From an uncultured bacterium (lineage in GTDB: Bacteria; Planctomycetota; Phycisphaerae; Phycisphaerales; SM1A02), in NCBI GenBank assembly GCA_903831295.1, contig CAIKXA010000067.1, forward strand, positions 1 through 61,365: 61,365 bases of DNA, in the 5' to 3' direction. Below, in pieces: positions 1 to 61,365 of this stretch (position 1 is its first letter; each line of letters opens with the position of its first letter). The notes under the pieces were generated by a model, which saw nothing but the letters and a program-made list of their open reading frames with translations, had not been told where the DNA came from and searched no databases. The position numbers and the translations under genes were made by a program.

Positions 1-521
1 CCCAGCAGGCGATCAACGCCTTCGCACACCACGGCCTTGTGCCGGCCCATCCACGCAATATGCCCGCCAACTTCGTTGGAATAAATCAATTCGGTATTGC
101 GAAAAACTTTTGGCTTCTGGCCAAAGAGCCGCTCAATCATGGCTTCTTGAATGGCGACTTGCTCATCAAATTCCTTGCGGCTGAACAAGAAACTGAGCGA
201 GTGATGGCTAGTCTCCGCCAAAAATTCACACGCGCCAGTATCTGCGAGCCGCTTGAACAAATCGATCAAGTCGGGCGCCCACTGCTCAAATTGCTGCAAC
301 GCCACGCCACTAATGGAATAGCTCACCCGAAAGCGATTCTCATGGCGCTTCACCAGATCGAGAATTTTTTCCGTAGTTGGTCGATAGCACTTGTTGGCCA
401 CCTTCTGCAGGATGGTTCCATTGGCCTCGGGATCAAAATAAAATGGATCTGTGTCAAACACGGAGTAGCGACGCAACCGAAACGGTTGATGCACTTGGAA
501 ATAAAGGACAACGCTTGCCAC
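1..521 (-). CDS. Glycoside hydrolase family 57 alpha-amylase-type enzyme, N-terminal part
   Basis: This gene runs off the left edge; only about 173 N-terminal codons are present. Reading the minus strand, the protein opens with a beta-strand and the sequence YFQVHQPFRLRRYSVFDTDP, followed by VSYSISG and the conserved FRNTELIYSNE segment. These are the signatures of GH57 amylases and 4-alpha-glucanotransferases, which act on alpha-1,4-glucans such as glycogen. I chose the GTG at 521 because the conserved strand begins directly there and because a TACACT hexamer lies 9 nt upstream; a further GTG at 572 is in frame but would add a non-conserved extension. The gene is divergent from pyrE. The family call is firm; the precise substrate is not visible in this fragment. 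Confidence 0.85.
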   Translation of the reverse strand, partial: MASVVLYFQVHQPFRLRRYSVFDTDPFYFDPEANGTILQKVANKCYRPTTEKILDLVKRHENRFRVSYSISGVALQQFEQWAPDLIDLFKRLADTGACEFLAETSHHSLSFLFSRKEFDEQVAIQEAMIERLFGQKPKVFRNTELIYSNEVGGHIAWMGRHKAVVCEGVDRLL

Positions 522-530
522 AGGGGTGAG

Positions 531-536
531 AGTGTA
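531..536 (-). promoter_or_regulatory. Putative -10 element (TACACT) of a leaderless GH57 transcript
   Basis: TACACT on the minus strand ends 9 nt before the GTG start at 521. There is no purine-rich ribosome binding site between them. It is one of six exact TACACT copies found in this position in the window. Confidence 0.55.
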
Positions 537-609
537 GTTGCAATCCGCAACCGCGCACGGCGCCCGCAACACACGCAAATTCCGCGGAAACTAGGGCCGA
601 TCAATGCTC

Positions 610-615
610 TATTCT
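610..615 (+). promoter_or_regulatory. Putative -10 element (TATTCT) of leaderless pyrE
   Basis: TATTCT ends 6 nt before the ATG at 622. It supports the start at 622 over the in-frame ATG at 604, which would lie upstream of the hexamer. Confidence 0.5.
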
Positions 616-621
616 GTGTGG

Positions 622-1167
622 ATGAATCGAACCACGCTTGCCGCCGAAATCGCCAAAGTCGCCATGCTGCGCGGAACCTTCACGCTGCGCAGTGGAAAAA
701 TCAGCCACTATTACCTGGATAAATATCTTTTCAGCACTCGTCCGGAAATTTTGCGCGAACTTGGCGCGTTGTTCGCGGCGCGCATTCCCGCCGGCACCAC
801 GCGCTTGGCCGGCGCGGAGCTGGGTGGCATTCCGCTTGTATCCGCCGCAAGCATGGCGAGCGGGCTGCCCTGCCTTTTTATTCGCAACCAGAAAAAAGAT
901 TATGGAACCGCCAAGCAACTTGAAGGCAAGTTGGATTGCGGCGACCGCGTGATGATTGTTGAGGACGTGGCGACCACCGGCGGCCAAGCGCTTGAAGCCG
1001 CCAAAGTTTTGCGCGAAGGCGGCGCGGAAGTCACGGCCATTGTCAGTGTGATTGACCGCATGGAAGGCGCGCGCGAAAATATCCAAGCCGCGGGTATTGC
1101 GTTTGATTCGCTCTTCACCGTTGCGGACCTTGGTATCACGCCGGACGCGGCCACAGCTCGCGCATGA
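622..1167 (+). CDS. pyrE: Orotate phosphoribosyltransferase
   Basis: This cytosolic enzyme joins orotate to PRPP to give OMP, the fifth step of UMP synthesis. The 181-residue protein carries the N-terminal RSGKISHYYLDKY orotate-side motif, a GAELGGIPL loop near residue 65, and the PRPP-binding motif VMIVEDVATTGGQAL around residue 110, whose two acidic residues contact ribose. Length is normal for bacterial PyrE. An in-frame ATG at 604 would add six residues, but 622 fits both the conserved N-terminus and the upstream -10-like hexamer. Other pyrimidine genes occur in this window as separate transcription units (carA at 21 kb, pyrB at 47 kb), so the pathway is not organised as one operon. Confidence 0.93.
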   Translation: MNRTTLAAEIAKVAMLRGTFTLRSGKISHYYLDKYLFSTRPEILRELGALFAARIPAGTTRLAGAELGGIPLVSAASMASGLPCLFIRNQKKDYGTAKQLEGKLDCGDRVMIVEDVATTGGQALEAAKVLREGGAEVTAIVSVIDRMEGARENIQAAGIAFDSLFTVADLGITPDAATARA

Positions 1168-1299
1168 TTGAACATGTTCGCAATCACATGTACTTCACCG
1201 TGGCGCATGATTGATCCACTCAACATCAAGTTCTTGTGGCATGCGACTTTCGCAAGCCCACGTCACCACTGAAAAAATTTCAAGTCGAATAGGCACCGA

Positions 1300-2217
1300 A
1301 TGGATCAAATTTTACAAACCAACCAACGCCGAAAATTGAAACGCGTTGGTTTATTTGTCGGATTGGCCCTGATCGCCGCCGCACTCTGGACGATCGCACG
1401 TAGCGGCACGATCGCAAGTCAGGCGTGGCAACATTTGTCCGTCGCCTCGCCAATTTTGTTTGCCCAACTGCTTGGCTGCATCGCGCTCATCGCGCTGTGC
1501 ACCGCCTTGTCCGTGTTGATTCTGGTCAATAGAACCCGCCCGCCAATCCGCGTTGAATTGCGGGAAATGCTTGCGCTGATTTGCGCTAGCACGCTGGGAA
1601 ATTTTGTTCCTCTGCAACCTGGACTCATTGGTCGCATTGCGTTTCACCACCAAGTGCACGGCATTGCGGTTCCGATCAGTTTGTTGATTGCAATCCAATC
1701 CACCGCGCTCACGGGAATTGCGGCGTTGTGGATTGGCGCTGGCCTTGCTTTCACGCATGCGACACATTTATCTTGGAGCGCCGCCGTGTTATCGCCAATT
1801 TTACTTGTTCCATTTCTGCGCAATACCACCGCGCGCGAATTTACCGCGGCGTTTTTTATCCGTATTGTCGAGACGTGCGTTTGGGCGCTGCGGATTCACA
1901 TTGCATTTCAATTGATCGGCCAGCCCATCGACGCTGCGGCGGCTCTTGCTTTGGCGTGCGTGGCCAACGCAGCAAACACAATTCCATTCATTGGAAACGG
2001 AATTGGCATTCGCGAATGGAGCGTTGGATTCTTGGCGCCGATGATCGCGGGCGTTCCACTGGCCGACGCGTTGGCTGCTGAAATTGTGGGGCGCTTAGCG
2101 GAAATTATTTTCTTTATTCCGGCAGGTCTGGCAGCGTGGCCCATGTTGCACAAGCGCCTACGCGTGCACCGCTCCAGGCGCATTGTTCAAACGGGCGTTG
2201 GAGAATTGGACGCGTAA
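1300..2217 (+). CDS. Polytopic membrane protein, UPF0104/lysyltransferase-flippase-like
   Basis: This is a 305-residue integral membrane protein with about seven to eight hydrophobic segments starting at residue 17. The motif NFVPLQPGLIGRIAFHHQVHG in the middle and the late segment with GNGIGIREWSVGF resemble the glycine- and proline-bearing loops of the UPF0104 (YbhN/AglD-type) family, which sits next to lipid flippase and glycosyltransferase functions. I rate the family link as moderate and the function as unknown. No substrate can be assigned. It stands alone between pyrE and a convergent TPR gene. Unlike most neighbours it has neither a clear TANNNT hexamer nor a Shine-Dalgarno sequence upstream of its ATG. 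Confidence 0.6.
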   Translation: MDQILQTNQRRKLKRVGLFVGLALIAAALWTIARSGTIASQAWQHLSVASPILFAQLLGCIALIALCTALSVLILVNRTRPPIRVELREMLALICASTLGNFVPLQPGLIGRIAFHHQVHGIAVPISLLIAIQSTALTGIAALWIGAGLAFTHATHLSWSAAVLSPILLVPFLRNTTAREFTAAFFIRIVETCVWALRIHIAFQLIGQPIDAAAALALACVANAANTIPFIGNGIGIREWSVGFLAPMIAGVPLADALAAEIVGRLAEIIFFIPAGLAAWPMLHKRLRVHRSRRIVQTGVGELDA

Positions 2218-2235
2218 TGAGCATGGATAATCAGC

Positions 2236-2269
2236 ACTGGCAATTAGTACTGGCAATTAGTATTGGCAA
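2236..2269. repeat. Short tandem direct repeat, 13-bp unit
   Basis: ACTGGCAATTAGT occurs twice without a break (2236-2248 and 2249-2261), followed by the first eight bases of a third, slightly changed copy. It lies in the 65-nt gap between two convergent genes. No role is evident. Confidence 0.7.
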
Positions 2270-2282
2270 CCCGTATTGATCA

Positions 2283-4718
2283 TCAGGGTTTAGTTTGAGT
2301 TGGAAGGTCTTTCACCTTTGCAGCGCCGCCAAAAATACCAAATTCCTCTGTGGATTCAACCACTTTGGCTTCTCTCAGAAGTCGATTGGCGATCCGAGCG
2401 CGAACACTGGATGCGACCGTGATCAACTGCTGATTCCCGCCGCGCTCAATCGCATTTAAAAACGGATCTCCTTCCGTGTCCACCCATCTTAAAAGCGCGC
2501 TCATCTGAACACGCACATCTTGTGATTGCTTCGCCGCCTTCATGATCGGATCGGTCATGACGATGGGCTCCTTTGGCAACACCATCAACGTCCATGCTTG
2601 CGCCGCGGGCGGAAGGCTCTTCCAAGCTTCGGCAACTTCCGCCCAACCTTCCTTCACCTCCGATGCAGATGCGGTGTCGCCACTTCTGCCGGCAAGATCA
2701 AAGGCAAGCAGAACCAATGTCACCAAGTCATTCGGCTGATCGCAATGGTGAATTGACCCGAGTGCCTCGTCGCGCCATGCGGCATTGCACACAACGGGCG
2801 AAATCCTTATCGAGTTTTTAGAAGTGGCGCGACCGAAAAATCCAGGCATCACGTTATCCAGAGTGAGCCGGAAATTGGTGATCATCTCAAGTTGCAGATA
2901 CGCCCCTTCAAGCGGACTCTTTAACAAAGCCTGCGCGGCAGGCGTGCGAGCTATATCCACAACAAAGGACATCTTTTCATTGCGGGCAATCTCAATTTGG
3001 CGATCGAGTAAAAATATAATTGGCGGCAAAATTTGTGGAATTTTTCCGCCAGAGATGAGCTCCAAAACAATCGCCGCCCTTGTTTCGATTGGTCCATCCG
3101 AACTAATTGCCAAAGTGATCGGACTTTGATTTGTGATTTCAATTTTGCATGGCAATGATTCAAATGGCTTTGCCGTGGTGGAAAGAAATTCAGCGCTTAC
3201 TTTCACAAACGGAGTTTCATCCTTGGCAAACAAAGCAAACTCCTTGGGCAGGCGATCTAACGCCACTTGGATTTCTGGCGCCTTGTCGGATGGGCCCATG
3301 CGCTTGTTTACAATTTGAAATAATTGATCGCTGGCGTAAAGACCAAGCGCATGGGCGCGGTCAGCGCGGGCAATTGCGGCAAATTCTTTGGCGGCCTCTT
3401 TGGTATTTCCAGATTTTGCAAGCGCCAACGCGTATCCAAGGTGCGCGCCAGGATTTTTCGCGGATATAGGCTTTAAAATTTCAATCGCCTCGGCGGTCAT
3501 GCCCTCGCGCAATTTCATCCACCCACTAAATTTGATCTTGGCTTCTGCTGAAAGCAACTGAAGGTCTTCTGTTTCCTTAAGCCAAGATTCAACGGATTGC
3601 GTGTTGGCGCCAACAGCCAAGCACAACCAAGCCTTAGCCAACAATAAAGTGGCGCGCTGCGCGGGATTATCTTTGGCGGATTCCAATTGATTATCCAGGA
3701 CCGCGTCAACGTCAGCGAGGGCCTCCTCCGAATTGGGCAAAGATCCGCTCTTGCATATCAGGGCGTGAATCGAGTTCATAGTGGCGGTCATATCGGTCAG
3801 CGTTTCCACCGGCAATCCACTATTGATTTTTTCCCTGGCGATATCAAATACCTGCTGCTTGCGGGCTTGAAACAAAGCGTCGGCCTTTTGATGTTTGCCC
3901 ATTCCCCACCGCGCCAACATTTGTTGAGCAAGCAAGCCTTCGAATTCGTTGCTCATTAAGTTTTTTTCCGCGATGCGAGCGGCGATTCCCAACAGCATGT
4001 CCGCCTGGTCGTACATCCCCTGCGTTAAACAAACGTCACCCAATTCTTTGAAGTAGGAAATTTCGTTTGGATTAGCCAAGATTGCATCAACAAGAGCGTT
4101 GGCGGTGACCGTGAACGAGGAGGATGTTTCCAATGCATACGCCGCCAATTGCGAAGCGGCCGCGGGGAATGATGGATCCAACTTCACCGCCTGTCGCAAC
4201 TGCATCAGCGACGCATCACCATCGCCGCGACGACGAAGTAGAAGTGAGTAATCAAACGCAAGTCGGCTGGCCACCTGCGTTGAAATTTTAGAGACCGATG
4301 ACGGCTGTAAGAAATGCTCGTACGCCGAAATGCGCTCATCGGCGGTCGTGCTGCGATTCACGACATCGTTCAAACGCGAAAGACGCATGACCAAATTGTT
4401 GGGCGACAATTTACAAAGTTGAATCACGGCTTCATTTGCCGCCACGGTTGCGGAAGGCATAGCCCCGTTGGTTGCGTTGGAAATCTCCAAAACACTCATC
4501 CAGCCTTCGGGGTCGTTGGGAGCCAATTCGGCGGCCATCCGAGCAATTTCCAAGGCTCCCGCATAATTCTCGGGAGTGGGCTCTTCGGGCTCGGAAATCA
4601 TTTGCATTGAGGCGCGGCCCCAGGCCACGCTTAATCTTTGAAGCGCCTCGGCTTCAAGAGTTTTCTCTGCCGTTCCCGAAAGCGCGAAAGATAGGACCAT
4701 GGTCGCGAATGACAGCAT
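2283..4718 (-). CDS. Secreted TPR-rich protein of unknown function
   Basis: This 811-residue protein begins with a short hydrophobic segment (LSFATMVLSFALSG) that looks like a weak signal peptide. The first half contains several tetratricopeptide-like helix pairs, for example ALEIARMAAELAPNDPEGW and LRQAVKLDPSFPAAASQLAA, and the region around residues 350-470 resumes this pattern. The second half, from about residue 480, is a beta-rich non-TPR region with no motif I recognise. TPR proteins usually act as protein-protein scaffolds. The gene is divergent from another secreted unknown at 4808, and both starts carry TACACT just upstream, so the two may be co-expressed. I cannot name a function. 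Confidence 0.6.
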   Translation of the reverse strand: MLSFATMVLSFALSGTAEKTLEAEALQRLSVAWGRASMQMISEPEEPTPENYAGALEIARMAAELAPNDPEGWMSVLEISNATNGAMPSATVAANEAVIQLCKLSPNNLVMRLSRLNDVVNRSTTADERISAYEHFLQPSSVSKISTQVASRLAFDYSLLLRRRGDGDASLMQLRQAVKLDPSFPAAASQLAAYALETSSSFTVTANALVDAILANPNEISYFKELGDVCLTQGMYDQADMLLGIAARIAEKNLMSNEFEGLLAQQMLARWGMGKHQKADALFQARKQQVFDIAREKINSGLPVETLTDMTATMNSIHALICKSGSLPNSEEALADVDAVLDNQLESAKDNPAQRATLLLAKAWLCLAVGANTQSVESWLKETEDLQLLSAEAKIKFSGWMKLREGMTAEAIEILKPISAKNPGAHLGYALALAKSGNTKEAAKEFAAIARADRAHALGLYASDQLFQIVNKRMGPSDKAPEIQVALDRLPKEFALFAKDETPFVKVSAEFLSTTAKPFESLPCKIEITNQSPITLAISSDGPIETRAAIVLELISGGKIPQILPPIIFLLDRQIEIARNEKMSFVVDIARTPAAQALLKSPLEGAYLQLEMITNFRLTLDNVMPGFFGRATSKNSIRISPVVCNAAWRDEALGSIHHCDQPNDLVTLVLLAFDLAGRSGDTASASEVKEGWAEVAEAWKSLPPAAQAWTLMVLPKEPIVMTDPIMKAAKQSQDVRVQMSALLRWVDTEGDPFLNAIERGGNQQLITVASSVRARIANRLLREAKVVESTEEFGIFGGAAKVKDLPTQTKP

Positions 4719-4727
4719 TATTTATTG

Positions 4728-4733
4728 AGTGTA
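4728..4733 (-). promoter_or_regulatory. Putative -10 element (TACACT) of the leaderless TPR gene
   Basis: TACACT on the minus strand ends 9 nt before the ATG at 4718; no Shine-Dalgarno sequence lies between. Confidence 0.6.
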
Positions 4734-4791
4734 ACCTTCAACCCTGAACAGTTGTCCTAGCCCTGCGCAAACAGTTGAACAAATTTATAAA

Positions 4792-4797
4792 TACACT
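4792..4797 (+). promoter_or_regulatory. Putative -10 element (TACACT) for the secreted protein gene at 4808
   Basis: TACACT ends 10 nt before the ATG at 4808. It argues against the earlier in-frame start at 4775, which would lie upstream of the expected transcription start. Confidence 0.55.
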
Positions 4798-4807
4798 TGA
4801 AATTGAT

Positions 4808-5809
4808 ATGAGATATTTCCAGCAATTCATCATTTTATTGGCGCTGATTGCCCCAATTCATTTTGCCTCGGCGCAAACTACGCCTGCGCCCACGCCGACA
4901 AAGCCTGCCGCGGCCGCAAAGTCGGAGGCAAAATCTCCGGCGCCAAATAAGGAGTTGGTGACCAGCACCAAGCCAATCGATGCGGTCGGTCAAAAACAAA
5001 TCTCGGAATTTATCGCCAGCCGTTGCGGCATCATGTTGGATGGCGACCCAGTGCAGGTCAGACTTGCGGCAACCGAAATCCAGTCGGTGTTGCGCCAACC
5101 AACCGCGACCCCAATATTTCTAAGGGCTTGCGCGGACAGCCTGAAACCGTTTGTCACCAAAATAATCGCCACCAATGACGCGTTTCGAATCAACAACATG
5201 TTGCAAGTTGTCAGATGGACACGCAACGCGGAGGCTTTGGATGTCTTGATTCAACAGACAACTACAGAGACTCAAAAAAGCGAAACAATTCGCATTGGCT
5301 CAAGCCGCCTGATGCCGGGCTGTGTTGCAACCTCAAATCTCACCGCTCCACAAATCGACAGCGCGGCGAGGCGCATACGCGAGGCCGCTGAAAGTGAAAC
5401 TCAATGGGTTGTGAGCGTGCATGAAATGCAGGCCTTGGCTTCGTTGGTCACTGTTGCGCAAGAGGCGAAACTGGTTGCACAACTTGACTTCGCGCGCTCG
5501 GAATTTTTGAAGGTGCTCACGGCAACCACGGCACAAGTGTCTAAGCCAGATGGGCATGAGCAAATCTTCGCTCTTCAACGGGGCTTGATCATTTTGCGCG
5601 ACATGCTGCTGAAGACGCCCAAGGAAGAAATGGTGAAAATCTCCCCCGCAATTCGCTCAATCACGCAGGCAACCAAGTTGATTGCCAAGGAGAAAGCGCC
5701 CGCAGTTGAGGGCTTCAACCAATCCGCCGCCAATGCCGCAATTGTGGCGGGTGTCATCGACAATCTTGTTGGGATCCAGGAGATTGATCCCAAATCCAAG
5801 GGCGGTTGA
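4808..5809 (+). CDS. Secreted hypothetical protein
   Basis: The 333-residue product starts with a clear Sec signal peptide (RYFQQFIILLALIAPIHFASA, cut after ASA-Q). A proline-, alanine- and lysine-rich linker of about 40 residues follows, then an alpha-helical domain containing many hydrophobic heptads. I do not recognise the domain; helical repeats of HEAT type are one possibility because residues 85-160 alternate short helices with conserved arginines. The next gene, an OppA-like protein, starts 18 nt downstream on the same strand, so the two are probably cotranscribed. I chose the ATG at 4808 because it begins right at the signal peptide and sits 10 nt after a TACACT hexamer. Confidence 0.6.
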   Translation: MRYFQQFIILLALIAPIHFASAQTTPAPTPTKPAAAAKSEAKSPAPNKELVTSTKPIDAVGQKQISEFIASRCGIMLDGDPVQVRLAATEIQSVLRQPTATPIFLRACADSLKPFVTKIIATNDAFRINNMLQVVRWTRNAEALDVLIQQTTTETQKSETIRIGSSRLMPGCVATSNLTAPQIDSAARRIREAAESETQWVVSVHEMQALASLVTVAQEAKLVAQLDFARSEFLKVLTATTAQVSKPDGHEQIFALQRGLIILRDMLLKTPKEEMVKISPAIRSITQATKLIAKEKAPAVEGFNQSAANAAIVAGVIDNLVGIQEIDPKSKGG

Positions 5810-5827
5810 TTGCGTTCTTCGGGCATC

Positions 5828-7600
5828 ATGCCCCGCGTGCGAATTCTTGCGCCATTTATTTTTCTAACGTCGCTGATTCTCATCAGCGTGTGGCTTGATC
5901 GACCCTATCCGCGCGCCGATGTGGTGTACGCCAACACCTCCGAAAATTTCACGCTTGATCCGCAACGCTTGAGTTACCAGCACGACGTGCGCACTTCGCG
6001 GAGTTTGTTTGAGGGCTTGGTGAATGTGAATGGCGAGCATGGAACGCCTGAGGCCGCCGTTGCCATGAGTTGGCAGCGCAGCGAAGATGGCCGCACTTGG
6101 ACCTACCACTTGCGTGACGACGCTCGTTGGTCAAATGGCGCGCCAGTGACCAGCCACGATTTTATGTACGCATGGCGCCGCGCGATTTTGCCCGACCTTG
6201 CGGCGGATTACACCGGCTTCTTTTTATCCATCGAAGGCGCGAAAGATTTTTTTGAGTGGCGCGTGAAAGCGTTGGCGGAATTTGCGCTGAGCCCTGGCGG
6301 TGCGGACGCCGCGGGCAAACTTTGGAAAGAAACTGAATCTCGTTTCGCAACGCAAGTTGGTTTGTCCGCGCCGGATGATCACACGTTGGTGGTTAAGCTT
6401 GCGCGACCCGTCGCGTATTGGCTTGATTTATGCGCGTTTCCAGCCATGTTTCCCGTGTATCCACCATTGGTGGAAAGTTTCACGCGCATCAATCCGCGCA
6501 CCGCGCAACTTGAACAAGATCCTGGATGGACCAAGGGCGGCGTGCTTGTGAGCAATGGTCCATATCAACTTGTGCAGTGGCGACCCAAGCGATCCATGCG
6601 CTTTGAAAAGAATCCGTATTACTGGAACGCCGCCAATGTTCCAAGCCAAACAATCGAAAGCATTCCGATTGAGGATCCCAACACCGCGGTGTTGGCGTTT
6701 GAGAATGGCGACATTGATTGGCTCACCGACACCATCGTTGAATATCGCGGAGATATGTTTGACGAGGCGAAGCGCGGCCAACGTGAAAATCTACATGTGC
6801 TTGACGCATTTGGAACCGATTTTTTCTCTTTCAATTGCCGGCCAAAACTTGCTGATGGCCGCACGAATCCTTTCGCCAATCCCGCCGTGCGCCGTGCCTT
6901 CACGCTTGCCGTGGACAAGACCACCATTGTCAACAACATCACGCGCTTGGATGAGACCGTGGCGACAACATTTATTCCACCTGATTCAATTCCCGACTAT
7001 CAAGCTCCAGCCGGACTTGCGTTTGATCCCATCAAGGCGCGCGCCGAACTCGCGGACGCTGGCTGGAGAGATCGCGACAACGACGGCGTTGTGGAAAATG
7101 AAAGCGGCGAAAAGTTTCCAACTGTTGAAATCATGTATTCCGCGGCAAGCCCGCGCTACCGCGATATGGCCGGCGCATTGAGCGCAATGTGGAGCGAAAC
7201 CTTGCATATTCAATCGGCGCCGCGCAGCCGAGATCCGCTTGGATTTAAAGACGCGCTGAAGCAAGGCGATTTCATGATCGCCCGCGGTGGTTGGTATGGC
7301 GACTACGGCGACCCCACCACGTGGCTTGATTTGTGCCGCACTGGGGACGGAAATAATGACCGCAAGTACGCCTGTCCGGAGTTTGACGCGTTGCTCGACA
7401 AGGCCGCCAATGAACTGGACCCCGCGCGTCGATTTCAAATTTTGCAAGACGCCGAACGCATCATCACCGAGCGCGATCTTCCAATGATTCCAATTTGCCA
7501 CTATGTCACGGTGTACATGTATGAGCCCGCGCGATTGACTGGTCTCAGCCGCCACCCGCGGCTTGAGCAATATCTTGGCCGCTTGCAAATTAAAAAATAA
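5828..7600 (+). CDS. Peptide/nickel ABC transporter substrate-binding protein (SBP family 5, OppA-like)
   Basis: This 590-residue protein has an N-terminal hydrophobic segment (ILAPFIFLTSLILISVWL), likely a signal peptide or anchor. The mature part matches family 5 solute-binding proteins: TLDPQRLSYQHDVRTSRSLFEGLVN near the N-terminus, the WSNGAPVTSHDFMYAWRR signature around residue 100, and VRRAFTLAVDKTTIV in the second lobe. Such proteins bind oligopeptides outside the cytoplasmic membrane and pass them to OppBCDF permeases. The start is the ATG at 5828, 18 nt after the preceding gene. A permease of the matching type lies immediately downstream but in the opposite direction; no second permease or ATPase subunit is in the window. 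Confidence 0.85.
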   Translation: MPRVRILAPFIFLTSLILISVWLDRPYPRADVVYANTSENFTLDPQRLSYQHDVRTSRSLFEGLVNVNGEHGTPEAAVAMSWQRSEDGRTWTYHLRDDARWSNGAPVTSHDFMYAWRRAILPDLAADYTGFFLSIEGAKDFFEWRVKALAEFALSPGGADAAGKLWKETESRFATQVGLSAPDDHTLVVKLARPVAYWLDLCAFPAMFPVYPPLVESFTRINPRTAQLEQDPGWTKGGVLVSNGPYQLVQWRPKRSMRFEKNPYYWNAANVPSQTIESIPIEDPNTAVLAFENGDIDWLTDTIVEYRGDMFDEAKRGQRENLHVLDAFGTDFFSFNCRPKLADGRTNPFANPAVRRAFTLAVDKTTIVNNITRLDETVATTFIPPDSIPDYQAPAGLAFDPIKARAELADAGWRDRDNDGVVENESGEKFPTVEIMYSAASPRYRDMAGALSAMWSETLHIQSAPRSRDPLGFKDALKQGDFMIARGGWYGDYGDPTTWLDLCRTGDGNNDRKYACPEFDALLDKAANELDPARRFQILQDAERIITERDLPMIPICHYVTVYMYEPARLTGLSRHPRLEQYLGRLQIKK

Positions 7601-7606
7601 TCGGCG

Positions 7607-8560
7607 TCACGCTTGTTGAATGCGCGGGTCGATCCATGCGTACAACATGTCCACGACCAAATTCAACATCGCAACTAGAAGGCCGTACGCCAGCGTTATG
7701 CCCATGATCAGCGTGATGTCCTTGCCCAACACCGCGTCAACAAAGTGGCGACCCAAACCGGGAACCGCGAAAACTTTTTCCACCACAAATGAACCCGTGA
7801 GCGCAACCGCCGTGGCTGGACCAAGCCAACTTAGCACCGGAAGAAATGCGTTTTTCAACACGTGCCGCACCGCGACTTGTGGGCGGGATAAACCCTTGGC
7901 ACGAGCGGTGCGCGAATATTCCGTGGTCATTTGCTCGATCATTCCAACGCGGACCAATCGCGCCACCGCAGCGGAAAATGGCAGCGAAAGCGCGATCGCG
8001 GGCAAAACAATATTTGATACGCGCCCCCATCCTCCTACTGGAAACCAGCCAAGTTTTGCGGCAAATACAAGCAGCAACAACGCGCCGATCACAAAACTTG
8101 GAACGCTCACGCCAACCATGGCAAAAATTTGTCCCGCCGCATCAACCACGCCGCGCGGCCTTAATCCGCTCAGAACTCCCGCGGTCAATCCGATCGCCAA
8201 TGCCAACAACATGGCGGCGCAACCAAGGGTCACGCTCACTGGAAGCGCGTCGCGCAGAATTTCATTCACCGTCCAATCTGGCTGGCGCAAACTGGGACCA
8301 AGATCAAATGGCCGGGGCGAGTTTCCAAGCACCCAACTCACTCCACTGGCTTTGCCCAGGTACTCAAAATAAAATGCCACGGGGTCGTCCAAGTGATATT
8401 GCTTCTTCATGGCCTCCACAACTTCCGGTGGCGGTCGCCTGCCCTCTGGATTCTCAAGCGGGTTCCCTGGTATCAACCACGCTAATGCGAATGTGATGGT
8501 GTACATCGCCAAAAGCAACGGTGGAATCAAGGCGAGTCTGCGAAAGAATAAAGACAACAT
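7607..8560 (-). CDS. Oligopeptide/dipeptide ABC transporter permease (OppB/DppB family)
   Basis: This 317-residue inner-membrane protein shows the OppB/DppB plan: an N-terminal transmembrane helix followed by the conserved AWLIPGNP stretch, a periplasmic region, five further helices, and the EAA-type cytoplasmic loop (YSRTARAKGLSRPQVAVRHVLKNAF) that docks to the ATPase. The C-terminus ends in a short WIDPRI segment typical of the family. It is convergent with the OppA-like gene, separated by 6 bp. The partner permease OppC and ATPases OppD/F are not here, so the transporter must be completed elsewhere. A TTG at 8569 is an alternative start, but ATG 8560 is preceded by TAGGAT at 10 nt and begins closer to the conserved helix. 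Confidence 0.85.
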   Translation of the reverse strand: MLSLFFRRLALIPPLLLAMYTITFALAWLIPGNPLENPEGRRPPPEVVEAMKKQYHLDDPVAFYFEYLGKASGVSWVLGNSPRPFDLGPSLRQPDWTVNEILRDALPVSVTLGCAAMLLALAIGLTAGVLSGLRPRGVVDAAGQIFAMVGVSVPSFVIGALLLLVFAAKLGWFPVGGWGRVSNIVLPAIALSLPFSAAVARLVRVGMIEQMTTEYSRTARAKGLSRPQVAVRHVLKNAFLPVLSWLGPATAVALTGSFVVEKVFAVPGLGRHFVDAVLGKDITLIMGITLAYGLLVAMLNLVVDMLYAWIDPRIQQA

Positions 8561-8570
8561 GGGTATCAAG

Positions 8571-8576
8571 ATCCTA
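8571..8576 (-). promoter_or_regulatory. Putative -10 element (TAGGAT) of oppB
   Basis: TAGGAT on the minus strand ends 10 nt before ATG 8560. It is only 13 bp away from the TACACT that faces the other way, so two start sites share a 44-bp gap. Confidence 0.45.
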
Positions 8577-8589
8577 GTCGCAGGAACAC

Positions 8590-8595
8590 TACACT
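8590..8595 (+). promoter_or_regulatory. Putative -10 element (TACACT) of the lipoprotein gene
   Basis: TACACT ends 9 nt before ATG 8605; no Shine-Dalgarno sequence is present between them. Confidence 0.6.
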
Positions 8596-8604
8596 GAACA
8601 CCTT

Positions 8605-9315
8605 ATGGCACCAGCGCAAACTGGAACAATTCTTCAACAATGCCGCGCGCTTTGCGTTGCGTGCTGTTGCTTTGTGTTTGCAACTGGCTGCAACACCATG
8701 AATGGTCCTACGGTCATTGAAATTGATTCCATTGATTATTCAAAGGCGTTTGAAGCGTGTATTGAGGCAAGTCGCAGCGCCGGCATGCCTCCGCAAGCCG
8801 CTGATCGAACCACGGGCATTATTGAAACCGAGCCGCGAACAATTGGTAGTTGGCTTGAACCATGGCGATTTGATTCCACCGGCGCCATGCAGAAAGCGGA
8901 AAACACCGCGCAGTTTCAACGGCGGCGCGTGCGATTTGTGTTCACGCCAAAAGATTGGCAGCCTGAATCCATTGAAGCAATCGCAACTATGACTGGCTCG
9001 GCGGCGCCCGGTTCCGCCGATGACTTGAAACGATTTGATTTGGAAAATTACAAAGGTCCCATTGAAATCCGAGCGCGAGTTTTTGTGGAGCGAAACTTCA
9101 CCGATGGCATACGCATCAACACATGGAGCGCCACGCTAACAACCCAAACACAAACACCCAAGCCAGGTGTCACCGATGGCTCCACGCGCATGCAAACAAC
9201 TTGGACGCCAGTTGGCCGCGACGAGGCCTCCGAACGCACCATCATGGCGGAGATTCAATCCATGCTGAACGAACCTTCTACTTCAAGCCAGACAACCGCC
9301 GTACCGTCATCATGA
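8605..9315 (+). CDS. Predicted lipoprotein of unknown function
   Basis: The 236-residue product has an N-terminal hydrophobic stretch ending in the lipobox-like FATGC at about residue 30, which would be cleaved and lipid-modified at the cysteine. After this comes a mixed alpha/beta domain with conserved-looking TTGIIETEPRTIGSWLEPWR, reminiscent of small outer-membrane-associated domains that remodel unknown partners. I do not recognise the family. The last 38 nt overlap the 3' end of the convergent ABC-2 permease gene. The C-terminal 20 residues are rich in serine and threonine and probably flexible, which may be why this overlap is tolerated. Confidence 0.6.
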   Translation: MAPAQTGTILQQCRALCVACCCFVFATGCNTMNGPTVIEIDSIDYSKAFEACIEASRSAGMPPQAADRTTGIIETEPRTIGSWLEPWRFDSTGAMQKAENTAQFQRRRVRFVFTPKDWQPESIEAIATMTGSAAPGSADDLKRFDLENYKGPIEIRARVFVERNFTDGIRINTWSATLTTQTQTPKPGVTDGSTRMQTTWTPVGRDEASERTIMAEIQSMLNEPSTSSQTTAVPSS

Positions 9316-11107
9316 ACGAGCGCTTCATGGCGGCATGCATGCCAATCGTCACGCCCACATAAAGCGCCACGCTTGCCATTGCTCCAAATATAAATGACGA
9401 GGTAAGAAGCGAGGCATTTTCCAGGCTGGCGGTGATTGAATCCGCGGGCATGACCGCGGCAAACACTAAATTCATCGGGCTAAATGACTGAATCGCCGGT
9501 CCAAGCACCGCGATATCTTTCCCCGCGGCCGCGCCACAAATTCCAATGGTGGCCGCAACCGCCACCACCACTCCAATGGCGCCGATGGTGCTTGCAATCA
9601 CGCCTTTGGATTTAATGCTCCAACTTAATCCGGTCATCACCACAAATGAAACGAACGCCGTGAGCACAAACGGAAATACCACCGTCGATATGGGCAACAC
9701 AACTGGAACATCCAATTTGCTGGTGCCCACAAGTTCCATCGTGGTCACGCCGCCGGCCCGCATGCCGTTGCTCAACACATACGCGGCGGCCAACAATAAT
9801 GTGATCGATGGCACCGCGATCAAAGGCCACAAGACCGTGATCAAGCCGCGCAATTTTCCCGAGAGATATTCGCCTGGTTGAATTGGCGTGGTCAACAAAA
9901 GATCAAGCGATCCATCCTCGCGTTCGCGGCTGACCGCGGTCGCGCTAGCACCCGCCGCCAACAGCACTGCGATCACCACTTCGCTTATCACCACAGCCGC
10001 CAGAATCACTCGAAGCACCGGCGCGTTGAATGCGCCAGCGCGATGCGCGCCAACAAGGACCAACACCAACAGGCAACCACACACCAAATATCCCCAACGC
10101 ATAAGCCTGGCCGCGGGTGTTGAAAGCCTGAGATTGACCTCCCACCAAGCGATTGGATTGCGCCAAACATGCCTTGGAACACGCTGATTTTTAGAATTTA
10201 CATTGCGCACAAACCGCGTCCACCATTGATTGGAGCTCTCCACTCGGCTTCCAATCAAGCGCACCCGCAGCGCCGCGAATGTGGTCAATGCAAATGCAAC
10301 GATGCATGCAAGATATGTTTGCGCACGAAGTGGATCGCCAAACCAAAGTTGCCGCAAGGCGCCGACATTGTCGGAAGTGAAATCGCGCGGTCGATATCGG
10401 TTGGTCAACAAGACGCTCTCAAGGGTGAGAAATGGATTCATTGGAGTCCACACTGTTGTCCATGATGCGTCCATGCCAACAGCGATGGGGGCGCGCGCCA
10501 CGCGATCAAGCGCCATGGTTGCCGCCAAATAAATAACCACCACCACATAGAAAGTAAAAATACTGCGCTTGCCAGCGTTTCTAAAAACGCTCAGCGCTAT
10601 GGCGATGGAACCCATCACCAACGCCACCAAAAATGAAACTTGCAGGCTTGCAATCACGCTTGCGCCACGCACGCCGCCAAAAATTTGCGTCATGATGAAA
10701 AGCGGAAAAGTGGACAGCAACAATGCCACCACAAAAAATAATCGACCAAATAAGTTGCCCAATATAATTTGCGCGCTCGACAAAGGCGTGGTCAATAAAA
10801 TTTCCCATGTCTTGGGGTTGCTCTCCTGTGCGATCGCTCCTGCCATGAACACTGGAGTTAAAAGACAAATAGCCACCACTTGTCCAAAGCTCATCAACGT
10901 AAATGCGCTGGCGCCCCGCTGCGCCAAATCTTTCAAAGTGCCGCTGGAGGGTCCAAGCAGCGAGAAAAAAACCAACACCATCAATACCCCCAAATACACC
11001 GAGCGAATCAGCAAATGCCGCCCGCGAACGCTGCCCCCCTTCACAATACGTAGCGCGACCGCGTTGTTGGGGCCAAGGGCAAAGATCCAATTGAGAAACC
11101 GCGGCAT
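9278..11107 (-). CDS. ABC-2 type transporter permease
   Basis: This 609-residue integral membrane protein has two groups of about six transmembrane helices. Each group carries the ABC-2 hallmark in which a helix is followed by a short cytoplasmic segment of the form [20 protein letters not shown] (residues about 95-115) and, in the second half, [21 protein letters not shown] (around residue 405). The repeat of this motif shows an internal duplication, so the single chain may form a complete permease pair. Proteins of this kind export lipids, polysaccharides or drugs with a separate ATPase, which is not next to it. The TAGACT hexamer 6 nt before ATG 11107 supports the start. Confidence 0.75.
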
Positions 11108-11113
11108 GCGGGC

Positions 11114-11119
11114 AGTCTA
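11114..11119 (-). promoter_or_regulatory. Putative -10 element (TAGACT) of the ABC-2 permease gene
   Basis: TAGACT on the minus strand ends 6 nt before ATG 11107, leaving no room for a ribosome binding site downstream of a start site placed about 7 nt after the hexamer. Confidence 0.5.
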
Positions 11120-11143
11120 AAGGCTACGCCCCTAAAGAACCTG

Positions 11144-11172
11144 TTGACCCTAAACACAATTCAAACCATAAT
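11144..11172 (+). promoter_or_regulatory. Near-consensus sigma-70-type promoter of rny
   Basis: TTGACC (11144-11149) and CATAAT (11167-11172) are separated by exactly 17 bp; each differs from the consensus hexamer at one position. Transcription would begin near 11179, giving a leader of roughly 190 nt. This is the clearest -35/-10 pair I found in the window. Confidence 0.65.
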
Positions 11173-11185
11173 CAAATTTCTTAAA

Positions 11186-11344
11186 CCAATCGGACCGACA
11201 CGATTGGATTCCAATTTTCACGGATCAAGCCTTGGAGGGCTTCCCCGATTTGCGTTACTTCACTTCAACTTCAGCTCGAATTTGAACTCGAGCCACTCAG
11301 CGGACACAAGTCCCTCCAATGCGGCGAGCATCGCACGCGTCGCC
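11186..11344 (+). other. Structured 5' leader of rny with four short inverted repeats
   Basis: Four perfect short inverted repeats lie between the predicted promoter and the rny start. They are CCAATCG/CGATTGG (11186-11207, 8-nt loop), AAGCC/GGCTT (11227-11242), GCTCGA/TCGAGC (11274-11293) and GGCGA/TCGCC (11323-11344). An open frame covers the leader but has no conserved content and would begin at the -35 box. Long leaders of RNase genes in other bacteria can act as autoregulatory targets; here that is only inference. Confidence 0.4.
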
Positions 11345-11360
11345 AATCCGATTTTATATA

Positions 11361-11367
11361 AAGGAGG
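11361..11367 (+). promoter_or_regulatory. Strong Shine-Dalgarno sequence of rny
   Basis: AAGGAGG lies 4 nt before the ATG at 11372. It is the strongest ribosome binding site seen in the window and decides the start, excluding an in-frame 76-codon extension back to 11144. Confidence 0.75.
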
Positions 11368-11371
11368 CGCC

Positions 11372-12988
11372 ATGCCTTCACCGATGACTTTCGCGCCGCA
11401 GCTTGCGGCGATTTCCGCCACTGATTCCGTTTTCACTTCATCTTCCATTATTTCAATTGCCATACTTGGCGTTTCTGGCGCGGTGGCTGTTTCCATGTGG
11501 GTGCTTGCCACGCGCAAGTTGCAACGCATGCGACGCGAAGGCGAGCAACTGATAGAGAAGGCCCGCATTGAGGGCACGGCTAAGGCAAGCGCTCTTGAAC
11601 TTGAAGCCGAACGGCGCGTCGCCGACCGCCGTGCAACCGCCGACAAACAGATCGCTCAATCCTTGGCCGAGACCAAAGAGGCGCAAGAACGCGTGAGCCG
11701 ACGTGAAATTTCGGTGGACAAACGTTCGGAGCAACTGGAGAACCGCGAGGGCGCGATAGAAAAACGCGCGCAATCCCTGCAGGAAAATGAGGCGAAGCAA
11801 AAGTTGTTGATTCAGGAAACCCAGGACATTCGCGAGCAAACTCGCCAACGCCTTGCCGAAGTAAGCGGCCTCACCCAAGAGCAGGCGCGCGAGCAATTCA
11901 TGCAGGAAGTGCGCGATCACAGCCAGCGCGACGCGGCGCACTTGCAGCACAAGATCATCGAGGAGGCGGAACTGAAAGCCCGCGAGCGCGCACGTGAGAT
12001 CACGCTGATGGCCATGCAACGCTACGGCGGCGAATCCGCAACGGATGCCACCGTGCGCTCCGTAAAGATTCCATCGGATGATCTCAAGGGCCGCATCATT
12101 GGCCGTGAGGGCCGCAACATTCGCACCTTCGAGCGCGCCACCGGCGTGGATGTTCTTATTGATGACACGCCGGGCGTGATCGCCATTAGTTGCTTTGACC
12201 GCGTACGCCAAGCCGTGGCCGTTGAAGCGCTGCAGCGACTTGTGGCCGATGGCCGCGTGCATCCGGCGCGCATTGAAGAAGTTGTGGAGCAATCGCGCCA
12301 AGAAATCCACGAGCGCATGATGAAAGCCGGCAACGAGGCCGCGGTGGAGGCTGGGGTACCCGGCCTGCATGTCAAGATTATTGAAATGATGGGGCGGCTT
12401 CACTATCGCACCAGCTATGGCCAAAATGTTTTGCGCCACTCCATTGAGGTTGCGTTCCTCAGCCAACTCATCGCGGATCAACTTGGACTTGATGGCACGG
12501 TGGCGCGTCGCGCAGGTTTCTTGCATGACATTGGCAAAGCCATGGACCATGAAATTGAAGGCGGACACCCGGCGATTGGTATGGATTTTGCCAAGCGCCA
12601 CAACGAAAAAAGCGAAGCCGTGCTCAACGCCATCGGCGGCCATCACAACGATATTCCAACCACAACTCCGTACACGCCAATCGTCACCACGGCCGACGCG
12701 CTGAGTGGCGCGCGTCCTGGCGCCAGGCGCGAAAGCATGGAGCACTACATCAAGCGCCTTGAGCAACTCGAGGAGATCGCGTACAAACAGCAAGGTGTTT
12801 CGGAGGCCTACGCCATTCAGGCTGGCCGCGAAGTGCGCGTGATTGTGAACGCCAAGCAAGCCGATGACGCGCGCTGCTTCATCATCGCGCAGGAAATCGC
12901 CAAGCAGGTCGAGGCCGAAATGACTTTCCCCGGCGAGATCAAGGTCACGGTTCTACGCGAGCATCGCGCCGATGCGATCGCGCACTAG
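11372..12988 (+). CDS. rny: Ribonuclease Y, membrane-anchored endoribonuclease
   Basis: RNase Y starts mRNA decay by endonucleolytic cleavage at the membrane. The 538-residue protein has the full plan: one N-terminal transmembrane helix (about residues 25-47), a long charged coiled coil (about 50-220) with many Glu/Arg/Gln heptads, a KH domain with [16 protein letters not shown] (about 238-253), and an HD domain with [10 protein letters not shown] (about 354) and [13 protein letters not shown] (about 381), whose His and Asp residues hold the metal. Length and domain order are standard. The stop overlaps the convergent DUF1634-like gene by 4 bp. A strong promoter, a long leader and a strong ribosome binding site set it apart from neighbours. 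Confidence 0.95.
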
Positions 12989-13386
12989 ATCCACAAGCCC
13001 AGCAACATGATGGCGATCACCATAAGCGCGATCCACACATGAAGCCAATTGCGTTGCAGCACAAATCCAAATCCCACCACAAAGGTGCGCAGAAATGGCA
13101 TGGCGATGCCGCACACTATTCCAAACATCATCAATGCAGACGCATCGCCTACGCCGATGGCACTGGTGAAATCCGAAAGTGAATGCCAAGTGAATACCGC
13201 GCCGCGAATTTGATCGTGCGACAATCCGCGCGACCACGCCAACCCTTGCCCAACACAGATCAAAGTGATGGATGTGATGGCGATGGTCCATAGTAAAAAA
13301 CGCTGAATTCGGCGCAAATTCAGCTGTAATTGACGAGATCGCAAATACTCAGCCTCATCCAACAAGTTGTGGAATTGCTGGGTCAT
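12985..13386 (-). CDS. Small membrane protein, DUF1634-like
   Basis: The 133-residue protein has three transmembrane segments (about residues 29-50, 82-102 and 111-132) with a charged N-terminus. The final part, with [20 protein letters not shown] followed by [19 protein letters not shown], resembles the DUF1634 pattern of a leucine-rich helix, a helix with a proline and arginine, and a final W-(V/I)-A-L helix. DUF1634 genes characteristically follow TauE/SafE permease genes, as this one does: its ATG overlaps the upstream stop by 4 bp (ATGA), showing translational coupling. It is likely an accessory subunit of that exporter. Its stop overlaps rny by 4 bp. Confidence 0.7.
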
Positions 13387-14231
13387 TTCAATAAATCCTT
13401 GCCGCCCTTAAACAACATTTGTAGGCCAATAAATAAAATCACCACAAGAAAAATTTTCTTCAATAGGGACACATGAATTTTTGGGACAAGCCATGAACCA
13501 AACATCGCGCCTGGAACAATTCCAATGAGCACGGGTCCGGCGATCGTTGGGTCCACCATTCCGTCGCGCAGATACACCATCACGCCAGAGGCCGCGGTGA
13601 TGCCAATCATGAAATTGCTGGTGATTGTGCTCACGCGAAACGGCATGCGCATGCAACTGTCCATGGCCAATACTTTGTAGGCGCCCGAACCGATGCCCAA
13701 CATGCCGCTCAACAAACCAGCGATCGCCATCACGCCAAGACCCAGTGGAACTTTTTGTACGTGGTACACGTTCAGACCATCTTTGGTTTCCTCAACGCCA
13801 TCCAGTTGCAGCACGCGCCCCCACCATGATTGCGGCAACACTGTCTCGGCGTCAATCACTCCACGCCAAGACAACGCCGCGGTGAGAAGTAAACTTAATC
13901 CAAACAACATGGTCAACAAATCTCCCGGCGCGATTGTGGCCAGCATGGCGCCAGCGATCGCACCCAAACCCGCGGCGACCTCCAGCGTTACCCCCACTCG
14001 ATAATTGCTCATGGAATCGCGGCCGCGAATAAGCGCCGCGGCCCCACTGGTGGTGACCACCGCCACCAAGCTCGCGGCAATGGCGCTCTTTACATCAACG
14101 CCCAGAACAGAAACCAAAACTGGAATCAAGATCACGCCGCCGCCAAGACCAAGCATGGCTCCAAAGCAGCCACTTAAAATGCTGACCGCGATAATGATCA
14201 GGTCAAACAGAACTGGATCGGTTGCCTGCAC
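13383..14231 (-). CDS. TauE/SafE (DUF81) family anion exporter
   Basis: The 282-residue polytopic protein has two related halves, each starting with the family's glycine-rich motif: GCFGAMLGLGGGVILIPVL near residue 20 and GLLSGMLGIGSGAYKVLAM near residue 165. TauE/SafE permeases move sulfite, sulfoacetate or other organic anions across the inner membrane. The substrate here cannot be read from sequence. The start codon appears to be GTG at 14231. It forms a two-gene operon with the DUF1634-like protein downstream and is divergent from the DUF4139 gene. Confidence 0.85.
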   Translation of the reverse strand: MQATDPVLFDLIIIAVSILSGCFGAMLGLGGGVILIPVLVSVLGVDVKSAIAASLVAVVTTSGAAALIRGRDSMSNYRVGVTLEVAAGLGAIAGAMLATIAPGDLLTMLFGLSLLLTAALSWRGVIDAETVLPQSWWGRVLQLDGVEETKDGLNVYHVQKVPLGLGVMAIAGLLSGMLGIGSGAYKVLAMDSCMRMPFRVSTITSNFMIGITAASGVMVYLRDGMVDPTIAGPVLIGIVPGAMFGSWLVPKIHVSLLKKIFLVVILFIGLQMLFKGGKDLLK

Positions 14232-14348
14232 GATTGATGTTGTATCAAATATCGCCGAGGATATTTACGCCGGCATGAAATTTTTAAACGTGGCAAATAT
14301 GTTGGCGTGCGTTGTTGCTCCGCCCAGAAAATCCTTGTGTCACGCGGG

Positions 14349-14354
14349 TACACT
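14349..14354 (+). promoter_or_regulatory. Putative -10 element (TACACT) of the DUF4139 gene
   Basis: TACACT ends 6 nt before ATG 14361. It excludes an in-frame upstream start at 14307. Confidence 0.6.
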
Positions 14355-14360
14355 TTTCAC

Positions 14361-15902
14361 ATGATCCAATTCATCATCACCGCATGTCTTTGTGCTAACG
14401 CCCCCATTGCCATTGCAACACCCGCATCAGCCACTCCGTTACCCGTACCAGTGAACGGCGTCAGCCTGACTGTGTATTCAAGCGCCGACGCGGCAAGCTT
14501 TGATCCGCAAACTTGGATCGCGCAGCAACGCCAAGGGAACGACCCAACCGCTGCCTATCAAGTGCCCGGCTTTGGCGTAATCCGAGAGATTCGCGGCGTG
14601 GACATGCCGCAAGGCGCTGGCTCGTTGGCCTTCACCGACGTGGCGGCCTTTATTGATCCAACCACCGTGGCCTTTGAAGACTTGACCGACCCAACCACCG
14701 TGGTCACCAACCAACGATTTGAATTTGATCTTGTAAGTCCACAAAAACTACTGGAAAAATATGTCGATCAAAAGATTTCCGCCATGGTGGACATGAACAC
14801 CGCGCCCATGCGCGTGGATGGAACGCTTCTTGCGGCACGCAACGGGCAACTTGTTGTGCAAGGCGCCGATGGCGGCGTTCAAATTGTGAATCAATCAAAC
14901 ACTACATTGACCCTTGGTGCGCTGCCAGGCGGATTGCGCACACGTCCAACTTTATTGTGGGATGTGATCTCCGCAAAGTCTGGCGCGCATCAAGTGCGAA
15001 CCAGCTACCAAACTTCCGGCATCACTTGGCGCGCGGATTACAACTTAATCCTTGACCCCACCGACACCAAGGCAGACATGACCGCGTGGGTTTCCATGCT
15101 GAACGTGTCGGGCCGCAGTTACGAGAACGCGCAATTAAAATTAATCGCGGGCGATGTGCAACGCGCGCAAAGCAACAACAATCGTGGACGTGGCGCACCG
15201 ATGATGATGAAAGCCATGGCGGATGGCGCTGCCGAGGGCTTCCAAGAAAAAGCGTTCTTTGAATTCCATCTTTACACGCTGCCACGCCCCGCCAACATTC
15301 CAGAAAATTCAAGCGAGCAGATCGCGCTGTTTCCAACCGCGCGCAACATTCCCGTGGAAAAACTTTTGGTGTACGAAGGCTCGGACATCAATGGGTTTGG
15401 TGGCGGCATGATTGACCAGCCGGAATTTGGCGCCATGGGAAAAACCAAAGTGGATGTGTTTGTTCGCTTCAAGAACGAAGCCGCGGCCAACTTGGGAATG
15501 CCACTTCCAGCGGGCAAATTGCGTGTTTCCAAACGCGACGACGCGGACGGCTCGCTTGAATTTATCGGCGAGGATTTGATCGGCCATACGCCGAAAGATG
15601 AGAAAGTTCTGGTGCGCCTTGGCTCCGCCTTTGATGTTGTGGGCGCCCGCACGCAAACCGATTTCAAATCCGACCGCGGCCGTCGCGAAATGACTGAGTC
15701 ATTCAAGATTGAAATTCGCAACCGCAAGGACAAGCCAATCACCGTGCTGGTGCGCGAGCCTTTGTATCGCTGGAGCAATTGGGAAATCACAACCACCAGT
15801 CAGCCGTTTGAAAAGAAGAACTCGACCACCATTGAATACACCCTTGATGTGCCAGCCAACTCCGAAAAGCTGATCACCTACTCCGTGCGATATCGCTGGT
15901 GA
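14361..15902 (+). CDS. Secreted DUF4139-type protein
   Basis: The 513-residue product begins with a signal peptide (IQFIITACLCANAPIAIATPASA). The C-terminal half carries features of DUF4139: WRADYNLIL around residue 225, followed by AQLKLIAGDVQ and, near the end, ESFKIEIRNRKDKPITVLVREPLYRW with a final TYSVRYRW strand. These are beta-sandwich proteins of the cell envelope whose role is not established. The stop TGA overlaps the ATG of rsmA (TGATG), so the two genes are translationally coupled even though their functions look unrelated. I am confident of secretion and of the family, not of function. Confidence 0.75.
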   Translation: MIQFIITACLCANAPIAIATPASATPLPVPVNGVSLTVYSSADAASFDPQTWIAQQRQGNDPTAAYQVPGFGVIREIRGVDMPQGAGSLAFTDVAAFIDPTTVAFEDLTDPTTVVTNQRFEFDLVSPQKLLEKYVDQKISAMVDMNTAPMRVDGTLLAARNGQLVVQGADGGVQIVNQSNTTLTLGALPGGLRTRPTLLWDVISAKSGAHQVRTSYQTSGITWRADYNLILDPTDTKADMTAWVSMLNVSGRSYENAQLKLIAGDVQRAQSNNNRGRGAPMMMKAMADGAAEGFQEKAFFEFHLYTLPRPANIPENSSEQIALFPTARNIPVEKLLVYEGSDINGFGGGMIDQPEFGAMGKTKVDVFVRFKNEAAANLGMPLPAGKLRVSKRDDADGSLEFIGEDLIGHTPKDEKVLVRLGSAFDVVGARTQTDFKSDRGRREMTESFKIEIRNRKDKPITVLVREPLYRWSNWEITTTSQPFEKKNSTTIEYTLDVPANSEKLITYSVRYRW

Positions 15903-16714
15903 TGCAAACCCTCACAGAAATCAAAGCCATTCTTGCCTCGCGCGGCTTGCGTCCCAAGCACCGCTTTGGGCAAAACTTCCTGCATGATCACAACGTGCTT
16001 CGCGCGCTTATGAAAGCCGCGGACATTCGCGATGGCGAAGTGATTTTGGAAGTCGGTCCGGGCACTGGCGCCCTCACGGATCTTTTGGTGCAAGCCAACG
16101 CGCAAGTGATCGCTTGCGAAATGGACCGCGATTTAGCGGCGTTCAACCGCGAGCGCTTTGGCCAGCGCATCACGTTGATCGAAGGCGATTGCCTTGCCAC
16201 CAAACATTCACTCAACCCACTGATCACAGCCGCCATTAACAACCGGCCATTTCGCATGATCGCAAATCTGCCGTATCAAGCGGCCACTCCGCTAATCGCC
16301 ATTTTGCTCAATGACTTTCCAAATTGCATGGGCATGCATGTCACTATTCAGCGCGAAGTTGCGCAGCGACTGAACGCCGCGCCCGACACCAGTGAAATGG
16401 GCTTGCTCAGCGTGATGGCGCAATTTTACGCGCGCATAAACATGGTCGCTGAAATTCGACCAGGAAGTTTTTGGCCAGAGCCGGAAGTCACCAGTTCTAT
16501 TATTGAGCTTGCGCCGCATCAACCGCGTCCCGCGCTGCCCGAGCACCTTCATGCGCTGTTGGAGTGCGCCTTTCAACACCGCCGCAAGCAGTTGGGTTCC
16601 AGCCTTGCGACGCATTTTAAATTGCCGCCAGACTTTGACCGCACGCGTCGCCCTGAAACGCTTTCATTGCAAGAGTGGATCAGCTTGGCCAACTTTCAAA
16701 TCGCCAGCGAGTGA
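15902..16714 (+). CDS. rsmA: 16S rRNA (adenine(1518)-N6/adenine(1519)-N6)-dimethyltransferase
   Basis: RsmA (KsgA) dimethylates two adjacent adenines in helix 45 of 16S rRNA late in small-subunit assembly. The 270-residue protein shows KHRFGQNFLHD at the start, the SAM-binding EVGPGTGALTDLL (about residue 50), ACEMDRDLA (second acidic residue binding SAM ribose), and the catalytic NLPYQAATPL (about residue 122; canonical NLPY). The last 50 residues form the small helical rRNA-binding domain with QHRRKQLGSSL. ATG 15902 gives a TGATG overlap with the preceding stop; GTG 15899 would also couple. Normal length. Confidence 0.95.
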   Translation: MQTLTEIKAILASRGLRPKHRFGQNFLHDHNVLRALMKAADIRDGEVILEVGPGTGALTDLLVQANAQVIACEMDRDLAAFNRERFGQRITLIEGDCLATKHSLNPLITAAINNRPFRMIANLPYQAATPLIAILLNDFPNCMGMHVTIQREVAQRLNAAPDTSEMGLLSVMAQFYARINMVAEIRPGSFWPEPEVTSSIIELAPHQPRPALPEHLHALLECAFQHRRKQLGSSLATHFKLPPDFDRTRRPETLSLQEWISLANFQIASE

Positions 16715-16729
16715 TTGAAGAATTACATC

Positions 16730-16757
16730 AGCAGGGATACGCCGCCCAATCCCAGCT
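16730..16757. terminator. Possible bidirectional terminator hairpin between convergent genes
   Basis: AGC-A-GGGAT and ATCCC-A-GCT form an 8-bp stem with one A-A mismatch and a 10-nt loop in the gap between rsmA and the anti-sigma factor gene. No clear T-run follows on either strand, so intrinsic termination is uncertain. Confidence 0.3.
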
Positions 16758-16762
16758 CTGAT

Positions 16763-17191
16763 TTATTGCGCGGGATCCGGTCCGTTTTTGTATTTCATGC
16801 GAATCATATTGCCTGGCGCAACATGCTCAACCTCGCTCATGTACGCGCGCATCAACATCAAGCCGCGACCTGATGGAATTTCTAAATTTTCAGCCGCGGT
16901 GGGATCGGGCACGCCCGCGGGATCAAATCCAACGCCTTCATCTTGGATTTGAAACTCAGCGCTTTCGTGGTCAATTTTGCAATGAAACTGAACCACCTTG
17001 CCTGGCTCACTGCGGTTGCCGTGGCGAAATGCGTTCACGATCGACTCTTCCAAACACAAGCGAATCGCGAACTGCGCGAAATCCGTGTAGCCATTCTGAA
17101 TCAAAGCCAATGCAACGCCCTCTTGCACCTTCTGCAGATCAGTGCGAAGGTCCGTGAGCGTTTTATTTTGAATGTATGGTTCGCTTCTCAA
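16763..17191 (-). CDS. RsbW/SpoIIAB-like anti-sigma factor, serine kinase
   Basis: The 142-residue protein has a single histidine-kinase-like ATPase fold of the RsbW type: N-box LEESIVNAFRHGN (about residue 47), G1 box DEGVGFDP (about 83) and G2 box SGRGLMLMRAYM (about 107). Such proteins bind a sigma factor and phosphorylate a STAS-domain antagonist. A STAS gene lies directly upstream, giving a partner-switch pair. No sigma factor or PP2C phosphatase is adjacent, so the target must be elsewhere. The start appears to be TTG at 17191; no ATG fits. Confidence 0.82.
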   Translation of the reverse strand: MRSEPYIQNKTLTDLRTDLQKVQEGVALALIQNGYTDFAQFAIRLCLEESIVNAFRHGNRSEPGKVVQFHCKIDHESAEFQIQDEGVGFDPAGVPDPTAAENLEIPSGRGLMLMRAYMSEVEHVAPGNMIRMKYKNGPDPAQ

Positions 17192-17221
17192 CTGGATTGA
17201 TCCACGAGATGCAGAATGCGA

Positions 17222-17581
17222 TCACTTAAAATTTTTCATGGCGGATTCCGAAGTGTCCGCAATTTGAAACATTTTATTCAACTTGGTGATCTTGAATATT
17301 TCAAAGATGGGCTTGGAGATATCGCTCAAGTAAAGCTGACCGTTCTTCACGCGCACGCGATTGTGGCAAGTGATCAGCACGCCAAGCGCGGCCGATGACA
17401 AATGGTCCACTCCATTGAATGAAATCAACACCTTTGGCTGGGCAGCACCATCAATCACCGCGACAATTTCCTTGCCAATCTGATGGATCACAACTTCATC
17501 AATGATACTTTTCTGCATGAACGTGATTTTTTTCACGCCAGCTTCATCTGAAATATTAAGGACGTTTGTTGGGTTGCTCAT
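17222..17581 (-). CDS. STAS-domain anti-sigma factor antagonist
   Basis: The 119-residue protein consists of one STAS domain. The stretch HLSSAALGVLITCHNRVR near residue 68 corresponds to the loop where antagonists are phosphorylated; the serine pair is the likely site. It would compete with a sigma factor for the RsbW-like protein encoded 30 bp downstream. A GGAG ribosome binding site lies 6 nt before ATG 17581. The gene follows the secretin gene by 52 bp on the same strand and could share its transcript. Confidence 0.82.
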   Translation of the reverse strand: MSNPTNVLNISDEAGVKKITFMQKSIIDEVVIHQIGKEIVAVIDGAAQPKVLISFNGVDHLSSAALGVLITCHNRVRVKNGQLYLSDISKPIFEIFKITKLNKMFQIADTSESAMKNFK

Positions 17582-17633
17582 GATGACTCCGTTTGTAAGA
17601 AAGACCTGAGAGACGCGGTGGATTCAAATCCGA

Positions 17634-20600
17634 TCACATACCCGCGTCGCCATTGGCTCCATTTAATTGATTGCGCAGACCTGGAAAGAGAACGTCTTCG
17701 GTTTCTTGTTGAATCAAAATTTCTGGCCGAAGCATCATCAACAAAGTTTGTTCCGTCTTGTTGTTGATTCGATTGGTGAAGAAACGATTCACAACAGGAA
17801 TCTTGCTCAACACAGGAACGCCAACTTCCACTTCGTAGTCACTGGTCAGACGCTGTCCGCCAAGCACTCCTGTTCCTTTGTCTGGAACAGTGATCGTGGT
17901 TCCAATTGAAGTATTCAAATACTTTGGCGTTTGGAATGTATTGGTGGATGTTGTACCGATTGGAATTTGACTTCCACCCGCAACTGATTGCTGGAATTGA
18001 ACCGTGTCAAATGTGACTGGTCCTTGCAGGGAAAAGTTCACGTTCAAAGTGACATACCTGCGATCCGCGCTGATCACGCCTTGCAAACCAAGCGCAAAAC
18101 CCTCGGAGATCGTGCTGATAATTGGGGTTCCAGTAACGCCCTGAGTTTGGGGTTGCGTGTAACCAGAAACATACGAGGTGGTGTTCTGTACTGTGATGAA
18201 CGAGATCTGACCATTCTGCATGGTCAATCTTGGCGATGTCAGAAGAACATTTCGCTGATCCGCTTGTGTCGCGCGGACCAACAAATCCACCTGAACATCG
18301 TCCAAGAACGTCATGCCAACAGTCATGGCTGGATTCAGCAACGCTGTCGCGCCGAACGCGCCCTTGATACCAGCGGCACCAAGTGCGTTCACAAGCGGCA
18401 AGCCTTCTTGCTGAACGTTGACCGCGGACAATCCGTTGCTGACGGAACCGTTGGCATATGTTTCGCCATTTTTCACCACTCCAACTGGCGTACCAACTGG
18501 CTGAGTGAGATATTGAATTTGACCTGGCGTAGTCGAAGGCAAACCAATTGCCTGCCCTGTAGCAACGGCATTTGCTGGAGCGACATTGTTGCCCGATGCA
18601 CCACCCACGCCGGCGAATACAACTGGGTTCTTCATCATGCCAGTCTTGGGATCGCTCGCCGCAGTCTGGGAGTTATTTTGAAAGAAGAAATCACGCAAAT
18701 TAAAGTTGGGATCCGCAGCTCTAGCATTTTCATATTGAGCGTTGTTGGTGTTGAAATAAATGTCAAAGTCCAAACCAATTTGCTCAAACCAATCACTATC
18801 AATCTTCAATACTCGAACTTCAATGTTGATTTGCAAAGCAAGATCCGCGCGAATTTGCTGCAATAAATCAGCAATGTTTCTGTGCGTGTCTGGTCGAGCC
18901 GTAATGATCAACTTGGTGTCGAAGGGCTCCATGCTGGCACCCAAATTCCACGCGTCAGGATCCACGGTTTTCTGAATGAGATCTTTAATAAATTGAACGC
19001 GTCCTACGGATCCATCGGCAGTGATAAATGGGGTCAATGGGAAAGTTCCACCGCCGCCACCACCGCCACCACCGCCACCACCGCCACTACCGCCGCCGCT
19101 ACCACCACCACCGCCGCCGCCACCACCGCCGCCACCGCCACCGCCGCCGCCACCACCACCGCCACCACCGTTATTGGTTTGAAGTATTGGAAGCGTAACG
19201 GCATCTGGGTACTTAAACACCAAATCAGTGAGGTCATACACACGTGGGCGCTTGGCTTCTGGAAGAGCCTGAAGAGCCGTGAACGTGGTTACTGCAACTT
19301 GTCCATTCATGATTTCAGAAACAGCTCGTCCGCTATCCGAACTTGGATTACCAACTTGCTCCAAGATACGACCAAGCATGACGCGCGCGCTCACGGTCGC
19401 TTTTTCCAACAGAATGCCTTCGGTTTCTTGGGTGATGTCAATTTCGCCCAGAGCTTTCCAATTCACGTACATCGGAATCTTGGTGATCTGTTGCCAGAAC
19501 GCAAGAATCTCGCTCAATTTCTGATTTGAGGTTGTCTCAGGAAATGGAAACTGCTGATCAAACTGCTTTGCGATGCTGGCATCTTCAGGCGTTCTTGCCC
19601 AACCAGCCGGCGCGAATTTTTCGTTATCCAAAGACAATCTCGGCCAATCTTCTGGATAAGTAATCATTGCATTGGTGCTCTTTGGGCCATCTCCCGCAAG
19701 ATTGATCTTGGGTGGAATTGTGGCCTGCATGTCTTGCAACTGCATTTGACCAAACGCCGCATTGCGTTGACGCTGCGCATCGGACCATTGTCGATACATC
19801 TTTGTGCTTTCAAGCACGTCGCGCAGAGCGAGCGCCGCGGGATTGGTTGGATCCATGAACAAGATCTGATCAATCACTTGCAACGCTTCGTCGTACTTCA
19901 ATTCCATCTGCAACTGGCGAACCCGCATCAACATTTCACTGATCGTTGCAAGTCGTTTTTGTTGCGCCATGCGTTGCGCGTCGCTTGAGGACTTCTGCGC
20001 GTCGGCACGTTGCTTGGATTGGTCAAGCGCTTGCCCCACAATCCGCGATTCATTGATCTGATCGATCAGCGCGCTCACACGGGCGTTCATTGAATCAAAT
20101 TCACTCGCAGGAATGATGGACTGATCACGATCCAATAATTGCTTGGCGGTGCTCGCATCCATATTTGCGCCGGCATAATCACCACGATTCAATTTCTCAT
20201 TGGCGCTGAAAAAACTATTTTCAAAATTAACGCGAAGGCTTTCGCGCCGCACCGTCATCTCATCGCCAACTTTGTCCAACAAACTTCCGCTGCCTTGATC
20301 CAATTGGGTTTGAGCCGTTTGCAAGCCTTTTCTAGCTTCTGCATTTGCGGGATTCGCGTTTAAAACAGTGGTCCACGCATCAATTGCGGTTCTCCATTGC
20401 GAGGCAGCCATGGCCGCACGTGCCTCGGTGAGTGCTTGCTCAGGATCCGAACCGCCGGCGAGCGAAGGCGGAGTCGCAGGCTGACTTGGCGTTGAGTTTA
20501 AAAGATCATCTTGAGAATTGTTTGGAGTGCCGGTTGGATCTGGCTCGGTTGGAATTGGGTCTGTCGCGGGCTCGGAGCTTGGCGCGGGCTCTGCTGCTGG

Positions 20601-20816
20601 CGCTGGCTCAGAAGTCCCACTTTTTACCGGAGCAGTTGGATTTCGCGGGGTCTCTGTTGGTGGCGGCTCAATCGGATCGTCTTGCGCGGCGGCGACCTGA
20701 TTTACGCCGTTAGTGAGCAATGGAAGCGCAGGGGCCCAAGCCAGCAGTGCGGCTCCCGCGAATAGATAGAAATTCATTGCGCGGAAATATTTGGATTCCG
20801 TAATTGGTCGAGACAT
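17634..20816 (-). CDS. TPR-containing secretin (type II/III secretion superfamily) with polyglycine tract
   Basis: The 1060-residue protein starts with a signal peptide (about residues 15-45), then a proline-, threonine- and glutamate-rich linker. TPR-like helices follow (about 120-350, with a charged coiled segment). A polyglycine tract of 41 residues separates this from a ring-building domain that begins around ALQINIEVRVLKIDSDWFEQ. The C-terminal secretin core shows LTSPRLTMQNGQ and the signature VPVLSKIPVVNRFFTNR near residue 1015. Secretins form outer-membrane channels for protein or pilus export. No other secretion gene is adjacent. ATG 20816 has a GGAG at 10 nt. The N-terminal TPR region may replace the pilotin or inner-membrane docking domain. 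Confidence 0.85.
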   Translation of the reverse strand: MSRPITESKYFRAMNFYLFAGAALLAWAPALPLLTNGVNQVAAAQDDPIEPPPTETPRNPTAPVKSGTSEPAPAAEPAPSSEPATDPIPTEPDPTGTPNNSQDDLLNSTPSQPATPPSLAGGSDPEQALTEARAAMAASQWRTAIDAWTTVLNANPANAEARKGLQTAQTQLDQGSGSLLDKVGDEMTVRRESLRVNFENSFFSANEKLNRGDYAGANMDASTAKQLLDRDQSIIPASEFDSMNARVSALIDQINESRIVGQALDQSKQRADAQKSSSDAQRMAQQKRLATISEMLMRVRQLQMELKYDEALQVIDQILFMDPTNPAALALRDVLESTKMYRQWSDAQRQRNAAFGQMQLQDMQATIPPKINLAGDGPKSTNAMITYPEDWPRLSLDNEKFAPAGWARTPEDASIAKQFDQQFPFPETTSNQKLSEILAFWQQITKIPMYVNWKALGEIDITQETEGILLEKATVSARVMLGRILEQVGNPSSDSGRAVSEIMNGQVAVTTFTALQALPEAKRPRVYDLTDLVFKYPDAVTLPILQTNNGGGGGGGGGGGGGGGGGGGGGGGSGGGSGGGGGGGGGGGGGTFPLTPFITADGSVGRVQFIKDLIQKTVDPDAWNLGASMEPFDTKLIITARPDTHRNIADLLQQIRADLALQINIEVRVLKIDSDWFEQIGLDFDIYFNTNNAQYENARAADPNFNLRDFFFQNNSQTAASDPKTGMMKNPVVFAGVGGASGNNVAPANAVATGQAIGLPSTTPGQIQYLTQPVGTPVGVVKNGETYANGSVSNGLSAVNVQQEGLPLVNALGAAGIKGAFGATALLNPAMTVGMTFLDDVQVDLLVRATQADQRNVLLTSPRLTMQNGQISFITVQNTTSYVSGYTQPQTQGVTGTPIISTISEGFALGLQGVISADRRYVTLNVNFSLQGPVTFDTVQFQQSVAGGSQIPIGTTSTNTFQTPKYLNTSIGTTITVPDKGTGVLGGQRLTSDYEVEVGVPVLSKIPVVNRFFTNRINNKTEQTLLMMLRPEILIQQETEDVLFPGLRNQLNGANGDAGM
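19047..19169 (-). repeat. Trinucleotide run encoding 39 Gly and 2 Ser
   Basis: Forty-one consecutive codons within the secretin gene read Gly or Ser: 23 Gly, Ser, 3 Gly, Ser, 13 Gly in the protein direction. All but one of the Gly codons are GGT or GGC. The tract is a simple repeat liable to slip by whole codons, which would lengthen or shorten a flexible linker without breaking the frame. Confidence 0.9.
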
Positions 20817-21040
20817 CTTGTAGGGCTCCGAGCGTTCATGCTCGCTAGTTCTTGATATAGGTGTGTGGAGAAAGAAATTAGAGGGTCGTAAAAAATCGTT
20901 TCGGAGAACCCAACCACACGGTTCCTTACAAGTAGAAGAAGTTACCTGCCGCCCCAAAAACCCGCAACACAGGTGGCAACCATATGGGGTCGGTTTAAAT
21001 TGTGGATAAACGCCCCCGTTTGATTACGCGTCCGCATCGC
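20817..21040. other. Divergent intergenic region between secretin and carA
   Basis: About 220 bp lie between the secretin start and the carA -10 element. It contains the GGAG ribosome binding site of the secretin gene next to its start and a short GAGC/GCTC inverted repeat at 20828-20841. I see no convincing -35/-10 pair for the secretin and no conserved frame. Confidence 0.4.
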
Positions 21041-21046
21041 TACACT
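21041..21046 (+). promoter_or_regulatory. Putative -10 element (TACACT) of carA
   Basis: TACACT ends 7 nt before ATG 21054. A TTTGAT sequence 16 bp upstream could be a weak -35 element. Confidence 0.6.
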
Positions 21047-21053
21047 CGCATTT

Positions 21054-22280
21054 ATGGCGCAAGAACCCCATCAAACTGCTCGCCTGGCATTGGAAGATGG
21101 AACAGTCTTTCACGGCAGTGGGTTTGGTGCTTGTTCGCCCTCAAATGTGGCCCTTGGCGAGGTGGTTTTCACAACCGCGATGTGTGGTTATCAAGAAGCC
21201 CTGAGCGACCCAAGTTTTTCGGGGCAAATTCTAGTCATGACTCCAACGGAAATTGGCAACTACGGCGTCAATGAGGAGGATGTTGAAAGCGGCAAGCCGC
21301 AAGTCGCTGGGCTTGTCATTCGCGAACTTTCTGGGAGACATTCCAATTACCGCGCCACGCAAAATTTAAGCGAGTGGCTTGCGGCGCACGGCGTGCCTGG
21401 GATTTTTGGAATTGACACACGCGCGCTTGTTCGCAAGTTGCGCACCCAAGGCGCGCTGCGCGGCGTGATCAGTGGCGATTCGAAATTGAGTGATGAGCAG
21501 CTTGTGGCCAAGGCAAAATCAATTCCTTCAATGGCTGGACAAAATTTGGCGGCGTGCGTGAGTCCCAAGTCGCAAGGCACATGGACACAAACTCTTGGCG
21601 CATGGGCCGACGCCAGTGATGATGGAAAATCTAGTGGCGCGAAAAAATTCAAAGTGGCGGCGTTGGATTGTGGCGCCAAGCGGAATATTTATCGACATCT
21701 TGCGCAGCGTGGTTGCGAAGTGCTCACGTTGCCGCACAACGCAAGCGCGGCCGACATTCGCGCGCTGAAACCTGACGGACTTTTCATTTCAAACGGTCCA
21801 GGCGACCCCGCCGCCGTCGCGGCCACCGTGGCCACTTTGCGTGAAATTGCGGGAGAAATACCCACATTTGGCATTTGCCTTGGACATCAATTGTTGGCGT
21901 TAAGTTTGGGCGCGACAACTTGGAAACTCAAGTTTGGCCATCGCGGCGCGAATCAACCGGTGCGAAATATATTGACGGGCCGCGTGGAAATCACAAGTCA
22001 AAATCATGGATTCTGCGTTGATGAAGATTCACTGCGCGCGGCTGGCGGCGAGCCCACGCACATTCATTTAAACGACGCAACGTTGGCGGGATTTCGCCAC
22101 ACGACCAAACCTATTTTCTGTGTGCAGTACCACCCAGAGGCCAGTCCTGGTCCGCATGAATCCGCATATCTCTTTGATTGCTTCATTGACATCATGCGCA
22201 CGCGCGCGCCAGTGACAGCGCAACAAATGGAAACGCACCAATCGGCGTCCGCTCGCGTTGCCGCGGCGGCTACGGCGTAA
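21054..22280 (+). CDS. carA: Carbamoyl-phosphate synthase small subunit (glutaminase)
   Basis: CarA releases ammonia from glutamine and channels it to CarB for carbamoyl phosphate used in pyrimidine and arginine synthesis. The 408-residue protein has the N-terminal CarA-specific domain (ALEDGTVFHGSGFG, then FTTAMCGYQEALSDPSF) and a class I amidotransferase domain with FISNGPGDP (about residue 243), the nucleophile motif FGICLGHQLLAL (about 275) and the His-Glu pair in FCVQYHPEASPGP near residue 362. The length is normal. carB is not adjacent. priA begins 10 bp downstream, suggesting cotranscription. Confidence 0.95.
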   Translation: MAQEPHQTARLALEDGTVFHGSGFGACSPSNVALGEVVFTTAMCGYQEALSDPSFSGQILVMTPTEIGNYGVNEEDVESGKPQVAGLVIRELSGRHSNYRATQNLSEWLAAHGVPGIFGIDTRALVRKLRTQGALRGVISGDSKLSDEQLVAKAKSIPSMAGQNLAACVSPKSQGTWTQTLGAWADASDDGKSSGAKKFKVAALDCGAKRNIYRHLAQRGCEVLTLPHNASAADIRALKPDGLFISNGPGDPAAVAATVATLREIAGEIPTFGICLGHQLLALSLGATTWKLKFGHRGANQPVRNILTGRVEITSQNHGFCVDEDSLRAAGGEPTHIHLNDATLAGFRHTTKPIFCVQYHPEASPGPHESAYLFDCFIDIMRTRAPVTAQQMETHQSASARVAAAATA

Positions 22281-22290
22281 GCGGCGCAAC

Positions 22291-24699
22291 ATGCGCGGCC
22301 TTTACGACGAACCTGTTTGCAAACACATCCTTGTCGCCGTGGAGCGCGGGGTGGATCGCTATCCCGATGGCTTGACCTACGGCGTACCACGTTCGCTTAT
22401 CCATGTTGGCGTTGGTCATCGGGTGAAAGTTCCACTGGGCCGTGGCGACTCGTCCACATTCGGCTGGGTGGTGAAAGAAATTCCGCCAGAGCAAGCCGCT
22501 TCGATTGCCCCCGAGCGCATGAAATCCATTATTTCCATAGAGGACACCGCCCCGCTTCCCACGCAAATTGTTGAATTAGCCCGCTGGATAAGCGTGTATT
22601 ACTGCTGTCCACTAGGGGTTGCTCTTGCGGGAGTGCTGCCGGCGGCGGTGAAAAATGCCATTGGTCGGGTGGAAACCACTTGGATTGATCAGACTGATTT
22701 AGGCGTAGCCGCGCTCACTACGCCTAGCGGCGGTGCAAAGCGGAACAAAAATTTCAACGCGCCTTCGAACGAAGGAGACGCGGCTAGAAAAATTTCATCC
22801 GCCCCGCCAAAACCAATTCGACTTTCCGTGGCGCACAAAAGAATTTTGCAAGTATTGCGCGACACGCCACCGGAACTTCGCCCGATTGAGTCGCGTGAAC
22901 TTTTAAACAAGGCCGCCGTGGCAACGCGCGCTCCGTTAACGGTGCTTATGAAGGTCGGCTTTGTTAGCGCAACGAAACGTTCCGGCGTGGAGGCCGCCGC
23001 GCTCACTCCGGAAAACGCGCCACGCGATTTTTCCAAAGACCGCCCCGCTTTAACAGCGTCGCAAAGCGCGGCGGTGAATTCCATTCACGCCACAAGCAAC
23101 TCTGGTTTTTCACAGCATCTTTTATTCGGCGTCACGGGCAGTGGAAAAACGGAGGTGTATTTACAACTGATAGAATTGTGCAGAAACACGGGCAAAACTG
23201 CTATTTTGCTGGTGCCGGAAATTTCGCTCACTCCGCAAACCACGGCGCGCGTGTTGCGCAGGTTTCCAAACGACCGCGTCGCCATTTTGCATTCGGGTCT
23301 CACGGCGGCCCAGCGCAATCAACAATGGACCATGGTGGCCAGCGGTGAGGCAAAAATAATTGTCGGTGCGCGCAGCGCCATCTTCGCGCCAGTGCCAGAT
23401 GGTGAGCTTGGTTTAATCATGGTCGACGAGGAGCATGATTCGTCTGGTTACAAACAAGATCAAGCGCCGCGCTACCACGGACGCGATGTGGCTATTCGCC
23501 GCGCGCAAATGTCGGCGTGTCCAGTGGTGCTTGGCAGCGCAACACCAAGTTTGGAAAGTTGGTGGAACGCCACCGAGCGCGGCATCAGCACGCTGCACCG
23601 CCTGCCAGAACGCGCGCCTGGCTTGGTCACACCAACCGTGGAAATCATTGATTTTTCCCAAGATATGAAGCACTTTCGCGACAAGCGTGTGCACTTGCTT
23701 GGGGCACGATTGGCGGATCGCTTGGCGTATGTGATTGAGAATGGCGGACAAGCGTTGATGCTTCTGAATCGCCGCGGATACGCCAATTGGATTTCATGCG
23801 CAGCTCGTTGCGGTTGGATGATGCGCTGTCAACATTGCGATACGGGAATGATTTGCCACGCTGGGCCGCGTTCACGATTTGTGCGTTGCCATCATTGCCT
23901 AACCGAACAACTTCTTCCCCAAACTTGTCCGTCATGCAAAATGGGAGTGACCGTATTTGGTTTAGGAACGCAACGCGTGGAGGAGGAACTGGCGCATGTG
24001 CACCCCGCGCTTGCGAAATCCGGCGCGGTATTGCGAGTGGATGGCGACACCATGCAGAACAGCCACGACATTTATCAAGCGCTCGCGCGCTTTGCCTCTG
24101 GCGAAGCCAAGGTTCTGGTTGGCACGCAAATCATCGCAAAAGGCCTTGATTATCCCAATGTTCGACTGGTTGGCGTGGTCAACGCCGACACGGCGATCAA
24201 CTTGCCGGACTTCCGCGCGGCGGAACGAACCTTTCAGCTTGTCAGCCAAGTGGCGGGCCGTTGTGGTCGTGGTGCTGGCGTGGCGCAGGCGATCGTGCAA
24301 ACATTTCAACCCGACGCGCTTCCCATTCGCTTGGCGGCGTCCCACCAATTTGAGGAGTTCGCTAAGCAAGAACTTGCTTCGCGCAAACAATTCAACTTGC
24401 CTCCTTATCGGCGCATGGCGCGCATTGTTGTGCGACATGAAACTCTTGCAACCGCACAAAATATTGTTTCCGAAATTCGCCGCGCACTTGAAAAATTGCC
24501 GGAGGCCGCGGGGTCGGATTTTCGTGGACCCTTGCCCTGCCCTATCGCGCGCATTGCCGATCGCTTTCGAATTCAACTTGAAATTCTGGCAACTGACGCC
24601 AACGCATTGCAACGCCTCATCGCCGCGGCTCGAAATCGGGCCATCTTTCCAAGCGGCGAACTCTGCGCCGTGGATATTGATCCAGTCGCGTTGCTCTAA
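22291..24699 (+). CDS. priA: Primosomal protein N', replication restart helicase
   Basis: PriA reloads the replisome at stalled forks. The 802-residue protein has an N-terminal DNA-binding region, then a superfamily 2 helicase core: Walker A GVTGSGKTEVYL (about residue 288), the DEEH box VDEEHDSSGYKQ (about 380), SATPSLESW, and the inserted zinc-binding cysteines in CGWMMRCQHCDTG and CHHCL/CPSC (about 510-555). A helicase motif with VLVGTQIIAKGLDYPNV follows. I chose ATG 22291, 10 bp after the carA stop, since an upstream frame start would overlap carA and begin with an arginine-rich stretch. Slightly longer than E. coli PriA, mainly between residues 120 and 200. Confidence 0.93.
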   Translation: MRGLYDEPVCKHILVAVERGVDRYPDGLTYGVPRSLIHVGVGHRVKVPLGRGDSSTFGWVVKEIPPEQAASIAPERMKSIISIEDTAPLPTQIVELARWISVYYCCPLGVALAGVLPAAVKNAIGRVETTWIDQTDLGVAALTTPSGGAKRNKNFNAPSNEGDAARKISSAPPKPIRLSVAHKRILQVLRDTPPELRPIESRELLNKAAVATRAPLTVLMKVGFVSATKRSGVEAAALTPENAPRDFSKDRPALTASQSAAVNSIHATSNSGFSQHLLFGVTGSGKTEVYLQLIELCRNTGKTAILLVPEISLTPQTTARVLRRFPNDRVAILHSGLTAAQRNQQWTMVASGEAKIIVGARSAIFAPVPDGELGLIMVDEEHDSSGYKQDQAPRYHGRDVAIRRAQMSACPVVLGSATPSLESWWNATERGISTLHRLPERAPGLVTPTVEIIDFSQDMKHFRDKRVHLLGARLADRLAYVIENGGQALMLLNRRGYANWISCAARCGWMMRCQHCDTGMICHAGPRSRFVRCHHCLTEQLLPQTCPSCKMGVTVFGLGTQRVEEELAHVHPALAKSGAVLRVDGDTMQNSHDIYQALARFASGEAKVLVGTQIIAKGLDYPNVRLVGVVNADTAINLPDFRAAERTFQLVSQVAGRCGRGAGVAQAIVQTFQPDALPIRLAASHQFEEFAKQELASRKQFNLPPYRRMARIVVRHETLATAQNIVSEIRRALEKLPEAAGSDFRGPLPCPIARIADRFRIQLEILATDANALQRLIAAARNRAIFPSGELCAVDIDPVALL

Positions 24700-24842
24700 A
24701 ACCAACCGCTCTTACGCTCGCTTTCATGGGCAAATATCCCTAGAATGGCTCTGTTTCACGGGCATTGCGTCAATTCGTTTTTCACACGTTTGCCGCGCCA
24801 TAAAAGCACTATCTTTGAAAGCGACATTTGGAGCATTATTCA

Positions 24843-27740
24843 GTGAGCAACACTCCCTCTTCCAATCCTTCCCCTTCGCCTCAATCCGCCGCAGCATCGG
24901 TGAATGGTCTCGACCCAGCGTTGCTTGAGGCGCTCTACGCCGATTGGCAGCGCGACCCAACAAGCGTGAACCAAGAGTGGCGCAGTTTTTTTCAAGGCTT
25001 TGAACTTGGGTTTGAACGCTCGCCAAATCCTGCCGCCGAAACCGCTTCGACCGTAAACGAAAAATCATCTGCGCCTGCCGCCGCACCAACCACCACCACA
25101 AATTCGCGCGGCTCGCAAAGCAAAGTCGACGGCCTCATTGAGGCCTATCGAACACTTGGACATTTGGCGGCGGCTCTTGATCCCCTAGGCGTGGAGCGTC
25201 CATTTCCAGAAGAACTTCAAATTGAATCGTTCGGTCTCACCGACAATGATTTGGCCGCCTCGTTTGATCCAGGAACGCTGCCACTTGCAAATCCAAGTTC
25301 ACTCACTGAAATTATCAATCTGCTGGAGGAAACATATTGCCGACATGTTGGTGTTGAGTATCAACATATTCAAGATCGACAGAAGCGACGTTGGTTGCAG
25401 CAACGCATGGAAAGCGTGCGCAATCAGCCAAAATTTGATGTTTCTGTGCGCAAGCGATTGTTGGAGCGATTGGTCGCGGCGGAAGGCTTTGAATCATTCC
25501 TAGAGAAGCGTTTCATCGGCAAGAAGCGATTTGGTCTAGAAGGTGGCGAAAGTCTTATTCCGCTGCTCGACTCCATCATCGACCAAGGCCCCGCGCTTGG
25601 CGTGCGCGAGTTTGCATTTGGCATGGCGCACCGCGGTCGCTTGAATGTGCTCAACAATATTTTAGAAAAACGCTTTGATCAAATCTTCACCGAGTTTGAT
25701 GAAGCATGGACTGAGGACTTTCTCTCCGGTGGCGGCGATGTGAAATATCATCAAGGCTATTCAAGCGATGTGAAGACCACGAGTGGTCAACCGCTGCACA
25801 TCACACTGGCCGCAAACCCAAGCCATTTGGAATTTGTTTCCAGCGTGGTCCTTGGTCGCTGCCGCGCCAAGCAACGACTTGCCAACGACACAGAGCGCCG
25901 CAAAAGCGTTGTGCCAATTCTTATTCACGGTGACGCCGCTCTTCCAGGCCAAGGCGTTGTCGCTGAATGTTTCAATATGATGCTGCTGCCTGGATTCACG
26001 GTGGGCGGCGCCATCCATGTGGTCATCAACAATCAAGTGGGTTTCACCACGGATTCCAAGGATTTGTTCAGCGGCCGTTACTGCACCGACATCGCCAAAA
26101 TGGCCAATGCGCCCATCTTTCATGTGAATGGCCAAGACCCGGAAGCCTGCGCTTGGGCCGCTCGACTTGCCATTGAATGGCGTCAATCTTTTGGAACCGA
26201 CATCCTGGTGGACATGTGGTGCTATCGAAAGAATGGCCACAACGAAACCGACGAGCCATCATTCACGCAACCGCTGATGTACCAATTGGTGCGCAAGCAA
26301 GTCACCGCCATGACTCACTACGCGAACCGCTTGCAACAAGAGGGAGTGATTACCGCCGATGAGGTCGAAAACCTCAAGAGCGATTTGTTCGCGCGCATGG
26401 ATGAGGCGCAGACCCGCACCAAGAAGACACCGGTCGTTCCTGGCAAGAAACCATTCGACCATATTTGGGCCGGTCTCACAGAGGCCTACTCCGACGCGCC
26501 GATTGAAACCGGCGTGAAAGAAAGTCGTCTGAAAGAAGTGGCGACCGCGCTTGCAAACGTTCCCCAAGGATTTGTCGCGCACAAAAATGTTACGCGCCTT
26601 CTGGAAATCCGCGGCAAACTTGGCGGCGATGTTGGCGTGGATTGGGGACTTGCGGAAATGTTGGCGTACGGAACCCTGCTGCTTGAAGGTCACCCCATTC
26701 GACTCACGGGCCAAGATGTGGAGCGCGGAACATTCAGCCACCGCCATGCGGTTGTGGTGGACCAAGAAACAGGCGCGCCTCACATTGCGCTGAATGAACT
26801 TGGCGCGAATCAGGCCAAATTCTGCGTGCACAATTCGCCACTCACCGAGCAAGCAGTGGTTGGTTACGAGTACGGCTACTCGCTCACCGATCCGCGCATG
26901 TTGATTTTGTGGGAGGCGCAGTTCGGCGACTTCTGCAACGGAGCGCAGATCATCATCGATCAATTCATCGCTAGCGCCGAAACAAAGTGGCAACGATCAA
27001 GCGGACTTGTTCTTCTGTTGCCTCACGGATACGAAGGCCAAGGACCAGAGCACAGTTCATCGCGTGTGGAGCGCTTCCTGCAATTGTGCGCCGCCAACAA
27101 TATGGTTGTGTGCCAGCCGTCCACCACGGCGCAAATATTCCACTTACTGCGTCGGCAAATGAAAGTGAAGTTCCGCAAGCCATTGATCGTGCTCACGCCA
27201 AAAAGTATGCTTCGATTGGCAGCAGCTTCAAGCGCCCCGGTTGAATTCACAAAGGGAGCGTGGCAACGCACAATGTCCGACACCGCGCCGGAGGCGGCGA
27301 CCAACGCGCAGCGATTGCTGTTCTGCAGCGGAAAGATTTACCACGAACTTGTGGCGCAACGCGCCAAGAGCAAGGCTGGCAACATTGCCATTGTGCGCGT
27401 TGAACAATTGCATCCGTTTCCTGCCGATGAAATCAAAAATCATTTGGAGCAGCACCCCAAAGCCGACGTGTTCTGGGTTCAAGACGAGCCGCGCAATATG
27501 GGCGCTTGGAGATTTGTGCAGAGCCGCATGATCGATCTCTTCGCGGATCGACCTGTGAAATATATTGGCCGACCCGATGGCGCCAGCCCCGCGGTTGGAA
27601 GTTTAAAAATGCACGGACACCAACAAGAAGCCATTCTTGCCGAAGCGGTTGGCGCAATTCCTATCACCGACGGCGCCGCCAAAAACGACAAGAGCGACAA
27701 AGAATCAACTGACAAGTCGCCCGCGGGCACAAAGCACTGA
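24843..27740 (+). CDS. sucA: 2-oxoglutarate dehydrogenase E1 component
   Basis: E1 decarboxylates 2-oxoglutarate with thiamine diphosphate and passes the succinyl group to the lipoyl domain of E2 in the TCA cycle. The 965-residue protein shows the N-terminal E1o tail (LEALYADWQRDPTSVNQEW), GMAHRGRLNVLNN (about residue 261), the ThDP/Mg motif HGDAALPGQGVVAECFNM (about 363), YRKNGHNETDEPSFTQPLMY (about 463) and EGQGPEHSSSRVERFLQ (about 733). The GTG at 24843 is chosen because GGAG lies 9 nt upstream. The first 30 residues are a low-complexity Ser/Pro/Ala stretch. sucB follows 35 bp downstream; the E3 gene (lpd) is not in the window. Confidence 0.95.
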   Translation: MSNTPSSNPSPSPQSAAASVNGLDPALLEALYADWQRDPTSVNQEWRSFFQGFELGFERSPNPAAETASTVNEKSSAPAAAPTTTTNSRGSQSKVDGLIEAYRTLGHLAAALDPLGVERPFPEELQIESFGLTDNDLAASFDPGTLPLANPSSLTEIINLLEETYCRHVGVEYQHIQDRQKRRWLQQRMESVRNQPKFDVSVRKRLLERLVAAEGFESFLEKRFIGKKRFGLEGGESLIPLLDSIIDQGPALGVREFAFGMAHRGRLNVLNNILEKRFDQIFTEFDEAWTEDFLSGGGDVKYHQGYSSDVKTTSGQPLHITLAANPSHLEFVSSVVLGRCRAKQRLANDTERRKSVVPILIHGDAALPGQGVVAECFNMMLLPGFTVGGAIHVVINNQVGFTTDSKDLFSGRYCTDIAKMANAPIFHVNGQDPEACAWAARLAIEWRQSFGTDILVDMWCYRKNGHNETDEPSFTQPLMYQLVRKQVTAMTHYANRLQQEGVITADEVENLKSDLFARMDEAQTRTKKTPVVPGKKPFDHIWAGLTEAYSDAPIETGVKESRLKEVATALANVPQGFVAHKNVTRLLEIRGKLGGDVGVDWGLAEMLAYGTLLLEGHPIRLTGQDVERGTFSHRHAVVVDQETGAPHIALNELGANQAKFCVHNSPLTEQAVVGYEYGYSLTDPRMLILWEAQFGDFCNGAQIIIDQFIASAETKWQRSSGLVLLLPHGYEGQGPEHSSSRVERFLQLCAANNMVVCQPSTTAQIFHLLRRQMKVKFRKPLIVLTPKSMLRLAAASSAPVEFTKGAWQRTMSDTAPEAATNAQRLLFCSGKIYHELVAQRAKSKAGNIAIVRVEQLHPFPADEIKNHLEQHPKADVFWVQDEPRNMGAWRFVQSRMIDLFADRPVKYIGRPDGASPAVGSLKMHGHQQEAILAEAVGAIPITDGAAKNDKSDKESTDKSPAGTKH

Positions 27741-27775
27741 CCACTTCCTAAACACTCAAGCATGGAGCCACTGGA

Positions 27776-29044
27776 ATGATTGACATTGTGATACCGAGTC
27801 CTGGAGAAAGCATCACCGAAGTTCGTCTTGGCGCGTGGAAACGCGGCGATGGCGAGTGGGTTGAAAAAGACGATGTCATTACGGAAATTGAAAGCGACAA
27901 GGCCACGCTGGACATTTTGGCCACGGCTTCCGGCGTGTTGAAAGTTTCAGCGCAAACTGGCGATGACCTGAAAGTTGGCGCAGTTGTGGCGCGAATTGAC
28001 GAGAAGGCCACGCGCCCCGCCGGTGCAAGCGCAAAGCCCACAAGCAACGCTGCCCAGCCCGCGGCGATCCAAGCCACCAAAGAAAATGCGCACGCACAAA
28101 AGGAACTTTCTGGCTCCGCCGTTGTTGAACCCAAAGTCACCAGCGTGGCACGCAAGATGGCCGTGGACAAAGGCGTTGATCTTGGAAAAGTAGAAGGCTC
28201 TGGTCCAGGTGGACGCATCACTAAAACAGATGTCGAACACGCGCAGACAGCGCCCGCACCAAGTGCCGCGCCAACTGCGCCGCAACTTGGCGCTGGCGCC
28301 GCAAAAATTTCTTCCATGCCCATGGCTAACAGCGCGCGTGGAATTCGCCGTGAGCGCATGACAAAATTGCGTCAGCGTATTGCCGAGCGTTTGGTCAGCG
28401 CCAAAAATACCGCCGCCATGTTGACCACTTTCAACGAGGCCGACATGAGCCAAGTCATGCGCCTGCGCTCCGAACACAAGGAGGCCTTTGAAAAACGCCA
28501 CGGCACAAGCCTGGGCTTCATGGGTTTCTTCGTGAAGGCCGTGGTTGGCGCGCTGGAAAAATATCCGCGCCTCAACGCCTTCATCATTGGTGACGAGGTT
28601 GAGTATCACGACTTCATCGATGTCTCCGTGGCTGTTGGCACCGACAAGGGACTCATGGTTCCTGTGCTGCGCAACGCCAATCGTTTGTCCATCGCCGAAG
28701 TGGAGCGAACTATTCGCGAACTTGCCGTAAAGGCGCGCGACAACAAACTCACCGTTGATGACATGACCGGTGGCACATTCACCATCACCAACGGCGGCGT
28801 GTATGGCAGTCTTATGAGCACGCCAATTCTCAATCCGCCGCAGTCTGGAATTCTTGGCATGCACGCCATTAAAAATCGCGCGGTTGAAGATCCAAAAAAT
28901 CCCGGCCATGTGGCTATTCGCCCAATGATGTATCTGGCGCTGAGCTACGACCACCGTATTGTGGACGGCTCTGAAGCTGTGGGATTCCTAGTGGACATCA
29001 AGAACGCAATTGAGAATCCAGAGCGCTTGCTGTTGGATGTCTAA
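27776..29044 (+). CDS. sucB: Dihydrolipoyllysine-residue succinyltransferase (E2 of 2-oxoglutarate dehydrogenase)
   Basis: E2 forms the core of the complex and transfers succinyl groups to CoA. The 422-residue protein has one lipoyl domain with the lipoylated lysine in [11 protein letters not shown] (about residue 43), an Ala/Pro-rich linker, a peripheral subunit-binding domain ([16 protein letters not shown], then [11 protein letters not shown]) near residues 120-155, and a catalytic acyltransferase domain ending in [16 protein letters not shown] (about residue 392), which holds the catalytic His and Asp. GGAG lies 8 nt before ATG 27776. It is cotranscribed with sucA. Confidence 0.95.
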
Positions 29045-29063
29045 GTAACAACGCGCGCCACTA

Positions 29064-29088
29064 CTTGTCAATTTTCAAATTTGATAAG
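29064..29088. terminator. Possible AT-rich terminator hairpin between sucB and ftsI
   Basis: CTTGTCAA and TTGATAAG pair over 8 bp (one G-U) around a 9-nt loop in the 64-bp gap between two convergent genes. There is no adjacent T-run, so it may act weakly or by Rho. Confidence 0.3.
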
Positions 29089-29108
29089 TCAAAATGCAAA
29101 GCGCATGT

Positions 29109-30971
29109 TCAATGTCGATCAGGTTGGTCGCGTTCACGCAAAGCAAGTTTGGCTTGCTTCTCCAGCTGATCCGGCTCAACTCCCATGTAATTCAGCGTGG
29201 CGTCAATGATGTCGCGGCACACAGGTCCCGCGATTGAACCACCGTAATGTCCCCTGGATTTATCTGGGTCATCAAGAACAACCAAGCACACGATCCGCGG
29301 ATTCGCAAACGGCGCGCCCGCGATAAATGAACTCACATAGCGATCATCAAAGTAGCCCTTGCCTTGACCCTTTGGTTTTGGCAGCTGTGCGGTGCCCGAC
29401 TTGCCAAACATTCTGTAGATTTCGCTCTGCGCCTTGCGACCTGTTCCCTCGGTCATCACGCCTTCCATCGCTTCGCGCGCCGTCAAGGCGATCGCCTCCG
29501 AAATGACGCGCTTGCTTGGAATTGAATATTGATTGTCCGCGCCTTCGGCTCCAAGCGACAAACGCGCGGGGACCAAAGTTCCATCACGGCAAAATGCCGA
29601 GAAAGCCTGCACCATTTGGATTGGCGTCACGCCAATTTCGTGGCCCATGCACACGCTGGTCTGGGTGTACACCGACCATTTTTTAGGTGACGTGACCAAG
29701 CCTTCGCTCTCGCCAGGAATTCCAACACCGCTCTTCTGCCCAAATCCAAATCGTTGCAACATGTTCTGCATGTCTTTAAATTTCATCCGCTCCGCGGCCG
29801 CCGCCATGCCGCCGTTGAGCGACTTCACAAGAACTTTTTGCCACGACACGGGTCCTGGATATTTCACGTCCTCAATCTTGCGCCCAAACTTGGTGATGTA
29901 TGGACCGAAGGGCAGGCGCACAATCGTCTCTGGTTTAAACACGCCAAGTTCCGTTGCGGTGGCCCACACAAATGGCTTGAATGTTGAACCCGGCTCATAC
30001 GGATCAGTGACATTGCGATTACGCCCGAGAGAAGCGCCAAGCGCGCGTGATGGATCGGTGGTGATTTCCTTCCAACCCTTGCGCGGATTCAGCACGTCGG
30101 CCATGGCAAGAATGTCGCCGGTCTGCACGTCCATCACCACGGCGCGTCCACCGCCAGCGTTCCATTGCTTCACGGCGGCTTTTAAAAGTCTCTCGGCAAT
30201 TTCTTGCGACACCAAATCAATCGATAAGCGAACATCAATTCCATCGCGTGGCGGCTGGTAATCATTGCCTTCAATCCAAAGTGGCTGTCGTTTCACATCG
30301 CGAAGAAACACAAGTTGCCCGTCTTTGCCACGCACTTGCGAGTTGTGTTGCAATTCAGCGCCCGCTTGCCCGCTTTGCTCCAAACCAACACGTCCAATTA
30401 CCATGGCCGCCAAATCTCCAGCGGGATATTCACGAATTGGCCTGGACTCAATTCCAATTCCAGGAATTTTAAGTTGACGAAGCGCGTCCACTTGTCCTGG
30501 CGTCAACATGTCCGCAAGTTGCACGTAACGATCGTCCGCGCGCTGTCGCAACATGGCTTCAAATGTTTTTGACGACACACCCATCGCGCCGCCGATCGCA
30601 CCAGCCGCGTCCCGAAATGGATCCCCCACGGCTTTTGATTCCGGATCCTCGATGTTTCCTTGACGAACGCGCTCCCACCCACGCTCCCAAATCATCGCGG
30701 GATCCGCGAACAATCTGCGCCCCATTAAACTCGCCGCAAGAACGCGTCCCCGACGATCAACAATTTGTCCACGCGAGGCAAGCTCCGGCGCGGTGCTTCG
30801 ATGCACGCCCGCCGCGGCCGTAAGTTTGGGATCATCAGTGGTCTTCAACCACGCAACACGCGCGGAAATTGAAAACAAAATCGCCGCAGTCGCAAGAATG
30901 AGCACCCTGCTCCAAGCGCGAATTCGACTTGATTGCGACTCTGAAATGTTTGAAATACTAAATTGATTCAT
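29109..30971 (-). CDS. ftsI: Penicillin-binding protein 2/FtsI-type transpeptidase
   Basis: FtsI is the septal peptidoglycan transpeptidase. The 620-residue protein has a short cytoplasmic tail, one transmembrane helix (about residues 22-42), a dimerisation domain starting with ASRGQIVDRRGRVLA, and a transpeptidase domain with the catalytic Ser in EPGSTFKPF (about residue 329), the SxN motif SLN (about 384) and the KSG form of the KTG motif in GKSGTAQLPKP (about 523). Its ATG overlaps the upstream FtsL-like stop by 4 bp. It is the last gene of a long minus-strand series that begins with exopolysaccharide genes. No mur genes follow. The class is firm; a role in division, rather than elongation, is inferred from the rsmH/FtsL-like context. 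Confidence 0.88.
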   Translation of the reverse strand: MNQFSISNISESQSSRIRAWSRVLILATAAILFSISARVAWLKTTDDPKLTAAAGVHRSTAPELASRGQIVDRRGRVLAASLMGRRLFADPAMIWERGWERVRQGNIEDPESKAVGDPFRDAAGAIGGAMGVSSKTFEAMLRQRADDRYVQLADMLTPGQVDALRQLKIPGIGIESRPIREYPAGDLAAMVIGRVGLEQSGQAGAELQHNSQVRGKDGQLVFLRDVKRQPLWIEGNDYQPPRDGIDVRLSIDLVSQEIAERLLKAAVKQWNAGGGRAVVMDVQTGDILAMADVLNPRKGWKEITTDPSRALGASLGRNRNVTDPYEPGSTFKPFVWATATELGVFKPETIVRLPFGPYITKFGRKIEDVKYPGPVSWQKVLVKSLNGGMAAAAERMKFKDMQNMLQRFGFGQKSGVGIPGESEGLVTSPKKWSVYTQTSVCMGHEIGVTPIQMVQAFSAFCRDGTLVPARLSLGAEGADNQYSIPSKRVISEAIALTAREAMEGVMTEGTGRKAQSEIYRMFGKSGTAQLPKPKGQGKGYFDDRYVSSFIAGAPFANPRIVCLVVLDDPDKSRGHYGGSIAGPVCRDIIDATLNYMGVEPDQLEKQAKLALRERDQPDRH

Positions 30972-31300
30972 CCGCCAAATTCCACTGGGATTGCGTCAGG
31001 ATCTTTCACGCCTGGCGTAGTTGCCAAGCGCGGTTGCGTTGGCGGCGCGGGCGCGTCCAATCTGTGAGGTATGGGTCTCCATTGAACCTTCATGGATTCC
31101 AAAGCCATACGAATGGCGTCGGGCCGCACTTTGGATGCGACCTCCGCTCGGAATCTCCAAATATCCCGTTGTTGTTCGATCAATCTCCAATGTGTCCTGG
31201 AAATCTTCGCGGCCACTTCATAACGCTTCTGACGCATGGCGAGAAGCGCGGTGGACATGATTCCAAGACCCAACACTATGGCGATTGATTTTCCGAACAT
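30968..31300 (-). CDS. FtsL-like small membrane protein
   Basis: The 110-residue protein has a short N-terminal transmembrane helix (about residues 4-21) followed by a charged helical stretch (RQKRYEVAAKISRTHWRLIEQQ), then a proline-rich tail. This is the plan of FtsL, a bitopic coiled-coil protein that joins FtsB/FtsQ to FtsI and FtsW. Sequence identity to FtsL is always low, so the call rests on size, topology and position: it lies between rsmH and ftsI, where ftsL belongs in classical division clusters, and overlaps ftsI by 4 bp. The proline-rich C-terminus (about 30 residues) is not typical of FtsL. Confidence 0.55.
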   Translation of the reverse strand: MFGKSIAIVLGLGIMSTALLAMRQKRYEVAAKISRTHWRLIEQQRDIWRFRAEVASKVRPDAIRMALESMKVQWRPIPHRLDAPAPPTQPRLATTPGVKDPDAIPVEFGG

Positions 31301-31316
31301 GGTCCGGTCCTTGAAC

Positions 31317-32330
31317 TCAGTTTGTTTTTGGAAGTCTGATGGTCATACCAGGCGACAGCGCTGCTGGATCCGAAAGAGAGGAGCTGTTGGCGGTAGCAAT
31401 ATCTTTCCACTTGCTTGACTTGCCCAATTTTTTCTTGGCGATAGAACCAAGCGTGTCGCCTTTTTCCACAACGTACAAGTCCTCAGTCGATCCCACATTA
31501 TTTTCTTTGCTGGATGTTTTTGCAAACGTACTCTTTGCGCCAACGCCATTCTTTGACATCGCAACTTCAATCACGCCTGTCGGATTGCCGGTGGCGCGTG
31601 GACTCATTTCAATACTCGCAATATCCGCCGCCGCAAGCAGTGGCACATCTTGAGCTGTCTTCGAAGTCTGCGTGTCTAATCGAAGCGCCGCATTCTCCTG
31701 CTCTTGTGGAGTAGTGCTCACGCGCGCGCCCTTTGTTGTTGAAGCCACCACCGCGCCGCGGCGAAGTTGCTCCACTGGAGGCAGGCGCAATGTCACACCC
31801 TTACGTAATTTTTCTGGGTTTGGAAGCGCTTTTTTGTTGTATTCAGCGAGTGCCTTCCATAAAGAACTATCACCATATGTCGCGGCGCAAATGGAATATA
31901 GAGTTTCGCCCACGGCAATCGGGTGAAGCCTCACGCCAGGTTCGCCTTCTTGCACTTTCACAGTCTTGGCAATTTCAACAGTGGCGGGAGCGATTCCCTG
32001 ATCAACGTACGGCACATTTGGAATTGGTCGAACGTTTGGGTGGGCCGTGGGCGCCACAGTCTCTGATGAATTTTTATTTGAAACCGTGCGAAGATCGCTT
32101 GGCACGTTTGTCGGCATCACTTCGGCTGGTTGCACCGCGGTCGCGCCAGCCATTGGAACCGCCGTGATAGAGATGGGTCTACTCCCATTTCCTCTTGCTC
32201 GATCGGTGTTACCAACCAGATTCGCAGTTTCTTGTCGTTGCGCGGTGCTGAAGTGATCGCTCACCAGAATGCCCACAAAAAGGAGCAGACCGAATCCAAC
32301 AACCATCGCCAATTTATTTTCTCGTGTCAT
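31317..32330 (-). CDS. Membrane-anchored protein with two LysM domains
   Basis: The 337-residue product has a transmembrane or signal-anchor segment at about residues 7-25. A low-complexity region follows, then a first LysM domain (RLHPIAVGETLYSICAATYG, near residue 130) and a second at the C-terminus (LYVVEKGDTLGSIAKKKLGK, near residue 285). LysM domains bind the glycan backbone of peptidoglycan. Placed between rsmH and the FtsL-like gene, it could tether or guide the division machinery at the wall, but this is inference. ATG 32330 has an AGGA upstream; an in-frame TTG at 32390 would add 20 residues before the membrane segment. The FtsL-like gene follows 16 bp downstream. Confidence 0.8.
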   Translation of the reverse strand: MTRENKLAMVVGFGLLLFVGILVSDHFSTAQRQETANLVGNTDRARGNGSRPISITAVPMAGATAVQPAEVMPTNVPSDLRTVSNKNSSETVAPTAHPNVRPIPNVPYVDQGIAPATVEIAKTVKVQEGEPGVRLHPIAVGETLYSICAATYGDSSLWKALAEYNKKALPNPEKLRKGVTLRLPPVEQLRRGAVVASTTKGARVSTTPQEQENAALRLDTQTSKTAQDVPLLAAADIASIEMSPRATGNPTGVIEVAMSKNGVGAKSTFAKTSSKENNVGSTEDLYVVEKGDTLGSIAKKKLGKSSKWKDIATANSSSLSDPAALSPGMTIRLPKTN

Positions 32331-32415
32331 TTCGCATCCTTGCGTTGTGGCAATCTTGATTTTTTGAGTTCTTGAAAGCCCGTTGTCCATTTACAAACTT
32401 TTTTCAACACCTGTA

Positions 32416-32433
32416 ATCGGATCTCCATCCGAT
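32416..32433 (-). other. Perfect hairpin between rsmH and the LysM gene
   Basis: ATCGGAT and ATCCGAT form a perfect 7-bp stem with a 4-nt loop (GGAG on the transcribed strand), 21 nt after the rsmH stop. No T-run follows, so it is more likely a processing or attenuation element than a terminator. Confidence 0.35.
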
Positions 32434-32454
32434 CTTCAATCCCAACCAAGCAAC

Positions 32455-33501
32455 CTATATACCAACAATCCGAATCGATCGAAGCTTGGCGGAGCGAGCT
32501 CTTGGATTCGCTTCGCATTCCACTTCGCTTGCAACCAAAGGCTTTCGCGCACATCGGGTCACCCATCCTTGGCGTTCCCAATCAGTGAAAGCCCTTTTTA
32601 TCAATCGGTCTTCTAGGCTGTGGAACGCCAAAATTGCTATGCGGGTATTTTTGCCTAACCAGTGGCTTGCAGACCCCGTTGAGACTGGGCTTTCAACCAC
32701 CCCGTGAACTGCATGCGGATGGCCTGCAGCAAACCTGGTTTCATGGCCCAAATCCTCCTTTGGCACTGGCCAAAAAGTAGCAATTTCCCTCTGAAATAAA
32801 GCCAAAAGCGTCTCTAATGACTCCAATTCTTTATTCACCGCTATACGCAACGCCATAAAGGTGCGAGTTGCCGGATGCATGCGACTTTGACGGGCCTTGC
32901 CCCCATAGGCGGACACCACCGCCTTGGCTAGATCGCCCGTGGTTTTGAGCAACCCTAGGTCGCGAACATAGATAATTCGCCGAGCAATTCGCCTAGAAAA
33001 TGGGTCTTCGCCCAATTGAAAGATCAAATCAGCCAATTCAGACTCGGAAACCCGAGCCAACAACGCGTGGGCGCTTTCGCCTTTGCTTTGATCCAGTCGC
33101 ATATCCAAGGGACCCGCCGTGGCGAATGAAAACCCACGCGCAGGATCGCTCATTTGATTGCTGGCAAATCCAAGGTCCGCCATAAAGGCATCGGCGCTCA
33201 ATGATTCACCACGCAACACCTCGGCCACGCTGGAAAAGTTGGCATGGGCCGCGATCACGCGTGGCGCATTCGGCAGACTGCGAACGCGCTCGCTTGCAAA
33301 CGCAAGATTGTGCTGATCTAAATCCAGCAACACCAAAGTACCCTGGCTCCCAATCACTTTGGCGATGGCTTGTGCATGCCCGCCTCGACCCGCAGTGGCA
33401 TCGACCACGGTGTTACCAACTTCAAGCTCAAGCCCTTGAACAATTTCTTGCAGCATCACCGGCTGATGATCAATGATGTCGCCATCAGAGTGATCAAACA
33501 T
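32455..33501 (-). CDS. rsmH: 16S rRNA (cytosine(1402)-N4)-methyltransferase
   Basis: RsmH (MraW) methylates C1402 in 16S rRNA and is a hallmark gene of bacterial division clusters. The 348-residue protein has HQPVMLQEIVQGL at the start, the SAM motif VVDATAGRGGHAQAI (about residue 34), LDLDQHNLAFA, FMADLGFASNQMSD (about 108) and, near the end, ILAFHSLEDRLIKRAF, a highly conserved RsmH block. It is near the usual length. The upstream WecA-like stop codon overlaps the start (GTGATG: GTG 33504 or ATG 33501), showing translational coupling to an exopolysaccharide gene. Confidence 0.93.
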   Translation of the reverse strand: MFDHSDGDIIDHQPVMLQEIVQGLELEVGNTVVDATAGRGGHAQAIAKVIGSQGTLVLLDLDQHNLAFASERVRSLPNAPRVIAAHANFSSVAEVLRGESLSADAFMADLGFASNQMSDPARGFSFATAGPLDMRLDQSKGESAHALLARVSESELADLIFQLGEDPFSRRIARRIIYVRDLGLLKTTGDLAKAVVSAYGGKARQSRMHPATRTFMALRIAVNKELESLETLLALFQREIATFWPVPKEDLGHETRFAAGHPHAVHGVVESPVSTGSASHWLGKNTRIAILAFHSLEDRLIKRAFTDWERQGWVTRCARKPLVASEVECEANPRARSAKLRSIRIVGI

Positions 33502-34808
33502 CACGCGTTCTTTTGCTCTTGAGCAATCTTCATCTTGCCTGCTTGGCTAATGGCATGTTGTTTTTTAAGCCACTCATGACGCAGTGCCCGCTTGAGAGCG
33601 AATGTCACAACAATTAAATACGCGGCAAGAATGCCAGCCATCACAACAATGCCCTTCACGTTGGTCAGCAACAACATGGCAGACAAACCCACGCCCACAA
33701 TAGTGAAGCCGGCGGCTATGGCATACAAAGTAAGTACCGTCTTTCGAACATTCCCGCCAAAATACCGCTTTAATCTATGGTGTATATGGTTGCTATCCGC
33801 GTCGGACATGGATAGCCCTGCGGCTTTCCTGCGAATAATCGCCAAGGTGGTGTCCAAAATTGGCAATCCAAAACAAATCAACCCAGCCACGGAATACTTG
33901 GTGGTTCCATACTCGCCAAACGTCATAATAATCACCACACTCAAATAGCCAATTAATAAGCTTCCACAATCGCCAAGAAAAATAATGGCGGGATTGAAGT
34001 TATATGGCAAAAATCCAAGCGTAACACCCACCAAAATTAAACTAAGAATAATCCGCGTTCCAGCCAGGCTTGTTTCTGGATTTTCCACTGGCAATGTATA
34101 GGCCATTATTAAACTAATCGCCAAAAATCCAAGCGCCATGATTGTAGTTGTTCCCGCCAGAAGACCATCCAAACCATCGATTAAATTCGCCGCATTACAG
34201 CCGCCAATCACAAATACTGCGGTGATACCAGTACCAATCCAGTAATAGAGCTCTGAATTTGGAACACTGAATGCTCCGATGGAAAATAAAATATCCTTCG
34301 GCTCGCCACAAATTGCCGAAAGAACTCCGGCGGCTATATGCGGACCAACATCTTCGATAGCCAACGCCGCGGCGGCGATAAGTTGACCAGCAATTTTAAG
34401 TCGGGGATCCCACTTCCAAATATCATCCGCAAATCCAGTGAACATAATCGCGAACATTCCAATCACAATACTGATTGGAATACCTTGCAAGAGCGCCGCT
34501 TGGCCACCTGGAAATATAGAACTCACGCCAATACCCACCAACGTTCCAGCGAATATCGCCAATCCACCCAAATACGCAATTGGATATGCGTGTTGCTTCC
34601 GACCTTGATCTGGATGGTCAATAATGTTGGTTGCAACCGCAACGCGCCTGACAATGGGCGTGGCCACAAGAGTGGTCAACATCGCGGCAACAAATGCTGG
34701 CATGTATGCCGACAGAAGTTCAAGCGGCTTAAGAACCGTCCACGTGGAAATATCAATGTCTTCTGGGGCGATCGGAATACCACCGAACATGGAAATATCT
34801 TGCATCAT
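33501..34808 (-). CDS. Undecaprenyl-phosphate sugar-1-phosphate transferase, WecA/TagO type
   Basis: This integral membrane enzyme (435 residues, about 11 helices) links a sugar phosphate, usually GlcNAc-1-P, to undecaprenyl phosphate, the first step in making a cell-surface polysaccharide. Visible family motifs are MFTGFADDIWKWDPRLKIAG (Mg-binding acidic pair), NLIDGLDGLLAG, FLGDCGSLLIGY and DADSNHIHHRL. The last is the WecA/TagO form; MraY has an HHHFE-type motif instead. Position next to rsmH could suggest MraY, but the sequence speaks against it. Start and stop both overlap neighbours by 1-4 bp, in line with a tight operon. The C-terminus has a lysine/glutamine-rich tail. Confidence 0.85.
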   Translation of the reverse strand: MMQDISMFGGIPIAPEDIDISTWTVLKPLELLSAYMPAFVAAMLTTLVATPIVRRVAVATNIIDHPDQGRKQHAYPIAYLGGLAIFAGTLVGIGVSSIFPGGQAALLQGIPISIVIGMFAIMFTGFADDIWKWDPRLKIAGQLIAAAALAIEDVGPHIAAGVLSAICGEPKDILFSIGAFSVPNSELYYWIGTGITAVFVIGGCNAANLIDGLDGLLAGTTTIMALGFLAISLIMAYTLPVENPETSLAGTRIILSLILVGVTLGFLPYNFNPAIIFLGDCGSLLIGYLSVVIIMTFGEYGTTKYSVAGLICFGLPILDTTLAIIRRKAAGLSMSDADSNHIHHRLKRYFGGNVRKTVLTLYAIAAGFTIVGVGLSAMLLLTNVKGIVVMAGILAAYLIVVTFALKRALRHEWLKKQHAISQAGKMKIAQEQKNA

Positions 34809-35806
34809 GCTGCACGCTCCCCTTTACATGCAACGCTCAACTGGGCCGCAATGTCTGCGATCGTTGTGTCCAACGCGATTCTGGGAGAGAAATCAATCGC
34901 CCGGCGAATTTGTTCCAAGCTAGGTTGTCGCATCTGTAGATCTTCAAATCCTTTTCCAAATATTTTCTCGTATGGGACATTCATTATCTGCGAAGAAGAG
35001 TGAGTCACTCGAAGGACATTTTGCGCCAAGGCCTGCATTGAAATCATTTGATCGGATCCAATATTGAACACTCGGCCAAAACATCCATCGGCCGCGAGTA
35101 ATTTCACAAGCGCAGGCGCAATATCCCGCACATCGCAAAAACAGCGCTGTTGCTTGCCGTCGCCGTGCACTTCAAGGGGCTTGCCCGCTAGCGCCGCCTG
35201 AATAAATCGTGGCAAGACCATTCCCCAATCTCCTTTTTGGCGTGGACCCACCGTATTAAAAAACCGAATGATCACGGCTTTCAAATTCGATTCTTTTATG
35301 GCCGCAAACGTTAGAAATTCATCGAGCGCTTTGGAGTAACCATAACTCCACCGAGAAGAAGTTGTTGGTCCAAACACAACATCGTCGGACTCTGAAAATG
35401 GAATACGAACACCTTTGCCATACACCTCGCTGCTCGAAGCCACCAACAACTTCGCCTGATCCCGAACCGCCCACTGGATTGCGGCGCTTGTCTCAAGCAC
35501 ATTCGTTTCAATCGACTGGCTTGCGCGCTCCACAATTAACCGCACGCCAACAGCTGCGGCTAAGTGATATATCTCTGCAAAGCGTGGGAATTTAGATGAT
35601 TGAGACGCCGCAGAAACTGTGGCGTGAACAAATTCCAGCCGATCAGCAAATAGTCGCTTGGCATGTTCTAAATTTGCCAAGGCTCCGGTCGACAAGTCGT
35701 CGACCACCGTAACGCGGTCGCCGCGCAGCAGTAATTGCTCCACTAAATGGCTTCCAATGAATCCCGCTCCACCCGTTACAAGAATGTGTTGCGGGTTTGT
35801 ATTCAT
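34805..35806 (-). CDS. NAD-dependent epimerase/dehydratase (UDP-sugar modifying, extended SDR)
   Basis: The 333-residue cytosolic enzyme has an N-terminal Rossmann motif VTGGAGFIGSHLVEQLL (about residue 10), then VVDDLSTG, a SSSEVYG strand (about residue 123) and the catalytic YGYSKALDEF (about 153). The substrate-binding half includes RFFNTVGPRQ and VFNIGSDQMIS. The pattern is closest to UDP-glucose 4-epimerase or UDP-glucuronate decarboxylase relatives; the exact reaction cannot be told. It would supply an activated sugar to the polysaccharide assembled by neighbouring genes. It ends overlapping the WecA-like start by 4 bp. Confidence 0.85.
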   Translation of the reverse strand: MNTNPQHILVTGGAGFIGSHLVEQLLLRGDRVTVVDDLSTGALANLEHAKRLFADRLEFVHATVSAASQSSKFPRFAEIYHLAAAVGVRLIVERASQSIETNVLETSAAIQWAVRDQAKLLVASSSEVYGKGVRIPFSESDDVVFGPTTSSRWSYGYSKALDEFLTFAAIKESNLKAVIIRFFNTVGPRQKGDWGMVLPRFIQAALAGKPLEVHGDGKQQRCFCDVRDIAPALVKLLAADGCFGRVFNIGSDQMISMQALAQNVLRVTHSSSQIMNVPYEKIFGKGFEDLQMRQPSLEQIRRAIDFSPRIALDTTIADIAAQLSVACKGERAA

Positions 35807-35814
35807 AGATTTCT

Positions 35815-38079
35815 TTATGTTGCGCTCGGTTTCGCACTATCACCTGGCAATAATTTGTCTTTCGCCGCACCGCTTGCTGACATCTGAAATGCGGATGTGG
35901 AAATTGCGTATTGCGCGATCGCTTCGGCGTTCTTTTTAAAGTATCCACCCGCCGTGTTCTTGGGTCTATTTAAAATTGTTCCCAAGAAAATACATTTGCA
36001 TTCCATTAATTGATATGCCAACTTTGCGACCAATCCTTTTTGATCTTGCCAAGCTCGAACCACAAGAATTGCGGCATCAACTTTGTTGGCAAGGGCCAAG
36101 CCTTCACCGGCCACAACGCTTGGTGGCGTATCTAAATACACGCGGTCATAATTCTGATGGCACCAATCAAGAAATGCATCCATTTTATCCGTGTTTAGAA
36201 GTTGGAATGAACGATTGGAGGGCACTCCCGCTCCAATAAAGTGCAAGCCATTCCCAATATCAACCACTGTGTCGGCAGGATTTGCTCCATTTAAAATATC
36301 ACCTAGGCCTGGCAATAAGGGATCCTGCCCGAGCGCTTTGGCCAATCCAGGCCTGCGAAGATTTGCGCCAACGATCAACGTTTTTCGCCCAACGGAAGCT
36401 TCACATGCAGCAAGGTTGATCACAATCGCAGTAGTGCCAGAATCAGGCATAGGGCTGATCACCAGAACAATCTTTGCATTGGTTGGAGAGAGCCCCTTGG
36501 AAATCAAGGCACTGGCTTGCCTAAAGTTCTCCGCGGTCATGGAATGCGGTTCTTCAAGCACAACCGACTCAGCCCGCTTCGGCTTGGTTGGGTCATCGGA
36601 AATATCAGGGATGACTCCAAGAATCCTTCCCGGCAAGGCGACCAAATCACTGGGGTATTTCACGCGCTGATCCAGCAATTCACGAATGAACAAAATCAAC
36701 ACATATAAACCGCAGACAAGAACGGCAGTTCCAGGAATCATGAACTTTAATTGGGGGAATGTGATTTCACGGGGCTTGATGGCCTTCTGAATAAATTCAA
36801 CACGGCGAGATTCGTCTCTCAAGCGGGCGAGTTCAAGATTATTGATGGTTTGACCCACTTCTTTCCGCTGTGCTTCGATCTGGCTCAACTGCTCGCGCAA
36901 TGTTCCAAGTTCGGCCATATTGGCGGTGAATTCCTCTGACTTTTTTGAGTCTGAATTAAATTCCTCAACTTGCTTTTTCAACAAACTCTTCAAAGACTCG
37001 ACTCTATTGATGGCCCCGCGCAAATCCGAGAGCTTATTGCGGCTAATCACTTCGTCTCGCTTGTTGTTGCGTTGCGCCGTAATAGAATCGCACGCGGCTT
37101 TTAATTGCAACACCTCGGCATGGGTGTCCTCGTACTGAAGTTTGGCGGCTTCATAGCGACGCGACAGATCCTCTAAATCGCGGTTTAAATTAATCATCAC
37201 CGTGTCATTATCCGCTTCGCGCAAATCTTCTTCTGACAAACTTTCGGCGCTACTTTGTTTTTTCTTCGCCTGATCCAAGCGGGACTCAGCCACCGAAAGT
37301 TCACTGGTGGTGCTGGCAATGCCATCCCTCATTTTTTCCAAGGCTCTTGAATTTTCGCTGGATGCTTCGTTGAGGCTTGTCATACCCTTTTGCTTCACAA
37401 AATCCTGAATCTCCAGTTTTTTTGCCATGGTTTGCTTATATAAAACATCTTCGTTATTTTTAAACACATTCAGCGTTGCCGCAAACCGACTATTTTCGCT
37501 ATTGCGTGTTTGTTTGATATAAGAATCGGCGATCGCATTCAAAACCACAGGTACATCCTCTGGAACATTGGCGTTCCAACTAATGTAAAAAATCTGGGTG
37601 CCGCGTTTATGACCGGCACGCAAGTCTTTTTCTAACTGCGTGGCTGCTTCGTCAAGATTAAATAAATTATTCTCATCTCGATACGTGGAAGATTGGCTCC
37701 ATTGTGTCTTCTGCACATCGGTATTTTCCATGGCTTTCTTTATATTCTCTCGGCTCATCATTCTTGCCACTTCGGTTTGAGCCAATCGAATCACGGATTC
37801 TTCCGTACCCAGTTCCTTGGCGTTTAAATCCGACGCGGATTCCAATTGACTTCGAATCTCCAAATAAGCCGTGCCGCTCCAAATTGGATATGCATAAAGA
37901 AATACGTAATTTAAAATCACACCAAGAACTGCTCCGCTGAATAGGGCAACAACAATCCCAATCGAGTTTTGCCGTAAGAGGCGAATTGGATCGATTGATA
38001 TGGCCGCCACGCGCTGCCGTGGTTGAGCGGCATTTGGCTTTGCAGTGGCGTTCGGCGCGGGAGATATAGCTCGACTCAT
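35815..38079 (-). CDS. Wzz/Wzc-type polysaccharide chain-length protein with degenerate tyrosine-kinase domain
   Basis: The 754-residue protein combines two transmembrane helices (about residues 35-60 and 430-455) flanking a long periplasmic coiled coil, as in polysaccharide co-polymerases, and a C-terminal cytoplasmic BY-kinase fold. In the kinase domain the Walker A loop reads SPMPDSGTTAIVINLA (about residue 541), so the usual GEGKT lysine is a threonine. The Walker A' strand reads IVGANLRRP in place of the usual LIDADLRRP, losing both aspartates. The Walker B VYLDTPP (about 647) is kept. The C-terminus has only two scattered tyrosines, not a tyrosine cluster. It likely controls chain length but should not autophosphorylate in the usual manner. 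Confidence 0.85.
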   Translation of the reverse strand: MSRAISPAPNATAKPNAAQPRQRVAAISIDPIRLLRQNSIGIVVALFSGAVLGVILNYVFLYAYPIWSGTAYLEIRSQLESASDLNAKELGTEESVIRLAQTEVARMMSRENIKKAMENTDVQKTQWSQSSTYRDENNLFNLDEAATQLEKDLRAGHKRGTQIFYISWNANVPEDVPVVLNAIADSYIKQTRNSENSRFAATLNVFKNNEDVLYKQTMAKKLEIQDFVKQKGMTSLNEASSENSRALEKMRDGIASTTSELSVAESRLDQAKKKQSSAESLSEEDLREADNDTVMINLNRDLEDLSRRYEAAKLQYEDTHAEVLQLKAACDSITAQRNNKRDEVISRNKLSDLRGAINRVESLKSLLKKQVEEFNSDSKKSEEFTANMAELGTLREQLSQIEAQRKEVGQTINNLELARLRDESRRVEFIQKAIKPREITFPQLKFMIPGTAVLVCGLYVLILFIRELLDQRVKYPSDLVALPGRILGVIPDISDDPTKPKRAESVVLEEPHSMTAENFRQASALISKGLSPTNAKIVLVISPMPDSGTTAIVINLAACEASVGRKTLIVGANLRRPGLAKALGQDPLLPGLGDILNGANPADTVVDIGNGLHFIGAGVPSNRSFQLLNTDKMDAFLDWCHQNYDRVYLDTPPSVVAGEGLALANKVDAAILVVRAWQDQKGLVAKLAYQLMECKCIFLGTILNRPKNTAGGYFKKNAEAIAQYAISTSAFQMSASGAAKDKLLPGDSAKPSAT

Positions 38080-38091
38080 AAATTTTATCTT

Positions 38092-41000
38092 TCAGTTCAG
38101 TTTTAATTCCAACACTTTGATTTCTTCCATTTGCTCGTCAGTGACTTTTTGTTTTTTGGCTTTCTCTAAATATTCTTTCGCGTCCATGGGTCGCTTCAGT
38201 TCAATAAATACCTCAGCCAAATGAATCATTGAACTTGGCTTCTGCCCCATCAAGATTGCTTTTTGTAATGGATCCAGTGCCTCAGATGGCTTGCCCGCGC
38301 GCAAAAGCGTGAACCCCAAGGTATCTAGAAAATCATCAGTGCCAGGACTCATTTCAACGCACTTGCGCGCTAAATCCACCGCTCTCTGGGGATTGCCGCC
38401 AGATTGGGCGATGATAAACGCTGCATTATTCATGGCGCCTGCATTATTTGGAGCAAGTTGAATAGCTTGCTCAAAAAGCGAAATTGATTTTGTATAATTC
38501 TTACTGACGTACAGCAAATTGCCTGCCTGAAGAAGAGCCGCCGCCTGCAATTGATTTGAATCCTTTGCTCCAGATGTCTTGGCCAATTCCACGGCTTTTT
38601 CCAATATCTCCACCGCGGCGGCAACGCCTGTCTCTCCCTGTAGCGTGTACAAAGTTGCCAACCCAAGGCAATTCCAATAATCCAGTTGATTGTTGGTCGC
38701 AAGCGTCTTAATAAACGCCTCGGCTTCCTGGGGCTTTTTGTCAAAGCAACTATTTATACCCGTGTACCACATATTCCACTCATCAGTGGAGAGAGAGCCG
38801 GTAGCGATCCCGTCTTGAATATTTTTATAATTATTTCGCATGGCTACAAGACCTGCGTCACGTTGCCCACTATTCACCAAGGAAACCGCTAATAAAATTT
38901 GCAACTTGATTGAAGTTGCGACAATTTTAGCGTTGGTGCGCAACAACTGCATGGCCGCAGCCCAGTCTTTTTTCTCGGAGCGTATGCGCTGCATAACAGC
39001 GGTGAGCAATTGAGTCGCATCAGGTTGAATAATAAATGCCGCATCAAACGCCGCCGTGGAGTTTGGCAGGTCATTTTTACGCAAGTATAAGTTGCCTATC
39101 AGCGTTTGCCATTCCGCCTCGCGCGGATTCAGACGCGAGCCTTCTTGGGCCACTTCAATCGCCCTCTGCAAGTTACCTGCCCGCATAAGCAATTCAATCA
39201 ACTCTTTTCGGGCCTCCAAATTTTTCGGAGCCATAGATAAATATCGATCAACTAGGGAAATGGCATCGATTATTTTGTCTTGCTCTAAATACACCAGCTC
39301 TTTGTTTCGAATTCCCGGCCAATAGCCCAGCGAAATTTCAATCACGCGATCCGCGGCCTGCTCAGCGGCAACAAGTCGCTTTGGATCGTGGGTACGTTGG
39401 TACATCCGTCTTTCAAAATCTGAAAGCGACACCCACGCCAACGGTGAGGCAGGCAGAATTTCGGTTGCTCGCTGAAGCGCCGCTCTCGATGCGTCAAAAT
39501 CCTTTTCGCTCTGAGAAACATCGCCTTTCACAACAGCAAATTCTCCGCGTCCCTGAAGATTCATTGCCCGCAACATTTCAATTGTGGCCAAGGTTTCCGG
39601 AGTTGCTCCCGATGTCGCAGCCTTGGACAAACAATTTTCCGCGGCGTCATAATCTCGCAAACGATTACAGATTTCAGACAACCTCATCCAACCTGAGGCA
39701 TTGAACACCAATCCACTCTTGTTCGCGGTTTCCAAGGCTTCGCGCGCCTTGGCCCACTCTGATTTAGAAAACCAATAATCCGCAATCTGTATATTGGCGA
39801 ACATGGATTTGGGATCTTGGTTTTTCTTTGCCTCCTCAAACGCAACTTGGGCGGCTTCTTGATTGCCACTTTCATCCAAATACACGCCGAGCGAAATCCA
39901 TAAACCAATACATTTTTCTGGCGGAATCCGTTTAATATCCCTACGAAGCGCAGCCTCGCCTTCTTTTACTGATTTATATTTTTTAAGAGCCCTGGCGTTT
40001 ATAAGCGAAAGAACAGAGTCATCAGGAGCAGCTTCCTGTAAAAATTTAATGATTTCCAATCCCTCATCCACATTGGCTGTGGTCGCTACCGCAAGGGCTT
40101 GTTGCATCTTGGGAGTGTTCGCATCGCGAAGATCTTGATCCGAGAATTTTCTCTCACCCCTGCTATCCACCATTAAATCAGGATCGCCTGGAGTATCCAA
40201 AAGCATCTGTGCCAATGCCAAAGAGTTTTTACTTAGGGCTGGATTTTGTTTATAAAGTTGCTTGCGTATTCCAAATGCCTTTGTCCGCTCGCCCACGTCG
40301 CTTTCAAGGTCAAGTAAAGACAATAAAAGTTCGCGGTTTTCTGGATTGACAGCAGCCGCTTGCTGAAGGATTTGCAAAGCCTTCTTTCGGTCCCCCGATT
40401 GCTGAAGAAACTGGGCATAAAGGCTTGCGGTCGTCACGTCATTGGGCCGACGGTCGTAACTTTCACGAATCAATTCCAATGCGGCCTCTATGTTTCCAAC
40501 CTTTTGCATCAGCATTCCAAGTTGTCGAAGCATGATTGGATTCTGTTCGCCATTTTGACGAGCGGCTTGCAACAAAACGATGGCTTCTTGGAATTTTTCC
40601 TGTTCGACAAGAATTCGTGATTGAATTGTGAGCGCCAAGCCCGGCTCGCCGGCTGATTGAATTGCTTCCACAAATTTTTGCGCACCCAGATAATCCTTTC
40701 GCATGGTCGCGTTTGCCGCGGCCATTTCAAGAACCTTTATGTTGTTCGGATTGATGGCCATCGCCGCTTCAAACGCTGAATCCATCAGCTTTTCACATCG
40801 CTCAATACGCGCTTTGGCTTCGGGTTGAATTTGATCCGCTGGAATTTGCGCGCTCGCTTGTCGCAACTGATCAAGGGTGGCTGCCAGACCTATATACATT
40901 TGTATCGGCTGCTCTTTAGGGTCCGGATACATGGAACGAATCGCATCTAATACCCGATCAATTGGATCCGTATTATTGAGAAGAACTTTGAGCCGCAAGC

Positions 41001-42864
41001 ATTCTGCGTTCGTCGGATCAAGGGCGAGCGCCTTATTGACGAAGACCTGCGCTGATGGGATATCGTTTTTAATATAATAAACTTGAGCGAGAGCTTGAAT
41101 AATTAATACCGTATCTGGGTTCGCAGCCAAGTCTTTGGCCAAGACGGCGATCGCTGCGTCATAATCCTTCTTCATCATCGCCCGTTCCGCCACACCGATA
41201 ACAGTGGAGATTCTCTTAAACGCAACTTGATTTGCATCTTGCAATTTGGAATCACCGCTCCTGCTCAATCGAGCCAGTGAGTCTTTGGCGGTCTGGTCAT
41301 CTGGATTCAATTCCACTAACTTCGCCAGGGACTTTCGAGCATCGTCTAATTTTCCAATCCCCTCGCTTAATCTTGCGCTGAGATTGATGAGAGGCGGGTA
41401 ATTTGGATAACGCTCAAGCCCACGGCTCACAAGCGATAAAGCGGTTCCGGGCTGATTGCGTAAAATATTTGCGAACGCCGCGTAAAAATATAACTCTTGA
41501 GTTGGATCAGGATTCTTTTTTAGCAATGCTTCAAACCGCAATGCGGCGTCATTGGCGTTGCCTTGCGCAAGCGCGGTGCGTGCCTCGATGTCTTCCACCA
41601 TCAACGGGAGCGATTGCGTGTTGAAAAACTTGACAACTTTGTCACGCATCTGAAGAACAATCGCCAACTTGTCTTTTTTTTCCGTCTCATCGACAGCCTT
41701 ACGCCAATCTTCGAAAGCAAGCGTGTATAACAAATCAGCCGCAGCTTCACGGGCACCCTGCTGCGACAATGATTCAATAGACGTTGGCAAATTGGGTTGG
41801 ATAAATACGGTTTCGGCCATTTCCCTTCCAATTCCAGTCGACATACTTCGCGCGAGATTGAGATATATCTGCTGAGTGATAGCATCATTTGGAAATTTCT
41901 TGAGATAATCCCCAATCAAATTTATAGCCTGCATATTCGACTCAAATGACGCCCCACTAAACATGGCGCCAGCTGCGGCAAGCGTTAATTTTCGATCATT
42001 TGTAATACGCGGCGCCGCGTCCATAATATTTTTATATGCGGCATCCAACTCGGGCTTATTCACTGTGCCTTCGCGGCTAATCACCATAGCCTTGAGCCGT
42101 TTCACCAACGCCACAGACGCGGCTATTCCATCAGGATTGGCCTTCTTGCTTTCCACCAACGCATTGTCAAATTGACGGTAGGTTTCTACCGCCAAAACTT
42201 TTTGATTGCCACGCTCTTGCGCCTGCGCCTTGCTCAAGAGATAGTCCAAATACGCAATCCACATCCGATCATTCGTGGGTTGTAATTGGGTAACCTCTAG
42301 GAATTCCTTATCGAGAGCTTGCTGCTCTTCGATCGTTAATGTGGCAAATCGCTCCGAGGCTCCAAGCGCACTCCAAAATTTCGCCAATGCGCGTGCGGGA
42401 TCTTCTGGTGCAAGCGATTTATCCATTTGTTCGGCTGTGGTGGAAAACTCGCGCCACAACACCTCCGAATTCGCAAGTTCGCATCGATCTCGCAGCGTTT
42501 CCATTGCCTCAATCCAAACCGCAGAATCGGTCTTGGCCGCCCGTGTTCGAGCAAGGCGAAGCGAGAGTAACTTGCCATAATTTTCGTTCGCTTCACTTTC
42601 GGATTTAGGAACAAGTTTGGTCAATGCTTTATTCATGGCATTGAGATAGGTGATGTTGTTGGGCTTCTTGGCAACCGCGCGTCCGTAGTAACTGACTGCC
42701 TTTTCAATATTTCCGGATTCCATGTATTGGTTCGCGGTATTAAAATTGCGCTCTGGGCCAAGAACAATTTGGTAATAGTAAATACCGCCAATAAATAGCG
42801 ATCCAAAAACGGCGACAGACATAAAGAGCAGGAAGAATTTAGAGTTGAATTTGCGCTTTGCCAT
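38092..42864 (-). CDS. Very large TPR protein of the exosortase/exopolysaccharide locus (PrsT-like)
   Basis: The 1590-residue protein begins with one transmembrane helix (FFLLFMSVAVFGSLFIGGIYYY, residues about 10-32) and then carries tetratricopeptide-like repeats along nearly its entire length. Examples are NTANQYMESGNIEKAVSYYG, LIIQALAQVYYIKNDIPSAQ and LLQAGNLLYVSKNYTKSISL. It ends in a shorter helical segment. Large TPR proteins of this kind accompany exosortase (PEP-CTERM) gene clusters and are thought to scaffold polysaccharide assembly on the periplasmic side; that role is inferred from family context. Its start lies 2 bp after the EpsI stop, and the Wzz-like gene follows 12 bp downstream. 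It is the largest gene in the window. Confidence 0.85.
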   Translation of the reverse strand: MAKRKFNSKFFLLFMSVAVFGSLFIGGIYYYQIVLGPERNFNTANQYMESGNIEKAVSYYGRAVAKKPNNITYLNAMNKALTKLVPKSESEANENYGKLLSLRLARTRAAKTDSAVWIEAMETLRDRCELANSEVLWREFSTTAEQMDKSLAPEDPARALAKFWSALGASERFATLTIEEQQALDKEFLEVTQLQPTNDRMWIAYLDYLLSKAQAQERGNQKVLAVETYRQFDNALVESKKANPDGIAASVALVKRLKAMVISREGTVNKPELDAAYKNIMDAAPRITNDRKLTLAAAGAMFSGASFESNMQAINLIGDYLKKFPNDAITQQIYLNLARSMSTGIGREMAETVFIQPNLPTSIESLSQQGAREAAADLLYTLAFEDWRKAVDETEKKDKLAIVLQMRDKVVKFFNTQSLPLMVEDIEARTALAQGNANDAALRFEALLKKNPDPTQELYFYAAFANILRNQPGTALSLVSRGLERYPNYPPLINLSARLSEGIGKLDDARKSLAKLVELNPDDQTAKDSLARLSRSGDSKLQDANQVAFKRISTVIGVAERAMMKKDYDAAIAVLAKDLAANPDTVLIIQALAQVYYIKNDIPSAQVFVNKALALDPTNAECLRLKVLLNNTDPIDRVLDAIRSMYPDPKEQPIQMYIGLAATLDQLRQASAQIPADQIQPEAKARIERCEKLMDSAFEAAMAINPNNIKVLEMAAANATMRKDYLGAQKFVEAIQSAGEPGLALTIQSRILVEQEKFQEAIVLLQAARQNGEQNPIMLRQLGMLMQKVGNIEAALELIRESYDRRPNDVTTASLYAQFLQQSGDRKKALQILQQAAAVNPENRELLLSLLDLESDVGERTKAFGIRKQLYKQNPALSKNSLALAQMLLDTPGDPDLMVDSRGERKFSDQDLRDANTPKMQQALAVATTANVDEGLEIIKFLQEAAPDDSVLSLINARALKKYKSVKEGEAALRRDIKRIPPEKCIGLWISLGVYLDESGNQEAAQVAFEEAKKNQDPKSMFANIQIADYWFSKSEWAKAREALETANKSGLVFNASGWMRLSEICNRLRDYDAAENCLSKAATSGATPETLATIEMLRAMNLQGRGEFAVVKGDVSQSEKDFDASRAALQRATEILPASPLAWVSLSDFERRMYQRTHDPKRLVAAEQAADRVIEISLGYWPGIRNKELVYLEQDKIIDAISLVDRYLSMAPKNLEARKELIELLMRAGNLQRAIEVAQEGSRLNPREAEWQTLIGNLYLRKNDLPNSTAAFDAAFIIQPDATQLLTAVMQRIRSEKKDWAAAMQLLRTNAKIVATSIKLQILLAVSLVNSGQRDAGLVAMRNNYKNIQDGIATGSLSTDEWNMWYTGINSCFDKKPQEAEAFIKTLATNNQLDYWNCLGLATLYTLQGETGVAAAVEILEKAVELAKTSGAKDSNQLQAAALLQAGNLLYVSKNYTKSISLFEQAIQLAPNNAGAMNNAAFIIAQSGGNPQRAVDLARKCVEMSPGTDDFLDTLGFTLLRAGKPSEALDPLQKAILMGQKPSSMIHLAEVFIELKRPMDAKEYLEKAKKQKVTDEQMEEIKVLELKLN

Positions 42865-42866
42865 GA

Positions 42867-43724
42867 TTATAAATTTGCTGTGACTGGGATTGAGGATTTA
42901 TTTTCAAGCGAAGGCCAATCGGGAAGACTTCGCATGAGTTGTGGAAGAAGTGACTGAAGCAAATCACTCGAAAGCTGATCGAACATCGCAATCGCTTTTT
43001 GAGGTTCCTCATTCACCCTGTATGAAAACTGCACCTTGCAATAGTATGCGTAACGATCGGTGAGTCTGAAAGATAAGTTGCGCACAGCCAGAGCTGATGG
43101 GGTCAGAGACCCATTTGCAATAAAGAAGTAGCCGGCAATAAATGTCAGGTTCGGTTTTTTGGGATCTTGAAAACATGTCGTTGTCATGACAATATCCCCA
43201 AGCGGAAGATTGACTTTGACCGCCCGATGCGTCACCGGTTCTTTGACTGTGACCTGTGGGTATCTCGCCCCACCGGAGAGTTGGGTCGGACCGTTCTGCA
43301 AATCCCATTTGGAAGTGTCGAGTTTCTGCGGACGCAGTTCTGGTTCTCCCCAGATGACTAATCCAGCCGCGCCCCAACATCGCTCCGGCACGTGAGGAAC
43401 CGTGTCGATCATGCCCGTGTAGTACGCAATATGAACTTGCAGCACTCCACTATTGATATTGTTTTGATAAACATAATTGCGATCAATAAATTGACTTGTT
43501 CCCAATTCTTCAATAATCGCATCCGAAAATTGCTGGTCCTTTCCCGCCTGTTTCCAATCTCCAAGAGTGCTTGGCAATTCGTCAATTGGTGCGCGCAGCG
43601 GCACTGGCTCTTTTTGCAAATACACCCTCAACTCCGCCATGGCCATTCTGAAACCCAAGCCGCCAATGACAAGACACAAGCAAGCCGCGACAAATGCTTT
43701 CTTCTCTTTTACTTCAACTCGCAT
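42867..43724 (-). CDS. EpsI-family exosortase-associated protein (DUF3485)
   Basis: The 285-residue protein has a single N-terminal hydrophobic segment (about residues 10-28) and a periplasmic domain. The conserved EpsI features are LPSTLGDWK near residue 50 and the stretch YYTGMIDTVPHVPERCW (about residue 105), followed by a second domain half. In many species EpsI is fused to or encoded right after the exosortase, as here, where its start overlaps the exosortase stop by 11 bp. The molecular function is not settled; it acts with exosortase in exopolysaccharide export. Confidence 0.82.
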   Translation of the reverse strand: MRVEVKEKKAFVAACLCLVIGGLGFRMAMAELRVYLQKEPVPLRAPIDELPSTLGDWKQAGKDQQFSDAIIEELGTSQFIDRNYVYQNNINSGVLQVHIAYYTGMIDTVPHVPERCWGAAGLVIWGEPELRPQKLDTSKWDLQNGPTQLSGGARYPQVTVKEPVTHRAVKVNLPLGDIVMTTTCFQDPKKPNLTFIAGYFFIANGSLTPSALAVRNLSFRLTDRYAYYCKVQFSYRVNEEPQKAIAMFDQLSSDLLQSLLPQLMRSLPDWPSLENKSSIPVTANL

Positions 43725-44691
43725 GAATCTTGCCTTTCATTGGATCCTCTTCCACAAGAAACTTGGAAAGAATCCACAACACGGCCAGATACGAGAAAAA
43801 TGCGGGCAGCAACCAAACCAAGCCAATCATGTGGTGGAATTCTCCAGACATGAAATTCTGATCAAACATTCCCAAAATGCCCAAGGAAGACACGCGGAGC
43901 ACGTTTACAAAGATCGAAATTGGAATACCCAGCGCAACCAATAAAATTTGCTGCCACAACTTAGGCAATGACAGATATGCCATCGCTACCCCGAGAGCCA
44001 AAAATGCAACAAGCATGCGCATGCCACTGCACGCCTCGGCCACGTTCAATTGCATCGGATTTCCGTCCTTGAAAATGGTTAAAACATTTCCAGATAGATC
44101 TGTTTCGATTCCGATTATATTCAAAAAAATATATGCGCCCTTGGCGGAAATATCCTGCATGCGATAGGTCACAATATTCATCAGCCTTTCGCTGACGGTC
44201 TGAAAAAATGCCAACATATAAAAAAGCGGAAACCAAATATATTTCATCGCAGACCAACCAAGAAGCAACACGCCAATCCCAACCAGCGTGATCCCGAAAC
44301 CAGACGCCCTGATGTTGTGGTGAGCGAGAGCGGCGGGTCCCAAATTACAAATCATGTACCAGGCAATTCCCAAAATCATGATGGCCAAACCCCACCAAGA
44401 AGGGCGTAGTGGATTGGCAAAAATGAAATCCCGCTTGATCCACACAAAGTAGCCACTCGCAAATGGAATGATCAACGTGTGTCCCCAATCGGAAGGCTCC
44501 CTAAATGCCCAGGCCACTTGGTGGACAATCCACTCCCAAAAAACTCCGCTGATCAGAATTACCAACACGCCGACCGCGATCACGGCGGTCTTGCGCGATA
44601 CTTCGACCGCGCCTTGCGCGCGCTCCAACAGGGTTGTATTTGGAATCGAAGTCATTGTTTGAATCACGCAATCCAAGGGCTGCTGGTTCAT
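43714..44691 (-). CDS. Exosortase (EpsH/Xrt family) transmembrane cysteine protease
   Basis: Exosortases cleave C-terminal PEP-CTERM-type tails and transfer the protein to a lipid or sugar carrier at the membrane. The 325-residue protein has about eight helices and the three catalytic positions: Cys in AEACSGMRML (about residue 221), Arg in NVLRVSSLG (about 266) and His in GEFHHMIGLVW (about 285). ATG 44691 lies 7 nt after the stop of the upstream export gene. No protein encoded in the window ends with a recognisable PEP-CTERM tail, so its substrates are elsewhere. The subtype (for example XrtU) cannot be settled by eye. Confidence 0.9.
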   Translation of the reverse strand: MNQQPLDCVIQTMTSIPNTTLLERAQGAVEVSRKTAVIAVGVLVILISGVFWEWIVHQVAWAFREPSDWGHTLIIPFASGYFVWIKRDFIFANPLRPSWWGLAIMILGIAWYMICNLGPAALAHHNIRASGFGITLVGIGVLLLGWSAMKYIWFPLFYMLAFFQTVSERLMNIVTYRMQDISAKGAYIFLNIIGIETDLSGNVLTIFKDGNPMQLNVAEACSGMRMLVAFLALGVAMAYLSLPKLWQQILLVALGIPISIFVNVLRVSSLGILGMFDQNFMSGEFHHMIGLVWLLPAFFSYLAVLWILSKFLVEEDPMKGKIHAS

Positions 44692-44698
44692 CAAATAA

Positions 44699-46678
44699 TT
44701 AATTGATATTCACGCCAGTCGGTGGAGCTCCAAAGACGTCGTTTCCAAAGTTGCGATCAAGTTGAAAGCCAACTGAATTTGGGAAGGACAGATCACGACG
44801 GAAACGTGCCAGTGGTAGGGCCCAAAAATTGGTTCCAACAATGATGTGATCGTCAGGCTTTAGAAAAACATCAGGCTCCGCGCGATTGCGAATGGCGGCC
44901 AAACTAATTCGAACGCAAGCCTCTTTGTCGCTTCCAAGTCGGCGAATTAAATCGCAGCGCTCAGGAATTGCCAATTCACTTACGCCACCCGCCGCCGCCA
45001 CCAATCTACTGAGAGTCAACCTTCCGGATGTTGGCAAATTGTAAACCCCAGGTCGACTGATTTCGCCGTCGATATACACCACTCCAACTTGCCCTGAATC
45101 GCAATAAATTAAATCGCCTGGTCGAATGACAATATTCAAATTCGCTTGGCCGCGGACTAAATCGTTATATGAAATGTCGATGACAATGGATTTTTCTTGC
45201 TTGGCAATGACACGCTTCTTGCTGAGCGCCTCCGCAGCTTCGTTGGATTTTAATTTGGCTCCCTCAGCATCCGTTGATGTGATATCGCTTGGGTTGGTTG
45301 ATGTTGCCGAACCATTTGTGGCGCTGGCAGCGTCGGACTGATTGGGCATTGCCGCGGAGAAGGATTTTCGCACCCATGATTGCGAAGCGTTATCAAAAAT
45401 ATATTGATCCCCAGTTGTTGCGTCCAAAGTATTCGTTGCGGGTGGCATGCCAGTATTTTGACCGACACGGTCATCGGCTTTCGCTTGCTCAAGATCATCA
45501 ATATCAACTGGCGGAGCTTGGCGACTTTCCGCACGCAACAATCCCAATTGGGTTCGCCGTTTCGACGGTTCGGCCCCAGGGTCTTGCACTGGTGGCGCTG
45601 TTGGTGTTGGCTCCACACTTGTAGGCGCGGGAGTTGGCGGCGTTGCTGATGTTGGATCCACACTTGCGGGCGCGGAAGTTGGCGGCGTTACTGATGTTGG
45701 ATCCACACTTGCGGGCGCGGGAGTTGGTGGCGTTGCTGATGTTGGATCCACACTTGCGGGCGCGGGAGTTGGTGGCGTTGCTGATATTGGATCAACACTT
45801 GTGGGCGCGGGAATTGGTGGCGTTGGTGATGTTGGATCCGCACTTGCGGGCGCGGAAGTTGGTGGCGCAGTTGGCTCGTTCGCGTTTGGCAATTCATTGA
45901 TCAACTGATCAATGTCAACGACTGATGGCGTAGATGGCGCAGGGGTTGTTGTTTGAGTTTTTGCTGTTGGAGCAACAACTTCCGCGGGAACTGCAGACGA
46001 CTGGGCTGCATCAGTTCCTGGCGAAGTTGTTTGATTATAAAAAGCTTTATTTTCTTCGGCTATTACTTCTCGCGTCACTAAAATTCTGCTCGTAGCCGAG
46101 CTTGCTCCGCGAGCGGTTGCCAAAGCATCTAACAATCGAAGATCAGGTTTATTCAGTGCGTATAAACCAGGCTGATCAACAGATCCAAGAATGCGAAACT
46201 GAAATGCACGACCCTCTTGCAGAGAAACGAAAGCCTTTGGATTTTTAATAATTCCTTGCAGCTTTTCCTCAATATTTTTTTGCAATTGTTCCGTGGTGAG
46301 ACCCGCTGCTTGGACTTTATTGATCACCGGAAGCTGAATATCTCCAGTTTGATTCACAACTCGTTCGGCAATTTCTGTTTGCCCAGTTTGCATCAGACTT
46401 GGAATTTGAACTCTGAGCACATCGCCTGGAGCGAATCGATATGACAAATCGCCGGGCTTCAAATCCGCTGGCGATGGGTTGACGAATTCTGGACCATCAC
46501 TCGCCTGCTCTATGACATCGATTCGATTCAAAATCGGCATGGCAGATGGTGTTGTTTCAAAGTAACCAGTGCGGCTTGGATCCACAAAACTGTCCGTTTC
46601 GCATCCACCGAGAATGGTCAATACCACCGCGGAGAAAAGAAAGAAATGAAAGAAGGATTTAAACAATGGATAGAACAA
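44699..46678 (-). CDS. Polysaccharide export lipoprotein, Wza/SLBB type, with proline-rich repeats
   Basis: The 659-residue protein has a lipoprotein signal ending in LTILGGC (Cys about residue 26). A polysaccharide-export domain follows (RFAPGDVLRVQIPSL, then TGDIQLPVINKVQAAGLT near residue 115) and a first SLBB domain (ILGSVDQPGLYAL). A low-complexity insertion of about 250 residues with six 15-residue repeats comes next, then a second SLBB domain (VVYIDGEISRPGVYNLPTSG) near residue 545. Wza-type proteins form outer-membrane channels for capsule or exopolysaccharide. The apparent start is TTG at 46678; another TTG four codons later is possible. It is the first gene of the 17.5-kb minus-strand series. 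Confidence 0.85.
   Translation of the reverse strand: MFYPLFKSFFHFFLFSAVVLTILGGCETDSFVDPSRTGYFETTPSAMPILNRIDVIEQASDGPEFVNPSPADLKPGDLSYRFAPGDVLRVQIPSLMQTGQTEIAERVVNQTGDIQLPVINKVQAAGLTTEQLQKNIEEKLQGIIKNPKAFVSLQEGRAFQFRILGSVDQPGLYALNKPDLRLLDALATARGASSATSRILVTREVIAEENKAFYNQTTSPGTDAAQSSAVPAEVVAPTAKTQTTTPAPSTPSVVDIDQLINELPNANEPTAPPTSAPASADPTSPTPPIPAPTSVDPISATPPTPAPASVDPTSATPPTPAPASVDPTSVTPPTSAPASVDPTSATPPTPAPTSVEPTPTAPPVQDPGAEPSKRRTQLGLLRAESRQAPPVDIDDLEQAKADDRVGQNTGMPPATNTLDATTGDQYIFDNASQSWVRKSFSAAMPNQSDAASATNGSATSTNPSDITSTDAEGAKLKSNEAAEALSKKRVIAKQEKSIVIDISYNDLVRGQANLNIVIRPGDLIYCDSGQVGVVYIDGEISRPGVYNLPTSGRLTLSRLVAAAGGVSELAIPERCDLIRRLGSDKEACVRISLAAIRNRAEPDVFLKPDDHIIVGTNFWALPLARFRRDLSFPNSVGFQLDRNFGNDVFGAPPTGVNIN
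45599..45868 (-). repeat. Six tandem 45-bp repeats coding for a 15-residue proline-rich unit
   Basis: The unit reads TPPTPAPASVDPTSA, with point differences between copies (for example APPTSAPASADPTSP and TPPIPAPTSVDPISA). The two middle copies are nearly identical in DNA, which suggests recent duplication. A partial seventh copy follows. All length changes would keep the frame. Confidence 0.9.
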
Positions 46679-46857
46679 GTTTTAATTGTTGCAATGTGGC
46701 AAGTTTGGGTTAGTAATTATCGGCTGAACAAGACTGCTGAATTTACACAAATCGAAAATATATGTTTGCGAGACTTCCACAGCCTTGCTGAAAATTCAGC
46801 ATTATTTCAATTGAAATTTGAATTGATCCCCCAAAAAATTTACTGTGAAATTTATAA
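46679..46857. other. AT-rich intergenic region upstream of the exopolysaccharide series
   Basis: This 179-bp stretch is clearly richer in A and T than its surroundings. It lies between the pyrB stop and the Wza-like start and should hold the promoter of the long minus-strand series. It contains TGCTGA/TCAGCA (46786-46801) and TCAATT/AATTGA (46807-46826) inverted repeats. A short plus-strand frame across it has no Shine-Dalgarno sequence and no conserved content. Confidence 0.5.
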
Positions 46858-47796
46858 TTAAAGTCTTATAACTTCTTCCAAAACAGCCATTCGCGCTGCG
46901 ACTCCGTGAGTCACTTGGCGTAATATTCTGGTTCCGCCAAATTCGTCAGCCACTGCGTCATCAATTTCCACGCCTCGATTGACTGGCCCCGGATGCAAAA
47001 CAACAGCTCCTGATTTTAACCTAAGGGCGCGCTCCATTGTGAGGCCATACAAGGTCCTGTAATCGGAAGAAACCCCGTAAGATGCTGCTCTTTCGGTTTG
47101 AAGCCTTAACATCATAATTGCGTCAAGATCACGTAAATTAGAATCAAGATCGTTAGATATAGTGATAAGTTTATGAAATTTAGTCATTTCTTGATGGGAC
47201 TTATTTACCAGTGTTGGAGGTCCAATTAGAACAACATGACAACCAAGAATTGCAAGGCCGTGTGCTGCGGACCTGGCTACTCGACTATTGGCAATATCCC
47301 CCACAATGGCAACTCGACGTCCATCAAGTGACCCTAGGGATTCCTGAAGGGTCAATAGATCTAGCAACCCCTGAGTTGGGTGTTCGTGGCGACCGTCCCC
47401 TGCATTGATCACTGGAATAGAAACCCGCTTTGCCACCATTGCCGGTCCGCCAGAAATTGTGGATCGAATAACAAGCCCGCTTACGCCCATGGCTTCGATA
47501 TTTAGGGCGGTATCAACCAAACTTTCGCCCTTGCTAGCGCTGGAACCACTCGCGGCAAGGGTAAATACCTCGCCGCCGAGGCGATGCACGGCTGTTTCAA
47601 AGCTGCATCGAGTTCGGGTGGAATCTTCAAAAAACAAATTGGCAATCACTCGGCCGGCAAGAGTGTCTTTACGCGCCACCCTCTGATCGGCGACCGCCAA
47701 ATTATTTTTAGCCGCTGCCAGCAAACTTTGAAGATGTTCACGGGACAAGCCTTCAATTTGCAGAAAGTGCTTGGTGTTGGACAAGCCTGTGGACAT
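46858..47796 (-). CDS. pyrB: Aspartate carbamoyltransferase catalytic subunit
   Basis: PyrB condenses carbamoyl phosphate with aspartate in pyrimidine synthesis. The 312-residue protein has the carbamoyl-phosphate-binding motif FFEDSTRTRCSFETA (about residue 56), a KGES loop, the DGRHEHPTQGLLDLLTL block (about 135) and HPGPVNRGVEI near residue 258. I chose ATG 47796 because an upstream TTG (47844) would add 16 residues that do not belong to the family. TATAAC lies 7 nt before this ATG, a possible imperfect -10 element. No pyrI or pyrC is adjacent. It is divergent from the phosphoesterase gene at 47868. Confidence 0.93.
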   Translation of the reverse strand: MSTGLSNTKHFLQIEGLSREHLQSLLAAAKNNLAVADQRVARKDTLAGRVIANLFFEDSTRTRCSFETAVHRLGGEVFTLAASGSSASKGESLVDTALNIEAMGVSGLVIRSTISGGPAMVAKRVSIPVINAGDGRHEHPTQGLLDLLTLQESLGSLDGRRVAIVGDIANSRVARSAAHGLAILGCHVVLIGPPTLVNKSHQEMTKFHKLITISNDLDSNLRDLDAIMMLRLQTERAASYGVSSDYRTLYGLTMERALRLKSGAVVLHPGPVNRGVEIDDAVADEFGGTRILRQVTHGVAARMAVLEEVIRL

Positions 47797-47855
47797 TGGG
47801 ATAGTTATAGCGAATTCGTAGCCACGGGTCTTGCGTACCTGCAAGAACCTTGAGT

Positions 47856-47861
47856 TAGCCT
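47856..47861 (+). promoter_or_regulatory. Putative -10 element (TAGCCT) of the phosphoesterase gene
   Basis: TAGCCT ends 6 nt before ATG 47868, with no ribosome binding site between. Confidence 0.4.
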
Positions 47862-47867
47862 ATTGGC

Positions 47868-48497
47868 ATGGCGAAGACGATCTGGATTTCGGGCGACACC
47901 CATTTTGGCGATGCCCGCGCGCTCACATTGTTTCAAAGACCCTTTGCGGATGTGGCCACAATGGACGCCCACTTTTTGGAGATGCTGAATCGCCAAATTG
48001 GCAAAGGCGACGTGTTAATTCATATTGGTGATTTTTGCGGGCCAATGCCTGAGGGCCAAGACGCGCAAATTGAACATGCGCGCAAAATCCGCCAGCAAAT
48101 TCGTTGCAAAAAAATCCGCTTGATTCGTGGAAACCATGATCCCAAATCAGAGCGATTCACTTCGCTGTTTGATTCCGTAAAAGATCAAATGAACTTCCGC
48201 CGCGAGATTGGAAATGAACGAGTGATTGTTTGCCACTATCCACTTCGCGCTTGGCGTGGGCAACTCAGCGGCGCTCTGCATTTGTATGGCCATACGCATG
48301 GAGCGCTGGAGGAAGTTGGCCGCAGCATGGATGTTGGAATTGACTGTTGGAAATATGCGCCGCTTCAACTTGATCACGCGCTGGACATTTTGGCCGCGCG
48401 GCCGGTGACGCCGCCAAATGGCTGGGTTCGCCGACAAGAAATTCGTGAAGACGCCATACGAGGCGAGAACGATCCGCCCGCCAAGAATGCGCACTAG
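47868..48497 (+). CDS. Calcineurin-like metallophosphoesterase
   Basis: The 209-residue cytosolic protein carries intact metal-binding motifs: ISGDTHFGD (residue about 8), HIGDFCG (about 52), LIRGNHDPK (about 84), VCHYPLRAW (about 121) and YGHTHGALEE (about 140). These are the D-x-H, GD, GNHD, H and GHTH motifs of small bacterial phosphoesterases such as the YfcE/MJ0936 type. The substrate is unknown. The last 30 residues are polar and probably disordered. It is transcribed alone and divergent from pyrB. Confidence 0.85.
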   Translation: MAKTIWISGDTHFGDARALTLFQRPFADVATMDAHFLEMLNRQIGKGDVLIHIGDFCGPMPEGQDAQIEHARKIRQQIRCKKIRLIRGNHDPKSERFTSLFDSVKDQMNFRREIGNERVIVCHYPLRAWRGQLSGALHLYGHTHGALEEVGRSMDVGIDCWKYAPLQLDHALDILAARPVTPPNGWVRRQEIREDAIRGENDPPAKNAH

Positions 48498-48557
48498 AAA
48501 TGAGATGATGCGGGTACTTCGCGGGCACGTAATAAAAATCTGTAAACGGGAGATACC

Positions 48558-49265
48558 ATGAACCGCATGAAGCTTATAAAAAATATCGCTCTTGCTTGCG
48601 CAGTTGGTGTGGGTTTACTTGGGGTTGCATGCGCTTCGGGATCCCTAAAAAGCGGAACCATGACCACTGAAATCACGCGCGATGTGGCCGAGGGAACTTG
48701 GGCGCTCACCGACAGTGAAAATGCTTTGTTCAATGTGAATCTACTCAACGACGGCGTGGCTATAAGTAATTGGTGCAAAGGTCCCGACGGCGCCAAGGGC
48801 GAACACGGAAATTGGAAAGTGGAAGATGGCGTGTTGCTATTAAATTGGACGGATGGCTGGCTCGATGTGATTCAGTTGGGTCATATTGGATTTGAAAAAT
48901 ATTCTTACGCGCCGCGGGCGAATCGCCAAGGACCGCCGACTTCGTTTGGCCAAGCGGTGAAAGTTCTCAACTACTCAACTCAATGGTCGGGCGTGTGGAA
49001 GACTCGCAGCGCCGATGCGAAATGGAAAAACCAAGAATTTTATATTTGTCTGCAAAGCAACGGCATGGCTATGAAAAGCATCGACGCCATCAACACGGGC
49101 TGCTGGCAGAAACAACAAGGCGGCATCGCGATTTATTTCAGCGATGGTTGGTTCATGTTGATCGCGCGTGATGGCGACTCGGTTGAAGCGCGCAGTTGGG
49201 CGCCCGGCGCGGACAGAGCCGGCGTTCCCACGGGAATCACACCCATGGCGCAGGTGCTAGAGTGA
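48558..49265 (+). CDS. Secreted protein with two tandem copies of an unknown ~90-residue domain
   Basis: The 235-residue product begins with a signal peptide ending near LLGVAC (possible lipoprotein cysteine at 25). The rest is two related domains, residues about 46-137 and 145-235. Both start with G(T/V)W, continue with an F-x-(V/I)-x-L strand and (N/S)(D/N)G(V/M)A, have a central DGW, and end in (Y/W)AP-x-A-(N/D)R-x-G-x-PT. I do not recognise the family. The pattern of repeated Trp and Gly suggests small beta-barrel or lipocalin-like folds. A GGAG lies about 6 nt before ATG 48558. A small lipoprotein gene starts 5 bp after the stop. Confidence 0.65.
   Translation: MNRMKLIKNIALACAVGVGLLGVACASGSLKSGTMTTEITRDVAEGTWALTDSENALFNVNLLNDGVAISNWCKGPDGAKGEHGNWKVEDGVLLLNWTDGWLDVIQLGHIGFEKYSYAPRANRQGPPTSFGQAVKVLNYSTQWSGVWKTRSADAKWKNQEFYICLQSNGMAMKSIDAINTGCWQKQQGGIAIYFSDGWFMLIARDGDSVEARSWAPGADRAGVPTGITPMAQVLE
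49258..49263 (+). promoter_or_regulatory. Putative -10 element (TAGAGT) of the small lipoprotein gene
   Basis: TAGAGT ends 7 nt before ATG 49271 but overlaps the stop of the preceding gene, so it could be chance. Confidence 0.3.
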
Positions 49266-49270
49266 CATCC

Positions 49271-49531
49271 ATGATTTACGTTCCATCAAATGCCTTCAAA
49301 TTGCTTGTGTTGAGTTTGGGAATTCTTTGTGGATGCCAAAGCCAGCCGTCACTGTGGCAAGGCGATGAATCCCCCACGCAATATCAAACGCAACAAATGG
49401 ACAGGGGTGGTCAGCCCGTGACGTATTACGATTTGGACGATGGCGACAATGAGGATCCAAATGTTGATCAAGGCAACTATCCAGAGATGAGCGAGCCTTG
49501 GTGGAATTCACCGGGCTACATCGGAGGGTGA
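49271..49531 (+). CDS. Small acidic lipoprotein
   Basis: The 86-residue product has a hydrophobic signal ending in LGILCGC, so Cys 21 would be lipid-modified. The mature part is short, acidic (YYDLDDGDNEDPNVDQ) and ends in a Trp- and Gly-rich tail, with no domain I recognise. It follows the tandem-domain gene by 5 bp and may share its transcript. Its last 24 nt overlap the 3' end of the convergent sugar dehydrogenase gene. Confidence 0.55.
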   Translation: MIYVPSNAFKLLVLSLGILCGCQSQPSLWQGDESPTQYQTQQMDRGGQPVTYYDLDDGDNEDPNVDQGNYPEMSEPWWNSPGYIGG

Positions 49532-50770
49532 TTGCTGCACGCCCGTGATTTTCCAAAGCGAGCCGGGGCCGCGATCGCCACCATCAAAGGAACACAACAC
49601 AAGTTCGCCATTGAGCATCTCGCCAAAACTGCTCCACAGATTCGCGCTGCGATGGATTAATTTTCTGGGCGTTCCAAGTTTTAAATCCTGACAGCGTGCG
49701 CCCCAGATGATGCCGTATCCAAAGTCGGCGAAAAAATAAATGCCGTTTAATTGTGGATATTTTTTTCCGCGATACACATAGCCACCCGTCACGCTCACGC
49801 CATCGCTATGTGAATATTCGAAAGCGGGATCTCTATAGGTGTCGCCGAAATCGCCTTTGTGCCCGGAAGCGAATTCATGCAGCCCCTCGCGCGCATTCCA
49901 TCCATAATTGCCGCCTTTCACAATGACATCAATCTCCTCGTATTGATCTTGACCAACGTCCCCCGCCCACAACAATTTGGTTTCGCGATCAAAGGACATG
50001 CGCCACACATTGCGCAATCCATAAGCCCAAATTTCTTTTCGCGCGCCCTTTGTGTCCACAAATGGATTGTCGGCGGGAATGGCGTAGGGAGATTCCTTGC
50101 TTGAATGGCTCACATCGATGCGAAGAACGGATGCCAGAAGTGTTTGCAGATTTTGTCCGTGTCCTTGCGGATCATTGGCTGCGCCGCCATCACCCAAACT
50201 GAGATACAGCATGCCGTCTGGGCCGAATAGCGCGGTACCGCCATTGTGATTCGAATAAGGCTGGGCCACTTCCAAAATTTTTATTTGACTGTCCACATCC
50301 ACGGATTTGCGATCGCTGCTCACGTGAAACCGGCTCAGAATTGAGCGCCTTGGTTTGTCGGCGCTGTAGTACATGTAAAGAAATCCATTCGCGGCGTAAT
50401 TTGGATCAAAGCAAATCGATAACAGTCCCTCCTCGTTATTTTTGGAGTTCACTTGCGATCGAATATCCACGAAGACGTCGCCGGATTTCACTTGATCATT
50501 TTTTTCATCAAGCCTTAGAACGCGACCAGCTTGTTCGACCACGTACAAATTGTCTGGTTCGCCAGGAGCCTGAACAGCTTGGACTGGTCGCCGCAGAGTT
50601 ACGTTGGGAAACAATCTTGTGAGCTGTATCGCTGGCACGGAATTCGGATCCGCCGGCGTTGGTGATTGGGCAACAGCGAATACGGAAAAAGCCGCGATAA
50701 GAAAAACAATCAGGAAATGTGGATTTGTAATTTTCAACTGGCACCTGGCTGGGATACTTGTGGCTGACAT
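49508..50770 (-). CDS. PQQ-type soluble glucose/sorbosone dehydrogenase family protein
   Basis: The 420-residue protein has a signal peptide (about residues 15-35) and a six-bladed propeller of the GDH family. Visible marks are EEGLLSICFDPNYAANGFLY (about residue 110), SNHNGGTALFGPDGMLYLSLGDGG (about 165), ENPF-like DNPFVDTKGARKEIWAYGLRN and GDVGQDQYEEIDVI. The catalytic-type His in the SNHNGG motif is present. Such enzymes oxidise sugars in the periplasm with PQQ. Whether this member binds PQQ is not certain. I chose ATG 50770, which starts just before the signal peptide; a longer frame upstream is the shadow of the neighbouring gene. Confidence 0.85.
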   Translation of the reverse strand: MSATSIPARCQLKITNPHFLIVFLIAAFSVFAVAQSPTPADPNSVPAIQLTRLFPNVTLRRPVQAVQAPGEPDNLYVVEQAGRVLRLDEKNDQVKSGDVFVDIRSQVNSKNNEEGLLSICFDPNYAANGFLYMYYSADKPRRSILSRFHVSSDRKSVDVDSQIKILEVAQPYSNHNGGTALFGPDGMLYLSLGDGGAANDPQGHGQNLQTLLASVLRIDVSHSSKESPYAIPADNPFVDTKGARKEIWAYGLRNVWRMSFDRETKLLWAGDVGQDQYEEIDVIVKGGNYGWNAREGLHEFASGHKGDFGDTYRDPAFEYSHSDGVSVTGGYVYRGKKYPQLNGIYFFADFGYGIIWGARCQDLKLGTPRKLIHRSANLWSSFGEMLNGELVLCSFDGGDRGPGSLWKITGVQQSPSDVAR

Positions 50771-50779
50771 TATAAATTG

Positions 50780-50785
50780 ACTGTA
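50780..50785 (-). promoter_or_regulatory. Putative -10 element (TACAGT) of the sugar dehydrogenase gene
   Basis: TACAGT on the minus strand ends 9 nt before ATG 50770. Confidence 0.5.
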
Positions 50786-50824
50786 GTCCTGCCGCTTACA
50801 AATGTCTTGCGCCGCGGGATCTCG

Positions 50825-50830
50825 TACGAT
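50825..50830 (+). promoter_or_regulatory. Putative -10 element (TACGAT) of the AI-2E family gene
   Basis: TACGAT ends 7 nt before ATG 50838 and rules out a longer in-frame start at 50802. Confidence 0.5.
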
Positions 50831-50837
50831 TCGGATT

Positions 50838-51881
50838 ATGACTGCGACAAACCCTTCGATGAACCAGACAGGTCGTGGCGCGCGAATTTTGTTTTGCGCG
50901 GCCGCCGCGGTGATTATTTTAGCGGGCCTGAAAGCGGCGGCGCCATTGGTTGTTCCTATTTTGGCGGCGATATTTCTAGCTGTGGTGAGTTTGCCGGCGT
51001 TGGCATTTTTATGCCGGACCGGAATGCCGCGATGGCTTGCCGCCACGTGCCTTCTGATTGTGATCGTGTTCCTTATTTTGTGGGCCACCGCAATCGCAAC
51101 CCAAAACGTGGCTGTTCTTGCGCAACAAATTCCGCAATATCGAAGCATTCTTGACGCCAAACTTCTGGAGTTTAATACAGACCTTACCGCGCGCGGTATT
51201 CATTTTGACTTGGATACTTTGATTTCAAAAACAAATCCCAGCGATGTGCTGGGATACGCCAGCGATTTCGTGAAGGCGCTGGCCAACTTGGCTCAAAGCG
51301 GATTGTTCGTGATTCTTACGCTGGCATTTTTATTGGGCGAGGCGTCCGTGTTGCCAAGCAAAATACGTATGATCACTGGAAAGCCCGAGGATGATCTTGG
51401 GCGATATCGAAAAATCATGATCGATATCCAAAGCTACTTGGCCGTGAAATCACAGACAAACTTTTTAACCGCGGTATTGGTCACGCTGAGTTGCTACGCG
51501 CTGAACACTCCCTACGCTTTATTTATTGGGCTGGCTGCTTTTTTTCTAAATTACATTCCAACTTTTGGCGCCATCATCACGGCAATTCCAGCTGTGTTGC
51601 TTTGTTTGGCGGTGAACACTTGGCAAACTGCGCTGATGATGTTGGCGCTGCAAGTGTTCATTAATTTGGCGATTGGAAGTTGGTTGGAACCAAAATTATT
51701 TGGTCGCAAACTGGGCTTAAGCGCCGCGGTTGTATTTTTAAGCCTGGTATTTTGGGGCTGGATCCTTGGACCCGTGGGCATGTTCTTAAGCGTGCCGCTC
51801 ACCATGCTGGTTAAAATATTGCTGGATAACACCGAGGAATTTAAATGGATCTCAATTTTGCTTGGGCCGGGGAAGTCTTGA
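50838..51881 (+). CDS. AI-2E family transporter (UPF0118/PerM-type)
   Basis: The 347-residue polytopic membrane protein shows the family plan: two helices, a long amphipathic region (about residues 85-150), then five helices. The motifs are PYALFIGLAAFFLNYIPTFG (about residue 220) and the final GLSAAVVFLSLVFWGWILGP-type block. Members export small molecules, among them autoinducer-2 or, in others, sodium ions. The substrate here cannot be predicted. The gene overlaps the convergent FHA/HD-GYP gene by 41 bp. Confidence 0.85.
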   Translation: MTATNPSMNQTGRGARILFCAAAAVIILAGLKAAAPLVVPILAAIFLAVVSLPALAFLCRTGMPRWLAATCLLIVIVFLILWATAIATQNVAVLAQQIPQYRSILDAKLLEFNTDLTARGIHFDLDTLISKTNPSDVLGYASDFVKALANLAQSGLFVILTLAFLLGEASVLPSKIRMITGKPEDDLGRYRKIMIDIQSYLAVKSQTNFLTAVLVTLSCYALNTPYALFIGLAAFFLNYIPTFGAIITAIPAVLLCLAVNTWQTALMMLALQVFINLAIGSWLEPKLFGRKLGLSAAVVFLSLVFWGWILGPVGMFLSVPLTMLVKILLDNTEEFKWISILLGPGKS

Positions 51882-53394
51882 CAACGTGCTTGCGTAATTG
51901 TTCCACGGGAATGGATAAGAAAATTTTTCCAAGTTCTGGATCAAAGTGTTTGCCAAGACACTTCTGAATTTCATTCAATACTTCTTCTACTTCGCGAGCC
52001 GGCCGAAACACCCGATCGCTCGTCATGGCGTCAAAGCAATCCGCGATACAAATAATCCGCCCAAGGAGCGAAATGTTTTCACCCGCGAGCTTTTGTGGAT
52101 AGCCCGACCCATCCCATTTTTCATGATGCTCCAGAACACCAGGAAGCACATCGCGCATTTGAGGAATTTCGCGCAAGATTTCAAATCCCTTGGCTGGATG
52201 CTTTGCGATTTGAGCAAACTCTTCAACCGTCAAGGGCGATACTTTGAAATAAACCGAGTCAGGCAAGCCGATCTTGCCGATGTCATGCACGGTTCCGCAC
52301 AGACGTGCACGTTCAATCATGTCCACACCTAGGCTTGCGGACTCTGCCAACATTTTTGCAAATATTGCCACGCGATCCGAGTGGCCACGCGTGTATGGAT
52401 CTCTGGCGTCAATCGCGGAGATCAACGCATGCATCGTTCCGCCAAATAGAAGCTCTCGCTCCTTTGCGAAACGTTGCTCCATGCGTCCGCGTTGGTGATT
52501 GCCCAAGCTTTGAGCCGCCATGCGCGCAACGGCGCCAGAAATACTGGCTATTTGCGTGAGCATGGCTTCGTCGCGCAAGCGGGAATCATCCAAATATAAA
52601 AATCCAAAGAGCACTCCAGACAATTCCACTGGAATACAAATCGCACGGCGAACATTCATGCCCTGCAAACTTGCGGCAATGGTTGCGCTTGTCGAACTAT
52701 CATTGGCTTTGGCAATCACGGGCCCCCGACGAGCCTGCCGAAGCATTGATCGGCTCATGCGTGGAGTACCTGCGGCATCATGGATATCGCCAACTTGGGC
52801 CAACACTTCAACCGACTCGCCTTGACCCAACACACGCACAAATGCGACATTTTCAAATTCTGTGGATTTCGCCACGGCGTGAACCAGAGCCTGAAATACT
52901 GATGCTTCGTCCTTGGCTTGGTGAATCACCTCGCCTGCCGCCAGAAGAAGTAAGAGTTGATTGTGTGCAAAGCTGGCGGCGTCCTTGATCTGAACGCGCT
53001 CAACTTGAGTTGCATCTTTGGCATTTTCGTTGCCACTTGCGATCACAACGGTGAGGGATGGATCAATCGCAACATGCTGATCGACTACTTCAAAATTCCA
53101 CGGAGTAATTTCAATTTGATCGCCGTGACGCAATGGCAGAGAACGCCCGAATTGCAAGCGCATACCGTTCACAAATGTTCCACCAGAACTTCCCGCATCG
53201 TTGATCCGCCAGCCGCCAATTTCTGCGCCAACGGAATCCGTCCATTGCAGCGTGGCATGGTTGCGGCTTACCGCACGGTCGGCCAGCGTGATCGAGCATT
53301 GCTGATCGCGACCAATTGTGATTGGACCGGGCGGCACAAGTTGATGCCTGACTTCATTGGTTTGGTTGTTGGAAATGAGCCAAAAATCTGACAT
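51841..53394 (-). CDS. FHA-GAF-HD-GYP regulatory protein
   Basis: This 517-residue cytosolic protein has three modules. The FHA domain (about residues 1-105) includes ITIGRDQQCSITLADRAVSRNHA and can bind phosphothreonine. A GAF-like domain (about 150-300) follows. The HD-GYP domain (about 320-495) keeps the HD pair in CGTVHDIGKIGLPDS and HHEKWDGSGYP, the signature of c-di-GMP phosphodiesterases. It may link a Ser/Thr kinase signal to c-di-GMP turnover. I chose ATG 53394 with TATGAT 6 nt upstream; an upstream TTG at 53412 is unlikely. No kinase or GGDEF protein is adjacent. Its 3' end overlaps the convergent AI-2E gene by 41 bp. Confidence 0.88.
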   Translation of the reverse strand: MSDFWLISNNQTNEVRHQLVPPGPITIGRDQQCSITLADRAVSRNHATLQWTDSVGAEIGGWRINDAGSSGGTFVNGMRLQFGRSLPLRHGDQIEITPWNFEVVDQHVAIDPSLTVVIASGNENAKDATQVERVQIKDAASFAHNQLLLLLAAGEVIHQAKDEASVFQALVHAVAKSTEFENVAFVRVLGQGESVEVLAQVGDIHDAAGTPRMSRSMLRQARRGPVIAKANDSSTSATIAASLQGMNVRRAICIPVELSGVLFGFLYLDDSRLRDEAMLTQIASISGAVARMAAQSLGNHQRGRMEQRFAKERELLFGGTMHALISAIDARDPYTRGHSDRVAIFAKMLAESASLGVDMIERARLCGTVHDIGKIGLPDSVYFKVSPLTVEEFAQIAKHPAKGFEILREIPQMRDVLPGVLEHHEKWDGSGYPQKLAGENISLLGRIICIADCFDAMTSDRVFRPAREVEEVLNEIQKCLGKHFDPELGKIFLSIPVEQLRKHVVKTSPAQAKLRSI

Positions 53395-53400
53395 CAATAA

Positions 53401-53406
53401 ATCATA
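53401..53406 (-). promoter_or_regulatory. Putative -10 element (TATGAT) of the FHA-HD-GYP gene
   Basis: TATGAT on the minus strand ends 6 nt before ATG 53394; it differs from consensus TATAAT at one position. Confidence 0.6.
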
Positions 53407-53455
53407 ACTCAATATTGTTTACACATTGAATTGTGCGCCGAGTGATTGAAGTTTC

Positions 53456-54598
53456 TCACGGCTTGGTCAAGCGCAATTCTTGGGCGGCGTTGACTGTGCT
53501 TTCAGGTATTGCCGGCAATCCCAAAAGTTTAAGACACGTGTTTGCGGCATCCGCGTTGCGAATGGGTGGAAGCTTGCCAACGGTGAATCGCTCGCTTGCG
53601 GCGGGTTGATGGCGACAATTCATGTTGATGGAATAAAGATCCACTGGTGATTGATACGTTGGACTCCAAACACAAAATGGAATTGTGAAATTGATCGCCG
53701 CCTCGGGATCGCTGTGACTTATGAACGGCACTCCGCCGCCATGATCCGCCGTGAGAACAATTGCCACGCGTCCATTCAAAGTTGGCGACTTGTTGATTGC
53801 AGAAATAAGTTCGCCGATGGCCTTGTCAATCACGAGCAGTGATTGGCGATAGGGGGAGCCGTCGGCGAGGTCCCAACCAGTTCCATGACCCGCGGCATCG
53901 GGCGCGCCGAAATGAAGAAATGAGAAGGAGCGTTTTTTATTTCCATCGGCGCTATGAAGGAACGCCATTTGTTGCAGAGTTTCGTCCATCGGGTGGTGCG
54001 TACAAATAAAGCAATCAACCTTGTCTTTTCCATAATCGGGAGCCATGGCGTCGACGGCGCCAACGTCCACGCCATAACTCTGCTCGAACAATGCAAACTT
54101 CCACTTGCCCGCGATCAACGCGGTTTGCAAACCCTCGTCATGCGCCACATCAAAGATGCTGGAAATATATTTTTCACGCTTGGCATGCAGCGTTCCGCCC
54201 ATTGTTCGTGAAGGCGGATCGGTATTTCCAACCCAGCCATGGCCCTGCTCGCCCGCGGTCAATCGACCCGTGATCATGTTGGCATGATTTGGAAGCGTGA
54301 CAGAAATATCAGGATCGCAACGAGCCTGCGCGGTCCATGCGCCCTGCGTGAATTGCTTCAGGGCGGGATGCAAATCCACAAGCGGCGGCAAAATCGCTTC
54401 GGGGCGCAAGCCATCCACGGAAATTAAAATCACGTGTTGAATTTGTGGGGACGCATTCGCCTGACTGGCTTGCTCACCAACGTCGTGCGAAGCGGTGGCG
54501 CCGCCAAACGGATTCGCGGCGATGATCACGCCCAGCGCAGCGACACATACTGCTGGGAGCATAAATGTGAACTGAAATGTATTTTTCGCGCGAGACAT
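53456..54598 (-). CDS. Secreted nucleotide pyrophosphatase/phosphodiesterase-like (alkaline phosphatase superfamily)
   Basis: The 380-residue protein has a signal peptide or anchor (about residues 12-30). The catalytic fold shows VILISVDGLRPEAI (first metal Asp), the nucleophile Thr in SVTLPNHANMITG (about residue 101), LHFGAPDAAGHGTGWD (about 230) and LTADHGGG (about 288), the latter two giving the remaining Asp/His metal ligands. It belongs to the type I phosphodiesterase/NPP group. The mature enzyme should act outside the cytoplasm on phosphodiesters or phosphate esters. It is transcribed alone. Confidence 0.85.
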   Translation of the reverse strand: MSRAKNTFQFTFMLPAVCVAALGVIIAANPFGGATASHDVGEQASQANASPQIQHVILISVDGLRPEAILPPLVDLHPALKQFTQGAWTAQARCDPDISVTLPNHANMITGRLTAGEQGHGWVGNTDPPSRTMGGTLHAKREKYISSIFDVAHDEGLQTALIAGKWKFALFEQSYGVDVGAVDAMAPDYGKDKVDCFICTHHPMDETLQQMAFLHSADGNKKRSFSFLHFGAPDAAGHGTGWDLADGSPYRQSLLVIDKAIGELISAINKSPTLNGRVAIVLTADHGGGVPFISHSDPEAAINFTIPFCVWSPTYQSPVDLYSINMNCRHQPAASERFTVGKLPPIRNADAANTCLKLLGLPAIPESTVNAAQELRLTKP

Positions 54599-54679
54599 TT
54601 TGGTTTGTAATTTTGCAATAATCGATCAGTGAAACTACATCATCTTTATTCAGATTATATTGCGGCTGGATGTTGAAAT

Positions 54680-54711
54680 AAAAACCCCGCCATTGTTCTT
54701 CAATGACGGGG
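54680..54711 (-). terminator. Intrinsic terminator downstream of tRNA-Ala
   Basis: On the minus strand CCCCGTCATTG pairs with CAATGGCGGGG over 11 bp (one G-U) around a 5-nt loop and is followed by five Ts. It begins 8 nt after the tRNA 3' end. It is the best intrinsic terminator in the window. Confidence 0.9.
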
Positions 54712-54719
54712 TGTTTAAG

Positions 54720-54792
54720 TGGACCTGATCGGGATCGAACCGACCGCCTCTTCCATGCCATGGAAGCGCTCTACCAAATGAGCTACAGGCCC
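54720..54792 (-). tRNA. tRNA-Ala (anticodon GGC)
   Basis: The 73-nt sequence folds into a full cloverleaf: acceptor GGGCCTG/CAGGTCC, D arm GCTC-ATTTGGTA-GAGC, anticodon stem CTTCC/GGAAG with loop ATGGCAT (anticodon GGC) and T arm with GGTTCGATC. The acceptor stem has the G3-U70 wobble pair, the identity element for alanyl-tRNA synthetase, so the amino acid call does not rest on the anticodon alone. CCA is not encoded and must be added after transcription. Confidence 0.97.
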
Positions 54793-54937
54793 AAAGTTGC
54801 CAAATTAAATTCAGCCGCAATCAAACCACTATGCCTAAATTTCACGGCATCGACGGTGAAACATTGTACATACTGCCGCCGCATTTGACGATGGCTTGAA
54901 AAGTCATATGCCCACTCGGGCGTGGAGAATTCAGTAC

Positions 54938-55276
54938 CTATGCCGCGCCGATAGACTCGTTGAGAGTGGTCATCAATGTGGCTTTTGGAACCGCGCCAAC
55001 CCATTTCTTAATGAGTTGCCCTTGCTTGAACAGCAAGATGGTTGGAATACTTTGAATGCCATACTTCAATGCGATGGATTGGTGGTGATCAATATCAACC
55101 TTGCCAACCTTGGCTTTGCCTTTGGTTTCTTCAGCGACTTGGTCGATGGTGGGGCCGAGCATGCGGCACGGTTGACACCACTCAGCCCAAAAGTCCACCA
55201 ACACCGGAACGGCGCTCTTGAGAACTTCGCTGTCAAAATTTGCTTCTGTGAATTCGATTGTGCTTGGGCTGGCCAT
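54938..55276 (-). CDS. trxA: Thioredoxin with WCQPC active site
   Basis: The 112-residue cytosolic redox protein has the thioredoxin fold with VLVDFWAEWCQPCRMLGP at residues about 25-42, the conserved cis-proline in SIPTILLFKQGQ (about residue 76) and the usual GA-x-PK region near the end. It reduces disulfides in target proteins. The active site is WCQPC instead of the usual WCGPC, a change that may shift redox potential. A GAGGA ribosome binding site lies 4 nt before ATG 55276. It stands alone between folP and the tRNA. Confidence 0.92.
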   Translation of the reverse strand: MASPSTIEFTEANFDSEVLKSAVPVLVDFWAEWCQPCRMLGPTIDQVAEETKGKAKVGKVDIDHHQSIALKYGIQSIPTILLFKQGQLIKKWVGAVPKATLMTTLNESIGAA

Positions 55277-55361
55277 GGTTTCCTCATCAACTGCGGACGA
55301 TGTGTCCTGAATATTTTCGCTGTCTATCGCTGCCGGACGATCCGCTAGCGATGAATTGATG

Positions 55362-56243
55362 CTAGCAAGCAGCGCACGCCGCGGAAATGCTTAGGAATTG
55401 CCGATGTTCCAACACGTCGTGGACGCGCAGAATGGCGACGCCGCCTTGCGCGGCCAACGCGGCGGCGGCGAGCGATGCGGGCAATCGTTGGCTTGGATCA
55501 GTGGCGCCACTCGCGGCGCCTAAGAAACTTTTGCGGCTGAGGCTTGCCATGACTGGGAATTGACATGCAGTGATTTCATTCATGCGGCGCAATAATTTAA
55601 AATTGTCATCCACGCTTTTTCCAAACCCAAATCCGGGATCAATGACAATGCGCTCGTTCCGCACGCCGAAAGACCGTGCGCGCTCCGCCAAGCGTAAAAG
55701 TTGGGCCAACACGTCCTGCACAACATCGTTGTACGTCGGCACGATTTTATATTGATCGCTGTATTGATCTTGCTCTGGCGGCCGCAATCGATGCATGAGA
55801 ATCAAACCCGCGTTCGCATTCGCCGCAACGCGCAATATATTTTCGTCTTCCTCGCCCCCGCTGACATCATTGACAATATTCGCGCCCGCCGCAATGGCGG
55901 CCTCCGCGACCAGGCTTAATGTTGTGTCCACGCTGATGGGAACGCTTGATCGCTGCCGCAAAGCGCGAATGACAGGCTCGATGCGGCGAATTTGTTCGGC
56001 GGCTGAAACGCGCTGCGCGCCAGGGCGAGTGCTTTCGCCACCAACATCAAGAATGTCGGCGCCCTCGCTGGCCAGTCGCAGGCCGTGCTCGATGGCTTGC
56101 GTGGGCGTTGTGAATTGTCCGCCATCTGAAAATGAATCTGGAGTGCAATTAAGAATGCCCGCAAGCAATGGCCCCGTGGCAAATGAAATTGGCGCGTGCG
56201 CGGCGATGGACCAGGATGTGGCTGGTGGATGAATATGCGTCAC
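55362..56243 (-). CDS. folP: Dihydropteroate synthase
   Basis: FolP joins p-aminobenzoate to the pterin pyrophosphate in folate synthesis and is the sulfonamide target. The 293-residue TIM-barrel protein has GILNCTPDSFSDGG (about residue 29), DVGGESTRPGA (about 66), VSVDT-like ISVDTTLSLVAEAA, VNDVSGG (about 124), IVIDPGFGFGKS (about 200) and the late SRKSFLG block. The N-terminal 20 residues before the first strand are not conserved. The ATG overlaps the upstream stop by 4 bp (ATGA). Confidence 0.95.
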   Translation of the reverse strand: MTHIHPPATSWSIAAHAPISFATGPLLAGILNCTPDSFSDGGQFTTPTQAIEHGLRLASEGADILDVGGESTRPGAQRVSAAEQIRRIEPVIRALRQRSSVPISVDTTLSLVAEAAIAAGANIVNDVSGGEEDENILRVAANANAGLILMHRLRPPEQDQYSDQYKIVPTYNDVVQDVLAQLLRLAERARSFGVRNERIVIDPGFGFGKSVDDNFKLLRRMNEITACQFPVMASLSRKSFLGAASGATDPSQRLPASLAAAALAAQGGVAILRVHDVLEHRQFLSISAACAAC

Positions 56244-58186
56244 GGTTTTTTAAGCGCAGGAGTTGGCGGCGGTGTTGGCGTGATGTCTGGGGATGATTTA
56301 ATTTCCGAATCATCATTGGCGGAATTGCTCGTGCTATCTTTTGTTTGCTGACTTTCTTGCTGACTTTCTTGCTGGCCCTCTTGCTGGTCTTCTTGTTGGG
56401 CTTCTTTGCGATCGGCATACGCCGCAACCACAACACCAATTACGTTGGTTGGAATCATGGTGGCAGTTTCAATTTTTCCGCCATCGATTGAAAGCGCAAA
56501 AGCGATCGGCTCTATATCTGGCGAAGCATCGGGGATCTCCAACCCACCCATTGGAAACGCGTTGATAGTTTGTCGAACAACATTTAAAAGCGATCCCACC
56601 CCAACAAATCCCAGGACATCGGGTTTGGGCATCATCCAATTCCGAAGCGCTGTAATGACCGCGTCTGTTTGCAAAGAATTTGCGCCCGTGGTGGTGGCGA
56701 TGGCGCGCTCAAGAACATCAGGGCGTTGACTGAATGTGACGAAGACGCCATCTGGAAATGCTTTCACGAAACCGGTCGGGCCCTTAGGTCCATACAAAAC
56801 AGTTCGGAAGATGCGCTCCATTGGATTGATTCGGCGAGCGGGTTGGCCGTTCTTTGGCAGCGGAATTTCTTTCACCAGAAATGCGTCGGTTTTTGTTCCA
56901 TTCTTCAATACGCGGTCTGTTTCCCAAGTTACTTCGCGTTTCTGTCCATCCACTTCTGCGGAAAGTGAAAGCATCCATTGTTGCAAAAGTGATTTTGCAG
57001 TCACGCCATCCGTTGCGCCCAGCCAAAGCATGGCTTCGTTCAGCAAACCGCCGCCCACCACGCCCAACTTACTGGGATAGATCGCCATCTGAATGGAGGT
57101 GACGAGAGATTTATTTTGCTCCAGCCACGACGGCGCTTGTTGGCCGCCAGGAATCAACGCGGCAAGATCCAGGAACGCTTGTGTTCCACCAAGGCCAACG
57201 ATGTCCGCGGACATGGCCACAACAAATGGTCCGCGCGGCAAGTGATTTAAATTGGCGCCCGTGTGCGCGCCGCCGTGCGCCGACTTTGCCAACTCACTTG
57301 CGGGATCCAACACGGCGTAACTGCGGACTAAAACACCTAGAGGATCCACGTCGATGCTTGTGACGCCGTCAGTGAGTCCCTCCAATAATTTCGCCATGTG
57401 CTCACGCGGCGCAATGGGTTGATCCTTGGTCGACGTATTTTCTTTTTCATTGAGCGTGGGCGATTGCTCATTTTTTTCTAGAACTTCGCGCCCACGCTCT
57501 TGCATGTCGGCCAAAGATTCTGGACCAGCCCACAAACCAATATCACCATCGCAGAAAAGTGCAAAACCACGCTCGCCCAAGCGTTTTTTCAGCTGATCGG
57601 AAAGTCCCGCCTTGCGGATATACGCGCGGGCAAGCTCGGGGCTTAGGCTGACCACAACGGCGCCGTCAATTATTTTTACATAGATCATTTTACCGCGCCA
57701 TCGAAACGCGTCGGGCGCGGTGGTGGGCACGGCTTCGAAATTAGCCTGAAGAAATTGTTCGCTGTTGATTGTTGGAATCACCGCGCACCACTGCAGCGAC
57801 TTGTCGGGCGCGGTTGCAAACCACACGACGAATGCACCGCGATCATTCATTCCTGGTCCCACTCCAAACTGGCTCTTCAGAAGATCAAGCGGCTTCATCT
57901 GCGTTAACGCTTGCATGCGCTCAAGTTTCGCCGCAAGCTCGCCCATGTCTTCGCCTAGGGATTGCGCGTCCGGCACAACCACCAAACTTGCGGCGTCCGC
58001 GGGAGCCATGTCGATGGCGCTTAAAAACGCGGCCGCATTGGGTATGCGACGAGTTGGGGCTTGATTTTGATTTTGATTTTGCGTTTGCGTTTGAATATGT
58101 GCGGCGTTGGCGTGAAGCGGCGACGCAAGAACTGCCATGCTAAGAATTATGGTTGAAGCATTAAAGATCGATGTTGATACACGCAT
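56240..58186 (-). CDS. Secreted hypothetical protein with glutamine-rich repeats
   Basis: The 648-residue product has a signal peptide (about residues 5-28, cut near ANA-AH). An N-terminal glutamine/asparagine run (QTQTQNQNQNQ) follows, then a large mixed domain with repeated LARAYIRKAGLSDQLKKRLG-like helices and beta-strands. A C-terminal tail with QQE repeats (about residues 610-630) completes it. I do not recognise the domain; the pattern of PDA-x-S-LVVVPDAQSL near the N-terminus recalls secreted planctomycete proteins of unknown function. Start ATG 58186 is chosen because it begins the signal peptide. The gene overlaps folP by 4 bp. Confidence 0.55.
   Translation of the reverse strand: MRVSTSIFNASTIILSMAVLASPLHANAAHIQTQTQNQNQNQAPTRRIPNAAAFLSAIDMAPADAASLVVVPDAQSLGEDMGELAAKLERMQALTQMKPLDLLKSQFGVGPGMNDRGAFVVWFATAPDKSLQWCAVIPTINSEQFLQANFEAVPTTAPDAFRWRGKMIYVKIIDGAVVVSLSPELARAYIRKAGLSDQLKKRLGERGFALFCDGDIGLWAGPESLADMQERGREVLEKNEQSPTLNEKENTSTKDQPIAPREHMAKLLEGLTDGVTSIDVDPLGVLVRSYAVLDPASELAKSAHGGAHTGANLNHLPRGPFVVAMSADIVGLGGTQAFLDLAALIPGGQQAPSWLEQNKSLVTSIQMAIYPSKLGVVGGGLLNEAMLWLGATDGVTAKSLLQQWMLSLSAEVDGQKREVTWETDRVLKNGTKTDAFLVKEIPLPKNGQPARRINPMERIFRTVLYGPKGPTGFVKAFPDGVFVTFSQRPDVLERAIATTTGANSLQTDAVITALRNWMMPKPDVLGFVGVGSLLNVVRQTINAFPMGGLEIPDASPDIEPIAFALSIDGGKIETATMIPTNVIGVVVAAYADRKEAQQEDQQEGQQESQQESQQTKDSTSNSANDDSEIKSSPDITPTPPPTPALKKP
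56344..56403 (-). repeat. Five 12-bp units coding for QQE-type repeats
   Basis: Near-identical units give AQQE, DQQE, GQQE, SQQE and SQQT in the C-terminal tail of the protein at 56240-58186. Unit length is a multiple of three. Confidence 0.7.
58061..58094 (-). repeat. Hexanucleotide repeat coding for a Gln-Asn/Gln-Thr run
   Basis: On the plus strand TTGATT occurs about three times followed by TTGCGT twice. It encodes alternating Gln with Asn or Thr just after the signal peptide of the same gene. Confidence 0.75.
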
Positions 58187-58304
58187 TAGAATTCTTTCGA
58201 GCAAGTTGTGCGCAGAACCGAGTTGAAGTTGAGAAATGAATTGAGCCAAAGTAAAAACTTGAAAATGAACTTTCCTAGCCTCGCATAAACCCCCTCCGAG
58301 CAAC

Positions 58305-58310
58305 TACTGT
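58305..58310 (+). promoter_or_regulatory. Putative -10 element (TACTGT) of the membrane protein gene
   Basis: TACTGT ends 6 nt before GTG 58317. A TACAGT on the other strand overlaps it by five bases, so the site may be used in both directions. Confidence 0.45.
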
Positions 58311-58316
58311 ACGGGA

Positions 58317-59504
58317 GTGTTGACTCCCGAAATTATCACGTGGTCCATTTCTGGCGCCGGACTGGTGGGCGCCACGGCGGCGGCGTTGGCGTGGTTGTTG
58401 CGCGCGGCTGGCTGGAAAAATTCCTGGATTGCCGCGGGAATATGTGTTGGCGTGTTCTTTGGGCCGCTCTGCGCCGCCAAAGCATTCCCGGATTTATACG
58501 AACGTCTGATTGATGGATGCTCAGAGCAGCGCAAAGAAGTTTTACGATCGCAACGCGCCACGGAAGCATTGTTGCTCGCCGCAACAACAACTCAAACAGT
58601 TCCCGCCGAGTCAGTTGTGATTGAACTTGACGCCGCGCGCCGAAGTGCGGAAATTCGCCTGCAAGAAAGCCGAACCGCATTTGATCACGGAGCCTTATGG
58701 GTGGTCGCATTGCTGGCAGCGACCGTCACGTTGGCGCGATCACCTATGTCCGGTCGCATACGTTGGTGGATGGGCGGCGGATTGGCCATCGGAGCATGGA
58801 CTGTTTTAATTCCAATCGCCGTGGTTTTTCTGGTGGCCAAAATTGAAACACAAGAAGTGCTTGCAACATGGAGCCTTGTTGCCGCGGCCACTGTGGCGTT
58901 TGGGGCGGCGTTGCCCCGCGGCACTGAACGCTGGATGACCATGGGCTTGCTTGCGGAAAATTCCTCATCCATTGACGCGGCCCGAGGCTGCGCTGGATTT
59001 ATTTCATTCACAGTGGCTTGCATGGCGGCTTGGGGAATGGAATTTGATTCGGCCGCGGCGTGGCTGCTTCCTTGGGGAACCATGTTGGCCGCGTGGGGAT
59101 TACGCGATCTTCCAAATACATTTTTATCGCGCAGTTTTGGACCAGCCACGGCGGCGGCGGTTGCGATCGCTTTAAGCCGCGTTGATGTGTTGCACGAATT
59201 TCGAGTGGCGCCAACAGTGGGACTTTATTTCGCCGGGGAAGATTTGCGATGGATCGCGGCGGCAAGTGGATTTGCATTAACGCTGGCAGTTCCGTGGCTG
59301 CGTTCATTGCGCGTGGCGTTGGCAATTTCCAGCGCGCCATTGCCACAAGCCGCGCTGGCCTCGACGGCTTTAATGATTGGCGTGCTTCCAAATTGGATGG
59401 GCGTTTCGCTGTTGGCGGCGGCGGCAACAACGGAAGTGCTTCTGCCCCTGCGCCAAATCACAGCAAAGCAACTCGAGAAAAATATTCACGAAACGCCACT
59501 GTGA
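58317..59504 (+). CDS. Polytopic membrane protein of unknown function
   Basis: The 395-residue protein has about nine transmembrane segments. The first two (about residues 8-30 and 38-55) precede a soluble, charged helical region (about 65-115) containing ERLIDGCSEQRKEVL. The remaining helices fall in two groups separated at about residue 210. I see no transporter signature, conserved acidic residue in the membrane or family match. The start is GTG 58317, with TACTGT 6 nt upstream; a TTG follows as the second codon. The gene is convergent with the glutathione peroxidase gene, with 22 bp between them. Confidence 0.5.
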   Translation: MLTPEIITWSISGAGLVGATAAALAWLLRAAGWKNSWIAAGICVGVFFGPLCAAKAFPDLYERLIDGCSEQRKEVLRSQRATEALLLAATTTQTVPAESVVIELDAARRSAEIRLQESRTAFDHGALWVVALLAATVTLARSPMSGRIRWWMGGGLAIGAWTVLIPIAVVFLVAKIETQEVLATWSLVAAATVAFGAALPRGTERWMTMGLLAENSSSIDAARGCAGFISFTVACMAAWGMEFDSAAAWLLPWGTMLAAWGLRDLPNTFLSRSFGPATAAAVAIALSRVDVLHEFRVAPTVGLYFAGEDLRWIAAASGFALTLAVPWLRSLRVALAISSAPLPQAALASTALMIGVLPNWMGVSLLAAAATTEVLLPLRQITAKQLEKNIHETPL

Positions 59505-59526
59505 ATCATTGGCGTGATGCGAAAAT

Positions 59527-60147
59527 TTATTTTTGCTTCGGATCGGAAGGCTCGGCTGGTTTTAAACCCAAAGCTTGCTCGATCGCGGCCACCAACGCCT
59601 TGTCGTCGGGCGCAACATTGCTGGCATAAAATGCGATCGGTTGCCCCTGCTTATTGACCACATATTTGCTGAAATTCCATCCGGGCGATTTGCCGATTCG
59701 CGTTCCAAGAAATTCATAAATTTCGCTTTGGCCTGGTCCAGGCTTGGTTTGCTCTTTGGACAACATTGGAAATGTCACGGAATATTTAGAGGAGCAAAAT
59801 TCCTTGATTTCTTTTTGGCTGCCTGGCTCTTGACCACCAAAATCATTGCTTGGGATTCCAAGCACCACAAGTCCTTTGTCTTTGTAAGTGTCATACAACT
59901 TTTGTAGACCGGCATATTGACCCGTGAAGCCGCAACGACTTGCGACATTCACGACCAAGACAACTTTGCCTTGATATTGCGGAAGATCCGCGGGCGCTCC
60001 GTCGAGTGTGGTTGCTTTGATTGAATACATGCTGCGATCCTTCCATTTTTGAACAAGCTCGGCATTTTGCGGAGCGGATTGGGCACACGCAAATCCAGTG
60101 ACCGCCGCTATTGCGCCAAGAATTGTGGATGTGATATTTCTTTTCAT
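59527..60147 (-). CDS. Secreted glutathione peroxidase family protein
   Basis: The 206-residue protein has an N-terminal signal peptide (about residues 4-23, cut near AC-AQ), placing it outside the cytoplasm. The enzyme core shows the peroxidatic Cys in VNVASRCGFTGQY (about residue 72), GIPSNDFGGQEPG with the catalytic Gln (about 107), and WNFSKYVVN near residue 160 with the catalytic Trp and Asn. It uses Cys, not selenocysteine. Non-animal members normally take electrons from thioredoxin, not glutathione. ATG 60147 has TACTAT 6 nt upstream; an earlier in-frame start at 60228 is excluded by this promoter and by the signal peptide. Confidence 0.9.
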   Translation of the reverse strand: MKRNITSTILGAIAAVTGFACAQSAPQNAELVQKWKDRSMYSIKATTLDGAPADLPQYQGKVVLVVNVASRCGFTGQYAGLQKLYDTYKDKGLVVLGIPSNDFGGQEPGSQKEIKEFCSSKYSVTFPMLSKEQTKPGPGQSEIYEFLGTRIGKSPGWNFSKYVVNKQGQPIAFYASNVAPDDKALVAAIEQALGLKPAEPSDPKQK

Positions 60148-60153
60148 GCACCC

Positions 60154-60159
60154 ATAGTA
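60154..60159 (-). promoter_or_regulatory. Putative -10 element (TACTAT) of the glutathione peroxidase gene
   Basis: TACTAT on the minus strand ends 6 nt before ATG 60147. TTGAAT 18 bp upstream of it is a possible -35 element. Confidence 0.6.
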
Positions 60160-60201
60160 GGCACAATTATGGAGTGAATTCAACAACGCAGATTCCCTCG
60201 T

Positions 60202-60207
60202 TAGTAT
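60202..60207 (+). promoter_or_regulatory. Putative -10 element (TAGTAT) of the phosphatase-like gene
   Basis: TAGTAT ends 6 nt before GTG 60214. TTCAAC 17 bp upstream is a weak -35 candidate. Confidence 0.55.
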
Positions 60208-60213
60208 TTGTTT

Positions 60214-61365
60214 GTGTCCTCTTTCCAAAGCGAAGATTTAACCCCAACCGTTCCGCCTCCAGGCCCATTGGTGACGGTTGATTTAACAGAACCAAGAGCC
60301 AAACTTATTTTGGAGAGGGTTCGTCAACGCGTGGCGATGTGGGGCGATACTGGGAGAACGCTGCATCGGGCATTCGACGCGGTGCAGGCCGCGAATCAAT
60401 TGGTGGGTTCTGGTCCTGGGGCGATGGGCGCGGAATTTCGTCCCATTGGTAGACGCGTTCTTCGACTGAATGAAATTTCAGAGGAGGAGGCATTCTGGAT
60501 CATCGGAGATGTGCGGGGAGATGTGTTGGCGCTTGAAACTGTTCTTGCGTTTATTGATGAGGCCACGGGAAGAGGCCGCTCGCCGCAAATTGTTTTTCTT
60601 GGCGACTTGGCCGCTGGAACTTTGGGCGATGCAGCTTGCTTGGCGATCGCACTTGAGCGATTCGCGGCCGCTCCTAGCCGCACTATTTTTATCGCCGGCG
60701 ATCGGGAACTTGCGCTGACTTTGGAGAATGAAAAAGCAACTGATGATCGCAAGCCGCGCGGACTGGCGGACATGCCCGTACCCGACGCGCTTCAAAATTC
60801 ACTACGTAATCTGGCGCGCGCATTTTCGGAGCTTGTTGAAAAAATTCCGGTAGCCGCGATCTGTCCAGACGGAATGTTGCTGGCACATAGCGCGCTTCCA
60901 CGCGAATCGATTTTGGCGGCGATTGAGAATGCGCAGATACTGGAGTCGCAACCAAATGTTCTGCGAGCCTTTGCGTTTGATCGGCTACATCCGCGAGAGC
61001 CGCAAGTAATTCCGTCGGCGATATCAGGTGAAGGGCCCGCAAAGCCCGAGGACTTTGCAAAATCCCTGCAGTCCTTAAATCGAATATTTGAGATACCCGT
61101 GGTTCGAATGGTGCGCGGCCACGACGCCGCGCCGGAGGGACATCGTTGGTTTCGTCATTATGGCGATGGAATTTTGTTGACCATCACCACCATGGCGGAT
61201 GAATTGCCAATCGAGATTGGTGGCGGCCGTAGAAAACCATCCGTGGCACGATTGAAGTCCAAGCGTTTGCGCGTGGTGCGATTTGAAATTCCCGAGTCCA
61301 TCGCGATCGTTGCGCAACAAATATTTCCAAATCAACCCGCGGTCATACATAAAGAAATTTCTTCG
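60214..61365 (+). CDS. Degenerate Ser/Thr-phosphatase-like metallophosphoesterase, C-terminus missing
   Basis: An open frame of 384 codons from GTG 60214 continues to the right edge without a stop. After about 90 helical residues it shows the order of PPP-type phosphatase motifs: IIGDVRGDVLA (about residue 95; canonical GDIHG), VFLGDLAAGT (about 127; canonical GDxVDRG), IAGDRELAL (about 162; canonical GNHE), LLAHSALP (about 225) and MVRGHDAAP (about 301; canonical RGH). The first motif has Arg for His, the second lacks the second Asp and the third has Asp for Asn, so several metal ligands look altered. The fold assignment is good, but activity is doubtful. It was recovered by translating the plus strand because it has no ATG start or stop in the window. 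Confidence 0.7.
   Translation, partial: MSSFQSEDLTPTVPPPGPLVTVDLTEPRAKLILERVRQRVAMWGDTGRTLHRAFDAVQAANQLVGSGPGAMGAEFRPIGRRVLRLNEISEEEAFWIIGDVRGDVLALETVLAFIDEATGRGRSPQIVFLGDLAAGTLGDAACLAIALERFAAAPSRTIFIAGDRELALTLENEKATDDRKPRGLADMPVPDALQNSLRNLARAFSELVEKIPVAAICPDGMLLAHSALPRESILAAIENAQILESQPNVLRAFAFDRLHPREPQVIPSAISGEGPAKPEDFAKSLQSLNRIFEIPVVRMVRGHDAAPEGHRWFRHYGDGILLTITTMADELPIEIGGGRRKPSVARLKSKRLRVVRFEIPESIAIVAQQIFPNQPAVIHKEISS

Follow-up and report, generated by a model that had tools for sequence, protein, structure and literature searches.

TANNNT hexamers as probable -10 elements of leaderless genes in a planctomycete of the SM1A02 lineage

Genes of this uncultured planctomycete (Phycisphaerales, SM1A02) frequently carry the hexamer TANNNT at a short distance before their ATG or GTG start codon. 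These hexamers are, very probably, sigma70-type -10 elements that set the start of transcription at the AUG or GUG or a few nucleotides from it, and starts of the Shine-Dalgarno type coexist with them. Leaderless messages seem to serve about one quarter of the genes, a share close to that of Deinococcus, which is known for them. We infer this leaderlessness from a hexamer that is conserved, restricted in frame and placed at a fixed distance. The kind of system is already known; its occurrence in this planctomycete lineage, for which no description of such a leaderless system was found in the literature, is what is added. With this lineage, a large, mostly uncultured phylum would offer a clear case of widespread leaderless initiation that can be tested, with a bearing on the evolution of leaderless translation and on the annotation of environmental genomes.

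Hexamers at the starts of the window

The initial annotation of the window, the whole analyzed stretch of 61,365 nt, had named 17 starts with a TANNNT ending 6-10 nt upstream of the start codon, six of them with an exact TACACT. The hexamer was recovered at 17/17 of these starts and the exact TACACT at 6/17. They are listed below together with the outcome of a motif-blind gene finder, for which a start zone extends from at most 200 nt upstream to 30 nt downstream of the finder's best start.

531..536, minus strand: TACACT, 9 nt before the GTG of 521- (GH57 family protein)
610..615, plus strand: TATTCT, 6 nt before the ATG of 622+; motif-bearing candidate in a motif-blind zone
4728..4733, minus strand: TACACT, 9 nt before the ATG of 4718- (TPR protein); same start picked by the motif-blind finder
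4792..4797, plus strand: TACACT, 10 nt before the ATG of 4808+; motif-bearing candidate in a motif-blind zone
8571..8576, minus strand: TAGGAT, 10 nt before the ATG of 8560- (ABC permease)
8590..8595, plus strand: TACACT, 9 nt before the ATG of 8605+; conserved in the genus
11114..11119, minus strand: TAGACT, 6 nt before the ATG of 11107- (ABC-2 transporter); same start picked by the motif-blind finder
14349..14354, plus strand: TACACT, 6 nt before the ATG of 14361+ (DUF4139)
21041..21046, plus strand: TACACT, 7 nt before the ATG of 21054+ (carA)
47856..47861, plus strand: TAGCCT, 6 nt before the ATG of 47868+ (metallophosphoesterase); same start picked by the motif-blind finder
49258..49263, plus strand: TAGAGT, 7 nt before the ATG of 49271+; doubtful, the hexamer lying partly within the end of the preceding gene
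50780..50785, minus strand: TACAGT, 9 nt before the ATG of 50770- (GSDH); conserved in the genus
50825..50830, plus strand: TACGAT, 7 nt before the ATG of 50838+ (AI-2E transporter); conserved in the genus
53401..53406, minus strand: TATGAT, 6 nt before the ATG of 53394- (FHA/HD protein); same start picked by the motif-blind finder
58305..58310, plus strand: TACTGT, 6 nt before the GTG of 58317+; same start picked by the motif-blind finder
60154..60159, minus strand: TACTAT, 6 nt before the ATG of 60147- (glutathione peroxidase family); same start picked by the motif-blind finder
60202..60207, plus strand: TAGTAT, 6 nt before the GTG of 60214+; motif-bearing candidate in a motif-blind zone

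Sixteen of the 17 named starts are motif-bearing in-frame candidates within the motif-blind start zones. The remaining one, 49271+, was excluded from this count by the head filter; it is a short ORF of low coding score, separated by 5 nt from the preceding gene. One further motif case in the window, at 48567, is also doubtful, and both single cases may be chance matches. The finder's top start coincides with the named start in 8/17 cases and otherwise lies elsewhere, mostly inside the gene; 14361+ was picked by the first motif-blind model, and the retrained model prefers 14451. Gene finders based on the Shine-Dalgarno sequence may misplace starts in this lineage, the motif-blind finder having missed 9/17 in the window. 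In the Pfam alignments, position 1 of the GH57 profile falls on residue 5 of the 521- product, position 1 of the carbamoyl-phosphate synthase small chain on residue 11 of carA, and position 2 of the metallophosphoesterase profile on residue 4 of 47868+, while the N-terminal domain of the 8560- permease starts at residue 1.

Across the window, the motif at 6-10 nt is present at 17/68 in-frame ATG/GTG candidates vs. 3/50 out-of-frame ones and, by context, at 15/20 divergent starts vs. 2/15 tandem starts separated by more than 20 nt from the preceding gene. A chance rate of about 8% had been assumed. The measured rate is 4.4% (1835/41930 arbitrary positions located 20-89 nt upstream of called starts, in a sample of the same genome that includes the window), and the enrichment holds with either value (for 17/31, p~1e-15 at 4.4% and 2e-11 at 8%). 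The excess itself is thus upheld; its size, 17 of 31 starts (55%), exceeds that found outside the window, 36% of head genes and 47% of divergent genes. This is explained by the start-choice bias admitted in the initial annotation or by a motif-rich window.

Distribution over the genome

An independent sample of 977 kb, about 40% of the assembly, was taken from the same genome outside the window, using motif-blind gene calls and, as a control, the out-of-frame ATG/GTG candidates of the same regions. A TANNNT ending 5-10 nt upstream occurs at 198/1131 in-frame candidates vs. 36/984 out-of-frame ones (p=2e-26). TTG candidates show no motif excess (17/596 in-frame vs. 54/1055 out-of-frame). The genome-wide score against a background, which the initial annotation had proposed as a check, yielded in these 977 kb a sharp peak at 6-7 nt: at spacings of 6, 7, 8, 9 and 10 nt, the in-frame counts are 93, 40, 10, 34 and 14, the out-of-frame counts 7, 7, 3, 5 and 11. 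No such peak is obtained when one of the fixed bases is altered (TANNNV 154/1131 vs. 113/984; VANNNT 279 vs. 301; TBNNNT 269 vs. 317).

At the gene level, the motif lies 5-10 nt before 193/534 head genes (36%) outside the window. It favors the first genes of transcription units over operon-internal genes: 98/210 divergent genes carry it (47%; out-of-frame control 14/210), as do 46/173 tandem genes with a gap above 100 nt (control 10/173) and 49/151 with a gap of 21-100 nt (control 8/151), but only 5/106 overlapping tandem genes (control 2/106). The tandem genes with a gap of 0-20 nt (19/76 vs. 0/76) fit this rule awkwardly and are confounded by the stop codons of the upstream genes.

Chance, base composition or a biased choice of starts could be invoked for the window, where some starts were admittedly chosen by the motif and where the 55% lie above the 36% of head genes found outside it. 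Over the full genome sample, this is refuted by the motif-blind count with its out-of-frame control. The same pipeline is, moreover, negative in E. coli (10/126 vs. 12/95; divergent genes 3/24), and 14 loci from other phyla show no excess (ATG, 11/92 vs. 9/70), which leaves this explanation practically no probability.

The coexistence of two classes of starts, also put forward earlier, is borne out: GGAG, GAGG or AGGA precedes 141/1131 in-frame vs. 25/984 out-of-frame candidates. Such sequences are found before starts genome-wide, not in the 17 motif cases. The anti-Shine-Dalgarno tail of the 16S rRNA, CACCTCCTTT, is intact in a genome of the same genus (G014); a search for the 16S gene in the own genome gave none.

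A TAG or TAA within the hexamer could also terminate a short leader gene, after which ribosomes reinitiate. The leader-gene study, where it describes its stop-codon peak, places it at 10-11 bp, strongest for UAG, and includes Planctomycetes (PMC4833913). In our genome sample, TAG is indeed found 42 times at 10 bp and 19 times at 11 bp (out-of-frame 6 and 5) and TAA, more weakly, 17 and 19 times (out-of-frame 7 and 6); TGA has no peak there. However, 31/42 TAGs at 10 bp continue to the final T of TANNNT, and TAYNNT hexamers, which can never be stops, peak at the same place (112/1131 in-frame vs. 20/984 out-of-frame). Reinitiation is thus very improbable here. The UAG peak described in that study (PMC4833913) probably reflects this hexamer, so that the published "leader gene" peak has a simple alternative explanation. 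In a wider and rather doubtful reading, such hexamers and not reinitiating leader peptides would give rise to the UAG peak at 10-11 bp in phyla rich in leaderless genes.

Probable promoter character and spacing

In their behavior, the hexamers resemble -10 elements of promoters, also at non-coding genes: by raw count, 13/23 tRNA genes have a TANNNT 8-14 nt upstream, which is TACACT in three cases, and four further ones have it at 21-25 nt. The base preceding the start codon is a pyrimidine at 130/166 motif starts vs. 218/360 others (p=7e-5), as expected of a YR transcription start, and a G stands two bases upstream of the hexamer in 87/182 cases. A classical sigma70 promoter with a TTGACA -35 box was considered and rejected: at 15-19 nt upstream, at least four matches occur in 35/182 cases vs. 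a shuffled mean of 33.8 (sd 5.1). The motif promoters would thus be of the -10-only type.

The housekeeping (sigma70-type) RNA polymerase, presumably through the main sigma factor, would recognize the hexamer as its -10 element and begin transcription on, or a few nucleotides from, the A or G of the AUG/GUG. The resulting mRNA would have no leader, or nearly none, and the ribosome would take the 5'-terminal start codon without Shine-Dalgarno pairing. The leaderless reading of the initial annotation gains support, as the peak, the restriction to ATG/GTG, the rarity at overlapping genes, the tRNA genes and the relatives all fit leaderless -10 elements.

Alternatively, the hexamer could act in translation, on a leadered mRNA, for example as an AU-rich S1 site or another ribosome binding site. 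S1-domain proteins are present in 59/59 genomes searched, including this one, and Nakagawa et al. 2017, in their treatment of one Planctomycetes genome, suggest leaderless mRNA and/or S1 as possible sources of its upstream bias (PMC5397173). That treatment gives neither hexamer nor position and does not separate the two readings, unlike the data presented here. A signal read by ribosomes is improbable, as the hexamer also precedes untranslated tRNA genes, is rare at overlapping genes, requires its T, A and final T and excludes TTG starts.

The distance from -10 element to start codon is less uniform. A second spacing mode is seen at 9 nt, set off by a dip at 8 nt (own genome, 977 kb). For this 9-nt class, a strictly leaderless start would require an unusually long gap from the -10 element. 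Hexamers 9-10 nt away may leave a leader of 2-4 nt. In a variant of the preferred reading, the promoters are true gene-adjacent -10 elements and the leaders have 2-5 nt, at least in the 9-10 nt class; this is a possible, if somewhat unlikely, case. The 9-nt mode speaks for it, as do the 8605+ orthologues, in which TACACT is retained at distances that vary between 8 and 11 nt. Against it stands the largest class, at 6-7 nt, from which the usual distance between -10 element and transcription start lands on the start codon. The bases before the start codons of the 9-nt class are also pyrimidine-rich (purine fraction 0.35, 0.26 and 0.15 at -3, -2 and -1; n=34), which favors initiation at the A. 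Non-canonical start codons were rejected for this class, as the triplets before the start share no common codon.

The dip at 8 nt as a general rule is not upheld across relatives and Deinococcus. Two same-genus genomes match it loosely (25, 15, 4, 5 and 4 at 6-10 nt), and the very small sample of D. radiodurans gives 7, 4, 0 and 4 at 6-9 nt. No dip appears in the relatives from family and order taken together (20, 16, 10, 5 and 3 at 6-10 nt) or in the carA flanks (25, 21, 24, 9 and 10), and none is clear in D. ficus (10, 8, 3, 2, 3 and 2 at 5-10 nt); a spacing of 8 nt also occurs among the 8605+ orthologues. Perhaps translation works well from leaders of 0 or about 3 nt but not from those of 1-2 nt, and the two registers reflect such a rule.

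Relatives and known systems

Within the genus, an exact TACACT precedes the in-frame ATG of 8605+ by 8-11 nt in 14/14 loci, down to 50% protein identity (the own locus is included in this and the following counts). The 8560- permease has TAGGAT or TAGCAT at 10-11 nt in 9/14 loci, the motif being absent from three (L248, L250 and L251). TACAGT lies 9 nt before the in-frame ATG of 50770- in 4/5 loci, L237 lacking it, and 50838+ has TACGAT, TAGGAT or TAGACT at exactly 7 nt in 5/5. Orthologues tend to share the motif, with 5/8 vs. 2/32 in G014 (odds ratio 25) and 14/19 vs. 4/29 in G001 (odds ratio 17.5), where control hexamers also show a weak association (14/36 vs. 19/108, p=0.01). The comparisons with family and order orthologues, small at 13 and 7 pairs, are not significant, nor is the motif excess in G034, G056 and G051, from the same family or order. 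Among the carA flanks, GTG candidates of the low-GC group are not enriched (1/40 vs. 7/62). A phylum-wide spread was rejected: three genomes of other planctomycete classes lack a clear signal (3/120 vs. 3/93, 12/136 vs. 10/104 and 10/116 vs. 4/74).

Zheng et al. 2011 see in the TANNNT of TA-led genes, with its first T about 12 bp before the start, a -10 box that serves leaderless genes (PMC3160421); the same hexamer is met here at a matching distance. The word Planctomycet- is absent from the main text of that article and its Table 2 has no such row; the phylum is possibly within "Other Bacteria" (8/20).

The closest likeness is with Deinococcus. In D. radiodurans and Deinococcus-Thermus, the pertinent sections of one study describe TANNNT, mostly TACACT, usually 6-7 bp before the ORF and beside a GGAG motif, and report that adding a -35 box strengthens the ORF-adjacent -10 motif (PMC12340547). 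Hexamer, 6-7 spacing and coexisting GGAG class are alike in both, although the phylum differs and the promoter role, mutation-tested there, is put forward here from sequence data; the present genome shows a clear 9-nt mode and dip at 8, which, going by those sections, are not established in Deinococcus (PMC12340547). It is tempting, though rather doubtful, to suppose that this freshwater Phycisphaerales lineage independently reached a Deinococcus-like leaderless share, with -10-only promoters and registers of 6-7 and 9 nt that skip 8. With the same pipeline, two Deinococcus plasmids carry the motif at 28/66 divergent genes (18/42 and 10/24), a share like the 98/210 of this genome.

The hexamer before start codons

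Calculation shows that a -10-like element precedes AUG or GUG starts at a constant distance, mostly at first genes, and that it is conserved in the genus. All 17 TANNNT hexamers named in the initial annotation are present, ending 6-10 nt before the start codon, and six of them are indeed exactly TACACT. The window is one entire contig of a 2.48-Mb genome (120 contigs, 84% complete). The gene finder relies on dicodon statistics and is blind to upstream signals; its top start agrees with that of the initial annotation in just 8 of the 17 cases, so single start choices were not relied on. Instead, all in-frame ATG and GTG codons within a zone around each called start were counted, with out-of-frame ATG and GTG in the same zone plus 30 nt further upstream as the control. 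Within these zones, 16 of the 17 starts are motif-bearing in-frame candidates. Over the window, the motif precedes 17/68 in-frame versus 3/50 out-of-frame candidates, and is found at 15/20 divergent but only 2/15 tandem starts.

The genome-wide scoring against background that the initial annotation had called for covered 977,432 bases of this genome outside the window, after removal of five stretches reading as N. A TANNNT ending 5-10 nt upstream is found at 198/1131 in-frame versus 36/984 out-of-frame ATG or GTG codons (Fisher p = 2e-26, which treats candidates as independent, while one gene may supply several). TTG candidates show no excess in these bases (17/596 versus 54/1055). At spacings of 5, 6, 7, 8, 9, 10 and 11 nt, the in-frame counts are 8, 93, 40, 10, 34, 14 and 16, and the out-of-frame counts 4, 7, 7, 3, 5, 11 and 3. 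An in-frame stop-codon effect is ruled out as the cause of the peak, because TA[CT]NNT, in which a stop is impossible, peaks likewise (51, 21, 6 and 22 at 6-9 nt). With one fixed base changed, the peak is gone: TANNNV gives 154/1131 versus 113/984, VANNNT 279 versus 301 and TBNNNT 269 versus 317.

The spacing in this sample is bimodal over 6, 7, 8 and 9 nt (93, 40, 10, 34); the dip at 8 nt is absent in more distant relatives. [ACG]ANNNT occurs 110 times at spacing 4 before in-frame starts; every other spacing between 2 and 19 has 37-88.

Genes with the motif, by context (same genome outside the window; out-of-frame control count last)
Divergent genes: 98/210; 14
Tandem, gap >100: 46/173; 10
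Tandem, gap 21-100: 49/151; 8
Tandem, gap 0-20: 19/76; 0
Overlapping: 5/106; 2

With controls subtracted, ~183 of 716 genes, a quarter, bear the motif; the count omits 85 of the 801 called genes, which either sit at the end of a locus or are divergent with a gap not within 1-499 nt. Stop codons of the preceding gene confound the class with gaps of 0-20, whose 19/76 may reflect internal promoters or such stops matching the pattern.

The same pipeline was applied to control samples of 150-200 kb each, plasmids in three of four. Divergent genes carry the motif in 10/24 cases in Deinococcus radiodurans MP1, 18/42 in D. ficus pDFI1, 3/18 in a Streptomyces plasmid and 3/24 in Escherichia coli K-12. 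The candidate counts, in-frame versus out-of-frame, are 18/151 versus 6/108 (p = 0.06), 28/212 versus 4/153, 7/174 versus 0/142 and, without excess in E. coli, 10/126 versus 12/95. In D. ficus pDFI1, a spacing of 5 nt is the most frequent, with 10 cases, ahead of 6 nt with 8.

Conservation and spread among planctomycetes

Orthologues were taken as reciprocal best hits, with 40/43 pairs used for one same-genus genome (G014) and 48/55 for the other (G001). Where the own gene has the motif, so does the orthologue in 5/8 and 14/19 cases, versus 2/32 and 4/29 where it does not. Three control hexamers pooled give 3/23 versus 14/97 and 14/36 versus 19/108, with a weak association (p = 0.01) in the second comparison. 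Two further comparisons are too small (G024, 2/4 versus 3/9; G042, 2/2 versus 2/5).

Single genes were followed in those genus loci that contain their N-terminal region, counting the own copy; the loci are not all independent, as several come from very close relatives (protein identity at least 94%).
8605, plus strand: unchanged TACACT in 14/14 loci, 8-11 nt ahead of an in-frame ATG (protein alignment to residue 1 in 5/14; in the rest, the ATG lies further upstream than the aligned stretch, in the same frame); orthologues extend down to 50% identity
50838, plus strand, AI-2E transporter: in 5/5 loci a TANNNT with varying middle, always at 7 nt
50770, minus strand, GSDH: TACAGT at 9 nt retained in 4/5 loci
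8560, minus strand, ABC permease: TAGGAT or TAGCAT at 10-11 nt in 9/14 loci; of the remaining five, two have another TANNNT there and three none

In the permease, the change from TAGGAT to TAGCAT loses a possible Shine-Dalgarno-like AGGA, and the T, the A and the final T are retained.

The finder's call is internal to the gene in four window cases (finder/motif start 8506/8560, 8698/8605, 21147/21054 and 50614/50770). The motif favours the longer form at all four, as does genus conservation for 8560-, 8605+ and 50770-; start predictions in this lineage may often be too short.

Each relative's genome was sampled at 120-200 kb only. Both same-genus genomes are positive (27/206 versus 3/144; 28/229 versus 2/248), as are one of two in the family (26/312 versus 5/227; the other 9/217 versus 4/175) and one of three in the order (17/171 versus 1/137; the others 9/221 versus 4/147 and 8/132 versus 3/115). 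Three genomes of other classes, at this sampling, give no clear signal.

Among the best 80 loci for carA (21054+), two come from uncultured bacteria and share 92% identity; the next ones, at 65-69%, are mostly planctomycete-labelled records, many of them Phycisphaerae or Phycisphaerales. This places the organism among the planctomycetes, near Phycisphaerales. Sixty-six loci were grouped as planctomycete (five without such a title) and split into three GC groups. In their flanks, in-frame ATG gives 24/156, 29/240 and 19/192 versus 4/107, 1/142 and 0/115. GTG is weaker (1/40, 9/173 and 8/116 versus 7/62, 3/207 and 3/111), with no enrichment in the low-GC group. No enrichment is seen in 14 loci from other phyla (ATG 11/92 versus 9/70; GTG 3/36 versus 6/63).

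Nature of the hexamer

Among 182 genes with a spacing of 6, 7 or 9 nt, window counted in, the commonest hexamer is TACACT (19), and the middle bases favour C/G, A and A/C. A G lies two bases upstream of the hexamer in 87 of them; no -35 box is detectable in this set. The hexamer looks like the -10 element of this genome, since tRNA genes also carry TANNNT, 8-14 nt upstream in 13 of 23 (judged without a shuffled control; the measured 4.4% for five spacings would suggest ~6% for seven). Four others have it at 21-25 nt, one at 3 nt, and five lack it within 35 nt. A pyrimidine directly precedes 130/166 motif-bearing versus 218/360 other starts, an excess that fits transcription beginning on the first base, A or G, of the start codon. 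The main sigma factor would recognise the hexamer, transcription would initiate at the start codon and the ribosome would enter at the 5'-terminal codon.

Shine-Dalgarno starts coexist in the same genome, in line with the two start classes initially proposed. The 16S rRNA of a same-genus genome (G014) has an intact 3' end, CACCTCCTTT; none was found in the own genome. S1-domain proteins are present. The gene at 48558+ is preceded by a GGAG site; its second in-frame ATG, at 48567, has TACCAT at 7 nt, probably a chance match.

Earlier reports and the UAG peak

In the accessible text, Zheng 2011 (PMC3160421) describes the same kind of leaderless TANNNT pattern in other organisms. The 2025 paper on Deinococcus (PMC12340547), in the sections consulted, describes the same pattern there, with TACACT again commonest and 6-7 bp the usual spacing. 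Nakagawa 2017 (PMC5397173), in the part consulted, suggests that one planctomycete may use leaderless mRNAs and/or S1, and the portion seen of PMC10783764 places Phycisphaerae in a table of anti-Shine-Dalgarno types, leaderless use there not being named. No description of leaderless or TANNNT use in Phycisphaerales was found in the open-access text of such sources; Fig. S7 of PMC12340547, a domain-wide scan, may cover the phylum, and genome-wide tables, e.g., those behind GeneMarkS-2 (cited in the excerpt of PMC9581028), may contain a prediction.

According to the consulted text of PMC4833913, short ORFs whose ends lie 10-11 bp before genes are overrepresented, with UAG giving the strongest signal in Planctomycetes and three other groups; that paper reads them as reinitiating leader genes. 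By the distance definition given there, 10-11 bp is exactly the TAG of TAGNNT at 6-7 nt. Stops were counted here without demanding a leader ORF, in the own sample outside the window rather than in the data of PMC4833913. At 10 and 11 bp, TAG occurs 42 and 19 times in-frame versus 6 and 5 out-of-frame, and TAA 17 and 19 versus 7 and 6; TGA shows no peak (9 and 22 versus 17 and 19). Judged from these counts, a promoter would explain the UAG peak in this sample without leader peptides. The published peak is reproduced here and coincides with TAGNNT -10 hexamers.
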